Under the pieces are notes generated by a model, which saw only the letters and a list, made by a program, of their open reading frames with translations, was not told the DNA's origin and did no database searches. The position numbers and the translations under genes are program-made. This document shows positions 1 through 64,000 of a DNA stretch of 64,000 nucleotides, piece after piece (within the stretch, counting starts at the first letter, position 1; the number at the start of each line of letters is the position of its first letter). Source of the stretch: Heligmosomoides polygyrus polygyrus (taxonomy: Eukaryota; Nematoda; Chromadorea; Rhabditida; Heligmosomidae); assembly GCA_947396885.1 (NCBI GenBank), contig OX377202.1, positions 105,770,198-105,834,197 on the forward strand, read 5' to 3'.

Positions 1-262
1 CGCCACTAAGAGTCGGTTGAGGTGCTGAATAATTGGTATTGACGCGTACAGTAAAAGTTCTGCGATTTAAAAACTCAACTATCCAAGAAATTATTCGAGG
101 ATGTATGCCCACCATGGTTAGCTTAGCTTTTAGTCTCTTATGACATACCCTATCGAAGGCTTTTGCAAAATCAAAATAAATCAGATCAAGCCATCCTATG
201 TTATCTATGTCAATGGTCCAATCATTCAAGGCCTGTAGCATAGCTGACTCAGTGGATCTTTT
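1..262 (-). mobile_element. LINE reverse transcriptase fragment (CR1/jockey-like), runs off the window edge
   Basis: On the minus strand one open frame reads STESAMLQALNDW, then LIYFDFAKAFDRVCHKRL, GIHPRIISWIVEFLNRRT and VRVNTNY. This is the palm segment with the first catalytic Asp (YFDFAKAFD) of a CR1/jockey-type reverse transcriptase. It is 5' of the first carboxypeptidase exon in the window and must be intronic. Confidence 0.85.
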
Positions 263-419
263 TTTTTTGATAGTGTCACTACACCGTTTATACTACATCG
301 CAGTCCCCGCATCCCGCCACAACGCACGAATAAGTAGTCGTGATATTCATTGGTGTCCGGTATCGATTGCTGCCGGTCGCGCGATTTTCCCCTGCGCGTG
401 CTCTTAATCGTTGTTATGG

Positions 420-519
420 GCACATCCAATATTTTGTTACAGGATGTTTTGTTGCGATCAAAACTCTTGCGCCAGGCGGGACTCGAACCCGCATAATGTG
501 TTCAAGCACATCCAATATT
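420..519 (-). mobile_element. tRNA-half SINE with 14-bp target duplication
   Basis: The minus strand carries a tRNA T-arm (GCGGGTTCGAGTCCCGC, 476-492), an acceptor-like GCCTGGCGC and an A-rich tail (element 434-505). It is preceded by an anticodon-like TGTG..CACA hairpin but has no A box or D arm. The 14-mer GCACATCCAATATT occurs on both sides (420-433 and 506-519, plus-strand reading), as expected of LINE-mobilised insertion of a 5'-truncated tRNA-derived element. Confidence 0.65.
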
Positions 520-670
520 GTTTGCTCTTCCAGAAATTTTATGTGACACAACAAAATAGGAGTTGAGAGGTACTGTTTCGCTATGTGCAATATCAACCAA
601 CACCCAAGTTTGAATACTCCAGATGAAAGAGGCTGTAATAGTCAAATTCTTGTGAAGATATTACTTTCAG

Positions 671-1027
671 GTTGTCGCGGAAGATACTTGGAGAGCGAAC
701 TACAACCGTGATGTCTATAAGGATATGGATGGCGGCCTCAGGACCATTTACACCAATAACATCCACGTTATTTCAGTTAGAGTACGTTGAAAACTACACG
801 GAGAAAGTTGCACTAGGGAGCATTAGTTTTTCTATCATAACGCATTTTAGGGAGCCGGCCACTACGTGCCGATAAGCCGTCCAGCTCAAGCGCTTCAAGT
901 CGTTCGGAATTTCCTGAACGGATTTAGCTACGACAACTGCCTGAGGATGGTCAATCTGGGTGCCGCTCCACTCCTACCCATGTATTCGTACCTTAATCCA
1001 TCAACCAGTAGACGTGACGCCGACGAG
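671..1027 (+). CDS. S10 domain 1, C-terminal part (two exons)
   Basis: Exons 671-781 and 851-1027. The first ends in the strand IHVISVR; the second opens with [16 protein letters not shown], which carries the catalytic His and the RPAQAL segment that follows it in this family. The second exon continues about 30 residues into a short linker ending DADE, then a GTAAGG donor in phase 0, and joins the first exon of domain 2 at 1161. The Asp-bearing exon and everything upstream must lie outside the window, because positions 1-670 hold only repeats. Confidence 0.9.
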
Positions 1028-4000
1028 GTAAGGAAGCCTTCGGATGCCGAGCTGATGTAGGGTTCCGGAAGCTCGATTTGGATTCCAAAGTTCAGCAAGC
1101 AAAGCACTTTCGATAAACAGACATGTAGAAGGCGTCATCAGTAACCAAGGCTTCTTTCAGATCAAAAATCTTCCCGGTCTTACCTTTGTGCCGAACTTCA
1201 AGCAATATTCTGGCTACCTTAATGGTTCAGACAAACATAAACTACATTACTGGTAAGATCTCTTTGTTGATGACTAACACATTCACGACGAGAGCGTTTT
1301 CGCGCCCAGTGCGCGCCACGCGTGGCTGTTTTTTTTTGACGCGCATGCAGGTGTCCACTTATTTGTGTGGACATCGTCCCTCGCGAGGTGTTACTATCAG
1401 TAAGTACATTTTAATCGATTTTAATCCAACCCAACATTGTCTTGCTATTGGAATTTGCGAATTTGAAAAGAAAATCGAACAAAAACATCAATAAAGAAGT
1501 TCTTCCCAAAACTTCCCCGTCCACTCAAATGAGTGGGCATCGTCGCTGATGTGCTAAACAAGGCTTTTTTCCTAAATGTCTCTTTTTGGCCAAAAGTTGT
1601 TTTTGAAGGCTTGTTCAAGCTCCCAGTCAGTTTGTGGATGCTCCACTACTGCTATGGCTGAATGGCGGTCCCGGAAGTAGCTCCGTCTGGGGAATGCTCA
1701 CCGAGAATGGACCTTTCCGGCCCAATCGTGATGGAAAAACGCTCTATGAAAACGTATATTCGTGGAATAGGGTTAGGTTTATTTTATACCGGCTTAGAAC
1801 CCTTAGAGGTTTATATGGAGATCTCCATCAAAATAGATGTGCTTTAGTTCGCTGATGTACTGTACCTGGAAGCACCTCACAACGTCGGTTATTCATATTC
1901 TACACAGGCCGACGACAACGCATACACGGACGATCAGGTTCCTACTCTTACGTTGAAGAGATCGATAACGTATAGATTGCCGTCACGATTTGATGAAGAC
2001 AATTGGATCCCTCCTTTTATTGACCGAATTTAAGGGGAAAAGGAGGTAATTTTAGTGAATTATAGCATTTTCACGTCGAATTGGACACTTCAAATCGAAT
2101 TGGACACTCTTCTAAGCTAGCCTAACACTTTTAAAATCAAAGCGAACTCTTTCAAATCGAATTGAGCTTCTTCTACGTCAAACGAAATACAGTATTTGTC
2201 GCGAAGTTGGGCAGCTGGGAGGTGAGAGCGCACCAGCCAATCATAATCAAGCAGAGCACCAAAGGAACTCAGTCCAGCCGGTCAGGACACCGACATACAC
2301 TTCTCCTCTGAATATAAATGTCCGTTCGATGAGATCTGATTGTCTTGTGCGTTCCCAACTCCTAATGCTGCCCATCTTCGCGACATATACCCTAAATACT
2401 CTTCAAAAACTTAGAATAATTTTTTGTTCAAGAAAATTTTTAGTATGATTTCTTTAAAGTTTCAAGTCATTTATCCAATTAATTGTTTGAAATTTTATAA
2501 ATTCCCATTTTCTGGGGAAAAATAATAGTTTAAAGCTTGTTTTAAAGAGTAGGAAGGCTGCTATTTTTTAAGGATAAAAAAGAAATCGCGCCATTCCTTT
2601 GTCCAGCTTATCGCGATTTTTATTGAATTGATAGCAAAATTGCTGTTTGGATGGAATTTCACATCTGTAAACGATATAATAAGAAACAATTGTAAACAAC
2701 ACACATTCCCGCTTTGATGCTCCATGTAGGCAGCACTCAAACTATCAATCAAGTAGTATCAAGTATCGCGATGGAATTTAAGGTACATGGCGCAGTCTGG
2801 TGTTGAAATGCGCTAAATGATTGCTGCCTTTAAAACAAAACTTAATTTATCATTTTTTCTCAAAAATTTTCTCAAAAGCTTTGAGAAAATTCATAAACTT
2901 TCGGAACACTCAACACTCATTCGGAGAGCTGAACTGAAAAATTTCAAAAAAGTTCTAAGAAATTTTTCTTGGACAAAGAATAATTCTAGTTCGTTTTGAT
3001 TCAGGAGACGTTCGCTTTGATTTCATAAGCATCGTGTTTGTTTGGAAGAAGAGTTGTTTGTAAGAGTGTCTAATTTGGCGGAAAAATGTCCATTTTGATT
3101 TGAAAAGTGTCCAGTTTGGCTTAAAATGTGTCCAGTTCGACGTAAAAATGGTATATATGAAATTCCAGTTATGTTCCTAAAATACACGCTTTCCTAGCAG
3201 AAACTGGAGCTTTTGATCACAATTGTGTTCCCCCTGAGGAGGAACAGAAAGAACGTTTGTTGCAAAACTGATGTTTAACGAACGATTGGGTAGACAAGGT
3301 TCTTTTTCTGCAATGAGGTTTCTTTGCGACAATTTATTTATTTATTTATTTATTTAACTGCGTCTCAAAGACGCGCACTCTATGTAAGAACAACAAACAA
3401 AATAGGCCATGCGACAAAAAAGGAAAAAAACACAACCCAGGAACAATGTAGCATCGTAACGGCAGCATTAGATATTAAGCAGGATTTCAGAAGCCAACCA
3501 TTTGGGTTGCGATAGTCTATAAAATGATGGCATGAATGACAATCTGAATAAAACCTGACTCTTTTCACAACCTCACGTTATTCCTGCCACGTTCACATTA
3601 GGCCTGAAACAGTCTCGCTGCGTGTCGCCATAAGGCCCATGCGCACTTCTGCGACACCGCAGCGCGGCAAGTGGGGCGACGGCTACCTCCGCGAAATCCG
3701 GCGGTCGCGGCGCAGTCGCGTTAGAGCATTGTTATAGGCAATGGGAACCCGTGCGCCGCCAGGAATGATTTGAACCATTCCAGGCTGCGGCACTCAGCGC
3801 TACGTCGCTGCGATAGCCACCGCGACAGCCGCAAGAGTGTGCATGCTCCCACCTGCGGCACGTGTCGCAGTGTCCGTCGCGGCCCTATGCTTCATCATGG
3901 CCGCGTCGCGCTGTCGCAGAAGTGTGCATGGGCCTATAGCGCGATGAAGCCCTAGTTTATAATTGCGCCGCCACGCGGCGCGGCACCACGATCGCCAAGG

Positions 4001-7000
4001 TTGAGCACACTTCGCTATTTCTGCTGCAGCAGCAATAGTTACGGATAGTATCGATCTGTTGCCCCTTTTGTGGAACGACATTTCTTGCTGCGGCTGCAGA
4101 CAAGAGCACGTGCGGTGAACTGCAACGTCCGCACTATTCTGCGTATGCTGTACTTCAAAAAGCACGCGCTTCTGTTTGCTGCGCGCATCACTTGCAAAAG
4201 CAGCGTGCACCCTCTTTTGCTGCTCAAGCCGGGTTTGCTGTCACAGCAAAGTGTGCTCGAGCCTCAAACTTGATGGTTTTTGACGCGGCGGAATGCCGCA
4301 AGGGGATTACTGTAGGCAGTACTGCGTAGTGTAGCGCTCCATAAGCTGCATTGTCATGAACGCTGTCCGCTTTTTTCGTCAGCGACAAATAAGAGGGCCT
4401 TAAAAATTTCGTCAAATCAGAAAAATATCCCTATCCCGCAACGGGACGGTTTGAAGGACCACGCCCCACAGTGGAGCGATGCCGCAGTGCCTGACACAGC
4501 GGCAAAATGCTGCAGAGAACTGCGGGTGCACTCGCGGCACATCGCGGCACGCAGCATCGCGATAACTCGTCCGCAGCGCTGCTCCCACCACAGTGGAGGT
4601 GGAAAAGTTTAGGCGGGAAAATTTACCCGCCAAAATCTGGGGCCGGTTTCACCAGCGAATAACCCGCGGGTATAGGGGTAGAGGTATCCACGATGACGCT
4701 CTACCCGACTCTTATCTTATCTCTACTCCTTATACCCCGCATACCCACGGGTTTAATTGTTGATGAATCCGGCCTCTGTTGTTAATGAATTTGACCACCT
4801 AGTCGTTACGCTACGTACGTTATTTCTATTCTTCGAACAATACTTGAAGACAGTGGGCGATCTTTAGACGGCCGACGAGAACTACAATGCTCTGAAGGAC
4901 TTCTTCTCGATATATCCCGAATATATGGGTCGAGAATTCTTCGTCACTGGAGAGTCATATGGAGGTGTCTACATACCGACACTTTCGAGGAGACTTCTTC
5001 AAGGAATATTCACACAGGAACTACCGATCAATTTCAAGGTAGGGTCACACATGGAGAACGTTGTTCGTTTCTAAATTTTTTACACAATATCAGTACAAGC
5101 AGAACACGTGGATGGAACGGTGTAATTTTGCTTCGATTTGACCAATCAAGAGGAAACGCATGATTTTATACCGATTTTCTGACCATAAAGAGTTGATTCA
5201 AGCTGCTGACATCCGCAGTGAAATTCGATCATTTCATCCAGAGAAATCTTTTAGGGAATCGCTATTGGAAATGGAGAGCTGACCACGAAGTATCAAGTCA
5301 ATTCGGTTATATTCCAACTCTACACGTACGGGCTAGTCGGAAAAACGTCAGTTTTTTCGAAAGCCTGTCTGTTTTTAAAGCACTTGGAAAAGAATGTAGA
5401 ACGGGTGGTTGTAGCGCAGAGCGCATGTTATCTTTGCTGAATTTTCTCTATTTCGAACATTCACATTTCACTAGACAACTGAATAAGTGCTCATCGAGAT
5501 TTATTTATTTATTTATAGACTCATATGAATGCGTCAAAAATGATCGCAACAAAAATGCGAAGCATTTCCAAGAAGGACAAGCATATAAAAAACTCAGAAG
5601 TCAACTTGCATACAGCGAAGGCACTGAGAAAAAAACTATCGAGAACCCAAGCTTTTCTCTTCTTGAAACCTCGGCATTGTAAGTTGTTACTGTTAGTATA
5701 TCTTGTACCACACGAGGTTTGTAGGTGGACAGCTTTATTCAGCAGGGCCTGACGTGTCGACGTTCCGTCGTCTTCAGAGGCCTAAACATGGTGCGAAGGT
5801 TCACATTTGCGCTCTACCCCACCAAGCGCCTCAACTACTTTAGCATTTTCGTCCTACATCTACAAACACCCCGGAGAAACCAAATGAAAGAGGCGAACTC
5901 ACCAAGATCCACCGTTATGGTCGTATATTCGCCCTATGACCAGTAGGGTCGAATAAACCACACTGTACGGATATCAGCCTCTGGTCATTCTACAGTTCAC
6001 AATGAGGCACAAAGGGCAAGAAGTCACTTGTTATGTTTGTTGGCTAGACACTCATTTCGGTTGTTCATCATTGCATTTCTTGTAAAAATCCAGAATGCTT
6101 CTAGGGCTTTTCGTGCTGAGATGTCATTCTCAATGGCCAATATTGTACATTTCCCCTCAAAGTCGTTTCCATCATGCGCATCACTTCTATGTCTGCCAAG
6201 TGGGCTGGATTGCAATCCACGTCTTATGCTGGTTAAATGTTCTTTTATGCATACCGCCAGAGCACTTCCCGTTTCCCCAATGTATTTTGCGTTACAGCTC
6301 AAACATTCGATTTGATAAATTGCACCTATTTTTGAGCAATCTCCTAAACCACCGTTTGGGCAAATAACACAGCTCTCCGATATGCACTGCTTGTCATAGA
6401 GTCGATTTCAAACCAGCTGCCGTCTAATGTGTCTCTCTCATTTGGTCTCTCTGGGGTGATTGTAGATGTAAGTGAAAAATGCTAGAGTAGTTGAGGTGCT
6501 TGGTGGGGTAAAGCGTAAATGTAAACCTTCACACCATGTTTAGGCCTCTGAAGCGACGGAACGTCGAAAAGTCAGGCTCAACGGAATAAAGCTGTTCACC
6601 TACAAACCTTGTGTGGCCCAAGATATACTAACAGTAACTATCGAGAGCACTGCTATGAAACCGTGCGGTAGAGGAACAGAAGCAGGCAGAGGAAGGGGAA
6701 GAGAACCAACCCACAAGTAACATGCTCATTACAAAATATCGGACCAACTTTCCCATGGTAAGCTGTGATAACATAGTGCACAACATTAGAGTAAAAGCAA
6801 TTGAGTAATATGTTCTATTTAGTGCCTACGAAGATGTCTATCCTAGGCCGGCTGTCTATATGTGAGACAGCATATTTGCCAGATGCCTGAACAAGATTTC
6901 ATTTCTTTTCGTTTCATTTCATTTATTGCACAAGTTATGCGCCTTCAGCAAACAACAGTAGACAGAAACAAAAACATATGCTGCAGTTTGAGTGATTTTT

Positions 7001-10000
7001 AATTCTTTGATCCTAAATGTTAGGGAATCTTTGACAAGATTTGAGATTGTAACAAACTCATAGTCAGTAATTGGAGAGAGGCGAAATGAATATAGCGGCA
7101 GCAGGACAAAATGAAAAGAAGGAAGAAAAAGAGCTTGTGTTCTAATGCTTCTGTGCCGTTGCCATCATCATTACACCATCAATAAGCTGAAACGATGTGA
7201 GAGAGCGAGGACAATGTAGAAATGTTGAGAATGTGAAGAAAAGACAACGAGTAATGCTACAAGCTGATGAATTTATTGATGGTTTGAAAAACACTCATAC
7301 AATTGACAGCAACAATACAGAATAATATTCTTAAGTATCTTTAAAGCAAGTTTTCTTCATCTGCCGTTGTCTTCTTGGAATTTACGAGTATGAGTTTTAC
7401 TACTGAGGACGAAAGGTGGTTAGAAACTCGCAACTCTTGAGAACGCCGCGACTGCAAATGGTAGACGGAGCGGTAGCAAACACTCAGTTAGTTGGAGAAG
7501 CAGGCTAGGAGTTTTCCTCAGATCGGATATGTCCACCTGGAACGGGAAAAGTTATCATGGACAAGAACTTCAAGATTCTCCGATACCTAGTAGTTGTAAA
7601 ACATTGATTCTTTCTAGTTGGCTTTAAAAACTTTGCCCGTTTTCCATAACGTCAGATGGAAGACGCTGCAGCCACCTTGCAGCTCTATAGAAAAATACAT
7701 GAAACATTCTCGTGTGATTTGGTCTAAGGATTCTTCTATAGTGATTGAAGCTTGAACTTCTATAGTTCCTAATAATGCATAAACGCTAAGTTATAGGGAA
7801 TATGACGCTCTAACAAGCAGATGCTGCCCAGGCGTCAATGATACGACCAAGTGTGACTTCTACACACCATATATCTACTTTGACTACCTCGGAAATTATC
7901 ATCCGAAAGACGGTGCTGATCCATGGTGTGCACAAAAGGTCTGTTATATTTTCTGTACATTCGAGTGCTCTAAAAAGATGGAAGTTTTAAGTTTTAGTTT
8001 TAAAAAGACTCACCGCGGGCCTGAAAAACGTAAATTTTCTAAAATGCGCTGGAATAAGTACTGCGTCCGCGAGCGCGCAACAATGAACGGTTATAAAGTT
8101 CCCTTCTGGCAATTTCCTTTTCTGGGTCACAGCTTCTGCTTGCCCTTGAAAGCTTAAACTCCACTTCTGTTTCTCTAAGCTGTTCACCAGGAGTGTTAGA
8201 CAGGCTTTACTTCGGCCGACGTCTCGGCGTCATCGCCTTCTTCGGAGCCTAGAAAAGTCGAGAATATTAGAGAAACTAAACTCATACTTTCATCATACAG
8301 AGTAGCATTCTCTAGAGTAAAGAAGCGATGTCCTATATACTGTGTATCAGCTATCCCTTCAGGAGCCGGATTCATCGCCGCTCACTGCCCTCTAAAGATA
8401 AATATACCGCCAACCCCCTAACATTCATCAGTATCGGTGTTTCGCTGTATTTTCACCGTAAGACGGCGGTAAGCTGTTGATAAATCTGGCCTCAGGTGGG
8501 TGCCAACGAGCATCACCACTCAACTACAAATGTGGATAGAGAAGGATGAGTGCGTTTGGTCCCGGATACCACCAACCTTAAGTGCCGTGGGCCTGATTCA
8601 TCAACCACTTACCGCCCTCTCACGGTGAAAATACCGCCAAACCCTCTGATACGACATTCAGCAGCAACGATATTTGGCGGTATTTTCACCGTTAGAGGCG
8701 GTAAGCTGTTGATAAATCCAGCCCTAAAGGTCAGACCAGATTGGTCAAAACCCACAAAGCTCGACAAAGGGTGACAGATCTTGGGTTATCGCTATGCACT
8801 CGTCTCTGCGGGTCGAGCTGTGGGATACAAGATCCAAGGGCCGCAATCCAAAGCGCCTCAAGCGTCTTCATGCTGATCCAATCTTGTGCTCCCCAAAAGT
8901 GTTGACACATAGGGTTTTTTGAGGCCGTACAAATTCTCATTGACTCTAATACACAACGGTCGGCACGTTTTCCCGATGTATTCCTGTCCGCACGTTCTCC
9001 ATGACATGAGGTATGCCACTCCAGATGTCATATAGTCTTTACCTTTACCGTTAGGGCAAACTACGTTGGATGGAATGGAACACATCCAATTGTAGACACG
9101 GTTCTGGACCAACTGCTTCTTCAAGTTCGTGGAAAGCACCTCGATCACCCTCACCACTTCTTGGAGATCCGCTTTGCTAACGCAGGCGCGGATCTATGCG
9201 CTCATTTTGCTTTAGATAAAAGGCACACAGAAGGGTATTCTTCCCTGCTCTTCTACACTGCGAACCGTCATGCTGGTCCGTGTCCTTCCTCTTCTAGAGG
9301 AACTACTGGCTAGGTACCCGTTACCTTCTGCGTTATTTTGTGCCATTTTCAAAGACAGCAGCTTTTGCTCGTTATCCGACGAAGTGGCAATGGCTGTCTA
9401 TTTTTAATAATGCTATTTTTGAAGAAGACGAAGAGGCCGAAACGTCAGCCGAAGTAAAGCCTGCTCAAGAATCTTGTTGTAGAGCTTAGAAAAGCACGCT
9501 GAATAGTATATACTTCTCTCGGTATTTTTGAAAAACGACAGTAAAATCAAAGTACATGTATAATGCAAAGACGAAGAGGTTGTTTGGCTTAAATGAAATC
9601 TCCTCAACCTAGTTACCTAGGCTGTAGGGGCCACACTCTTGATGATTCTTTCGCTTTTCTAGCCAGACCCCTCCGAGTAGAATATTCCTACTTATTTCTT
9701 TTAAGCACAATGATAATTGTTTTTGTTGAATATTACAACAATACAATAACAATGAGGATGCGTGTTCAGAAACAGGTATGCAAAGACCCGTGAGTTGACA
9801 TCTTCGTTCTCCTTTCAGATTTTGGGCATCGTCAACGACCAAGTTTGGAACTCGTTGAACGATCCATATAACGTATACCAGGATTGCTATCAAACCTATT
9901 TGGACAACAACACCACGATTCCTGCCCCTACGACATCCACAAGCCCGGTATTAAAGAGACGCTGATGGGGAGTGAAGGCAGATAGGTCATAGGTGTCAGT

Positions 10001-13000
10001 GAAAAAACAACTTCCAGTATGTGAACACCGTCTCTTCGGACTCGCTGAATGGTTTTCCATGTTGGTGTGATCAGGCTGCCGCCGTGTACATGAATCAGCC
10101 GGAAGTTCGACGTGCCCTGCACATTCCGGACTCCGTTCAGCCTTGGATTGTTTCCAAGTATCGTTTGATTTTTTCGGATACACTTTTTCGCAGTTAAAAC
10201 TAAACATAAGTTAGAGGCAGCTTTAGAGGCTTCCCTATAGATGGTCTGGGCTTATAATGACAACTATTTGGTTTTGCGTTAGCATTCGCAATGTCATTTA
10301 CTACTGAAAGCTAATTGACAGACCTAATTTTGTATAAAATTTAGAAAAAAATTAAAGTAATGCGTAGGTAGATAATTATACACTAAAGATTAGCTAACCA
10401 AAATCTTTGTAATCTCGTTATTCAAAAAGGTTTTTTTTCGACAGTCAAATCTTTAAATTTTGATAAAACAAAAATTTTGTTGTGGATTGAGCGTTTTTAA
10501 ATTAACAACATTTAAGTGGTCCATTGTACTGATAACATGCTAAAAGTGTTTGTCTTTACGAAGATTGTTTTCGATTCATATTGGCATTTAATTTTGAGTC
10601 ATTTTTATTTTTTCAAGCCAAAACCTTCTCAAAATCGATATTTAATTACTTATTTATTTATTTATTTCATACCTTCAACAAAGGTGTGCTCAACAAAAAA
10701 ATAGGAAAAGCAGTAAGTATACTGAAAAGGCAACAATAAAAAGTGTAAATTGTTCTTAAGTCATTGGGCGCAGCTTTTTTAAATAGAGTGCCTAGGAAAT
10801 TTAAGGAGGAGCTGTCTTCAGTATTGTTACCTACCCAGCCTGCAATCCTAACCTGCAAATACCCCATCAGTTGGCTATGATGCCGCATTTCTTGATCAAT
10901 GGAACCTGTCGGAGCTTCGGAGCACGGGTATACAAACCTCCAACGTAGAGCCGAAAGGTTGAGTAAAGCAGGCTAGCGGGATGCAGGTTGCGGTGATAGT
11001 AACCCCTTTAGACAGTCAGGGTTGGATAGAGTTACCTAGCCTGCGCCACCACTTACTGTATGAAAACTCATTGCATGGAAAAGACTGACTGATATCATCA
11101 AGGAGTAAAACGTTGAAAACTAATTCCAAAATGCGATGTTATAAAAAACAAAAAGAAACAATGCAGAGAAATCTAAGAAAGAAAAAGCATTCAACAGCTT
11201 AAGAATAAAAAGGAGGACAAGAGTTCGGGACACCATAATCGGCAAGAAATCAGGATTGGATGAGGCCAAAGACGATGAAGACAATTTTATAGCGTTGCAT
11301 CTGAAACGAATTCAGATCACTGGGAACGAGAATGAAGTAAACATACGGAGAAGATTAAGCTTATCCAGTTTACTTCTGAATGCGCGACCGTTCGTAGCCT
11401 GAAAGACCTCCGGTGGAAGCAATTGGAACCACCTTGCAGATCTGATAAAAAGGTTGTTAAACATCATGGCGTATCTTTTTCTATGGACCTTCAAATAGTG
11501 AATGTTAAACCCACCTGTCCTTGGACTGGTAGGTCTGAGCACGCAGTACTTCTTGGCATAAGATTGAGTTCTCTGCGGAGAATTCGAAATGAAAAGGTAA
11601 GATCCAAGCTTGCTCGTCTTTCCTCTAACGTTTTAAGTCGAAAGTTCAGAAACCTTTGGGGGTAGCTTGGGATATTCTGTCTATCACTAGTGGGTGTCAA
11701 TCTATACCAAAGAAGACGAGTGAAAACTTGCTGTACTCTTTCGATTTTCTTGACATCCTTTTTTAAGTGAGGACTCCATACCGGCGAACAGTATTCCAGG
11801 TGGGGTAATACGTACAGCTTATAGAGGCGCAACAGTATTCCCTCATCTGAACACTTCACATATTGTTAATAAACTAGCTCCAAAAGATCTCCAAATTTTG
11901 ACAATAAACATGATCTTACAAAATTTAACTAAAGTTATTTAATTTATTGGTCACAAATGGAGCAGTTTACTAGAAGTCCTAGAATTTCGAGGTATAAATC
12001 AGCTACTAAATTATTGCTGCCCAATTTTGGGCAATTATTATTTCAAGCTGATAATAAAAAACGGAAATAACTAAATAGTAAAATGGTAAAACTAAATCAA
12101 GATAAAAAATCGAAGTAATTACAGCCCTGATTTCAGCCCTACATTGAATACCTTGTACTACAACCGCAGTTACTTCGAAATGGACGACGAGCTAAAGTTT
12201 ATTTTGACGAACTATTTCTACAAAGTAAGCTTATATATAACCTGACATACTTTTTGTTGATTTTATACGTTAAAAATCAGGAAATTTTCAGACAAACAAC
12301 ATGCATATGTTAATCTATAACGGTGACACCGATCAGGTCTGTAACCATCTCGGAGATCAGTGGCTCATTGAGGAAGTGGCTGCCAATCTCTCGCTCACGG
12401 TAGGATTTTTATTTTAACAAATGAAGAAGTGAATTAAAACGAATGAATAAATTTTTAAAGTTTTCTTAAATGTTCAGTAACTGGGATTTTGTCCAATATA
12501 GTTTTCTGTCTTATGAATCGTTCTTCAATGATTTGATTTGGATTATTTCTTCGAAAAAATGAAGAAGAAGGTTTTGTAACAGATCAACGGCTCAAATCGT
12601 TCATTTCAGGCAGTGCAAAAACGTAGAGCATGGTTCTACGAAATTCAATACAGTTACCAGCCGACACTTGCGGGTTATGAAAAGGTAGGTAACCTCTGAT
12701 GAACAGAAGATGGCTTGCGTAGAGACGTAATCAGTTGACAGATTATGCTTGCTTTTAGATTTTCCAAAACAATCTACATCTTGTTACTGTGAAGGGATCG
12801 GGACACTTGGTACCAATGGATCGGCCCCGCGTTGCTCTTCAGATGATCTACAACTTTGTCTTTGTAGGTGATACAAAAATGATAGCATTGGCAGTTGAAA
12901 CAACTGCTAAAGAAAGACAACAAGCAACCGAAGGATGAAATAACAACAAAATGACTGTAGGAAATAAAGATCACTGACGCCATAACAACGGTCACCCCAC

Positions 13001-16000
13001 TACCAGACCCTATCTGCGCCAAAATTTTGAGTTAGTGCATTTCGGCGGAATATCGCTGTTGCGAGTGACACTGTAACGCCCTTTGCGCGCTGGCTGGTGT
13101 AACTGCGGCCAATGCGCAGCAACCGTCAACTTACCGGCGCGACGTCCTAACCTTTGTGAACCACAAATGCTAGAAAGTTTCTGGCAAGGAGCCGGTTAGG
13201 TTAATCTGTGGTAGCGATTTACCATCCCTTTCTTTGATAAGTCCGGGCCCTGGAGAAGCACATGAAAATGATGATTTATTGTTCTGATGACGAATTGGGT
13301 CATCATCAAAAAAATTCACAGCTAAGATCAATCTAGCGCATAAGCAGTTCAAAAAGAGAACCTTCGTTGCAAACTACTTTTCTCTGTTTTAACGAACTGC
13401 CACCCAATCGAGTACGTCCACGGCAAACGAGGAAGAACTGAAGTTTTTCGCGAATATCTCTTTTGCGAAACTTTTTGAACATTTCGAATATGACTACTTT
13501 ATTGAACTGGAGAAGGAGACCACAGTGGCACACAATGTTCCGTAACTCCCTCTAGTCTTTAAAAGTCTTGAAAGTTTGGGAAGTGCTTCTGTGTTTCGTT
13601 TTTGGAGAGCTTGCAGGATAAAGCAGCAAAAGAAATGAGAGTGAGATAGAGCGAAAACCCTGCCTATAATAGTATTTGACGAATTGCTAGAAAACTATGC
13701 GATAGTATTTAGTGAGAAAACATTAGCGGGGGGAAGACTCTACCCTTCGTAAGGAGGAGAGCGCATTAAAGGTGGAGGTGTGTTGCATTTTGAGGATTAA
13801 AGCTGCTAAACGTTTTCACTTCTGGTTTGTCGGCGCACTTACTTGAATGATTGTCTACGAAATCTGACGAGCTCCTGCTTCAGAACAGAAACTTGGGTCT
13901 TGTCATCCCGATTTCTACCGCACCAACTGCACTGAAGCCTGAGTACACTGGAATGGGGACGTGCTCGGAGACGTCCTATCCGTCAGCATCACCGCTTCCT
14001 GCAATTCTGATGCCTACCGCTTTCGTTATGCTAGACGACATCGTGGAAGAGGTTCGTTAGTTTCCAACTTGATTCCTTTGGTAGCGGCTAAAATGTAATG
14101 CTCTAAGCAAATGGTCACTGCTTACATAGAACTACTTTGTCATATGCCTATTCATCTACATTACAGGAAGAAGTTCTGCTCAATACGCATCCGTCAAACC
14201 TCACCGATAAGGCTCTTGCTGACATGATAACCAACCTGCCGGGTCTTACCTTCAACGTTAGCTTCCGTCAGTTCTCCGGCTACTTGACGTCTACTGACTA
14301 TCCGAGCGATCATCTGTTCTACTGGTAGGGAAGCTTCGTATATTGAATGAGAAACAAGCGTAAAAATGAGATCAAAAATGAAATAAAAAAAATGAAAATG
14401 TTGAAAATGAAAATGAGCAAACAGACTACATATTTCGAATTTTGCAGGTTCATGGAGTCCCAGAACGATCCTGTCAACGATCCCGTTGTTTTGTGGCTAA
14501 ACGGTGGACCTGGGTGCAGTTCTCTTGGTACGATATGCCCCTTTCTCAATTACGCGCCTCCATTACATGGCGTCCGTTGTGATTCATAACCAACGGTCTA
14601 CGGTTTAGGCGGACTGCTTGAAGAACTCGGTCCCTTCCATAATAACAACGACAATGGCACAACTCTGTTCGAGAATATATACTCTTGGAACAAAGTCTGC
14701 ATTTCCTTCCGATTTAACGGCAAGGACATGTATCAGCTATTTTTCAGAGAGCCAATGTGTTGTTCCTTGAAGCGCCGGTCGGTGTCGGCTTCTCGTACAC
14801 TGATACACCAGCATCTTATCATTGGTCGGACGACACTGTGAGTAGTGTATTCGTCTTCCTATTTTCACCCTTAACAATAGGCTGTGCGGATTTCTACAGC
14901 CGCTGGCTCTTGCGGCGAAGAATATGAGTACGAAACTTCTTTAAAAAGTCCTCTAAATTCATTCAAAGAAAATGTGAAAATGAACCAGAAAGAGGAATGC
15001 CTTGCAATAACCAACGAATTCATTTTTAGGCATATGTAGGCTGCCCTAGGACACCACCGCGGTCTGACCTAGCCCATTGCTGATGCACTCACTGTCTTAT
15101 TTAAAACACCCATACCAATTAAGTTTATGTGGCGTATTCCAGTATCGATTCCCTAGCTGGCGGTCGTTTCTATCTTCCACGTTTGTAAGCCTTTCTCGTG
15201 GTTGGTCCTTGGCTATTGTGGTCGAGCCTTTGCGTTGTCTGAGTTGCAGTCCATAGTTATATGCTATTTGGTTTGCTTATATAACATAGCAAAAAGAAAG
15301 GCCAAAGCAATTTTACAATTTCAATATAGCAAAAAGAATCTCGCTCTTGCAGAAGAAGATGTTACAGGAACGTCGAGCAATGAAGTTGCGCGGTTCATTG
15401 CGAAGCGACTAATAGAAGTCTTAGTACGCTTCCAATGATCGTGTACGCCTTTCACGATACACGCCTTTGAAGGGTAGCCCAACAGCTGAAGCTATAAGTA
15501 AACCCTATTTACAGAGCCCCTTCTCGCGCAATGGGAATCAGTGGAAGAGGTCGGCAAGAGGGACTAATCCATGAGAGAAATGGTTCTGGGGTATTAGCCC
15601 TGCACTCCTGCATTAATAAACTTACCTGCATGATGGAGCCTCCGTCACTGCCGTAATCCACCCCACCTCTACTATCTCTTTCTAATGTCGATTGGTTAAA
15701 CACAACAGATTAAAAATTATGTGTCCCATTGAACTCAAAGCCAATATGCAATTCAACACGACTACAACATGATACAACAGACACTCACCCATTTTCTTTC
15801 GATTCAAAGGCACACGATGTAGGCGACGCAGATTTACTATAATCAAGCATTGCGCAGAATATAACTGTTAGAAGTAGGCCGATATGCAATAGTTGAGGAA
15901 CAAGTGTGTCAGCGCTACTACGATTGCCGCTGATACAGAAGACGGAAAGAAGAAATAACGAAACGTTACTTTTCAGCAGAATAAAATCGCGACAGAAAAA

Positions 16001-19000
16001 CGACATGAAAGAGATTAAATGCGTGTTGAAAAGAGGCTACAACAACGATAATAATAAACGGCAATAATAGGGGAACACCGGAGTAATCGTCTCCGAACGA
16101 TTTCGTGACTCGATTGTAAGCGTCGAGCGCTTTGATTGATGAAGATCGTTGTCGCCGCGAAGGAGCGACTCTATCACTTCTTCTCTGGCATGCTCCGCAG
16201 ACTGGCTGCTCGGATCAAGGAAGAGTTTTGGAGCCTGCTTGATGAGAAGACAGCAGAGGTACCGTCGAAAGATGTCATAATAGTCGCTGGTGACCTCAAC
16301 GGGCACGTCGGCGCGACGAAAGACGAGTACGGCTATCATGGTAGGTTCGGTTACGGGTCGCGTAACGCAGATGGTGAGCGTATCCTTGAATATGCGGAAT
16401 CACACAGCCTCACCATAGTGAACACCGTATTTCGCAAACGCGATTCCCACCTTATCTCGTTCTATAGCGGGAACACCAGGACTCAGATAGACTTTGTCGT
16501 TGTGAAGGATCGAGACCGAAGTCTTGTCACAGACGCGAAGATCGTGCCGTATGAGACGGTCGCCCACAGCATCGACCGCTGATCTGTACTTTAGAGATCG
16601 CCCCTCCGAGGCTGAAGCAGGTCGAGCGATGCGGTGCACCAAGAATCAAGTGGTGGCGAATGATAGAGAAGGAAGCAGCTGTGATTTCTCGCGTGCGGTT
16701 ACCGACAGTGACAACTGTCGACGAAACTTGGGAGAAGGTCACCGACGCGATTCGTCACGCTGCACGGTCGGAGCTCGGCATCACGAAGCCTGGACGACGG
16801 AAGGTCGACAAGCAGGCCTGGCTGTGGACAGATGACGTGAAAGCCAAAGTTCGAGAGAATAAGACGCTATATCACGTGTTTCTCGGCGAAAAGACAGCCG
16901 ATAACTGGCGGAAGTACCAAGAAGCGAAGAAAGCTGCAAAGAAGGACGTGGCTGTTGCAAAAGCCACTCATTATGGAGATGTCAACGAGAAGCTCGAGTC
17001 GCGCGATGGTGAGCGGTATCTGTACCGACTCGCAAAGAATCGCCATCGCAAGACCGAGAACATCGAGAAGTTCTTCGGCATCAATGATGAGAACGGCCAT
17101 CTTCTTACGGACCGCAAGAAGGCATTGAAGCGATGGCGCGACTACATTGAGGAAATCTCTACAGTAGAATTTCCTCATCCAGCCATCCCTTCCACGGCTC
17201 CAACCCACAGCCCCGTTCAGAAGATCACCGTGGAGGAGATTGAAGCGGCTTTGAAGAAGATGAGGCCAGGCAAAGCGACTGCGCCCGATGACGTGGCAGC
17301 GGATTTATGGAAGTCGAAGTTTTGGTACCCTGCTGAGTGGTTGGCGAAGTTCTTTAATCAGGTTGTGGCGGAGAAAAAAGTGCCTGAGTGTTGGCGCCAA
17401 AGTACGACGATTCCGTTTTGGAAGAAGAAGGGCAGTCCTGCAGACTGCTCCAATTACCGTCCGATTCGCTTGCTTTCGCACAGCATGAAGATCTTTGAGC
17501 GAATTGTAGACGGACGGATTCGTGACATCGCCCAGCTTTCTAGCAATCAGTGCGGCTTCGTGGCTGGCTGTAGCACCATTGATGCCATACACGCCGCCCG
17601 TCTCCTGATAGAGAAGCATCGCGAGAAACAGAAGCCAGTGCATATCGCCTTCCTCGACTTAGAGAAGGCCTTTGACCGCGTACCGCGTGAAGTGATATGG
17701 TACGCCTTGCGACATCATGGAGTTCCTGAAGAGCTCATAGAGTGGGTGCGAATTCTCTACTATTGTCCAAAGAGTCGAGTTCAAGCTGCAGCTGGAACCT
17801 CGATGGAGTTTCCCATCTCTGTCGGGGTACATCAGGGTTCTGCGCTTTCCCCACTCCTCTTTGTTGTCGTCATGGATGCCATCACACGAGATCTTCAGAA
17901 CCCCGTTCCCTGGACGTTGCTTTATGCTGATGACGTAATGCTCGCTAGCGAAGATAAAGATGGACTCGAGCGAGAGGTGCAAGCTTGGTGTGATCGCTTG
18001 GAGCGGTTTGGACTCAAATTGAACGTGAAGAAGACCGAATATCTAACGACGGACGTTACTGAGTCCAGCTCCATCAAGGTTAACGGCATCGAGCTCCCAC
18101 GCACTTCGGTCTTTAAGTACCTGGGATCAGCAGTCACGTCTGACGGCAAACTGATGATTGAAGTGAATTCACCCAAGAGTGCAGCTTGGTCCAAGTGGCG
18201 CTCGTTGACTGGGGTGCCTGCGATAAGAAGATACCGGAGCGCTTGAAGTCGAAGATATACAGAGCAGTCGTCCGGCCAGTAGCGATGTACGGCGCTGAGT
18301 GTTGGCCTGCGACCAGGGAAGTTGAAACGCGCCTCAGCATGGAGACGAAGATGCTGCGCTGGACGGCTGGAGTCACGCGCATGGACCGCATTCGAAACGA
18401 TGCTATTCGGCAGAAGTTCGGTGTCGCGCCGATAGCGGACAAGATGCGCGAAGCTCGCTTGCGATGGTACGGCCACGTTCTGCGTGGAAAGGAAGACAGC
18501 GTCCACAAGATAGGCCTTAACTTCGAGGTGATAGGAAAGCGGCCTAGAGGGCGCCCGAAACAGCGCTGGTTAGATACGTTACATGCGGACTTGAAGATTA
18601 CAGGTGTTTACCCTGACCTAGCGCTGGATCGGGAAAGGTGGCGTCATAACACCAGAATAGCGGACCCCGCTACGATGCGGGACAAACGCTGAAGAAGAAG
18701 AAGAAGAAGAAGAAGAAGAAGAAGAAGAAGAAGAATAGGGGAACACCGGCCGAATGATGGTTAGCGAGTGCGGCCCAAGTTGGCTTCTTTCGGATTGCAG
18801 CAACGCTTCCCAACGTCGAAACTCGTGACACAGGCGGGGGACTCACGAGGCTCCAGCTGCTTTGCGTTTCGAAACCCCAGTAAATGACTCACTCTAGCGA
18901 CCTAAGTTTGAATGGTACGGACATCTGCGGCCTATTCGAAAACATGTGGTCCTAGAGCGATACTTCCACCCTGCGCCACTTTCGGACCGTCCTCCCCTTC

Positions 19001-22000
19001 GGCCCACCTTACTAACCTAGACCGGACACGGAAAAAAAGTAGAATAGAGGTCCTCTGGGTCTGTTGTTGGTTAGCTTGCGGTTGCAAGGGTGAGCAGAAG
19101 GCCCACTAGACCTTGCAGCTCTTTCCAAGCGCTGCCTCCAGATTGAAAATAGTATGGCGCAGAAATATGGGCCCACTATGCCCATCCGGAATGAGCAAGA
19201 GTCTGGAGCGAGAGAGCGGCGCACAGCGCCAAGGGGGCGTAGAACGATCAATACGGCGCGCGAGTGTCGGAAAAGGCGGTGCGGCGATCAATGACGGACA
19301 TCAGCAACTTTCCCATTCATCCAGACAGGGCAAGGCTGTCTCAAAGGCGGGATACCGTGAGAACGGCTCATCCGAATTGATCACTAGGTAGAGGACATCG
19401 CGTTAACAACGCCAACCGGCTAGGGCTCATGAAAAGAATTCGTAGTTAAATTCGCAGATACTAGTGCAATAAACTAGCTGATCAGTTCATCAGCGTGAAG
19501 AAAAAGTGCCCAGGCACAATATTGTAATGGAAATGCAGTGCACAACACTTGTCCTCTACATGAAATTATCTGATTACTGGACAAAATGATTATGAAGGGT
19601 GAAGCATACGAAGTTGAATGTGAGAAGTAGGTTACGTTACACATGAAATGCATCGAACAGTTACAACTAAGCTACAGACATAATATGAAGGATGGTAGGA
19701 GGAGAGATATGGAGGGCGCTAGAGCTCGCCTATAGGGGAGGAGACCGCTAGGCGTTTTCCTGACCTGCAGTTTGCAGCCTCCTCATAATGGCTGAATTTT
19801 ATCTACCGTGAGTGACCGGAGGGCGTGGATGGTCCTGGTGATCACAGAGAAGCGAATTCCATGTTTCCGAATAACTTCGGCTTTGCGTCTGATTTAGGGT
19901 CACCTCACTAGAGCTTTCGACTCTATAATGTCAGGGTAGTACTGATTCTGAAGTACACGCTAAGACTGTCCGGTTAGATGCGAATTATAATGGAAACATT
20001 TTTAGACTGCAGACAACAACGCGCAGGCGATCAAATACTTCTTCGAGCAAGTGTTCCCCAGCTATAAGCATAATGAATTCTTCGTCACCGGCGAGAGCTA
20101 TGCTGGAGTCTACGGGCCAACACTTTCCGAACGTCTCGTAAAGATGATCGACGCTGGAGTGCTCGACTTGAACTTTAAGGTTAGCACTAGCATACGTTGC
20201 CCTAGAATACTTGACCAATTTGGACTTTCCTTTATCAACAAAATAGTGAAAGTCTGTCTTGCATATTGAGTATTCAATGGCGAGATCTACTTCGACTTCG
20301 AAGTTATAGGGAATGGCAATCGGCAACGGCATCCTCAGCGAATATCTCCAAACAAATTCGGAAGTGGCGCTACAGTATGGACGTGGTTTCAACGGAGTTG
20401 AGTGAGTTGAATTACGGACCTTCTCTCTCATCCCTTTATCATCATCAAGCAACATCAACGCCTAGCGTGTTCGTACGTTAGGTATCTTCCTGTGTTGCGG
20501 TAGCGTGCCGCCGCCACCGCTCCCGATTACGGTAGCTTGGCGGGTTGTTGGGCCGGCCTCGGACGGGGTTTAACGGATGAACAGAGCAAACTATGCGTCG
20601 CGTAGCAGACTTTCTGTCGTAGAATGGTGATTGAGGACTATATTAGTTTACTTCCTTCTTTCCTTTGCTCTTCTAGTTTTCATATGCCTTGGGGAGCAGC
20701 TGAGTGACTTCTGGTGGGAGGTTCGCCTTGTTATGCGCTTTAACGAAGGCAAAAAGATTAAGTTAACCACATCCACATGCTAGTAAAAACTGTACTCAAC
20801 TAACAAACTATGAAATAAGCAAAAGAGAGCGCATAGGGAAGGTTGGAAAGAGAGCACAGCCTGAGCCATACCTATGAAGCTGTTGTAGACTAAAGATACG
20901 ATACAATAATAAACGGCTCGCTTTTCTGGATCCAAAATTGCGAAAAGAAGAATACAGAGCACAAATATATAAAAACAGGTCTCACCTGCCCACGCATCAG
21001 GTTTCACCCGCACCTACTCACTCGTAGTGAAATCTCGTCCGAGACGCGCGGCAAGAGGTCAGCCCACGGTAATCGAGCGCGTCGCTCCACCTTCTACAGT
21101 GCTGGGAGACACCTAACGTAACGCACTCAGCATAGGCGTCCTTCAAGAACATTCTCGCATTCTTGGCCATCTCTGCAAAAAACTGAAGTATTTAGCGACT
21201 GGAATCAGCTTTCTCTTGACTGCACCGCCGGCATGAGCAACCCGATCTACTTCGACTACTCCAGTTCATCGAACACGACCTGCACTAAATACCTCGACTA
21301 TTTTCTCGGCACTTTTGATGAGGCTATGTGAGTTATTGGAAAAAATTCCGGGTTCTTTCAAGTCCATACTTAAACACCCATTCAGTATCGATCCCTACAA
21401 CGTCTACCAGGACTGTTTCTTAACGCCGAGAAGGATAACAGGCAGAAAGCTATTGAAGACGGCCGGAAGACGAAGGCAGGCACTTCAGCGACGACGTGAC
21501 GCTGTGATCGACGCTCTGAACGCCACCCAAGCACCGCAGCCGATTTTCACGGACAACAGGGTAGGCCCTGCTTTGTAATAGAATTTTACTATTTTTCCGT
21601 AAAGTTAGACACTTTTTACGTCAAATCGAACACTCTTCTAAGGGGACGTTCAAAGCTCCATCGCGACGCGACGTGACATAGTAATAAGCACCCATATCGA
21701 TTCATCGCGTCGCTCGATCGATATGCGAGATTGTCATTACATCGCGTCAGCCCTAGTTTATACTTGCGCCGCCATGCGGCGCGGCACCACGATTGCCATA
21801 GATATCGATTCTTCGCGCCGCCCGGTCGATATCTACTCCGACTATGATGCCACGCCGCGCAAGGGCGCAACTATAAACAAGGACTTACGGGAATATGTTG
21901 GCCTTCACAGCAATTAAACAAATATCGATTGGACATTGTACCTGACGCTGATTCGAATCACTTGGGTCCGCCATTTTTTCATGTATGTATCTCAACCATC

Positions 22001-25000
22001 GTCCGCGCCGCACAGCGGCGCAAGTATAAACTAGGACTAACGCCGCGACGGAGCTCAGAACTGCTCCTAAACGAACCTATCGCTTTTGAAATCAAACTGA
22101 ATCCCCTTCAAAACTTTCACATCGGAATGAGCTTCTTCCACATTAAACTTAAAAAAGTCAAGAGTAATATTTGTCCAAGGAAAATTACAGTATTACTCCA
22201 TTTGCAGTGTCAAATCACCTACCCAATAACTGAACGCATTGAACCCTTTGATTTCTAATTCTTTTTGCTATTCCCTTTCTATTTATTCGTTTATAATTAG
22301 TTGCGTTTTCGTTTTGATGCTTCTAAAATCGGAATGAATGTCTTCCAAATCGATACGAGCTTCTTACAAGGCTAAATTACAAACTCTCCAGGATGAATTG
22401 AATAAATTTTTCTCCAAGAAAAATTTAGTACGACATTCTATTAAGTTTCTTCCCCAATAAGGGAGCACATTGTTTGAAATTTTATGGAATTCTCATTTTT
22501 TCGGAAAATAATGGTTTAAAGCTTGTTTTAAAGAGCAGCAAGACAGCCATTTTTAGTTTCAAAATAGGATTGCGCCATGCCCTCGTTAAAGACCTTGCGA
22601 TTTTTATCCGATTGATAGCAAAATGTCTGTTTTGCCTAGAGTTCAGCACCTATAAACAAAGCAACGAAAGCAATTGCAAAGAACAAATGCACCCTCACTT
22701 TGATACTTTATGTAAACAACATTTACTCCATCAATCAAATAAAATTCGTCACGAGCTGTTTGAGTGCATGGCGCCATCTCGCTTCTTAGCGCGCAAAATG
22801 ATTGCTGCTTTGTTAACCTTAAAACAAAATTGTAGGTTTGATAGTGCCTCTTTGTGTATAGGGGATGGTGTGATAGTGACGAGGTCTGCATTATGACACG
22901 GTATGACACGGAGAGCTTGGCCAGACCCACATGCCTGTTACGTCGACGGATTCATCCACACACAACCTTTCCTGGTCGTTACCGACCGGCTCAGAGAAGA
23001 TCGAATCCCTTACCGGATTTCCTTCTGATAGCTCATTACGCACTCGCCGCCCCCGGAGGGGTAATCGGTTCTATCTGAAAGTAGAAGATACCGACTTCGT
23101 ACCGCACCAGTACGCGACAGCTTCACTGATACTCCTGGCTTGGAGCAGTTCATGAATACAGCACATCGCCGTGTAGATATAAGGTTTATCGATTTTCTAC
23201 ACTACTACGACGCGGAGAGTCTAAACACATACGACAGCTGCTTCACGTGATGGAGTGGGACCATAGACCCGCGATGTCGGCTGAGAGGTGAGTGCGCCTT
23301 TGAGCTACGAACTCGGTTAGCTGCGAAGCTAACAAAAGGATGCGCAGGCTTTTTCCTTGAACGCAAGGTTGGAGGGAAGTTAGATGCCTCTCCGGTTTCC
23401 AGAACTCCTATCCGGTACTAGATTATGCGATAATTGGGGGACTCTGTCGGTCCAAGGGAGATTCCAGTCGCTTTCAATGCCGATTGCTCGGCTGATGACA
23501 AAACTGCCACTGCAGAGTGCTTAATACCCGACCGCTCGGGAGGATGCACACTGCTGTACTGAACCGTAAGCCCATTCCGATCGGCTTATATGGAGAGAGC
23601 GCGCTCCAAGCCACACCCTTAGCTGCGATTGGCTGGCTCGACGCGCTCCCACTCCTCACCGATACCCCTCACAACCGATCGATGACAGTAGTCATCGGCG
23701 CCGGGCTGGCTGCAGGATCGATACGATAAGGAACATTTGAAGCGACCTGAAGCAACATAACAAGACAGCACAAAACATACACCACACAGCACTGGGGGAC
23801 CTCCTGATCGAACAAAATGGAATTTATTTATTTATTCATATTAAGAGTTTACAAAGTTATGGCACTCATTCGGGCAGCTGAACTACAAGTTTTCAAAAGT
23901 TTTACCAAACTTCCCTTGAACAAAAAAATGTTTTGACTATCATGGAGAGTCTGTTATTTAACCTGTAAGAGCCTGTTTTGATTTGGAAGATGTTCACTGG
24001 GATTTCAAAACCATCAAGTTTGCTCAGAAGAGGGAGAGTGTGTCTAAATTGACGTGAAAAGTGTCCATTTTCACAAAATATGTATATGGATGTGTCGATA
24101 ATCTTGATTTGAGTTCCACGGCAACCGCACCACCCTTAAGGTCCTGGGCTCGGTGAACTGGTACCAGACTTGTCTGGAATAAGTAAGACGCTGAATTATC
24201 TATCGGACCACAGGAATTCGTGCAATGGCTAAAAGTGCACACTCACCATTTTTACGTCAAATTGGTCATTTTTAAAACCAGACTGGACACTCTTCTAAGC
24301 TAGCTTGACACTTTTGGAATCAAACGGAACATCTTACAAATTGAAACGCGCGTCTTCCAGATTAGACTAGGGATTCTTTCTCTAAGTAGGTCAGAATATT
24401 TTTTGCTCAAGAAAATTTTGTATGCCTTTCTTTGAATTTATTTTTTGCTCGTCTGCTCCAACAAGTGAATAAGGTTTTCAGAATTTTATGAAAATTTTCG
24501 TATTTCTAGAAAAGATTGTGGTTCCAAGCTTATTCTGGGGAGAAATTTTTAAAGCATCAATCATTTTATTTTTTTATGTTAAAGGAATAGACCGCTTTAC
24601 TTATTCCCACTGTAATTTTACACCAATAGAATTTTCACTTTCAATCAATTGAAAATCGCTAACCGTTGGCGAGTGCATGGCACAATCGGTTCAATCCCAA
24701 TGAGGGGGGGGCACTCCATACTCACGTCGAAACACTACATAGAGATGAATACTTGTAACATAGCATGCCTACGTGAACCCCTACTGTGGCTACTGCAGTC
24801 TTCCTCCTGAAATAAAGAGGAAATTTAAACGAAAAAACGTTGGACGAAAAGACGAGAAAAGGGCGGGTCATCAGGTTCACCGTAGCGATTCGTACAGGGA
24901 TAGCCGTACAGTGGCCGTGGGTCGATGCGTGGAGCCCGCAGGCGTGGGTCGATACGTGGAGCCTGCAGACATCCCTGTACGTATCGCCACGGTGAGCCTG

Positions 25001-28000
25001 TCGACTAGCACACATGCGTCCGGCCCGAGGCCGCCGTGGCCCCTCCCTCATTAGGATTGAATCGCACAATCTTTTGCAGTTAGCATTGCTACTCTCTGCG
25101 CCTTAAGATAAGTTTTAAAATACTTTTTTCTTTAAGATTTTATAAAATTTTGAACAATGTATTCAAAGTCATACTGAATTTTCTTGGCCTAAAAATTGTT
25201 CCAATCTGTTTGGAGAATCTCTCGTTTTAGCTGAGAGACGCCAGTCTTGACTTGGAAAATGATCACTGCCGGCACCTCCTCCGATTGCGCTATAGTTCCC
25301 TCAAGAATGCATAGATACTTGTTACTAGTCGTGCTGGTGCTTCAGTTGACTAGAATTCTGGGGGTCGAAGTCGACATAAAGAGCACCGCCGCCTGAGAAC
25401 AAGGCACAACTGTAAAGCTGTAATTGATCTAAGTTCTTAGTGTTAAATCACGTAGAAAGTAGAAAGTAAATAGCAGAAGATTAGTAGTATCAAACAGTTA
25501 AAATCAAAATCAAAATCAATTACAATTTTTTAATCAACAATTCGAAAAATCAAAACGACTATGTCGACAAATACCGTCTAGAAAACTGACTTTATTATAT
25601 TACTGTCAAGTGCCTCCCATAGGGATGTGACGCAGATGGGTGCAGCAGGCTTCCATCTAAACCAAACGAACACCGTTTTTGAAACAATTTGCGATTGCAA
25701 ACTCTACCAAAGGCTTTTGATAAGTCGACGTAAACTGCAGTTCGATCTAACACGATTGAGGCCAATCAAGCTCAGTTAATTTCGAGTTTAGGCATACTCC
25801 TGGTCTGACTCTACCGACGCGTTCCGAGGGTTCCCATGCTTCAACGACGACAACATGCAGACGTACCTGAATCGCCCAGAAGTTATGACAGCTATTCATG
25901 CGAAGCTGTTTCACCGTAGGGAATGGACGGATTGCTCGTGAGTGCAGATGGATATGAGCCTTCGTGGTAGTGGGCAATAAAATACATAATGATGAAATAA
26001 CGTAATAAAATTATTAATGACAACATTAAGTAAATATAATATTAACAAAAAACCTTTAGCTACCTCCCTACTTACCGTTCTATGGCGAAACATCACTATA
26101 CGGCAACGACCTATTCTATCAGTGAAACAGCGACGGGCCTGAACGAAATAAAGGGATTAAGGGAATCTGGAACAATAAAAGTGAGATGAGTGACAAGGGA
26201 GGACAATTTGTAGTTCTGCCGCAACAGCTGGATAAGAGCATCACAAGAAGCCTTTTACAGGACGCTAGCGTCTATAATCGATCTACCTGTAAGGAGTTTG
26301 CTGGACAGTTCCGCCGGCTAAATCGGAAGTGGACTGAGATATAAAAATCAGCAAACCTCCCGAAAAACCTGACCGCGCACTGAAGTGTGAACATCCCACC
26401 TGTCCAGTCTTGTATGTCCTCATCAAGACACATAAAATGCCTTCAGGTGATGGTCTTGACGATATTTCATAGTTTAAGGTTAGACCAATTATAAGCAACG
26501 TGGGTTCCTAAAATAGAAAGACCCCTGTTGGAGCGCAGACCAACAGACCTATTTCTTGGCCGATTAATTTGGTTTTTGTTCAGTTACTCAGGTTTGTACC
26601 GGCACACCTCCCTAGTACTTCTGCATTTCTAGCAAAATTTCAGGAGGAAAATGTGGAAGGCAGCTGTGTGATGGAGTCATTTGATGTCACATCGTTGTAC
26701 ACAAATGTCTCTGGGAAGAACGCAACGCAGGCGGTTAACGAAATGCTTGGGAAGTACGAGGACCAGATGTCACTGTGTGGGCTCCGTATAGCTCAAATAA
26801 TGACACTCTTGGATGAGTGTCTTCACTGTAACATCTTCAAATAGTCCAACGAGTACTACAGGCAGATTAGCAGCCTCACAATGGGTAACGTCTGTCACCT
26901 GTGCTGGCTATAGCATATATGTCAAAAATAGAAAGACCCCTGTTGGAGCACAAACCTCTGCTTTACCGTTGGTATATTGATGATTGTTTTATTTGTGCCA
27001 CAAAAAGCGATAATCTCACAAGAGAGAAACCGACAAATAACTGGCTGCCTTTCCTTAAATGCAAGTGCATCTCTCTCATGGCACTTTCCAAGCGAAGTGG
27101 TATAGAAAGCCTAGTAACAAGAACACTTCGTGCATCCGAACAGTACTAAAAGCCATTATCAGGAAGATGTTCCACCCAGCGACCATGGAGTCTTCCAGTG
27201 AAGACTTCCAATCGTTTTCAAGAGAGATGGCCTTTTACGTTGCATTGTCCAATGGGTATGTTGGTCATGCTGCCGAAAGCCTGCGTGTGCAACATCGTCG
27301 GCCTGTAGGTGCATGAACGAGCAGAAACCAGGAGCGTCAAGATTGCTTTCTCAATCTAATTTATCTCGGATTCTTAAAGTGCTCAAGTACAACGCTGTAG
27401 TCGTAGATTTGGATTGAAGGAACTGATCAGGTTAACTGAGATACCACCTAGTAATCTCAAGGCGCAGCTCGTGCGAAACCGCCTCTATGATTGCGCTTGT
27501 ACAACTCATTTATGTGTGGTGTGTCCGTTTGGTTGAGGAGGAGATTGCATGGCCTCGGGGATGGTGTAACTTATAAACTCTTCTCGAGGAATACATCGGT
27601 GAGACAGGCAGGTCGCTTTGGGTAAGAATGAAGGAACACCTAGATGGACTTAACAAGCACAAGCATTCGACACCGTTAGGAGAACACAGGCTGCCAAATC
27701 ATGCTGGCGCAATGTTTGGGATAGCAGTGACAGTCCTAGCGTGCGAGGTTGACATCACCGTACGCAGGATCTTGAACGGCTCTGGATTGCCTCAAGGAAT
27801 CCCTTTATGAATAGGAGAGAGGAACGCGTGATGGTAACTCAGGAGCTCATCCGTTTGCTGATTTTTGCGGTCCGACGCCAGATAGTGATAGAGGGAGGGT
27901 CGTTGAAGAGGTGACGAGAAGCGGAGAGTCTTATTCGCGCAATCTGCTTTCATTCGAGGGTGACGTGACAGCCTCTCAGCTGCAATCGTAAGGTTAATTA

Positions 28001-31000
28001 GGGTTGTGCCACTTCCGTTGTGTCTCATTCCATCTCTATCTTCTTAGACCTCTGTGACTTGAAGGTGGTCCTTGGGGGAACAACCTCTCTAAGCGGTTGC
28101 GCCGAAACGTTAGGCGGATAAAGATATTATATCAGTCTTGCTTTCGAGCTCCAAACAATTCTACGATTCCAGTTTAACATTATGCCAAGATTCAGCGACG
28201 GTCGGACATGCAATATGATAATAGCAATATGCAATATAAAATTTAGGAACTTACCCTATCAGAAAGAGAAGAAATACTACGACATGTCGGCCACGATCCA
28301 TGCCATAATGAATTCGAAGACGTACACGACCAACAACATGCGCCTCATGTTCTACAACGGCGACGTCGACACAGTTTGTCAATTCCTTGGCGATCAGTGG
28401 TTCATCGAAAACCTGGTCGTTGCCCGGAATCTTACGGTTTGTATTTCTTCACCTTCTTTGGACCTGATGACCGGATATCATCTTTTTCACATACGCTGCC
28501 TTCATCTACACATGCTATTTATTTAGGTACTTAGGGTTGAAACCCTTTTTCTTCTTTTACAACAGACACACTACATATCTCGGCTAATATTTGTCTATTT
28601 TTGCATTAACAAATCATTAATATTATACTTTATTTATTTCTTCCAATTTCAACAATTTTACCCTATTTCTTTCACTTCCATCTTTGTTTTTAATAACCTA
28701 TTTTTGTTTTAGTAGAGAGTTGCGTGTTTGTCCCAGCGAAAGTATCCGATGAGGCTATTTGTTTAGGTACTTAGGGTTGAAACCCTTTTTCTTCTTTTAC
28801 AACAGACACACTAATAAAAACACGTTTATTATACAAACAATTAAAACGAGGAAACTGGGAGGAATGTTCAGTACGATGAGTGGATGGTAGTGATGTGAGT
28901 AGCCCGTTCGATGGTGAGGATGATGCCACTAGTACAGTCGGTTATTGGCGTGAGACGTTAGTGTAACACCCAGGGACGATGCGGTGGAGTGGCGCGGGAA
29001 GTTTCGACGTCTTGCCCAGCAGAAAGCTTCGTGTTTTCTCCCCTTTACCCGAGAAAGTAGCAGCAGAGAATCGAGACCTAGCGATCTCCCAGCGGCCCCA
29101 ACAGAGAAGACCAGCGGCGGCGGGCTCCTACGGAGAAGAGTAGCGGCGGCGGGCTCCTACGGAGAAGAGTAGCGGCGGCGGGCTTCTACAGAGAAGGCAC
29201 ACGGCGGCGGGCTCCTCGCAGTAGAGCAATCCTTAAAAAGTAACCTGTAATGGCCGCCTTTAGGCCACCTTGCCGCCATTTCCTGCGCCAATACAGCCGC
29301 ATTGTCACAGCGTCCCACAGTGACTACCGTAATCCATAATAAATGTCATGCCTAGTTACCAATACTCTATCAACCTAACAAGATTCCTAGTTTTTGCAGC
29401 ATGTAATATAAAATGACAGGACAAGTAAATAAATATAGTAATGTTTAGGTCCAGTACGACAGAAGGGAGTGGACTTATCAGTCGGCTCCGCAATTCACGC
29501 CAACCATCGCTGGATATGCAAAAGCCTGGAACCAGAACCTAGTTCAGCTAACCGTTAAGGTGAACACTGTGTCCGGGTGTAGACAATCATCAAAATGAAA
29601 ACAAAGCGATTATACATCTTTCATTTCAGGGCTCCGGCCACTTCGTCCCTATGGATCGTCCGGCTCAAGCACTTCAGATGCTCGTAAATTTCATCACGAA
29701 CCAAGCCGACTACAATACTCCAATATTCTATGTGGGCGTGAAACCTTTAAAATATTGTGTTGTTGATGGATGTTCTTATAGATGGTCACTCTACTTTAGG
29801 TAGACACAACACCTAAGCCAGTGATTAGCAATAATTCCACGACGACGACTATCGACTCTCCTCAAGTTTGCACTCGTAAGGTTGGTGTTTTATTATCAAT
29901 GGCTTAGCTAACACCTGCTAATATTTAGCAAAATTTAAGGAGTCGGATAGGGTCCTTTCGCTGCCAGGATTCAACGACACTCTCTCGTTCAAGCAGTACT
30001 CAGGATTCCTAAAGGGATCCAGCACTCACATGCTACATTACTGGTATGCCATGCAATCTCAATATTTACGTTTCTTGAAAATGATGGCTCAGCGTGAGCT
30101 GGGTCGATGTGTCTATCAGAATCCGTAATGTGCTAAGGCTATGGTTCCGTACTCAGAAAACTTTGAACAAGCTACTTGCAAGCTGGAAGCTGGTAATAGA
30201 TTGTCTCAAACTGGTCATTTGCAAGCTGCTGCAAACTAAGAGAATGACCTCGCATGCAACGTATACTAAGACAGCGCTATGATGCAGTTAACTTAGGTTG
30301 AGGACCCTTTAAATATACTTGAGATTTATGGAGAAACAATATCAAACATCAATGGTTTGTTTCGCCACCTCCTTTCAGACAAACCGTTTTTATTATAACA
30401 CCTCCTCGGTGGCTCATCAGTGAAGAAGGAGGTGTTATAATTTTCATTTTTATTATTATATTTTTAGATTTTTAATTTTTAATTTTTAATTTCAATTTTT
30501 AAATGTTCACTTTTGTTAAGTATGTTATTGTTTTGCTTTTATTTTGTTTTAGTTTTATTTTAATTTATTTTTGTTTTATTTTTTATACGCATTTTTACTT
30601 TTTAAATATTTATTGTCAATATTTAGAAATTATTAATGTCATTAACTTACATACTCATCCTTGTGCCAACCGGTTATAGAAGTTTTTCTATATAAAGTAA
30701 CCATACCGTGATCTGTTATACGGTATCTGTATGGATATATATTATGATATGTGTTATCATTGCGGTATTCATTTAATTTTTTCAATTCTTGGTTGACACA
30801 CTATGTAGTAATTTAATTAGATCAGCATTATCCATCATTTCACAATTATATCAACTAATGTCACTGCTTCCACATTCCTTTCCCCGGCATATCAATAAGA
30901 TCTACTCTTATATATGGACGTATATATTAGCGAAGTAAATTTAAGCAAAAATTTCCAATTATACGAGTATTTCTTTTAAGCCAAATGTCACGTGTCCAGG

Positions 31001-34000
31001 AACTTTTAACTTAGAGGTCCTTTAGGTAGTTTATCTAGTAGTCGAAACCAAAACCAACCACACTTGAGGGATCCATTTATATTCCTGCCATATACAAGGT
31101 TAGTGATGGCGCATTTGTGCTACGAAATCCTAATTACACAAAGCTGACACCCGCCCTTTTCGCGTCTGACGTCAAACGCGAACTTGCATAGAAGTAGTCT
31201 CATGTAACATATTTTGTGATCTATGGGCGCAGGTCGTCCAAAATTTATGCTGCAGGCAGAAACTGTCCTACCCTGTAAGATTTCTTTTTCCAAGCTTCCA
31301 CTGCGATTAGTTACCTCCAAGCTTAAAATTCCTGCATTCAACCTTTCAGGTTAGTTAGCCGCAAGAATTTAGTCACAGGTAACTTATTTTAGAGGTCTAG
31401 AGCCGCGAGCAACTTCTTTCAGGGCTCATAAGCTGAGGTAACTTGCTCAGAATTTTCTGAGTAGAGCGGGTTATGCACTGAGAGAATATTTGCATTGTTA
31501 GCGACCCAAACGTCTAGGTAACTTTCTTACAGGTATATCTTGGTTACACGCGATCTTAAAGCTTGTAAGTAACTTACATAGCTTATCTAAAAGACGCAAG
31601 TAAGTTAAATAAGGCTTCTGAACCTGCGCCTATACTTGCACAGAAGCTGCTCGTTACTTACACTTCGGTTAGTTACAAGTAACTCGGGCAATGCTAGCTT
31701 GCGACTCGCAGGTCATTTAACCACGGAAAATTAGGCACAAGTAATTTATTTTTGGAGGTCTAGAGGCACAAGTATCTAAATTTGAAGCACTTGAGTCTCG
31801 TCTAAAATTTTCTGATTCACCTATTCCGCCATATCATCGTGATATGAAAGTATGGACCACAGGATGTTCATGCTTTAGCAGCTTGGTTAATTGGATCCTT
31901 CAAACGCCCGCCCGAAACGAAAGTGGAAGCACATGCGTTAATAATTAGAAACTATTAAAAAGGTCGATGCCTTAAGAACTCAATTTCTTATAGGCTTGTT
32001 GAGGCTGAACAGGTAGATCCTGCTGGAGCTCCTCTAATACTCTGGTTGAACGGCGGGCCTGGATCTAGCTCTCTGGAGGGATTGTTCTTTGAGAATGGTC
32101 CATTCCGAATTGGTAAAGATGGGCAGACGATTTACAGGAATCCATTCGCATGGAACCAGGTCTGCCTATCCGTCGTGGTTAAGCACCTTGCCCTGCACCG
32201 TGCCTTAAACGTGGGCAGCTGGCTAGTCGGATTAAAGCCATTGTTGCTCCTTTAGTTCGCAAACGTGCTGTACTTGGAATCACCCGTTGGAGTTGGCTAC
32301 TCCTACTCGACTGATGGAAAACAACCGCAGTACACTGACGATTTGGTTTGTCTAGGTGTTGTACTCGTTAAGTGCTACCTTTGCCAATATTTATTTATTT
32401 AATACACATCTCAATGCACACAACATTGGGCTTTAAAGAAAGAGACACAAGAAGCTACAGCTATCATACACAGTCGTCAAGTACTATCCATCTATCCTTG
32501 TGTGGTTTGGTTGTAGACAAATCGAAGACGGTGATGTTTTATTCGGCTAAAGGGCATTTCGCCTTCGTCAGAGCCTGGAAAATCAAAAACCAAAGTGAGC
32601 CAACCAGTCCCAACTGCTTTATCAGGTTACAAGGGAAGGCATAGGTAACAAATTATTGACTAGTAATTTCTTGCGTCTAGGTGCCCCATCGCGTTAATGG
32701 TTTGCCATCTTTGTCTTGCCTCGTCGCCTTAAATGCCCGTTTATGCTTCCGACGCTGAACAACGCGACGGCATCGATCAATCGATTCGCTCTATCAGTGT
32801 GGCCACAATATGTAACGTCGATGTCTAGAATCTATCGTTGATCCTAGCTAAAATTGTCCCTGAGTCTGTGTGTATGTGTGTGTATGAGTGCGTGAACGAC
32901 TATAACCACGTTTATTGGGTTACATATAGAAATTAATACAAACACTACCTTGATCGTGAGGACCAGACACCGTAGGGCGAGATGCGAATGGGAATCCGGA
33001 GGTCGGCTGCGGGGGTGCAGCGTCCTCGACTTCAGGGAGCGACGCGCTGGAGGGGCCAGGGGCGCCGAAGGCGCTGGCGACGACAGTTGTCGGTGGGGCG
33101 AGGAGGGCGACGTTGAGAGCGAGGAGCGACGACCGAAGAAGAGCCCCGGAGGCGCTGGACGGCGGCTTTTGTAGAACTGCCACGCCCCCGGGACCAGGCG
33201 GCGCTGGCGGCTCCGCCCCCTGAAACCCCCTTGATTGCGCTGTTCGCGACAGTGGATTCGCTCGGCGTCGAAGTATAGACGGTCTCCAAAAGGCGGCTGG
33301 GACTGGTTGGATCACTTTGGTCCTCGATTTCCCAGGCACCGACGAAGGCGAAAAGCCGAAACGTTAGCCGAATAAAGCATTACCTCCTTGGAATTGACTC
33401 AAACCACCACAAGAGTTTAACTTACTATGTCAAGATTCACGGACAGTCGAACCTGATCAATATCAATCTACCATATTTCAGTGACAGTTTTGCCATCAAA
33501 TATGATAAATGGATACTACGTAGTAATAGCCGAAGCGGGAAGCTTGTATAAAGCAGTCCGATTTTCAGACAGCTGCAGAGAACTACGCTGCTCTTGTTGA
33601 CTTTTTCCACCTCTATCCTGAATATGCCACTCGACCGTTCTACACCACTGGTGAATCCTATGCTGGTGTGTACATACCGACATTGTCGGCTCTGCTAATA
33701 CAAGGAATACAGAACGGAACGCTGAACATCAACTATAAGGTACGATGGCTCGATTTTCACCCTTTTCTATATAGGTCAATGAATCATCTACACCTGCAAC
33801 TCTCCAAAGTACATCATCTTTACCACTTTGGCGTTCATTTTAGGGTCTTGCTGTCGGAAATGGTGTCCTTAACAAGAGAACTGATATGAATTCACTCTTC
33901 CATTTGTCCTATTACCACGGTCAAATGACTCACAAGTAGGTTATACGTTTCGATAACTGGCGCTATCCGAAATGAGTGCGTGGAGAGAATTTCAGCGGTC

Positions 34001-37000
34001 CACCTAGAATGTGATAGAGCGCATCTTAGTTGGACCGAAAATGCAAAAATGACATCCGGAAAACACGAAACACAAAATAAAATAAAAAGGAAAACAATCA
34101 CCCATAAGCGTCTGCAGGAAGCCCTCTCTTGGACTTAAAGGGCTCATCTACCCTATCGAGCGCGAGTCCTTTCCAACAGGACCGCTTAAGACCTAATCGC
34201 TTGCGGCAAAGCGGCGGCCCTTTCCTTATGTGTGGGCTTCCGTTGCCTCTAACACAAAATTAATTAATAATCCGCGTTTATTCTAATTGTACAAGTAAAG
34301 GCGAGCTACCAGAGCAGAGAAACTCATCAAGACTGAGACAGCGAGGGCGGTCCTTCTAGAATACAAAGGAGACGTCTTGTACTTTCTGTTTTCAAGGAAG
34401 AAGACACTGTAGGCGTACTGTGAATGCACTATTTTTTTGTCCGTCTGAGGTCTCGCGGGTGAGAACTCATGAAAAAGTAGCGGCAGCTGGTGCTTGCCGC
34501 GACACCTTAACTATACCTCGCCTCTTCCATTTCTCGCCGAGGGACGCAGAGCTTGCCGCCGGCGGCAGGCAAGCTCTGGGTGCGGGAGCGGCAATGATGA
34601 TGTGAATCTGGGCGGCAATGTTGAATCACATCAGTATGGTCGCCGCATCGTTCTGTCTTGTCTACGCGCTAGCCGGCGGCGGCAGATATCAGCCAGAGCG
34701 CAGGCATAAGGGGGAAAGCGAGTAGCAGCAGTAGGTCCCGACCAGAAAGAGTACAGTGCCTTGACCGCTTGTCGTCGCTGTTTGTCGTCAGCAAGACTCG
34801 ACAGTGTGTGAGCTGCGGGCTTTACGAGTGTTGCTACCCGCCGCCCGTCACTTCCGGAAAAGTGCGCGGAGGCCTTTACTTCGTGCGTCGGTGCGTGAAA
34901 GAACGCCCACATGCGTTGTATGTCGTGAATTATGAAAGCGACAATAACCGGTATTCAAAGAACTTTCTTATTGTAGGACCTATCAGGATGTGATTTCTCT
35001 GTGCTGCGCCAATGTGACTAATGAGATGGACTGCCGTCTTGACTCTCACATCACCTCATGGAACGGTATGATACTCGGCGGTGATCCGAACGATCAGTGC
35101 TATGCTTATGTGAGTAGACTGACTTAACTCTATCGTCTCGTTTCGATGATCGTCGAGTTGATCGAACTTGAAGCAGCAACGGCTTCAGTGGAAGAGTCTG
35201 GTAAGATGCTTCGTTCTAGATCATTCAAGAGGGCATCAACATTCTTCTCAACGAATTTGATCCCTACAATCTTTACGAACAGTGTTATACGCTGAAGACT
35301 GGTAACGGTACTGCTCCAGTTGGTGACACATGGGTTAGTCAGCGAATCTGATTCTATATCCTTGGAGCCCAATTTTTTTGGCGACAATTTTGGAGGTTCT
35401 TTTCTACAGACCGGCAACAACTACGACTCGTCAGATCCCTTTGCTGGCTATTATTGTTACATGAATGATGCTCTGACTTTCTACATGAATCAAGATTCTG
35501 TGCGCAGAGCTCTCCACATACCAGCGACTGCCTCAACATGGCAGGCAGACGGGTAGGCCAACATGGCAGTTTGTCAAATTCCAAGGTATCGTATGAATTA
35601 CTGCAATTTTAGCAATATAATCGCAATCTACAATCAGACGTACCCTACTGCCGAGCCATCTTTCGATTATATCATCAACAGGTTGAGCTTTAATAGCATT
35701 TCAAGCAGGTCACGATTCAATGTTCGAATAGAGGACTCGTGGGCATTTCTGGGAACATGAACCATATACGTTTTGCTTGCTGTATGGAAGCTCGCATTGT
35801 GACAGACAACATTTACGGTCCCCAACGCGACAGAAACAGCTCTCCTAGCCCGTCTGAACGGAGAACCCTTCAATATGAACAATCCACAATATGTGGATAC
35901 AACCTGGCTGTTCCTATCGGCGGCCTCACAGCTGGAGGAAAACCCTGCTCACGAGGTTCTCGTCCCATGCAACATCCGAGGTCGCCCTGAAGGATCAAAA
36001 CTCATGGGAAAGGCCTTAGAGCCCTTTGTCGTGATGCCACGTAATGAGGCATGCTGGTGAATATTGACGCGTATTGGTACTACTTACTTGCGGTGGAAAC
36101 TCTAGCACGGTCCCTCTTCTTCCATCCTCAGACTCGCTGCTCTAGCCTGTCCACGCCCGAAGGAAGAATGCCAGTTTGGGACTTACCCTTCTCCTCCTTG
36201 ACGTGGCACACCGAGCAGCGAATCAGGTTTATCTCAAAAACTTAGTGAACATAAATAGAAGGAATAACGGAGAAGAAATGCATGCTGAGCTCTCCGTGGT
36301 CGAAATGGATTTAGTTTCTGAGCATGAGGAGGGGACCGTGAGGGTGAGCATAGTGCCTACTATATCTCATGGACCTCTCCCGCTGCTTCTGCTGTGCACG
36401 TATTGAGCTGCAGGACCAAAGCTTCATGACAGCCATCCGGAATGAATAGACGGGAACATGATGTCGGCAGACCTCGTCGCGGGAGCGCAGGATGATCAAT
36501 GCGGCGCGCGTCGATCATTGTGCCGACATCAGCACTTTCCCATGCTCCCAGGCCGATCGATGGAGCCTCATCGCAAACCGCCAGGAGGAACAGCGCACCG
36601 GGTCAATCACAGGAGAAAGGAGCGATCGAGGTTGCGACACTGGCCCTCGTATTATACCCATCACTCATTTCCGACATCAGGTGTCATTGCATTGTATCAT
36701 GTTTTGTTTATACTACAGACTTCGGTACGAGCCGAATTGTAGTGTAGCACCGCAGGCATAACATGAGAGCAGGAGCACTTCAGAATGGGGCTAGCTAATC
36801 ATCAAGGCCGTATCAGAGCCGTGCGCGTCTCCCAATTGCAACACTATAACTATGCAGCCAGCAGTGATAGTAGCCAGGTACAACTAAGCTTCTGTCCATT
36901 CGGGACGGAAGATGTTCTATTTCCCTCTGTTGAAATTCGAAAGGTCGGCGACAACGAGCGTTTACAACTATAGGTATGGGTGAGCAAGATTTAGTGGCAT

Positions 37001-38311
37001 AGGTAGATGACTCTTAGCGCCACACATACCTACCGTAAAGCACCCTAACCAAATGCAGCCGGAAAATTCTCAATTTACTGTGTATGAAATTTACACCTTG
37101 TACCCTCTGGTTGCTGGAACTATAAAGATTCGTTGAATTCATTCAGCAAGTACTACAACACGAGTAACTTCGCTATTCTTCTGTACAGTGGAGATGCTGA
37201 CACCATGTGCAACTGGATGGGAGCGGAATGGTTCACCACGCAGTACTTCGGCCAATCTCTCAATCTAAAGGTGGGCTCAATGCGACCGACTATAGTACTA
37301 AACGTCTGCTCTTTCATTCGGGAACCTGAAAATGAAAAAACATTTACAAATAAAGTATCTAACTAGCCCTGTGCGTTTATATATACCATTTTCACGTCGA
37401 ATTGGACACTTTTCAAATCGAATTTTTGTTTAAGGGTATAGCATTCTTTAAATTTTTTTAGCTCGGCTATCGGAATGAGTGAAATAATTGCCTCAGTTAT
37501 GCGAGAAATCTAGGGACAATGATACCTCATCACCATTTCCGTTGCAAAAATATAACGCTATTTTAAAATGAACTTACCACTGTCTAAGCAATATTTTTCA
37601 GCTCCAGCAGCGGCAGCCATGGTTTTACAGATCGGATCCGCGCTATGTCAACACTCTGGCAGGATACTCTAGGAGTTACGTCGAGAAGAACATTGATGTT
37701 CTTACCGTTAGGGTTAGTCCGTCAACTTCGGTTGAATTTAAAACAAAGTCTAGAACGGAGCGAAGAGTTTCTTGGGTATAGTGGTATGGAAACTTTCTTT
37801 CTCTTTGCAGTGTTTCCTTAGAACGATTCCATCCGTTCAGGGATCTGGTCACTTCGTGCCACTAGATCGACCTGCGCAGGCTCTTCAGATGATCTACAAC
37901 TGGATACAGCAGAACGACTACAGCGACCCGTATACACTGCAGCAGACGTCGTCAACAACGATATCTGGCACAGGAACCACAACGACGACAACTCGCTCAC
38001 CATCAGCATCCAGCAGCACTAAGGCTTCTGTCGGTAACGCAACGTCTGCTGTGACGTTAGCCACTACTCCTTCACCTCAGCACACCATTTCTCCCATCAC
38101 CATAAACAGCGTTTCTCCTACCGTCATAAACCCTACTTCAGCGCCCGCTAGTGTAGTATGGTCGGCAGGCACTTCTACTCCAGGCAACCAGTTGGTTACC
38201 GCTTCAACAAAGTATAGCCCTTCGGCGTCCACTCCAAAAACTGGAGGAGTGGCGACTCATTTCACAGGTGGTCTTCTAATAGCGGTTGTGGTTTCAAATA
38301 TTTTGTTATAA
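671..38311 (+). CDS. Multidomain serine carboxypeptidase (family S10), about 40 exons, 5' end outside window
   Basis: Spliced gene for a chain of tandem S10 serine carboxypeptidase domains, enzymes that remove C-terminal residues from peptides, usually in secretory or lysosomal compartments. Exons join in consistent phase at GT..AG sites. Each domain repeats the family landmarks in order: a SGYL..LHYW start, WLNGGPG oxyanion-hole segment, GESYAG or GESYGG nucleophile, GNG loop, GD.D acid and GSGH histidine. The window holds the end of domain 1, all of domains 2, 3 and 4, two linkers and a C-terminal stalk. C. elegans has very long multidomain S10 proteins, so the architecture is expected for nematodes. 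Roughly 6 kb of coding sequence is spread over 38 kb because introns are packed with transposons. No AATAAA lies close after the stop. Family assignment is secure; exact ends of a few exons are not. Confidence 0.93.
1161..12863 (+). CDS. S10 domain 2 (twelve exons), complete catalytic triad
   Basis: Exons: 1161-1252, 1609-1771, 1848-1937, 4868-5038, 5255-about 5325, 7797-7938, 9819-9947, 10018-10157, 12137-12224, 12292-12399, 12610-12684, 12759-12863. Landmarks: QYSGYL and LHYW (Trp codon split by the intron), [10 protein letters not shown] with Ser where most S10 enzymes have Cys, [13 protein letters not shown] nucleophile (exon 4868), [43 protein letters not shown] acid (exon 12292), [11 protein letters not shown] histidine (exon 12759). 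The His exon has no intron before GSGH, unlike domains 1, 3 and 4. The 3' end of exon 5255 is uncertain: only a donor at 5326 keeps phase with exon 7797, and it omits a loop present elsewhere. Expected to be an active peptidase. Confidence 0.92.
2061..3155. mobile_element. Non-coding terminal-inverted-repeat element (family A)
   Basis: Begins TATAGCATTTTCACGTCGAA and ends with its inverse (GACGTAAAAATGGTATA). Just inside each end are several loosely repeated TGTCCAATTTGA / TCAAATTGGACA units. The interior is AT-rich, with no ORF above about 65 codons. A related copy fills about 21590-24085. It sits in the domain 2 intron between exons 1848-1937 and 4868-5038. Confidence 0.7.
3334..3570 (-). 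mobile_element. LINE 3' end with (TAAA)n tail, no coding part
   Basis: Read on the minus strand the segment ends in AAATAAATAAATAAATAAAT (plus-strand TTTA run at 3336-3356). Similar runs close other minus-strand LINE pieces at 10650 and 52670. No protein is recognisable. Confidence 0.4.
3632..3933. repeat. GC-rich fold-back repeat
   Basis: Left arm AGGCCCATGCGCACTTCTGC is repeated inverted at 3905-3933 (GCAGAAGTGTGCATGGGCCT). The interior is rich in CG dinucleotides and CGTCGC-type words. No coding content. Confidence 0.7.
3951..4640. repeat. Cluster of GC-rich fold-back fragments
   Basis: 3955-3999 carries the CCCTAGTTTATA end seen at 21751. 4002-4265 is a fold-back with TTGAGCACACTT and AAGTGTGCTCGA ends. 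4270-4640 continues with CG-rich sequence. ORFs here (such as minus 3800-4210) are by-products of base composition. Confidence 0.5.
4640..4775. repeat. Fold-back MITE (GGGCCGGATTCATC family), copy 1
   Basis: Starts GGGGCCGGTTTCACCAGCG and ends TTGATGAATCCGGCCTC, inverted. The arms also pair internally (CCCGCGGGTATA with TATACCCCGCATACCC). Confidence 0.65.
5686..5905 (-). repeat. PLE terminal repeat (pLTR-like), 3' sense copy
   Basis: About 200 bases that recur inverted at 6430-6655. They contain the hammerhead-like motif and words such as CCATGTTTAGGCCTCTGAAG. The two copies flank a GIY-YIG fragment. Confidence 0.7.
5730..5780 (-). ncRNA. Hammerhead-like motif a
   Basis: Minus strand: CCTCTGAAGA box, hairpin CGACG-GAA-CGTCG, then ACACGTC (degenerate GAAAC box) and TGAATAAAGC. 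Points away from motif b. Confidence 0.45.
6024..6400 (-). mobile_element. Penelope-like element, GIY-YIG endonuclease fragment
   Basis: Minus-strand frame reads [20 protein letters not shown], then [32 protein letters not shown] and [20 protein letters not shown]. This is the C-terminal Cys-knuckle plus GIY-YIG nuclease of a Penelope/Poseidon-type element. The reverse transcriptase is missing. Inverted terminal copies lie on both sides (5686-5905 and 6430-6655). Confidence 0.88.
6430..6655 (+). repeat. PLE terminal repeat (pLTR-like), inverted copy
   Basis: Inverse of 5686-5905, including the GGCCTCTGAAG box and ACCTACAAACCTTGTGTGG. Slightly shorter by internal gaps. Confidence 0.7.
6544..6594 (+). 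ncRNA. Hammerhead-like motif b
   Basis: CCTCTGAAG, hairpin CGACG-GAA-CGTCG, AAAAGTC, then GGAATAAAGC. Same stem II as motif a, different from the GGC-type stem of motifs c to j. Confidence 0.45.
6656..7796. other. Intron sequence without recognised genes
   Basis: Rest of the domain 2 intron ending at the 7797 acceptor. AT-rich, purine-rich around 7080-7250, and 6900-6935 has a TTTCATTTC run. I see no coding signal or clear repeat. Confidence 0.6.
8201..8252 (-). ncRNA. Hammerhead-like motif c
   Basis: Minus strand: AGGCTCCGAAGA, stem II GGCG-ATGA-CGCC, GAGAC, then GTAAAGCCT. This is the only copy where stem I (AGGCT with AGCCT) and a GUA cleavage-type triplet are both clear; the two boxes each carry one change. 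Confidence 0.5.
8361..8495. repeat. Fold-back MITE (GGGCCGGATTCATC family), copy 2
   Basis: Ends AGGAGCCGGATTCATCGCCG and TGTTGATAAATCTGGCCTC. Inner arms contain ATACCGCC and GGCGGTAAGC. Confidence 0.7.
8589..8724. repeat. Fold-back MITE (GGGCCGGATTCATC family), copy 3
   Basis: Near-perfect palindrome: arms GGGCCTGATTCATCAAC and GTTGATAAATCCAGCCCT, with TTACCGCC and GGCGGTAAGC inside. About 136 bases. Confidence 0.8.
8740..9180 (-). mobile_element. Penelope-like element, GIY-YIG endonuclease fragment
   Basis: Minus strand: [20 protein letters not shown], then [15 protein letters not shown] segment, [19 protein letters not shown], and in a shifted frame [12 protein letters not shown]. Same nuclease as at 6024 with several damaging changes. 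Flanked by outward motifs c (8201) and d (9420). Confidence 0.82.
9420..9471 (+). ncRNA. Hammerhead-like motif d
   Basis: TTGAAGA box, degenerate stem II, GAAACGTC box, then CCGAAGTAAAGCC. Downstream sequence resembles that after motif c in inverse, so c and d close one inverted terminal repeat pair. Confidence 0.45.
10158..10649. other. AT-rich intron sequence
   Basis: Start of the domain 2 intron 10158-12136. AT-rich, no coding or repeat signal recognised up to the TTTA run at 10651. Confidence 0.6.
10650..11859 (-). mobile_element. 5'-truncated LINE: reverse transcriptase C-terminus, 3' UTR and (TAAA)n tail
   Basis: Minus strand: [46 protein letters not shown]; then, after a frame change, [14 protein letters not shown] and AFRSKLDKL. 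This is the C-terminal region of a CR1/jockey-like reverse transcriptase. The 3' UTR (11310 down to 10668) ends in an AAAT repeat at 10651-10667. It may be the same family as the fragment at 1-262. Confidence 0.82.
11860..12136. other. AT-rich intron sequence before exon 12137
   Basis: No ORF or repeat recognised; ends in the TTTCAG acceptor. Confidence 0.6.
12864..13883. other. Intron with a fold-back fragment
   Basis: 13189-13250 (GGAGCCGGTTAGGTTAATCT to GATAAGTCCGGGCCC) resembles 45051-45123 and is a divergent member of the fold-back MITE group. The rest shows nothing recognisable. Confidence 0.55.
13884..14051 (+). CDS. Linker exon between S10 domains 2 and 3
   Basis: Open exon bounded by a CAG acceptor and a GTTCGT donor, phase 0 at both ends. 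It encodes about 56 residues rich in Pro, Ser and Thr ([11 protein letters not shown] is typical), ending LDDIVEE. It matches no catalytic segment and bridges the His exon of domain 2 and the N-terminal exon of domain 3 (14167), so it is read as an interdomain linker. Confidence 0.75.
14167..29731 (+). CDS. S10 domain 3 (twelve exons), complete catalytic triad
   Basis: Exons: 14167-14324, 14448-14527, 14609-14694, 14748-14837, 20006-20179, 20310-20401, 21196-21327, 21386-21560, 25792-25937, 28247-28436, 29449-29559, 29630-29731. Landmarks: FRQFSGYL and [16 protein letters not shown] (keeps the family Cys), [31 protein letters not shown] nucleophile, [46 protein letters not shown] acid, [17 protein letters not shown] histidine. 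It has an intron inside GCSSLG that the other domains lack. Exon 21386 carries an Arg/Lys-rich insert (RRR, RRRR) not seen in the sister domains. A 16-bp-duplicating LINE sits in the 14838-20005 intron and a MITE plus TIR repeats in the 21561-25791 intron. Confidence 0.93.
14838..16065. other. Intron sequence left of the LINE insertion
   Basis: Unique-looking, mildly AT-rich. The plus ORF 15202-15438 and minus ORF 15509-15703 have no family features. The target duplication of the LINE begins at 16066. Confidence 0.55.
16082..18733 (+). mobile_element. LINE inserted in a carboxypeptidase intron, with 16-bp target duplication and (GAA)n tail
   Basis: Non-LTR retrotransposon, 5' truncated, in the intron between exons 14748-14837 and 20006-20179. 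Both sides carry the identical 16-mer AATAGGGGAACACCGG (16066-16081 and 18734-18749). The 3' end is a GAA/AAG trinucleotide run (18691-18733), like the short tandem 3' ends of RTE-related LINEs. Coding content is an endonuclease part, a reverse transcriptase part and a C-terminal GRPKQRW segment, with at least three frame breaks. Confidence 0.95.
16136..18692 (+). pseudogene. LINE endonuclease and reverse transcriptase, frameshifted
   Basis: Three successive reading frames cover one protein. 16136-16560 is the endonuclease ([21 protein letters not shown]). 16660-18246 (528 codons) is the reverse transcriptase: [45 protein letters not shown] (about residue 330), [23 protein letters not shown] (YADD at 422-425), [11 protein letters not shown]. 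18186-18692 is the C-terminal part ([37 protein letters not shown]). Shifts near 16130, 16570 and 18190 make it non-functional. It is RTE-related but clearly distinct from the intact copy at 47.5 kb; exact clade not settled. Confidence 0.9.
18691..18735 (+). repeat. (GAA)n microsatellite at the LINE 3' end
   Basis: About 45 bases of nearly perfect AAG/GAA repeat between the LINE stop codon and the 3' target duplication. Confidence 0.95.
18750..20005. other. Intron sequence right of the LINE insertion
   Basis: About 19200-19330 shares words (GATCAATACGGCGCGCG, GGACATCAGCAACTTTCCCA) with 36480-36560, so it is a dispersed repeat. Nothing else recognised before the acceptor at 20005. Confidence 0.5.
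20402..21195. other. Intron without recognised content
   Basis: Between domain 3 exons. One GC-rich patch near 20500-20560. No coding or repeat signal I can name. Confidence 0.55.
21590..24085. mobile_element. Second copy of TIR family A, with insertions
   Basis: Left end has ACTTTTTACGTCAAATCGAA and the right end GTGTCTAAATTGACGTGAAAA. Internal blocks around 22380-22560 match 2400-2570 (shared TTTAAAGCTTGTTTTAAAGAG). It is longer than the 2-kb copy because it contains a GC-rich fold-back (21751-22041) and about 0.9 kb of unrelated sequence (22900-23800). Boundaries are approximate. Confidence 0.55.
21751..22041. repeat. GC-rich fold-back repeat (CCCTAGTTTATA ends)
   Basis: Arms AGCCCTAGTTTATACTTGCG and GCGCAAGTATAAACTAGGACT inverted. 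CG-rich core with ATCGAT words. The same left end occurs at 3955. Inserted into TIR family A. Confidence 0.75.
24246..24660. repeat. Partial copy of TIR family A
   Basis: Starts TTTTTACGTCAAATTGG followed by TGGACACTCTTCTAAGCTAGC, which matches the left end of the 2061 copy. Similarity fades before the MITE at 24688. A further small fragment with the same end is at 37385-37430. Confidence 0.5.
24680..25071. mobile_element. hAT-like MITE, copy 1, with perfect 8-bp target duplication
   Basis: Element 24688-25063 with ends GGTTCAATCCCAATGAGGGG and ATTAGGATTGAATC, flanked by the 8-mer GCACAATC on both sides (24680-24687, 25064-25071). Non-coding. Internal sequence is about 85-90 percent like 54493-54853 by eye. 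TIR plus 8-bp duplication fits the hAT superfamily. Confidence 0.88.
25625..25760 (-). mobile_element. LINE reverse transcriptase fragment
   Basis: Minus strand reads [20 protein letters not shown], the YxDxxKAF motif of a CR1-like reverse transcriptase, for about 35 codons only. It ends 30 bases before carboxypeptidase exon 25792. Confidence 0.7.
26130..27830 (+). mobile_element. Penelope-like element, reverse transcriptase plus GIY-YIG, decayed
   Basis: Successive frames give one PLE protein: [12 protein letters not shown] (26190), [12 protein letters not shown] (26420), [19 protein letters not shown] (26583), [16 protein letters not shown] with a catalytic Asp (26668), [24 protein letters not shown] with the second Asp pair (26955), a CxxC knuckle (27500), [20 protein letters not shown] (27592) and PLGEHR. 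Many stops and shifts. Hammerhead-like motif e follows at 28090 in the sense orientation. In the intron before exon 28247. Confidence 0.88.
28088..28125 (+). ncRNA. Hammerhead-like motif e
   Basis: Stem II GCGGTTGCGC, GCCGAAACGTT box, then GGATAAAG. The CTGANGA box is degraded. Followed at 28183 by ATGCCAAGATTCAGCGACGG, a 3' signature shared with motifs g and j. Confidence 0.35.
28522..28813. repeat. Exact ~50-bp direct repeat, 240 bp apart
   Basis: TTTAGGTACTTAGGGTTGAA through AACAGACACACTA occurs at 28532-28574 and again at 28763-28813 essentially unchanged. The spacer is AT-rich intron. Confidence 0.85.
29113..29215. repeat. Short tandem repeat, about four 30-bp units
   Basis: Units of GCGGCGGCGGGCTCCTACGG followed by AGAAGAGTA, the last units diverged. 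Intronic, between exons 28436 and 29449. Confidence 0.85.
29800..29875 (+). CDS. Linker exon between S10 domains 3 and 4
   Basis: Short exon after a TTTAG acceptor encoding about 25 residues with a Thr run (VDTTPKPV, then STTTT) and one Cys. The donor GTAAGG after 29875 leaves phase 1, which the next exon at 29929 completes. A Thr/Pro-rich, probably O-glycosylated spacer is inferred. Confidence 0.75.
29929..38311 (+). CDS. S10 domain 4 (twelve exons) plus C-terminal stalk, complete catalytic triad
   Basis: Exons: 29929-30043, 31994-32159, 32256-32345, 33569-33739, 33844-33935, 34977-35109, 35220-35333, 35410-35552, 35613-35681, 37147-37270, 37602-37712, 37841-38311. Landmarks: FKQYSGFL and [18 protein letters not shown] (Ser replaces Cys), [25 protein letters not shown] nucleophile, [41 protein letters not shown] acid (exon 37147), [17 protein letters not shown] histidine (start of the last exon). 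Introns at the LHYW Trp, before TAxN, at the GNG glycine and before GSGH match those in domain 3, evidence of tandem duplication of a whole exon set. Expected to be active. Confidence 0.93.
30340..30800 (-). mobile_element. Solo terminal repeat of the divergent PLE-like element
   Basis: Matches 56070-56580 at both ends: the two-hairpin hammerhead-like block at one end and, about 330 bases away, the shared TCTATATAAAGTAA, ACGGTAT and GTTATCATT stretch at the other. The AT-rich middle differs. No coding sequence. Confidence 0.7.
30354..30441 (-). ncRNA. Two-hairpin hammerhead-like RNA, copy 1
   Basis: Minus strand: hairpin 1 is ATAACACCTCC..GGAGGTGTTAT enclosing CTGATGAGCCACC; hairpin 2 is GGTTTGTC..GAAACAAACC enclosing GGTGGC. 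Loop sequences GCCACC and GGTGGC are complementary. All hammerhead core parts (CUGAUGA, GAAA, GUC) are present but in the order A-C-B rather than A-B-C. Confidence 0.55.
31000..31780. repeat. Region dense in GTAACTT / AAGTTAC words
   Basis: About a dozen copies of AGGTAACTT, AAGTAAC or GTTACTT variants at roughly 50-90 bp spacing. Two diverged direct repeats (TTATTTTAGAGGTCTAGAG at 31382, TTATTTTTGGAGGTCTAGAG at 31746). Function unknown; lies in the intron before exon 31994. Confidence 0.6.
32520..32640 (-). repeat. PLE terminal repeat, copy facing left
   Basis: Inverse of about 33285-33400. Shared words GGGACTGGTTGG, TCACTTTGGT and the hammerhead-like core. Confidence 0.7.
32537..32579 (-). 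ncRNA. Hammerhead-like motif f
   Basis: Minus strand: GGCTCTGACGA box (perfect CUGANGA), stem II GGC-GAAAT-GCC, then TTTAGCCGAATAAAA. The GAAAC box is degraded. Confidence 0.4.
32880..33284. other. GC-rich segment between an inverted hammerhead-like pair
   Basis: Non-PLE cargo between motifs f and g: a TGTGTGTATG microsatellite (32870-32890) and about 330 bases of GC-rich sequence. Open frames on both strands (minus 32920-33339, plus 32950-33174) are Pro/Ala/Gly/Arg-rich and look compositional. Confidence 0.5.
33331..33380 (+). ncRNA. Hammerhead-like motif g
   Basis: GGCACCGACGA, stem II GGC-GAAAA-GCC, intact GAAACGTT box, CCGAATAAAGC. Followed at 33437 by TGTCAAGATTCACGGACAG, the shared 3' signature. 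Confidence 0.45.
33936..34976. other. Intron with GC-rich patches
   Basis: Between domain 4 exons. 34480-34700 is GC-rich with GCCGCCGGCGGCAGG-like palindromes. Small ORFs here have no family features. Confidence 0.55.
35682..37146. other. Intron with a dispersed repeat
   Basis: 36480-36560 matches 19200-19330 in part. Overlapping frames around 36176-36760 are low-complexity antisense pairs. No gene recognised. Confidence 0.5.
37841..38311 (+). CDS. Last exon: His motif, Ser/Thr-rich stalk and hydrophobic C-terminal anchor
   Basis: After [11 protein letters not shown] and the [14 protein letters not shown] helix the exon encodes about 120 residues dominated by Ser, Thr, Pro and Ala (for example [11 protein letters not shown]), a mucin-like stalk. 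The chain ends in a hydrophobic stretch ([14 protein letters not shown]) directly before TAA. With no basic cytoplasmic residues after it, this looks like a GPI-attachment signal, though a plain transmembrane anchor is possible. It implies display on a cell surface rather than free secretion. Confidence 0.85.
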   Translation, partial: GSGHFVPLDRPAQALQMIYNWIQQNDYSDPYTLQQTSSTTISGTGTTTTTTRSPSASSSTKASVGNATSAVTLATTPSPQHTISPITINSVSPTVINPTSAPASVVWSAGTSTPGNQLVTASTKYSPSASTPKTGGVATHFTGGLLIAVVVSNILL

Positions 38312-39424
38312 ATATTCCAACAACATGTCGAGTTTCTGATAGTTTCCGTGCAATACGTTTTTGGAACGGAAGCCTTGTCTTTTGTGACGTTGGGAGCTTT
38401 GCTAAGATTAGAAACTTTCAGTGAGTCTTGCTTTGTCACATTAACTAAATGGAAATCAAGCAAAACCATGTGACAGTGCGCATCCTAGGTGGATCATAAA
38501 CGCTCAAACACGAACCGCAATCAAACAAGTTTGCAAGAAAAACAAAAAATAGAAACACTCACTCGCGTTCGACCGTGCAATACTCCCGCCTCACGTCGTC
38601 GGTGACAGTGTTGCGCGGGTCGCTACGCAGTATTGAGAGAGTGGAATTATTCAAGGCATGTAGGATATTGAAGTGTGTGAGGAGGGTAGGGAAGGTAGTG
38701 TTAGTTTGCTAGTGAAGGAGAGCAAAGATTTGTGCAGTGGGAGGGGCTCCAGGGTATGGCTCGAGTGACACAAATAAATATTCAATTTTATTGTGGTCAG
38801 TTGCAGAATTGAGGCAAACGGATTTTGGACTGCATCACTGTTCAATGAGGTTTTGGTAGTTCGTACTTGGATTGGCCATATTCATTTTACGCTTGATAGA
38901 CTGACATAACATTGTAACCCAAATAGTGTATGTACAGCTACAACAACATTGTCCTTGTTGTGATTGTCTTATTGCTTGTATTGTGTTGTTTAGCTTGTTA
39001 GCGGGTCCGCCAGCGAAGGCGAAGTAGGCAAAGATGATGAAGAAGAAGAGAAGTGAATTTTCAGCCGAGGGGCCCGCCTCTATTTATACCGAAGAAAGGT
39101 GGGTGGTGTTTATCGCGGTGTAGGCGGGCGGAGCATAGTTGCAAAGTGCTATAAAGATACTGCTGTAAACCATGATTCACGAACTACTGGCTGTTCGTGT
39201 GACTCGTGAACCACTGTTTATGACAAATGGTGTTTTGTATTACTCAAATAGATGTCTAATTGACTAGGAATATTTTTTGCTGATTGCCCAGCTTTTCTAT
39301 TTCTATTTTTGCGCCTAAAATTTAATGTCAAATTTTTGAATACCCGGCCAATGGAACGAATCCAAGTACCATGGAGTCGAAAGTCTTACGCCGTAGACCA
39401 GAGGTATGAGACAGCACCTACACC
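38312..39424. other. Intergenic sequence after the carboxypeptidase
   Basis: No canonical AATAAA for 450 bases; CATAAA at 38494 or AATAAA at 38772 are candidates. Otherwise unremarkable, with small ORFs only. Confidence 0.5.
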
Positions 39425-39843
39425 AGGGGTCGGATTTATGAACGCGGTCGGAGGTAAATCCTACCCTCACTTACCTCGAAGGCCACTTACCCGCCACTTT
39501 ACCTGAACTTACCCCTGTTTCTGATTCATGACGGCCAAAGCAAGGGTTTCGCTTCACGGCCAATTTCTGACCCAATACATCCCTCCGCTGGCCCGCTGCC
39601 AGCTCTGAGCTGGCAACGGGAGAGCGGAGGGATGCATTGGATCAGAACTTGACACCGTAGCAAAACAGCGTAGCAAAACCCTCGCCTTGAAGACAAATGT
39701 TTCCCTACGCGCTGACGAGGTAGCATTTACCTCGACACTTACCTCGGGGTTTCTCCGCCGCGCGTTGATGAATCGCGCGTAAGTGGGAGTGGGGCAAATC
39801 TCGCACTTACCCGCAGGTAAGTCGTTCATGAATCCGGCCCCAG
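39425..39843. repeat. Fold-back MITE (GGGCCGGATTCATC family), copy 4, long
   Basis: Ends AGGGGTCGGATTTATGAACG and GTTCATGAATCCGGCCCC, inverted. Interior has paired TTACCTCG and CGAGGTAA words and a GGCAGCGGGC/GCCCGCTGCC inner palindrome (39594-39625). Confidence 0.7.
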
Positions 39844-40302
39844 GGGTCAGATTCCTCAACAGCTTACTGTCCGGTTACGGTGAGAAGTACCGCCAAACCT
39901 CCTGATATTAATTTATCCATTTTCCACGCAGATAAACGATTCAAATACGGTTAACAAACAACGTTCAAAACAACAATGAACAAAACAATTGAAGTCATCA
40001 AAATGAGATAAACTAGGAATCTCATGGAGATACCTGTCAACGAGCCTTTTGTAGTGCATCAAAGAGTTAGGTAGAACGTTTTTTTTAGAGCCTCAAAAAC
40101 TCGGTGCCTTCTGTATTAGTAAAGAAACCTAATTTCACATTACTTTTTTCCTTGGGATTCTGATCTTCCACTGGCCACCTCTCGTGTTAGAAGAAGAAAC
40201 GGAATAGAACTCCTGGACCTTTATATGACATTCGTTAGCATCAGGTTTGACGGTACTTTTCACCGTTACCGGCCGGTAAGCACTTGATGAATCTGGCCCA
40301 GG
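39841..40302. repeat. Fold-back MITE (GGGCCGGATTCATC family), copy 5
   Basis: Directly abuts copy 4. Ends CAGGGGTCAGATTCCTCAAC and TTGATGAATCTGGCCCAGG; the inner arms pair (GAGAAGTACCGCC and GGTACTTTTCACC) around an AT-rich loop. Confidence 0.65.
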
Positions 40303-40340
40303 TTGGAATGCGAGACTGTGGTGGGGCTTGAGCTTACACT

Positions 40341-41570
40341 GCATTTATTTATTTATTTATTTATTTCATGGATTCACCGGTGCGCCAATATAGAAGGAAG
40401 GTCAACAAACCATGAAGAAAAGTACCATCAACATGGTGTCAAGAACACAATAAAAAGGAACAACTACGAATAAAGACGATTAAATACAAAACTGAAGGTA
40501 ATGGTGACTATGTAAATAGAACTGATCCTGAAATACCTCATGAAAGTCGTAAATCGAAATAGGCCTTAATTTTGGTATTGATATTTCAACTACATTAGAA
40601 ATATGGAAAAGACATACAGGTTTATAATGTGGCTCTTCTTATATGACGTGAAAGATTTCCCAGGAAGTAAAAAGTTGATTGCACTGCGAGAAAAGAGATT
40701 CAACATTTTAAAAAATGCAGAAGTAAAGTCGTAATTAGGGAACAACTAATTGTTAACTTTTCATTACATAGATAGTAAGAATGTTTCTCACTGTGTGCAA
40801 CGAGCGATAGGCACGCAACTGGCATAGCCACACGGGCGAGATGTCTTTCAAGGACCTCTTTATGTCAACAACTTGTCAAAACTAACTTTAACTATGTTCA
40901 GGCGTTCACCCTTCCGGATGCCATTGAAATCTTGGAATAGATCTAGAATGTCTAAAGGGCTTTGTGTGCCGACGACTCAGAATCCTTTCCCCAGAATCCT
41001 TACCTCAACGCCAAATTTGCCTCGCCATGACAATTGATCTTATGGGAGCATAAGGCCGTAGATGCGCTACACTTTTTATTTTCCATCCAGATCCTTATTT
41101 AGCCGGACATGCAGAGGTAGCCCGGAAGCATGGCAGAAGATCAGATAGACTATACCCTTTGCCTTACATTCACCTCTTTTCCCCGCTGGTGCAGTCATAC
41201 GGCCGATAGCGAACTGAATAGGTCTTAAGGTTGTCAAGTGGAAGGTCAACCACCGTAGCCGAATTTTTCAACGCAGATGGTCGTACCCATGAGATCCCTT
41301 ACCGTGTGCTTTGCCACACGGAAAAGAAGGCGACTGCACTGTATTGGATGTAATCTACATATCTGGTGCCTTGCAACTACCGGCCGAGAGTACATCGAGG
41401 GAATCGGTCGTCTATCGCATATGGGAGGGACTTAATGGGAAGGAGAAGCTTAGGGTGTTCACCGCTATGACTTCCATAGGATCTGGTCATGAAGGAGGGG
41501 GTTTAGACGTTGAGATGAGGATTGTGAGGCATTGAGTTCGAACATTGGCGCATAAAGCCCTTGAGGGGTT
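40341..41570. other. Intergenic, starts with a (TTTA)n run
   Basis: TTTA repeat at 40343-40366, probably another LINE 3' tail. Rest without recognised coding content; the plus ORF 41311-41535 matches nothing I know. Confidence 0.45.
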
Positions 41571-41899
41571 CTGGGGCCGGATTAATCAACGACTTACAGC
41601 AATTTAACAGAGAAAATTACAGCCGAAATCCCAGGCGGAGTGGCGTTCTACCCCACCCTTTAAACAGAGGCGTGGCAAATGTCTGCGTCTCCACTATCTC
41701 GTAAAGCGGTCACTGGACTCTCAAGCCCAGGGATTGGGGAGTGGGCGGGCCAGGGGGACGAGGGGATAGAACGCTCGACCCCCTAAATCCCATGATTGCC
41801 CGACCTATCAAGTATGGTGAGCGATAAGCCGCGTTATCTGAGTTTTCCGCTGTGAATTCTCTGTTGAAGTTATGTAAGTCGTTGATGAAACCGACCCTT
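41571..41899. repeat. Fold-back MITE (GGGCCGGATTCATC family), copy 6
   Basis: Ends GGGGCCGGATTAATCAACG and GTTGATGAAACCGACCC with longer inner arms (AACAGAGAAAATTACAGC, then TTCTCTGTTGAAG). Confidence 0.65.
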
Positions 41900-42805
41900 G
41901 GATAGATTCCATTGACATCGAGGTCAACCCGAAAGGGGAATGCCTGTATATAACGCATGAGCTTTCCTGGGGTAGGAGTCTCTAATCTAGGATATATGCT
42001 ACCTAGTACTCTTTGTGGCGTAGCGGGGTAGAAAAGCTTTTCTTTGAAGAGGCAGCTCTCTCATTGCGTCCACTGTCTGCAGCACGTCAAAGCCACTCAC
42101 GGAAAGGTACCCTTCTAGAGGTAGTGGCTATAAAACTTACGAGTTCGAGCAACTACTATCGGCCCCTCTCCTCCACATAGGTGCTGCCTCCTTGGCTGAG
42201 CTGGTTTCTCCTTCTCCTTAAGGCATTAAGATCTTTCCTTAACGCTTCCGCTCGGTCTATGCTATGAATGTATATTATATTTCTAATGCTGTAACCTGTA
42301 AATTCATGCAAAATAAAGCCCTCTTCTCTCAATTGTTAACTGTTTAACCACTTCGGGTCCAGCTGCTAAGAAGCTTCACTGACAGCTGACAAACCGGACC
42401 TGCTAGGTTTGTTAGAATGGTCTACGCTATGGTGCCACCACTGATCCTTCAGTAGACTATATTAAGGTATGTTGCCTGGATTCTCTCAATTGGTCAGGCT
42501 TTCAAGAACTGATCAAATGATCCGGCCGAAGAACGCCAACCAATAAAATTATCACCTTAGGGAAGAGCTTAACAAGTCTACAGAAAGTCTCAGCCATGCC
42601 ATGTCTAGAAGATTGCTGAAAATGGCTATAAAAATTGTGTTTTTCCGTGCGTTTTGAACAATCTTTTTTTGCAGCGGCTCCCTGGTGGCTTACCAGTGAA
42701 GTGCGTATTGTACAGAATTTTTAAAGGTAAGGATAACCCAGCAAAATTACAAAGAGTATTTGGAAGCAAGACTGGGAGCCGAATCGAAGTTGATTTTGAT
42801 TTGAA
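41900..42805. other. Intergenic between the two convergent protease genes
   Basis: 42660-42712 contains CTTCACTGGTAAGCCACC on the minus strand, close to the hairpin-1 loop of the 30.4/56.1-kb ribozyme-like block. Otherwise no features seen. Confidence 0.45.
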
Positions 42806-42811
42806 TTTATT
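42806..42811 (-). terminator. AATAAA polyadenylation signal of the S1 protease gene
   Basis: AATAAA on the minus strand begins 9 bases after the stop codon that ends exon 8 at 42820. It is the first canonical signal after the stop and fits a very short 3' UTR. Confidence 0.5.
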
Positions 42812-42819
42812 CGACACTA

Positions 42820-45800
42820 CTAATTTATAGTAGGATAATCGTTTCCCTCATAGGAGTCATCATACTGAACGTCTTCTTCATTCACACTGCCGTCATTTTT
42901 AGGTATCCATCTTTGAGGCGTTGGACAGATTCCTAAAAAGTCGTTGTCGTCAATGTTTCGTGAACTAAAACACTTCGCAAAAGTGGGTCTTTACAAAACG
43001 CACCAGTTATTCTGCATATCCAAGCCGAATGCTGAGTAACGTCAGTAAAATGGTCCCTTATGCCGATTCGTTCCATCGAGGGCGACTTTACGTGCCAGTC
43101 TTAAACTAGTATTATGAGATCATATGTTTAACGTTTAATGTATTGAGTTTGACGCGTGCGTGACAGAAAAACTCGACCAGTAGAGAAGATGCCGTAGTGA
43201 CAACTTTGATATCGACCTGCATTCGGCTTAGGCCTATGGTATACTCCCGCGTCGCTCCAGCGATGGGCGCGGGGCAACTGTCAACGGCGCGCCTTCGCTG
43301 CAGTGGCGGACGGCGCAGTGGGGCGCGGTTGTCAGTTGACGCGCCATCGCTCCCGCGATGCGTCGCAGAGGGGTATTATACCTCCGCGTCGCGGGAGTGA
43401 AACATACTCCCGTGCGACGGGCTGCGATGGTCGCGGAGGGGGAGCGCTTGTCATGCCCTATTCTATGCACTTCTACTCACTTATTTCGACACTTCCTTGG
43501 TTCGTGACCATACCACAGCAATTTCAACACACGTCTGGTGATGTTGGGTGGTCATGTGATGTCTCTGTTGTTCTTCTCGTAGAGATTTCGTCGTGGCTAG
43601 AGTCATTTTGGGTTTTTTCGACGGCTTGAACGGCTGCTTTTCGGATGAGATGTTTTTCTAGGTCGTTTTCCCCCTCTTTTGTGCCGATTCTCGCATTTTT
43701 TCGCCTGTGAACCTCCTCGACGGCACAGAAATCCACATTTTTGTGCCGGACAAGTCACAGGGGCGTTCTGCTGACATGTCCGGCACGGAAATGTGCCAAA
43801 TGAGCGGCTGCTTTTCGGATGAGATGTTTTTCTAGGCCGTTTTCCCCCTCTTTTGTGCCGATTCTCGCATTTTTTTCGCCTGGTTTCCGTGCCTGTGGAT
43901 TGCATGAGGAACAAAAGAAATGCATGAGTCGACACAGGCATGACGGAATCCCCCCCCCCTTGTAAAACACCACTTTTGAAAAATTGGGCCACAGCTGGGA
44001 CGTTTCCGTGCTGGACACGTCACGAGAAGCCTCTCGTGTCGTGTCGAGCACAGAAACGTGGGTTTCCGTGCCTGTGGATTGCATGAGGAACAAAAGAAAT
44101 GCATGAGTCGACACAGGCTTGGCGGAAACCCCCCTTGTAAAACACGACATCCACGAAATACCATTGAAAGCAACAACCCTACGACGGCATACGGATCAGA
44201 AGGCGACAAAACGGGAAAAACGCGAAATCACGAACGAAAAGGCTGAGAAAACAAGGAATCCGGGAAAAAATGCACTGAATCAGCTGATTCGCTAAAATTC
44301 TGCAAAAGTCTCCGTCTGCAGAACTGCGTGAACTATGTCAGCCTCAGCGACGGCGACGGCTCGCGACGCGCATCGCGAGCCATCGCGTCGCTGTGCACTC
44401 CCGCGTCGCGGCAGCGGACGGGAGTATACCATAGGCCTTAAGTTTTGGCGTAATCGCCTTCTTCAGAGCTTGGAAAAGACCAGGGCCGGGTTCATCACAG
44501 ACTTACCGGCCGATAACGATGGAACATGCCGCCATACCTCAACTTACCTTGATTCGTCAACGTGCGGCGCGGTAGGTCTCCGGTGAGAACCGCTGTAACG
44601 GTAACTCGTCTATAGCGTCGAGAAAACGACGCGGTGAAGTGCCGGTAAACCTCAACTACTAAAGTCTGACCCAGTGGCGACGAGTTAGGCCTATGTTATA
44701 CTTCGGCGACGCTGTTGACGACGACGTCGGAGGCAGTGTTGCGCGGGCTGCTACACTACTGTGTAGCACCCCTTCAACGCTGCCGCCGACGTCGCCGACA
44801 ACAGCGCCTCCGAAGTATAACATAGGCCTTAGGTCCCGTTTATACTTCGACGCCGAGCGACGCGACGCCACGTATTGTGGCCATATTGATCGGGCGACGC
44901 GATCGATTAATTTGGCTACTATACATGCCGTCGCGTCGCTCGGCGTGGGAAGTATAAACGTTGACTTAGACGCACTGCCATGTATAGTCGGACACATGCG
45001 CGGCATCCTTCACCCCGCGGCGCCTTTCGTGAATCACATGGGCCGGTAAGTCTCTAGCAAAGAGCCGGTTAGGTGAATTTGTGGCAACGATTTAGCTACT
45101 CATTCACTGATGAATCCGGGCTCAGGAGAGTTTGAGAAATTACCTCTTCAGCAATAATTTTAAGTTTGAATCATTTAAAAGGCTAACCGGTGAAAGAGAC
45201 AAACCGTATGGAAGACTACTCAACTGACATTATGTAAACTGCCGAAAAGCAGTTGAGCCACCCTTCGGATGGAGACAAATGTGGGTGGATGAGGTCGTTC
45301 CTTTGGAACAGCTATTCAGTGACCTCCTGGCTGGCGCCCTCGGCAAATAGTGCCAACAGTTGGGTTAAGCCAACCAATCGATCTGAAGAGCGTCGGCTAG
45401 AAGGTCGCTGAGGAGCTAACCCGAAAGGAGGACCTCATTATTCCACATTTATTTCAATCCGAAGGGTAACCCAACTTTACATTAGGTATGTTGGGTTGTC
45501 TTCCTCGCGATTTGTTTCTTTCTTCCTTTAGCTTCTGAAATGGCTGAAACTTGACATGATTTTAAGAGGGGAGTTTCTCAAACTCTCCTTGCCTTTTCCA
45601 GACTCTGAAGAAGGCTGCTACACCGGAACGTAGGCCGAATAAAGGTTCGATATCAAACTTGGCACGACAGCTCGACGATAGTCTTTCTTACCCCCCCCCC
45701 CCCCCTCCTGGAATGTGTAAAACTCGGCCGTCTGCTTCTTCAACCTCTGAAATAGAAAGGCGGCGACTTACTTCCCTCACATGTGTTTCCGTATGACATA

Positions 45801-48800
45801 ATTCCCAACAATTCACTTCTGCCACCTTCAATATATTGAAATAGTGGCCCTCCGCTGTCACCCTAAATTATACTTACTTGATCTACAGGGTGGGGCAGAA
45901 TTACCCGTGCACCTAAACATTTTAATTTTTTTAAAATTTTTTACAACATTTTCCGCTTTATTCGCCTAATATATTTTGACTGATCATTATAGAACTCATA
46001 CGTACTTGAGTGCAAGGTGGTTAGGCGTTCCAACCTGCGAGGTGCTATTATCAAACTTCTAAGACCGGCAAGCAAACGAAAGATATTGTGAAGATCCTTT
46101 CCGTGCCTCGAAGAACGGTTCAGGATACAGTAAAACGTTACAAAGAATTGAAGACCGAAGAGGATAGAAAAGGAAGAGGGCGTCTCAGGATAGCTACCAA
46201 CCGGAAAAACTCGTGAGAGAAAAAATACGGAAAAACGCCAGGAGATTGATGCGCCAGATGGCAGAAGACGTAGAAATAAGCAAAAGGTCAATGAGGAGGA
46301 TAGTCAGGGGAAAGCTCCCTTTTTTAAGAAGTTTCCTTATCGTCTGCAGAAATGTCAACTCCTGACGGACACTATGAAGAAGAGGAGGCTGTAAAGACGC
46401 AAGAGGTTGCTGCAACGATTCACGGAGGCACGCGCTTGAAACATCGTCTTTAGCGATGAAAAGATTTTCACGTTGAATCCAGCCTTCAACTCTCAAAATG
46501 AAAGCATTATTGAGGACTCGCTTGCTGATGCCATCGACAAAGGACGACTTCAGGAAAGTGCGAAAAGGCCTCAATCCATTATGGTTTGGGGGGTAGTCAC
46601 ACCTTCAGGAAAAACTCCACTTGTTTTTGTCGAAGCTGGCGTGAAAATCAACGCAGCGGTTTACAAGGATATCCTAGAAAAAGGCATCAAGCCGTGGGCC
46701 GATACCCACTTCGGAGAAGCCAACTGGTCTGCTCTGGCACACAAAGCGAAGGTGGTCCAGGAATGGTGCGCCGAGCAGCTGTCTGAATTCACCACACATG
46801 GCGATCCGAACTACAGTTCTTCGGACCATAACCCTATGGGTATTCTGTGTGAGCCGTCTTAGAGAAAAAAGCCTGCTCTACCAGGCGCCCAAATTTGGGC
46901 TCTCCTAAAGAAGCGCTTTTGAAACCCTGGGACGAAGATGATGAACCGTACCCACATGCCACATGCGAAGCCTTTGTCGAACGTCTGAAGGACTGTGTGG
47001 AGGCGGAAGGCGGTAATTTCGACAACTGTTAGCACGCTTTGAATTACCATGTTTGTAGTAGATAATTTTAATAGTTAGAATTGATCTGCGAAGTTTGATT
47101 TCAAAATGCCATTTAGTTTTCAGTGCACGGGTAATTTTACCGCACCCTGTACAGTCGCATTTTTGGTGAAAAGGCACTCACAGAACAGATTCCTACATTT
47201 GGGGCTGTACAAGTGACGATGAAGTTATCTCGTTGATAGTCGAGTGTGACATTGACCACCTGGTATCCATCCGTATGGGCATTGCGGTTTGCTAGAAGAA
47301 ATTCTTCTTTAGTGAATCATGGAATACGGGGCAGAGCCTTTTTGTTGGGGTTTTGTTTCGGTTTCGATGAAGTGATGTTTTCGTGCCTGCGCACATTCCG
47401 GCGTTTTTTGTGAGCTTCCTCGCTGGCAGGAAGGCCCACATTTCTGTGCCTTTTCCGTGCCTGCGAGCAAAATAGAAATTGAAAGGAATGCCGGAATGAA
47501 CGCATTAGCGAAAAAACCCTTAGCAGAACATTCACCTGTCACCTGTATCACCTGTCGTCCCGTTGATCATCGAATTGCTCGAGCGGGTGCCAGCAGCGTC
47601 TCCATTCGTCCCTGTCGCGTGCCAGAGTGGTCCAATGGATCCTCCTCGCTCGAGGGACACGAAGAGCGTCATATCGGTCGTTCAGGGCTTTCACGACGAA
47701 GTCCGACCAACGCGTTGGTGGGCGTCCTGGTGTTCTCTTGACATCCCGCGGAATCCAGTCGGTGATGGCTCTCGTCCAGCGGGTGTCTGCGAAGCGCATT
47801 ACGTGGCCGGCCCACCTAATTTTCGACAACATGGCCCATGCGACAGCGTCTCTGATCTTCGAGCGTCGGCGAAGCTCGGAACTCCGGAGGCCTTCTCTCA
47901 CTTGCGTGAGTCGTTTCACTCCGAGCATCGTCCTCTCGATTCCACGCTGCGCGACGCTGATCGCGTGTTCATCCTGCTTTCGTATAGCCCAGGTCTCTGA
48001 GGCGTATGTTAGGGCAGGAAGAACAGTGGAGTCGAATAGGTGGGCACGGAGTCGGACGTTCTTCGTCTTCTTCGCGACTTCTTCGACGCTCTTGAAAGCT
48101 CCCCAAGCCGCTCTTTTCCTCCTGCTCAGCTCTGGTGCTAGGTCGTTGGCCATGTTGACTTCGCGACCCAGATACACATAGCTGGAGCATTCGGAGATGT
48201 TCGTTCCGTTGAGCGAGAATGGGGCATCAGAAACCCATCCGTTCCTCATGAACATCGTCTTCGTAAGATTCAGCTGCAGTCCAACGTTCCCACATACACG
48301 ATCGAAGTCGGCCAGCATTCGCTCCGCCTGGCTGATGCTCGGCGTTATGAGCACGATGTCGTCAGCGAAGCGAAGATGATGTAGTTGCCGGCCGTCGACC
48401 TTCACTCCCATGTCTTCCCATTCTAGTTCGCGCATGACGTTTTCGAGAGTGGCGCTGAAGAGCTTCGGGGATATGGTATCCCCTTGCCGAACCCCTCTCT
48501 TCACGTCGACGACGACGTCGTTGTAGAATGGTGAGATCTTGGTCGTGAATCCACTGTACAGCTCTCGAAGGACTCTGATGTACTGAGTAGGAACGCCCTG
48601 AGTGAGCAGGGCTTCGATGACCGCTTCAGTTTCGACAGAGTCGAATGCCTTCTTCAGGTCGATGAACGTAAGGCACAGCGGCAGCTTGTACTCTCGCGAC
48701 ACTTCGATGAGCTTCGTAATGGTGTGTATGTGGTCGATCGTGCTGAATCCTCTCCGAAATCCTGCTTGCTCGCATGGCTGTCCTTCGTCTAGCGTTCTGC

Positions 48801-51800
48801 TAATCCTATTCAGGATAACTCGAGTGAACAGCTTGTAGACTACGGACAGGAGGCAGATCGGGCGATAGTTGCCAATGTCGTGCACGTCTCCCTTCTTGTA
48901 CAGCAAGACGGTTCTGCTGGTCTTCCACTGAGATGGAACCTTGCACTCCGACAGGTAACGTGTGAAGAGCCGCGCCAGGGTGTTGATGAGCGTAGGCGGG
49001 AGGTTCTTCAGGTGTTCGGGTTTGATCCTGTCGGGACCGGGTGCTGTACGTTTCTTCACCGACGAGATGGCGTGTCGGATCTCGGAAGGGAGAACAGAGG
49101 GGACGACGTATCCATCCTGCGGAAGATGGCATGGGGGCAGGTGGACGTGGCTATCGAAGAGATCGGAGTAGAAGTCGTGGATGACCCTTTCCATGGTCCT
49201 TCTGGAAGAGGTGACGGTTCCGTCGGGACGTCGGAGAGCTGTCATCTTGGTCTTGAAGTTGGCGAAGTTCCGGCGGGCATTGCGGATGCTCAACCCTGCC
49301 TCTGCAGCTTCAGCCAACACTTCGGCCCTTCTCTCCTTAAGATCCTCCTTTATCGCCTCTCTGCATAGCTTCGCAAGCTCGGACGTCAGTTGGTAGTTGC
49401 CTGACGCTCGTGCTGCTCCACGCTGGCGTATCAGCTCGAGAGTTTCCGGAGACAGACGTCTCTTGGTGGTCTTCAAGCTCTCGGCTCCCTTAGCACTATC
49501 GTGGAGATGGTGCACGAAGCGGTCGTATTCCTCGTCGACGTTGTCCATGACGGGATCTTCCCAAAGACCGGCAAGAGAGGTGTAGAGGTCCCAGTTGATG
49601 GTCGTTCTGGGACCCCTCTTCTTGAACTTCGCGGCCTTCTCTCCTTGACGCGAAAAGCGGAACCTTGCGCGAAGGAGGCGGTGGTCCGATCCCGTGTAGA
49701 ACTTGGGGACAACGGAGACGTCGGTCAGGCAATATTTGCGGTTGGAGATGATGTGGTCGATCTCGTTGTGGAACTGGCCACCGGGAGATTCCCAGGTCCA
49801 TCGTAGGGAGGGAGGCTTCTGGAACTGCGAGTTTCCATGGATGGTCTTGGTCGACATGATAAACTCAGACAGCCTTTCACCTTGCTCGTTCCACTCCAAA
49901 CCGTGGGTTCCGATGTGAAGTTCTTCCGGCGACCTTCGCGGTCCGATTTTGGCGTTGAAGTCGCCGACGATCACCTTGTAGAAGGTGTGATCTTCCTTAT
50001 AGAACTTCTCCAGCTCCACGTAGAAGGCTTCGACCTCTTCGCCGTCGTAGTCGGATGTTGGGGCATACGCGACGAATACAGTCAAAGCTGGCACGGAACC
50101 ACATCGCTTCAGTCGCAGACGTCCGATTCGGCTTGTCAGAGACTCGTACGAATCGATGTTCATGGCCAAGTGCGTGTTGACGAGGACACCAACGCCGCCT
50201 ACTCCCCTGCTGTCGCATGTTCCGAGGAACAGTTCTTCTCCGGAGTCGTAGGCGGCGTGCAGGGGGTGGTGTCTTCTCGTCTCGGTCAGTCCGATGACGT
50301 CGTACTTGATCTTCCTGGCTTGCGTCATCAGGTCCTCGACGGATGCTTCCGACGCAAGCGTGCGGGCGTTGTAAGTACAGATCGTCATCCTAGTCCTTCT
50401 CAGTTTGCGCAGCCTGGTTAGGCCCTGAGATTTTAGCGGCCTCTCCGTACTCGTCCTTCCCATCGCTGCAGAAATGGGGGCTCTTTCGGGGTCAGGGGAA
50501 TGAGGCCCTTTAGTGCTGCTGTGTTTGACTGGAATACAACACGGGTAGCTAGTCAGGCTCTGTCGTGCGGGCGGGGTACTCCGGGCAGCCAGCCAGACTG
50601 CCCGAAGGGACGGAGCGAGACTTAAGGCGGCCTCGAATCGCCTTACATGTACTCCCAGTCTACCGAGTGCAAGCTTTTGGCCGAGCCGACACAGTTACAA
50701 TCCGCACAGTCACGGACACATCCACGCACACTGTGCACGAACATGCCGCTCCCACGCACAAGGAACGCATCGACCCGACACAACAGGAGCAAGGAGTCCA
50801 TCCCCTGCATCCCACCTGCGTCTCTGGGCAGTACACGGTCGCATTTGGTTCGCGTTTAATTCCCCTATCCACCACCCGGGGACGCGCCACGTGGCCCTGC
50901 GACAAGCGGCCCGAGATCCCTCTTAACAAGAGAGCTCGAAGGCTCTCTATCGAGGGAGATCCGTGGAGCAGAACATTACCTCGAAAAATACGCTTTGCAA
51001 TAACCGAACTTACAATGGCAAAGATGAGGAGGTAACACATCGAAAAAAAGCGCAAACGCGAACGGGAACATAGAAATGGTCGAGAAAGCTAGGGAAATTC
51101 ACTGAACTAGCTGAGTTGCAGTAAATTCAGCAAAAGTATCCGTCTGCAGAACTAGGTGAAGAGTGTGTCAGCTATAGAGAAGGCGACGCCTCGCAACGCG
51201 CGTCGCTGCGGCGGAAGGGACATAGCGTAGGCCTAAATGGGGCTGCTTTCCTATTCTGTGGAATGAAGGTTTATTTTCACTTGTAATAGTAGAACCTACA
51301 ATAATAGTAAACACATGATATGTAGTGACGCTGCGGCCGCACTCGGCACCATAAGTGCAGACCTAAAGGACGGTTCCGCAACGATCGGAAACCGCACTTT
51401 AGTCATGCCTCTGGATATTATTCAGGGGCGTATTCATTACAATATACAATACAACATGTTTGCCTATTTATCTTAAGTCTTGCCATTCAACGCAAGATGG
51501 TCTCTCTATATTATAATACAATAGTACATTAATATATCTAGATGTGGAACTAGTTCTGCATTCGCAACATCTAACGAAGAAACTTACGAGATGAGTAGCC
51601 ATGTCCCGCTAAGTACAACCTTCTCGCGATCGTGCTGGTAGGTCCACCTATGCAGATCGGAATATCGCTCACATCATCCACTTCAAAAACAACCAAGTCG
51701 TGTTTATTAGTGCACTCATTGTACAATTCGTTATAGAACATCTGAATACAGGGCTATTTACGACGACAATATCCACATAGAGTTTCTCATAGGTTTGCTG

Positions 51801-54800
51801 CACCTCTTTTGGTGTCACGGCTTTTTTCAAGCACTTTTCAGGTACAGTGCATCGACTGCCTATGACGATTCTGAAGTCCTCCGCTTTGCCGAAAAAACGA
51901 CGACTGTTTCTAAAGGAACTAAGGTAAGCTAATAACCACTAGAGGCAATACAACGCAGATATCTCGAGAGATACCCATCCTTATAGAGTACTTGAATGAC
52001 TGGACTTCTGCTGGCTCTCACAGAATTATTTACAAAATTTTATTATCATTAGGTAATAAGCACACTGTACATGTATAGAGCTCCCTGCGTCCGGTAGGAG
52101 CTTCACTTTGCAGACTGGCTAACTATGTGGGTGGCGCTTACAGGGTAAAAGACAACGCTCATGTCGAGGAAGGTCGCGTTGCTGACGCATGCCGCGACAT
52201 TTCTCGGCCCAGAATTTTTGAAAAAGGAAACTATAAACTATGGCGTTGGGAATCAAGAATTGATTCTTGTGTATGAATTTCTCGTACCCTGGTCTTTAGT
52301 GCCATGGTGACGTTTTCGGCCTCTTGTTTCAAAGCACGAAAATCGTTTTTCTCCTTGAGTTATTCTATTTTTGAGAGCATGTCTTTTTTCTCTTTTTTTT
52401 GCCGCATTTGTATAGGTCTGGATGATCGTTTGGCACACCTCTTTTAATTTTATAATTTTATTTTGAACATTGTCCAGCGCAGGTTGAAGTTCACACAGCC
52501 TTTTCTGGCAGTACACTCGTATTTCTGATTCTTCAGGTGGAGGCTCATTGGCTCAACTGCCGGTTTGTAGAATTCATCTATGCTTCGTAAGCTGCAGCAC
52601 TTCTCTTCTAGACATTGAAGAGGAAGGACTACTTTAATCATTTTGTTCCACTGCGGGTGTAGAAAGTGCTTATTTATTTATTTATTTATTCACTACGTGG
52701 ATAACCATGAAAAAGAAAAAGAAGGCAAAACTAAACATGAGTTAGAGTAACTGTAAACGGGAAAAAACAAAACAGGCAACAAGAATTAACATAGTGCAGT
52801 TAAAAACTACTAAGCTGCATCCTGAAGATAATGGTCAAGAAGTTTTTTATACTTACTTAAGGAATTTGGTATAATGTGTTTTTTAGATAACCTCAAGTGT
52901 TATCAAATAATCAGCGGTTCTTGGCCTTCGGAGGGAGAACGGGCTGATACTATGCTACCACGCGGGACTGAGACCGTGGTGGCCGATGCATCAGAAATTC
53001 TCTGCTGGCTCTCACAGAATTATTTACAAAAAACAATACAAATTCATTTAGGAGCTTCACTTTTCAGAATGGCTAACTAAGTGGGTGGCGCTTACAGGGC
53101 AAAAGATGCCGCCCATGTCGAGGAAGGTCGTGGCGCTGACGCATGCCGCGACAGGACTTTTTCACTTGACGACAAGCATGTGCGCAGTGTGACAAGTTGG
53201 ATTGAATTTTCCTCAATGAATTAAGGTAACCAGTGGTTCTCCGCAACGGGCGGGGGGGGGGGGGGGGTATCACTGTCCTGTTCTCGGATTTGCCCACAAA
53301 GCTCGGGATCAGCCCTTTCTGCAGTATGCTGTGGGGAAATGGTGGAATGGTCGAATGGGTGGAAGTTAGAGCTTGGTCCTAAAAAAGAAACGGTTCACTT
53401 TCGCATGGGTTCATCTAATAACATTTTGAGCTACAATTTTGAAGGTAATCCTACAGCCAAATCGCATAAAGTGCAGAATCTCTGCTTCTCATGCAATGAT
53501 AAACTTCACTCTGGTGAACACTTTGAGGGAAATTCACAAAAAGCGATATTTATTTATTTACACATAAATGTGCGCACAATTCTAAACTAAAAGAAACTGA
53601 GGGACACAGCATGGTGAGTAATACAACGCGATGAAATAAAAACAAACAAAGAAACTTCAGCAAATCAAAGTGCTACATCAGGACGTACTGTAGTATTTGC
53701 AGGAGGGGAAATTTGATGAAAAAACAAGGGCTGAAATATTTTGTAGTAAGGCAGAACTAAGGAATGAGGGCTGATTAGTGGAGCTGTTAATGTTGATATG
53801 ACACACGCTCCAGATCTTTAAGGTATTGAAAACAACCAATAAAAATTCACTTATCTTTGCTGATGCCACTAAAGTCAGGCAATTATACAGCAGGGGACTA
53901 CTATTTTCGATCAAAAAACAACAACAAAGGATGTGATTATACGCGTATCCACAAACTTCTTAGTAGAGTTGGTGGTTCTCAATACTCCAAAATATTTCAA
54001 GCGTCAATTGGGAATAAATATCATTTTATAGGGAAAGTTTTTCGCAGTTTTCGAAGCATAAAGGTTTTGGCAATTTTGGAAGAAATGAAAAGCCCTTTTA
54101 AGAAAATAAGTAATGATCATGTTCTACCACTCTTCTTCACTTTTGGGGCAGACTTCTGATGCCAGCAGAACGCTTCTGGAATTGGCTCCAAGACATTGTT
54201 CAACCAGAGCGATCGCTTTTAAACGTGAATATTTTTTCTTGCGTGGCGTTGGAGCAAAAGGAGTAGGTGGTAGTCTGGGCGGTACAATGAGTGGGGTAGC
54301 GCTTCCTATCCAAAGTCGAGCAGTTTTGGTGAGTCGCTCTTGGAGTGTGTAGGCAAGCATTGCCATGCAGGAATCGGATCGTGCTGGGATTCGGGCGCTT
54401 CTCTATGCCTATCCATCTGCTGACAGTACAGGTCTGCGGTGAGGGTTGTGTGGCAGTAGCTTGTAATGAATGACACGTCGGCAATCCCACCAGGTTCAAT
54501 CCCAATGAGGGGGGGGGGGCGGGGCCACTCCATACTCACGTCGAAACACTACATAGAGATGAATACTTGCCACATAACATGACTACCTGAACCCCTACTG
54601 TGGCTACTGCAGTCTTCCTCCTGAAATAAAGAGGAAATTTAGACGAAAAAACGCCGGACGAAAAGACGAGGAAAAGGCGCGTCGACAGGCTCACCGTGGC
54701 AATACGTACAGGGATAGCCGTACAATGGCCGTGGTTCGATAAGTGGAGTCGATAAGCAGATATCCCTGTACGTATCGGCACGGTGAACCGACGACGCGCA

Positions 54801-57800
54801 CATGCGTTCCGGCCTGAGGCCGCCCTGCCCCCGCCCCTCAATGGGATTGAACCTCCCACCAAACGCCGAACTTAATTTTCAGATAGTGGAGGCCTAGCTT
54901 TGGCTGCACCTCAGGGTACACACCCTAGTCAACCCAGTGTTGACTGCGTTTGATGTTGACGTAGATACACCACTTCTCATCTCACCCTAGTCAACCCAGT
55001 GTTGACTGCGTTTGATGTTGACGTAGATAACCACTTCTCATCTCCTGTGTCAAGTCTGCCAGTTATCCGTGGCCTCTACGAGACGGATAGCCACCTCCGT
55101 TATGGGGATCTAATACGCCAACTTCTACACCCTACGAAGTTATCGCAGGTGAAGAGCAAGTGTAGCCCTAGACTTTATGCCAGTTCGCGTATGATTTGCC
55201 GTGAATCTGATACCACTAGCCGCTACAATCGGTCGTTCTTGACTTCGGATGGACATAGCAACCGGGTGGAGTCTTAGATGCAGATGCCTTTATTACGAAA
55301 GCGAACGAGCCAATCCCGTGCATTGCGTTTGGACACCGTACCGTCCCCGAATGCACTGTTGACGCGACGGATACGGCCGCCTATTCGTCAGATTTATAGT
55401 CGTACTGTAGAGAGCCGTACTGTAGATCAGCGTCGCGCAGCGTGGAATCGAGAGGACGATGCTCGGAGTGAAACGACTCACGCAAGTGAGAGAAGGCCTC
55501 CGGAGTTCCGAGCTTCGCCGACGCTCGAAGATCAGAGACGCTGTCGCATGGGCCAAGTTGTCGAAAATTAGGTGGGCCGGCCACGTAATGCGCTTTGCAG
55601 ACACCCGCTGGACGAGAGCCATCACCGACTGGATTCCGCGGGATGTCAAAAGAACACCAGGACGCCCACCAACGCGTTGGTCGGACTTCTTCGTGAAAGC
55701 CCTGAACGACCGATATGACGCTCTTCGTGTCCCTCGAGCGAGGAGGATCCATTGGACCACTCTGGCACGCGACAGGGACGAATGGAGACGCTGCTGGCAC
55801 CCGCTCGAGCAATTCGATGATCAACGGGACGACAGGTGATACAGGTGATGCTGTAGAGAGCCACGATTCTACTCCTTTGGAGCGGGTTATTCATGAGCGA
55901 TCAACTGATAATAATAATAAACGTGCACATAACTGGTCTACCGTAATACGCACAAGAAAAGTTGCCGCAACACGGTGTGAGAAAAAAACTTGAATGTACG
56001 TTTTTTGTTCCCACTGTGTTGCAGCGACATGGATTCAATTTAGATACATTTTAATAATTTGAAGAACCAAGATAATAACTTTTATGGTTCGTTTCGCCAC
56101 CTTCCTTCAGACGAACCTTGTAAATTATAACACCTCCCCGGTGGCTCATCAGTGAAGAAAGAGGTGTTATAATTTATTTTAATATTTATTTATTTATTGT
56201 TAATATAATAATTTTGTATTTTTATTTTTTTAATTTTTTATATTTTTAACTTTTTATTTATTTATTTATTCTATTTTTTGACAGCATTATTTTTTAAATT
56301 TTTTACTATAAAATGTTAAAACGAAGATATGCATTGAATTGAACACATATTTAATTTTAGAAAAGATTTTATTACAATTCGTTTAAATTTGAAATAATTT
56401 TAAAACATTTTTTGTTAAATATTGTTAGTGAAAAATAATAAACTTACAAAATTCTGTTGCTACAGCCACTCTCTTTTTTCTTTCTATATAAAGTAATTCA
56501 TACTGTGCTCTATTGTACGGTATCAGGATAGATATTGTGATATATGTTATCATTACGGTATTCATTTCATTCTTTACACGCTGAGAATGGAGGTGCTACT
56601 TACAAGTGATTCTATTAAAAAATCACTACTTTTTTCAACGCAATTACGATGTTTATTTATTTATTTGTTTATTCAGAATAAATTTATAAGTTCAATGGAA
56701 GGAGATGGAAAACTACTTCGAACTATTTGAGTGTTTTTATAAAGTTTATTGCTTTATTATAGTTATCTAACATGCTGTACTTATATAGTATTTGCCTGTT
56801 TTTATTTAGACACTTTCTTATATTTTCGGCAATAAATTCTGTGCTGTATCCATTATGTGTAAGTATTCTGTGAAGTTCTCTTATCTTAGTGCAAAAATAT
56901 TGAAATGTTGAACAGACAGTAGCTATTCCAAGTGTTTCTGTGTAAATGACATTATGTTTAATTTTGATTGAAATCTGTGAGTCTACGTGTGGAAACCTAT
57001 TTACTTTAAAATTGAAAGAATCTGTTTTGTTGTATAGGTTGTTTTCAATTTTATTATTTACGACTTCAATAGTTCTAGTTAGTTAATAGTTACATTTGTA
57101 TTCACTTTCGTGTGTTTTTTTAAATTCCAATGTGTTTTTATAAACTAAAGTAAGTATGTAATCAATATGGCTTTCTTTGTAATTATGAACTATAAGTATG
57201 TCGTCCATATATCTAAATGGCTTAAACAATTGGTTTCTATTTAAAATTGTATTCTTAGAGTATTCAAATTCAAACATAGACATGGTTAAGTCAGCGAGTA
57301 AAGGGCTGAAGTTACCTCCTTGAGGAACTCCTTTATTTTGTTTAAATACTATACTGGCGAATATGCAGTAACTATTTTTCAATAAGTAGTCTATTAAATA
57401 TAAAAGATCCGTTATATTATAATACCTATATTTATTATTTTGAGTTGAGTTATCAGTATAGAAAGTTTTATATTCATTACATGCTATGAAATTTTTTCCA
57501 GAATTTTTGAAGCAAAGAATAATAAGATTTTTCATTTTTTCCATTATAACAGTATGAGGCATGCTAGTGAACATGTCTGTAAAATCAGCGGAATACAATT
57601 TAACATTATCTGCGTCAATACTTGCTAGTTCTGGTGTTATTTTAGAATTTTTGATAGCCCAATATGTTTTAATAGACCTTGTATTACTAGCTACATTATT
57701 GGCGTAATTAATAAAGTGTGTTTTTAGAGATTAACAGAGCTAGTTTTTTGTCTCAAATTTGCTAAGGAAACAATTTTCCCGGCCAGTTTTGGACGTTTCA

Positions 57801-60374
57801 AGAGTAGGCGCCCTATTGATTCACGTGCTCCACAGCTGACGGGCGTGCCGCGGGATGAGGGGTGGTATCGAGGATCGGAGATCCCGCAGACTTTGTTTCT
57901 TTTGCACTTTTGCAAAATCCATGTTTATCATATAGGTAACCCACCTAGGGGTATTATAGTGTGTTATAGAGCATGTTTACATATAACATGTGCTTCAACC
58001 TACAGATTAGCTAAAATGTTCACTTCTGTGTGTCACTTATTTTAAGCCTATTTTGTGTGAAGTTGTAGCTATGTAACGATAGATATTTTGTGGAACTAGT
58101 TAAAAGTTCCGACTCCACCAACAAGACTTCGGTCAATTTTTTTTTGCTGAAACTACGTCTAGGGATGGATATTTGGGGTGCTGATCACGAATCTGACATC
58201 CGTTTTTCACGATTCTGTCTCTACCTGCCGTCATCGGCAGAAACTTTAGGAATGTAATCCTGTGCCTTCCTGTATTTATATTATCCAGCCGAATCGTGAA
58301 GAACAGATATCAGATTCGTGATCAGCACCCTAAACAACCCCTAGACAAAGTTTCAGCGAAATCCCTTACCCTTTTACCTTGTTGTTACTCTGCCTGGACC
58401 ATCCTGGTTAACGGTATGGGTGGTATGTTATATGTAAACATGCTCTATAACACACTATAATACCCCTAGGTGGATTACCTATATGATAAACATGGATTTT
58501 GCAAAAGTGCGAAAGAAGCCCACCCTGCGGGATCTAAACCCCCGATCCCTCGCTCACGAGCCCGAGCTCTTCCCTACTACGCCACCTGTGCACTTCGCCG
58601 ATCCTCGATACCAGCCCTCATCCCGCGCGCGCCCGTCAGCTGTGGAGCACGTGAATCAACAGGGCGCCAACACGCGACTTCCGTCGCCCCTAACTCGGCG
58701 CAAAGTAGTATTGGGGTCGGGATACCTGTAGTTTGTTACTTCCCAGGGAGAGGCGGTTCTGCCCAAATACAACACTTGCGCCGTTCCGACCTACCGTTGA
58801 GATAGTATCCTGGTAAGCTCTCTGCCCAGTGGATGATGAGTTTCCACCCGCCGTCATGGCAGCAGTCATCTGAAGTCTTCAACCTGTGACACCAGTGGTC
58901 CCACTAGGGAGACAATGCGGGTTGGAAGATAACGGAAATGGAAATGGGTAAGAAGGGAAAGGGAAATGTAAAAGGATCAAATCGTTCAAAGCATAGGTTG
59001 ATTGTGTGTAGTCGATAGTGTAGAGTGTAAATGTATTGTGGTTATTTTTGGGTATAAAGAATAGAATGTGTTGTATAATGATCGCGGTTATTCTTCCTCC
59101 TCCAAGCCGCGTGCGCTCATCGCACGCGCGCACCTGCCGCAATATTTGGGCTAACGAATTGACATCTGCGCGATCGTTCTCACGCATCTTTGCGACAGAG
59201 CGCGAAATCTCTCCTCCTTAGCCCTGCGCGCTCATGGGGAATCCGCGACTAGGGAAGGGACTCCAGGGTGCGTGTTACCAAAGCTGCTCGTGTGGAAACT
59301 TCCTTCCTCGTTCAGGGGAGTCCGTGGCTGGGTACTGCGCTCTTCTAGCACAGAGATAGGCAAGGGAAGGGACTCCATGTTGTGGCGCATCCAAGCTGCT
59401 CGTGCGAGAACTGCTCCCGTCTCCTATGGTTCTCCTGTAGCGGCGGTGGAAGAGCCGCGATCCGCCACCGACCGCTCAACGACCCTCCTCCCTATCGACT
59501 GACCGTGGTGTTGGTGGATATCGAAAGTTGCTACGTCGACACGACGCGACCGCACGCGGCTTGGCGAAGGAAGAAGAGCCGCCACCTTGGATAATGCGTG
59601 TACAAATATAGTTAATTTAATAAAAGAACCACAAACCCTATAGATTCGGGATGCAGCTCCAAAACCATAATAAACTATATACCTGAAGCCCTTTTCTTCG
59701 CATTCCTCATCAGTGTACACGCCTCGAAGGGAGCCCATAACACAATGAGCGGCACTGAGAACGTGACGAGGAGAAATGAGCACTCCACTGCATGTGTATG
59801 CTGCAAAACGTGCTTGGCAAGGAGTGAATAATGTCAAGTGGACCATGAATTAGTTCTGACACCCTTGTTCGACGACGTCGCGGATATTTTCTTTTGGGAG
59901 AATTGGAATTTGTAAAAATAATGTGCAAAAAACGCAATGCCGAGAACTTACCGCCAATGTAAATGCTTGCGATCCAGGGAAACTCATTTTTCTGCAAACG
60001 CCGCCCTCCAAACGATTTGTAGCTGTCTCGATGATTCTTCTTTGCTAAAATCACGACAGTAGGGTTGCGACTGAAAGGGAGTTGGGTTTTTTGTGTTTCT
60101 CAGAAACACCCTCCATTCATTTTATTGAAATTTCGATATATTGCATTATCCCGTCGAAAGCACAGAAAACCCAGTGGAGGTGAGCGCATTGTGAAAGGCT
60201 TTTTTCTGCCGAACAGAATGAGGTTTTTGCCTAAATGTTCGAAATTTCTTCTGCGAAAAGGAACTTACGCGCAAACCTTGCTCCGCAGTGCCCTTTCACC
60301 CAGCTGTCTTCAGTTTCGTCAAGCCTTTGAGCACAGAGAAATTGCGCCGTCAGTAAGAGGATGAAAGTTTTCAT
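42820..60374 (-). CDS. Secreted chymotrypsin-fold serine protease (family S1), eight exons, frame break in exon 4
   Basis: Exons, 5' to 3' on the minus strand: 60374-60269, 60044-59952, 59801-59683, 51909-51588, 47291-47182, 45862-45772, 43099-43004, 42932-42820. Exon 1 starts [15 protein letters not shown], a signal peptide. Exon 2 has [10 protein letters not shown] after a GGRR processing-like site. Exon 3 has [17 protein letters not shown] (catalytic His). Exon 4 has [12 protein letters not shown] (catalytic Asp) and PICIGGP. Exon 6 opens GDSGGPLF (catalytic Ser). Exons 7-8 give [16 protein letters not shown] and a C-terminal acidic tail ending in a stop. Splice phases agree at every junction. 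Within exon 4 the frame must shift around 51720-51745, so this is either a sequence error or a broken gene. The residue six before the Ser is Gly, so trypsin-like specificity is unlikely. Its 17.5 kb span is mostly transposons. Confidence 0.85.
43226..44440. mobile_element. GC-rich TIR element (TAGGCCTATGGTATACTCCC ends) with internal repeats
   Basis: Starts AGGCCTATGGTATACTCCCG and ends with its inverse at 44415-44440. The subterminal part is CG-rich fold-back; the interior 43632-44150 is built of duplicated blocks. No transposase. The 44270-44440 end is also found at 51095-51234. It begins about 130 bases upstream of S1 protease exon 43099-43004. Confidence 0.65.
43632..44150. repeat. Duplicated internal blocks
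   Basis: Block 1 (CGGCTGCTTTTCGGATGAGA.. to ..TTTTTTCGCC) at 43632-43707 and 43803-43881; block 2 (GTTTCCGTGCCTGTGGATTG.. to ..GTCGACACAGGC) at 43884-43940 and 44061-44117. This explains the several ~130-codon antisense ORFs here. Confidence 0.8.
44431..44472 (-). ncRNA. Hammerhead-like motif h
   Basis: Minus strand: AAGCTCTGAAGA (perfect CUGANGA box), stem II GGCG-ATTA-CGCC, AAAAC. The 3' part is replaced by the TAGGCCT end of the 43226-44440 element. Confidence 0.45.
44477..44672. repeat. Fold-back MITE (GGGCCGGATTCATC family), copy 7
   Basis: Starts CAGGGCCGGGTTCATCACAG and ends CTAAAGTCTGACCCAG; arms moderately diverged. Confidence 0.5.
44691..44831. repeat. GC-rich palindrome (TAGGCCTATGTTATACTTCG)
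   Basis: About 140 bases that fold almost end to end: TAGGCCTATGTTATACTTCG at the left and CGAAGTATAACATAGGCCTT at the right, with GACGTCGG arms inside. Confidence 0.85.
44840..44959. repeat. GC-rich palindrome (CGTTTATACTTC)
   Basis: Left CGTTTATACTTCGACGCCGA, right TCGGCGTGGGAAGTATAAACG, directly following the previous palindrome. The two share the ATACTTCG end but differ inside. Confidence 0.8.
45000..45771. other. S1 protease intron with a C homopolymer
   Basis: 45051-45123 is a divergent fold-back fragment like 13189-13250. 45691-45706 is a run of about 16 C, a likely sequencing or assembly weak point. Motif i lies at 45597-45645. Confidence 0.55.
45597..45645 (+). ncRNA. Hammerhead-like motif i
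   Basis: CTCTGAAGA (perfect box), AGGC..CCGGAAC, then GGCCGAATAAAGG. Faces away from motif h. Confidence 0.4.
45886..47149 (+). mobile_element. mariner-family DNA transposon, inactive, TA target duplication
   Basis: Ends CAGGGTGGGGCAGAATTACC and its inverse (GGTAATTTTACCGCACCCTG), flanked by TA on both sides (45884-45885, 47150-47151). 1264 bp. It sits inside the intron between S1 protease exons 5 (ends 47182) and 6 (starts 45862); without it that intron would be about 53 bp. Confidence 0.93.
46050..46990 (+). pseudogene. mariner transposase, broken
   Basis: A helix-turn-helix segment ([20 protein letters not shown]) comes first, then stops and shifts, then the catalytic part: IVFSDEKIF (first Asp), [18 protein letters not shown] and [15 protein letters not shown]. 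In [18 protein letters not shown] the usual five residues holding the second catalytic Asp are missing. [10 protein letters not shown] keeps the third. At least three stops before the catalytic part. Confidence 0.88.
47531..50540 (-). mobile_element. RTE LINE, apparently full length, 5' end approximate
   Basis: Encloses the intact ORF. The 3' UTR is only about 17 bases after the TGA and consists of short repeats of ACAGGTG, which is how RTE elements commonly end. A second copy of the same 3' end is at 55850. The 5' boundary is not visible as a duplication; sequence from 50464 to about 51100 is GC-rich and could be 5' UTR or flank. Confidence 0.8.
47548..50463 (-). CDS. RTE-type LINE polyprotein, intact (endonuclease plus reverse transcriptase, 971 aa)
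   Basis: Uninterrupted 971-codon ORF for the replication protein of an RTE-clade non-LTR retrotransposon. Residues about 26-265 form an apurinic-type endonuclease: YNARTL (31), TETRR (60), [10 protein letters not shown] (131), GDFNAKIG (167), IDHI (235), GSDHRLL (258). Residues about 460-740 are the reverse transcriptase: [33 protein letters not shown] (599), [23 protein letters not shown] (FADD at 699-702). The C-terminal part has [10 protein letters not shown] and GRPPTRW, usual for this group. Length is close to other RTE ORF2 proteins and no stop or shift interrupts it, so it may still be active. It lies in the intron between exons 4 and 5 of the S1 protease, in the same orientation. The ATG at 50463 is the first in frame; a start at residue 26 (MTICTYN) is also plausible. 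Confidence 0.95.
50541..51587. other. S1 protease intron, 5' flank of the RTE element
   Basis: GC-rich to 51060, possibly RTE 5' UTR; minus ORF 50660-51055 (131 codons, hydrophobic start) matches nothing I recognise. 51095-51234 matches the end of the 43226-44440 element (CCGTCTGCAGAACT, CGCGTCGCTGCGGC, TAGGCCTA). Confidence 0.5.
51588..51909 (-). CDS. S1 protease exon 4 with catalytic Asp and a frame break
   Basis: Starts after a TTTAG acceptor and reads [38 protein letters not shown] in one frame. From about 51741 the protease reading continues in another frame as [36 protein letters not shown], then a GTAAGT donor. No intron can fit between the two parts (only about 20 bases), so a small insertion or deletion is the simplest explanation. 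Confidence 0.8.
52253..52641 (-). pseudogene. Hypothetical coding fragment, frameshifted
   Basis: Two overlapping minus frames join to one lysine-rich, helix-forming sequence ([20 protein letters not shown], then [19 protein letters not shown]). No family recognised; it could be a decayed transposon ORF or a gene fragment. Confidence 0.25.
52668..52920 (-). mobile_element. LINE 3' end with (TAAA)n tail
   Basis: TTTA run at 52670-52689 on the plus strand. The adjacent text (AACCATGAAAAAGAAAAAG) resembles the sequence next to the run at 10668. No coding part. Confidence 0.4.
53156..54125. other. S1 protease intron, nothing recognised
   Basis: Contains a run of about 16 G (53251-53267). Plus ORFs 53339-53590 and 53857-54159 have no family features. 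Confidence 0.5.
54130..54910 (-). mobile_element. mariner transposase remnant interrupted by a MITE
   Basis: Minus strand before the [22 protein letters not shown]; after it: [32 protein letters not shown], then a C-terminal [18 protein letters not shown]. These are the SVWWD, DLYCQQLDR and LHDNARPH segments of mariner transposases with the usual damage. A different mariner from the 45886 copy. Confidence 0.82.
54485..54861. mobile_element. hAT-like MITE, copy 2, inserted in a mariner, perfect 8-bp target duplication
   Basis: Element 54493-54853 with ends GGTTCAATCCCAATGAGGGG and CCCCTCAATGGGATTGAACC (one mismatch). The 8-mer TCCCACCA occurs on both sides (54485-54492, 54854-54861); it is part of the GVWWD codons of the surrounding mariner, so the duplication splits a recognisable coding motif. 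Confidence 0.93.
54918..55045. repeat. Two tandem ~62-bp units
   Basis: ACCCTAGTCAACCCAGTGTT through CCACTTCTCATCTC repeats twice with a 1-2 base difference. Confidence 0.88.
55426..55849 (+). mobile_element. 5'-truncated copy of the same RTE LINE (3' end only)
   Basis: The last ~137 codons of the RTE protein (MLGVKRLTQ to DQRDDR) plus the ACAGGTG tail, on the plus strand. Over the 126 residues that can be compared it differs from the 47.5-kb copy at about two positions, so the insertion is young. The 5' junction falls inside the ORF. CTGTAGA precedes the element and CTGTAGAGAGCC follows it, a possible 7-bp target duplication. It lies in the large intron between S1 protease exons 3 and 4. 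Confidence 0.88.
56086..56172 (-). ncRNA. Two-hairpin hammerhead-like RNA, copy 2
   Basis: Same layout as 30354-30441. Hairpin 2 closes with GGTTCG and CGAACC, where copy 1 has GGTTTG and CAAACC: a compensatory T-A to C-G change. The stretch after GUC (TGAAGGAA) pairs fully with TTTCTTCA before CTGATGAG. Confidence 0.6.
56709..57740 (-). pseudogene. Reverse transcriptase, divergent PLE-like, one internal stop
   Basis: Frame starts [20 protein letters not shown], then [18 protein letters not shown] (first catalytic Asp), [30 protein letters not shown] (Asp pair), ends KCNY then TAA, and resumes in the same frame with [26 protein letters not shown] and [12 protein letters not shown] to a second stop at about 56709. 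The F.FKV.RFPH.DS segment after the palm marks a group of eukaryotic reverse transcriptases I cannot place exactly; no GIY-YIG domain follows. Very AT-rich compared with neighbours. Confidence 0.78.
57807..58668. mobile_element. Large fold-back element with a tRNA-like head in one arm
   Basis: Outer arms 57807-57990 and 58435-58668 are inverted copies (GGCGCCCT.TTGATTCACG, ATCATATAGGTAA, ATGTTTACATATAACAT). Inner arms 58136-58215 and 58291-58352 also pair (GGTGCTGATCACGAATCTGA). The right arm has about 50 extra bases forming a tRNA-like segment. No coding sequence. Confidence 0.82.
58517..58592 (-). pseudogene. tRNA-like sequence (Pol III A and B boxes) in the fold-back arm
   Basis: Minus strand: GCACAGGTGGCGTAGTAGGG with an A box TGGCGTAGTAGG, a CTCG..CGAG anticodon-like stem and a B-box-like GGTTTAGATCC. 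Acceptor ends do not pair well, so this is a tRNA-derived SINE head rather than a tRNA gene. Confidence 0.6.
58669..59636. other. S1 protease intron with a diverged tandem duplication
   Basis: 59250-59300 and 59363-59413 share AGGGAAGGGACTCCA and AGCTGCTCGTG. 59100-59160 is rich in GCGC words. No coding content recognised. Confidence 0.5.
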
Positions 60375-61230
60375 CTTGGTTAGTTTTCACTGCAAATCTT
60401 GACACAGTAATATCAGAAATTAGAAAAATATGAATGAAAAGACTATGGAGCAGAGAAATTTTAGTTTTTTACTCATTCTAAAGGTTTCGAGAAAATTATT
60501 GTACGATTATATTGCCAATATTATATACTCATTGAATACCAAATTTTTAAAAAGGTTTCTCAAGATAATTCGATTGCGATGAACTATAATACTTTAAGGT
60601 GATGGGTAACTGTTGTGGTTAAATGCGAATAAAAACAAAGGAATTGCAACAGCGACGCTAAGAAAACAAACGTGACGTTCCTTTTAAGGCTTTATGCTCC
60701 TTAAATTCTGTTATTGTGAATACAAATGATTTTTCACACGTTGGTATCTAATCGATGGCAATTATTTTGCAGCGTTTCTACAGTTATCAGGCCAACGTAA
60801 CGTAGCGCTATGGTTAATTGGAAGAAATACATTTTCTCCGATTTGATTTTTCAAACTTTTTTCGTTTCTTGCACGAGAAAAAGATTATGTGGTCTGTTGC
60901 ACTTTTTTTTGCTTGAACCAGTCATGTGAATCTTCCTAGATCCTATCAGAAAGCTATTGCCCTCGGAGATGACTCTGAGATTCCAGACTGTGATATTCAC
61001 TGCCTTGAATATGAAAGAACACATGCTCGAGGCTGCTTCTGCGGAGATTTTGAATTTCTACTATATTTATGTTCTCAAACTTTCAGTTCTTTCTTAAATT
61101 ATTTATGGTTTTTCTTATTTTTTATGTCACTACCGTAGATTCCAACTTCGACGTTCTTGGAGCCTGGGCATTTTCTTATCGCTTATCTGTACTTCTGTGC
61201 CTACCAGGTTCGATAAAGGATCGTTTACCA
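60375..61230. other. Upstream of the S1 protease; one possible exon-like stretch
   Basis: AT-rich flank that should contain the S1 promoter; no TATA assignment attempted. Plus strand 60949-61050 reads DCDIHCLEYERTHARGCFCG, a Cys-spaced sequence that could be an exon of a secreted protein, but no splice partner was found. Confidence 0.35.
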
Positions 61231-61232
61231 TT

Positions 61233-61272
61233 ACGGCTGACGTTTCGAATAACACTTCTTCTTCAAGACCTG
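61233..61272 (-). ncRNA. Hammerhead-like motif k
   Basis: Minus strand: TCTTGAAGA, poor stem II, intact GAAACGTC box, AGCCGTAAT. Degraded. Confidence 0.3.
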
Positions 61273-61645
61273 AAAGAAGCTCGAAATTTCTTTATCCGTG
61301 AAGCTATTTGGGTCAGAAATATCGTTTCTCGTTTTTGGTCTTTATAAGCCAATCTAAGAGACAGAAAACTCAAATCAGAACACAAATCATTGTAATCTAC
61401 CTCATCGATATTTCGCCAACGTGGGAAGACCGACTCAACTGGCCACCGCGGAGCTAGTGAGCACTAGGGGCGGCCAAATATACCGCACAGTGCGTGATGT
61501 CGATAAAATGCACATATCGGTGTATACGAAGCAATCGCATTTCGCACGATGGAATAAAAGACAAGAACTCACTTGCAATTAAGATGCGATCCTTGATTGA
61601 AATGATCCTTGGTCGGGTAATTTCTCTAACTCCTTTTGTCTTCTC

Positions 61646-61775
61646 CAGGCTCTGAAGAAGGCGGTTAGGCCTGCGCGGAAACCTAAGTCGAATAAAGAAG
61701 CATACCAATCTTGGCTCAACAGCTTCACACAAGATCCTACAGCACAAGAAAAAATGCCAAGATTCAACGACGGTC
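61646..61775 (+). ncRNA. Hammerhead-like motif j with 3' signature
   Basis: AGGCTCTGAAGA (perfect box), stem II with GGCG and CGC, GGAAAC, CGAATAAAG. Followed at 61752 by ATGCCAAGATTCAACGACGG, the same 3' signature as after motifs e and g. Faces away from motif k. Confidence 0.4.
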
Positions 61776-61839
61776 GAACATGGAACATTCTAAGATGCGA
61801 TCATTTCTGTTGTTCGTAGATGTACTTCCTTCGAGAATC

Positions 61840-62271
61840 CAGAGAATAGAGAGCATTTCTGAAGCCAATTTTGTCCTTATGATATAGTGCCAGCGCCGAG
61901 TTGGGATTTCCTACGGTGCTTCCCGGACGGGGTTACTAAGTTTTGCATTCCCTTACCAGCAAGGTGTTCCTTAACGTGAATGGCAGAAGCCGTCTCGGTT
62001 TCTCCGACACAGACATCGCCGCATGTTATATATTCGAGCTGATAGACCACGCCCTTTTGTGCACAATCTTCTGTCCTTCCGTACGGGCAAACCACACAGT
62101 CATGCATAACGCAAGCGCGTAATAGAGCCGATTGCGAGCTAATTGTGGTTTACTGTTGTTTGTCGGGATGTTCACTAGTACAACATCCTCATCCAAGCCT
62201 GCTCGTATTGACGTATAGCCGCTGTGATTTGGTCCGAAAAGAAAGGAAATGGAGGGGGCAGATTTTGTCAC
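61840..62271 (-). mobile_element. Penelope-like element, connector and GIY-YIG fragment
   Basis: Minus strand, in two frames: KPQLARNRLYYALALCMTVW, then CVVCPYGRTEDCAQKGVVYQ, YITCGDVCVGETETA, VKEHLAGKGM. The first Tyr of GIY-YIG is altered (CVGET for YIGET), so it is inactive. Confidence 0.8.
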
Positions 62272-62695
62272 TTTACTCTTCTCCCGTTGTTCATATGTCG
62301 CTCGATTTCACCGCACTTCGTACCCATTGAGAGCACCTATGTGACAAGCTAACGTGGTTCTTTTCGCTTCTTTTCGCTCATCGTTTTCCGTGCACATGTC
62401 CTTGTTGCTGTTCTAAACATGTTGTGAAGTACCGCACGTTTCACAGCTGAAGGGTGATCCGGCTTAGCACGGATGATGACGTTTTTTGGAGCTGCCCTTG
62501 CGGTACCATTTCACACTGTACAAGCTGTTAGAAACCATGCGTATTCAGAAAGGATCACCAGCCTTTACACGGATCTTTTGTCGTGAACTTTATTTCCTGT
62601 TGTTCCCAACCCAAGGCGAGCTTTTACGATGCGGTTTTGACAGGACGTAGGGCCCTGTGAGCAGGGTCCAGAATCACAGTTAGTTTTTGCTGAAC

Positions 62696-62870
62696 GGTAA
62701 ACCTTCGATGACGAGGACGATATAGAACGCTGGCTGGCTGGCGTTTTCGAATCAAAGCCAGAAAAGTTCTATGCTGACGGGATCGGGAGTCTGCCTGAAA
62801 GGTTAAGAAGAGCGGTAGAACATGATGGACATTACTTCGTTCTTGACGTGTTTCGCTTTTTTTGTAAAAC
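62696..62870 (+). mobile_element. mariner transposase C-terminal remnant
   Basis: Plus strand reads TFDDEDDIERWLAGVFESKP, KFYADGIGSLPERL and AVEHDGHYF, the C-terminal helix region of mariner transposases. 62300-62695 upstream has no clear frame. Confidence 0.7.
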
Positions 62871-63054
62871 TAAAAAAATGTGGTGTCTTGAAAATGGCGA
62901 GAGCTTCTGTAACAACCTAGCATTTTGATAAGTCATGTGTAGCGCAGTCGGAGGAGGCGCCAGCTATCGCGTGAAGCCGATTTGTGTTCCACGGTTTGGA
63001 TTTCCCGCCCAGGCCAACCAAGCGAGAAAGCGTAATGACAACAAACTAATATGT

Positions 63055-63148
63055 GCAAAATGCCGGGACCACGCGGACTCGAACTGAAAACTCCGCCAAC
63101 GTGCTCCTATGAGGCGGTGCTCCTACCAACTGCGCCACCGAGGCACAT
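63055..63148 (-). pseudogene. tRNA-like sequence (CAT anticodon position), probably SINE or tRNA pseudogene
   Basis: Minus strand GTGCCTCGGTGGCGCAGTTGG has a perfect A box (TGGCGCAGTTGG), CTCATAG where an anticodon loop would be, and B box AGTTCGAGTCC. It resembles tRNA-Met, but the anticodon and acceptor stems do not pair properly. It directly follows a PLE reverse transcriptase fragment. Confidence 0.6.
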
Positions 63149-63149
63149 C

Positions 63150-63480
63150 TCGTTAGGTGTCTTAGGGGTTGATGATAGCACCTTTCCTTGTAAGAGTGTT
63201 GAACAGGCCATCAATTTCGGCCTGAGTTGCTGTTACGACACAGCAGTCGTCGATGTACTGATAGCAGATTATGTGAAGCCTCTCTATTACCGCTCAATCT
63301 TGCTCATGAAGCGAATCGATAGAGCCGTGCTAAACGCTGTCTTATGTGAAGTTGCGAAAAAGATTTATCTGATCATGCAAAGATGTTGCAGTAGAGGCAT
63401 CTTTTCACAAGAATCATATGTGACTTTCTCACTCCAAATGTACCAACACTGCTCTCGCGTTTGTCGAGCATTTCGGAGAG
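63150..63480 (-). mobile_element. Penelope-like element, reverse transcriptase fragment
   Basis: Minus strand, in several frames: CLYCNIFAWSDKSFSQL, then FMSKIER, then CYQYIDDCCVVTATQAEIDG and LFNTLTRK. The YIDD box and the preceding AFMSKIER match the element at 26900-26990. Heavily decayed. Confidence 0.78.
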
Positions 63481-64000
63481 TGCTTGAAGAGCAGCAGCAA
63501 CACCTTCAGCGCTGTAGAGAGACCGGCTTAGTGCCACGATTCATTGAAAATGAGAAGCAAGGAGCAGTGTGCTGCTTGCAAAGGGGTAATCCTAGAATTG
63601 CGGTAAAATCAAACGGAAATAGTATATATTGCACTCCATACTACTTGTTAAAGTGTACGAGAAAAGGTGAATCCTGTTACCAAGTGCTTCATAGACAGAT
63701 CTGGCGACGAATTGAATCGAAAAGGATCTGTGACGCCTTTCGGTCGGGTACAAAATCCACCCTATGCGAGATTCAACTTTCCTAGAAGCGAAACTATGAG
63801 AAGTCATTCTGGTAACGAACTTCCTCTTCTATTCCTTAGGCGTCTGAGGACCAATTAGTTTAGGCCGGAACCATGGCAACAGTCGTAGATCAGGCGGGGG
63901 GCTCTGTAGTTCATGACGCACGCGTTTCTACAAAAGCGTTGGATTTTTCAGCCTGTGCCTGTCGTTCTGAATGGCACAGAACATCTGCGCAGCGACGTTT
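63481..64000. other. Window end, nothing recognised
   Basis: No coding or repeat signal I can name; the short ORFs on both strands lack family features. Confidence 0.4.

Follow-up and report, generated by a model that had tools for sequence, protein, structure and literature searches.

Block order of the hammerhead core

Do two related segments of a nematode genome, in which the pieces of a hammerhead ribozyme are joined in an unusual order, make up a ribozyme, and if so, what carries it? We looked into this question in a window of 64,000 nucleotides (the whole stretch of DNA analyzed), where copy 1 (positions 30442 to 30354) and copy 2 (positions 56174 to 56086) lie on the minus strand, as do all features described below. 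Each is 89 nt long, and the two are identical at 79 of 89 positions in a gapless alignment. An earlier note on this DNA had reported the core pieces in both copies, and we found CUGAUGA, GUC, and GAAA(C) in each, with all three core stems formable and the blocks in the order CUGAUGA (C), cleavage site (S), and GAAA (G). The invariant core is intact, as is the A15.1-U16.1 pair, with zero core changes between the copies (core positions are given in the hammerhead numbering). Judging from the sequence, the block-order scan, and the pairing counts, we read both copies as a putative hammerhead ribozyme of type CSG, a non-circularly permuted and pseudoknotted form, which is predicted to cleave itself and which lies in the 3′ terminal part of a nematode-type Penelope-like element (PLE), and we give this reading a probability of roughly 0.8.

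To scan for such motifs, we considered all six block orders across the whole window and required every stem to have 4 bp or more. The scan returned two matches, both C-S-G and both at the two copies. As the earlier note claimed, this order falls outside the circular permutations of a normal hammerhead. In 8,000 dinucleotide-shuffled windows, the C-S-G order matched 58 times and all six orders together 802 times, while any order with stems I, II, and III of at least 4, 6, and 7 bp matched 9 times; the two copies are related and therefore are not independent draws. The window scan and the shuffle counts led us to reject a chance origin of the motif.

None of the classical hammerheads (types I, II, and III; circular orders CGS, GSC, and SCG with nested stems) fits at stems of at least 4 bp. 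Lowering the threshold to at least 3 bp added two SCG readings at 17898 and one CGS reading of copy 1 that uses a downstream site and has no counterpart in copy 2; matches at 3 bp were frequent in 300 shuffles (CGS, 127; SCG, 114). An Rfam search of the window found no family reaching its gathering score, which proves nothing alone, because no family reached gathering either at three viral loci (L022, L043, and L088) where our scan had found motifs resembling classical hammerheads. Permissive searches are the fairer comparison: neither copy matched a hammerhead family up to an E value of 10, and a type II hammerhead from a viral contig, used as a control, matched Hammerhead_II (E value = 8.8e-5, 34 bits; gathering score of 37, not reached).

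Helices and conservation

Next, we counted pairs in the helices. Stem II has 6 bp (GCCACC/GGTGGC), one more than the CCACC/GGTGG pairing of the earlier note, and stem III has 7 bp when A15.1-U16.1 is counted. Between the copies, a U-A pair of stem III becomes C-G, so that the copy 2 pairing ACGAACC/GGTTCGT has changed on both sides, a double compensatory change that had been claimed and that we confirmed. Stem I pairing, claimed for both copies, holds as TGAAGGAA/TTTCTTCA in copy 2 only; of the 7 pairs counted in copy 1, where the strand is TGAAAGGA, two are G.U and one is an A.C mismatch. A fourth helix, P0 (14 bp, 28/28 pair cells paired), links stem I to stem II at their far ends. This outer hairpin stem, absent from the earlier note, matches the published stem I-II bridging helix of type CSG.

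In copy 1, structure prediction and pairing counts place the P0 strands at 30428 to 30441 (5′) and 30392 to 30405 (3′). Between them are the stem I strand TTCTTCA (30421 to 30427), which adjoins CUGAUGA (30414 to 30420), and the 5′ strand of stem II (30408 to 30413), whose partner is at 30364 to 30369. A 6-nt linker from P0 to stem III, seen in the alignment of the copies (30386 to 30391), leads to block S with the 5′ strand of stem III, GGTTTGT (30379 to 30385), followed by the stem I strand TGAAAGGA (30370 to 30377) and by block G (30354 to 30369), made up of GGTGGC, GAA, and the 3′ strand of stem III, ACAAACC. In copy 2, the P0 strands are at 56160 to 56173 and 56124 to 56137, with U.G as the innermost pair. 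Block C (TTCTTCA, CUGAUGA, and GCCACC) occupies 56140 to 56159, block S (GGTTCGT, C17, and the stem I strand TGAAGGAA) 56102 to 56117, and block G (GGTGGC, GAA, and ACGAACC) 56086 to 56101.

Over both copies, 67 of 68 pair cells hold standard pairs, compared with 45 to 59% when the partners are slid out of register. The core stems I to III account for 39 paired cells out of 40, the sole exception being the stem I mismatch (A.C) of copy 1. Covariation analysis found one double change, and its shuffle control (249/500) is uninformative with two rows. The motif is better conserved than the untranslated region (UTR) directly upstream (79/89 versus 118/188 identical, 64 gap columns set aside; Fisher's P value = 4e-6), and 4 of the 10 differences between the copies sit in the 6-nt linker. 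Another UTR block is conserved about as well as the motif (79/91 identical, 5 gap columns set aside; 83% over 99 columns). It lies at 56481 to 56575 in copy 2, where it includes the TATA-like TTTATATAG, with its counterpart at 30685 to 30782 in copy 1; a promoter role for TTTATATAG is a guess.

Conservation of the motif could in principle come from coding, as the ATG within CUGAUGA opens a frame in both copies (22 and 32 codons until a stop) that might begin the PLE reading frame. We consider this very improbable. By hand count, 8 motif codons differ in frame, 4 silently and 4 with a residue change, and thus the frame shows no clear constraint by coding. The start peptide, searched for as a loose motif, matched none of 47 proteins (many partial), and coding does not predict the stems.

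The two local hairpins with complementary loops described in the earlier note are also what the minimum-energy predictions gave (z = −4.0 and −2.7). The same predictions would suit noncatalytic kissing hairpins that merely resemble a hammerhead, such as a reverse transcriptase (RT)-binding or packaging signal of a PLE, and in one PLE, as far as the available passages describe it, the RT starts inside a stem-loop of the template RNA. Such a signal, which strikes us as highly improbable, would leave unexplained why CUGAUGA, UC, and GAAA stand exactly between the pairing segments, unchanged in both copies, and why the motif is rare in shuffles.

A Penelope-like element as carrier

Both copies are at the 3′ end of PLE remnants, a carrier that the earlier note does not mention. 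Upstream of copy 2 and on the same strand, tblastn and an RVT_1 domain match identified a Penelope-like RT (56729 to 57727) that is 5′ truncated and has one in-frame stop (57083 to 57085). It shares 68% identity over 333 amino acids with its relative P0007 (tblastn). The relatives named by the searches come from Heligmosomoides (43% identity), Cooperia (41% identity), and Pristionchus, to which a search started from the Pristionchus protein adds Ancylostoma. We ran Foldseek with a predicted structure of P0007 (pLDDT of 83, from a deeper alignment; a first model with a pLDDT of 46 was discarded), and telomerase filled ranks 1 to 17, with modest TM-scores of 0.38 to 0.52 by query length. By this model of a relative, the RT is telomerase related, as expected of a PLE. 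A sequence-profile search of solved structures returned 7 RTs, all of the group II intron or retron type, and telomerase was not among them.

PLEs with an N-terminal GIY-YIG domain (Naiad type) share with the element here an RT of the same nematode group, and the frame closes once the RT is complete. By eye, the Pristionchus relatives seem to start with the last part of a GIY-YIG domain, ahead of the RT; a Pfam search of P0023 found nothing. The RT frame of the window ends without a GIY-YIG domain, and the copies are 5′ truncated, with the N terminus of the element outside them.

Copy 1 is the 3′ end of an element only and has the same UTR blocks as copy 2. Both are single 3′ fragments, the window has no tandem copies, and the 60- to 70-nt flanks that we compared for a target-site duplication share no word of at least 7 nt. 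Both carrier elements are truncated and probably dead. The ribozyme may be a formerly active one that decayed in dead PLE fragments, an account compatible with the family assignment: both elements are 5′ truncated, the RT of copy 2 has a stop codon, and stem I of copy 1 has its A.C mismatch. We hold this to be unlikely, as the core is intact in both copies and stem I is complete in copy 2. What counts against the type-CSG reading as a whole is that there are only two copies, one with a stem I mismatch, both in such elements. Other points against it are the conserved UTR block and the sequence-profile matches given above, as well as the outcome of the copy searches, the strain of a monomer, and the dispensable hammerhead of one PLE, all described below.

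We also searched for further copies, which the earlier note had proposed as a check, and found none; the collections were viral or prokaryotic, and these searches are therefore weak tests. Exact and gapped motif patterns had 0 matches in the viral contigs, as had the motif pattern in the genome contigs. A looser pattern matched at least 120 stretches of the viral contigs, with no C-S-G locus with stems of at least 4 bp among the 120 listed. RT-based patterns matched 6, 23, and 82 stretches, none of which was confirmed as a relative, and two weak matches to phage records (E value = 0.4) were attributed to chance.

Predicted fold and active form

In the type-CSG reading, two local hairpins would form: the loop of P0 would hold block C, the loop of stem III would hold blocks S and G, and the two loops would then pair via stems I and II. 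Stems I and II would therefore lie next to each other, with a three-way junction at either end: the catalytic junction, where they meet stem III, and a second one, at the far end, where they meet P0. The RNA would then cut itself after GUC, which by the hammerhead rule puts the predicted cut at 30378|30377 in copy 1 and at 56110|56109 in copy 2. Such cleavage would process PLE transcripts, either by separating tandem PLE units or by defining an RNA end. In one characterized PLE, the hammerhead was dispensable for insertion in vitro, according to the available passages.

The active form would be either a monomer whose fourth helix has opened in part or a strand-swapped dimer. By our estimate, a fully paired monomer looks strained, given a P0 as long as 14 bp and a linker of 6 nt before stem III. 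Rough arithmetic (2.8 Å per bp and about 6 Å per linker nucleotide) indicates that the distance between the distal ends of P0 and stem III is too long for a monomer whose P0 keeps all 14 bp, and therefore either P0 opens to about 9 bp or a dimer forms. In the dimer, hairpin 1 of one copy would pair with hairpin 2 of another, the partners being tandem pLTR copies on a single transcript or two separate transcripts, to make two hammerheads per dimer; the short linkers would connect neighboring, oppositely oriented ribozymes without strain. We regard the dimer as possible but somewhat doubtful, since the outer 7 P0 pairs, all A-U, can open, the window is without tandem copies, and the published type-CSG ribozymes, CSG-1 and CSG-2, cleave during transcription in vitro at the predicted site, with no dimer requirement stated in the available passages (PMC10085705).

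Comparison with known hammerheads

Of the forms that the earlier note had proposed, a pseudoknotted single-chain ribozyme and a dimeric one are both sensible for the two copies. Minimal type I hammerheads in PLEs and Terminons were reportedly described by Cervera and de la Pena in 2014 and by Lunse et al. in 2017. Hammerheads in PLE pLTRs are an established association, and the available passages describe those of PLEs and Terminons as minimal type I (CGS) in the terminal or pLTR region (PMC7761336, PMC6155905, PMC11167929). Like the copies here, they have a terminal or pLTR location in a PLE, plausibly act as dimers, and possibly hold a start codon inside the ribozyme; they are described as being without helix III or tertiary contacts and in circular order, whereas the copies here have a 7-bp stem III, a bridging helix, and a noncircular order. 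The literature matches listed (CC-licensed PMC papers, by title and abstract start) include no permuted hammerhead from either a PLE or a nematode. More speculatively, and we think this improbable in its entirety, a nematode PLE lineage may have swapped the minimal type I of other PLEs for CSG; a strand-swapped dimer of two pLTR copies in one transcript would form, its cleavage would report tandem, retrotransposition-competent RNA, and metagenomic CSG ribozymes may derive from such elements.

Type-SGC hammerheads (HRIMA-1) resemble our copies in noncircular permutation, a bridging helix, and two pseudoknots, and differ in block order; the HRIMA-1 motif comes from metatranscriptomes, and Eckert et al. 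flagged a similar distance problem for a few type-SGC RNAs (PMC10085705). The fold that we propose is not a new one, because a 2023 paper had already described the C-S-G order under the name of type CSG, a non-circularly permuted hammerhead represented by two metagenomic sequences, CSG-1 and CSG-2 (Eckert et al. 2023, PMC10085705). In that paper, type CSG is considered likely valid, yet its biological relevance is less supported than that of type SGC, because covariation events are few and the two sequences behind them resemble each other and both derive from metagenomic DNA. The transcripts of CSG-1 and CSG-2 are 77 to 78 nt long and give 5′ fragments of 48 to 49 nt, perhaps including some flank, whereas in our copies C17 is the 65th nucleotide of the motif, and P0 and the linker must therefore be longer here. 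CSG-1 and CSG-2 share with both copies the C-S-G order, the invariant core, stems I to III, the stem I-II bridging helix, two core pseudoknots, and the expected cleavage position. Their cleavage has been demonstrated, whereas that of the copies here is predicted; their source is metagenome DNA, whereas the copies here are carried by a PLE. What is new here is a predicted type-CSG hammerhead at the 3′ end of PLE remnants in nematode DNA. Finding this topology twice, in diverged copies of a retroelement that is likely a nematode one and with a compensatory change between them, suggests where to seek more examples and gives type CSG, known before from two metagenomic sequences only, a plausible carrier and a testable role.

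A hammerhead-like motif in C-S-G order

We scanned both strands of the 64-kb window for CUGAnGA, GAAA and UH in every block order, with three flanking stems, each 4 bp or longer, and obtained matches at two places, both on the minus strand: copy 1 (30442-30354, 89 nt) and copy 2 (56174-56086, 89 nt). Read 5′ to 3′, the motif starts with an A, the 5′ strand of a helix that we call P0 (14 nt), TTCTTCA (stem I), CUGAUGA and GCCACC (stem II). Two nucleotides after GCCACC comes the 3′ strand of P0 (14 nt), followed by a 6-nt linker, the 5′ strand of stem III (GGTTTGT or GGTTCGT), the C of the predicted cleavage site, the second strand of stem I (TGAAAGGA or TGAAGGAA), GGTGGC (stem II), GAA, and ACAAACC or ACGAACC (stem III). 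The hammerhead blocks in both copies are therefore ordered CUGAUGA (C), cleavage site (S) and GAAA (G), which lies outside the classical set of CGS, GSC and SCG (PMC10085705).

Non-circularly permuted hammerheads have been described by Eckert et al. (PMC10085705), whose account gives two similar C-S-G sequences, exclusively from metagenomes, that cut at the expected site, with rates of 0.004 and 0.026 per minute. A helix appears to connect stems I and II in both type SGC and type CSG (PMC10085705); its counterpart in the window copies is P0. Because the block order and the helix match that description, we filed the motif, from its sequence, as a candidate type-CSG hammerhead.

Next, we looked into how often such a motif arises by chance. 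The uninterrupted stems I, II and III measured 4, 6 and 7 bp in copy 1 and 10, 6 and 7 bp in copy 2, where the run of 10 extends into the stem II strand and the structure with P0 counts 7. The scan of 8,000 dinucleotide shuffles of the window yielded 802 matches over all block orders, of which 58 were C-S-G; stems reaching 4, 6 and 7 bp or more occurred in 9, whatever the order. In the structure with P0, 67 of 68 cells were paired, compared with 45 to 59% when partner strands were slid; the sole unpaired cell is an A.C of copy 1, in stem I. The two copies differ at 10 positions, 4 of them in the linker; one U-A pair of stem III is replaced by C-G, and one C-G pair of P0 by U.G. A covariation shuffle control gave 249/500 on an alignment of two rows, too few to decide.

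The same scan, applied to viral contigs, found three hammerhead-like motifs of type II (GSC) in a stretch of ~1.1 kb of L043 (IMGVR_UViG_3300048837_000975, about 60-1161, minus strand); two of the three score Rfam Hammerhead_II under its gathering cut-off. Two further contigs, L022 and L088, carry two closely similar type I (CGS) motifs, none listed by Rfam at gathering.

The motif lies in a probable Penelope-like element

A 5′-truncated reverse transcriptase (RT) fragment with one in-frame stop (57727-56729) precedes copy 2 on the minus strand; its first frame matches RVT_1. A single-sequence search returned 6 relatives, those named being from Heligmosomoides polygyrus (43%) and Cooperia oncophora (41%). 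An alignment search returned 23 proteins, the named ones among them adding Pristionchus fissidentatus, one "hypothetical protein" and a protein with the label Arcobacter MAG; a third search, with the Pristionchus protein as the query, returned 25 (query counted), the named ones all Pristionchus bar one Ancylostoma ceylanicum. Judged by these relatives, the host is probably a nematode. The nearest relative by tblastn was P0007 (68%). For the predicted model of P0007 (pLDDT 83), telomerase RT filled the first 17 ranks of the structural matches and group II intron RT followed from rank 18, with modest TM-scores. By sequence alone, the solved RT relatives were 7, of group II intron or retron type, with telomerase absent among them, and a separate sequence search of the RT against solved structures matched one maturase. 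Since RTs of Penelope-like elements (PLEs) have been described as telomerase-like, the modelled fold favours a PLE.

Copy 1 retains only the last part of the element that carries copy 2, aligning to copy 2 at 30329-30550 (77%) and 30685-30782 (83%); the motif thus belongs to the element, of which each copy is a remnant. Motif identity between the copies was 79/89, versus 118/188 in the A-rich stretch directly upstream (64 gap columns set aside; Fisher P value = 4e-6). Farther upstream, a UTR block with a TATA-like TTTATATAG (30685-30782 in copy 1, 56481-56575 in copy 2) was 79/91 identical, roughly equal to the motif, so conservation alone is not special to the candidate ribozyme. This comparison covers two copies, and the sequence collections searched beyond the window were viral and prokaryotic. 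Among CC-licensed PMC papers, we found no earlier report of the motif-PLE association.

Other features were seen nearby. Nested inverted repeats at 57804-58671 (three arm pairs, 88 to 94% complementary), perhaps a foldback or TIR element, adjoin the truncated 5′ end of copy 2's PLE. Fragments at 26668-27121 (plus strand), weakly similar to another RT (P0024, E = 4e-5), may represent a second, older PLE family. An open non-LTR retrotransposon ORF of 971 aa (47548-50463, minus strand; endonuclease/exonuclease/phosphatase and RT) has its 3′ end repeated in inverted orientation at 55425-55848 (99% complementarity), and exon-like frames at 31959-32402 (plus strand) resemble serine carboxypeptidase, with an LNGGPGSS motif recognised by eye.

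Proposed folding and role

Nearest-neighbour folding predicts the two local hairpins, the loops of which stems I and II would connect; stem II has an energy of -10.2 kcal/mol and stem I of -6.2 (copy 2) or -1.4 (copy 1). In the joined form, one stem I strand would continue nearly straight into one stem II strand, and P0 would bridge the remaining two strand ends and set the stems side by side, a task performed in ordinary hammerheads by a loop-loop contact. That arrangement would leave just 6 nt to span from the distal end of P0 to that of stem III. By rough arithmetic, P0 at its full 14 bp is too long for such a link within one chain, and about 9 bp would be tolerable; P0 would therefore have to open in its outer A-U portion, or two copies would have to swap strands. 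Tandem ordinary PLE hammerheads may act as dimers; we nevertheless slightly prefer a monomer with an opened P0, since cleavage during transcription is reported for the published CSG RNAs (PMC10085705).

The motif lies ~550 nt past the RT stop and within about 30 nt of where the similarity between the copies ends, a placement that fits a PLE junction. An ATG within CUGAUGA (30417-30415 and 56149-56147, minus strand) starts a short frame, 22 codons long in copy 1 and 32 in copy 2, and in an Anolis PLE an ORF likewise begins within the hammerhead. Because hammerhead cleavage in the Anolis element is described as protein-assisted and dispensable for insertion in vitro, the motif studied here may, by analogy, serve RNA processing rather than integration as such.
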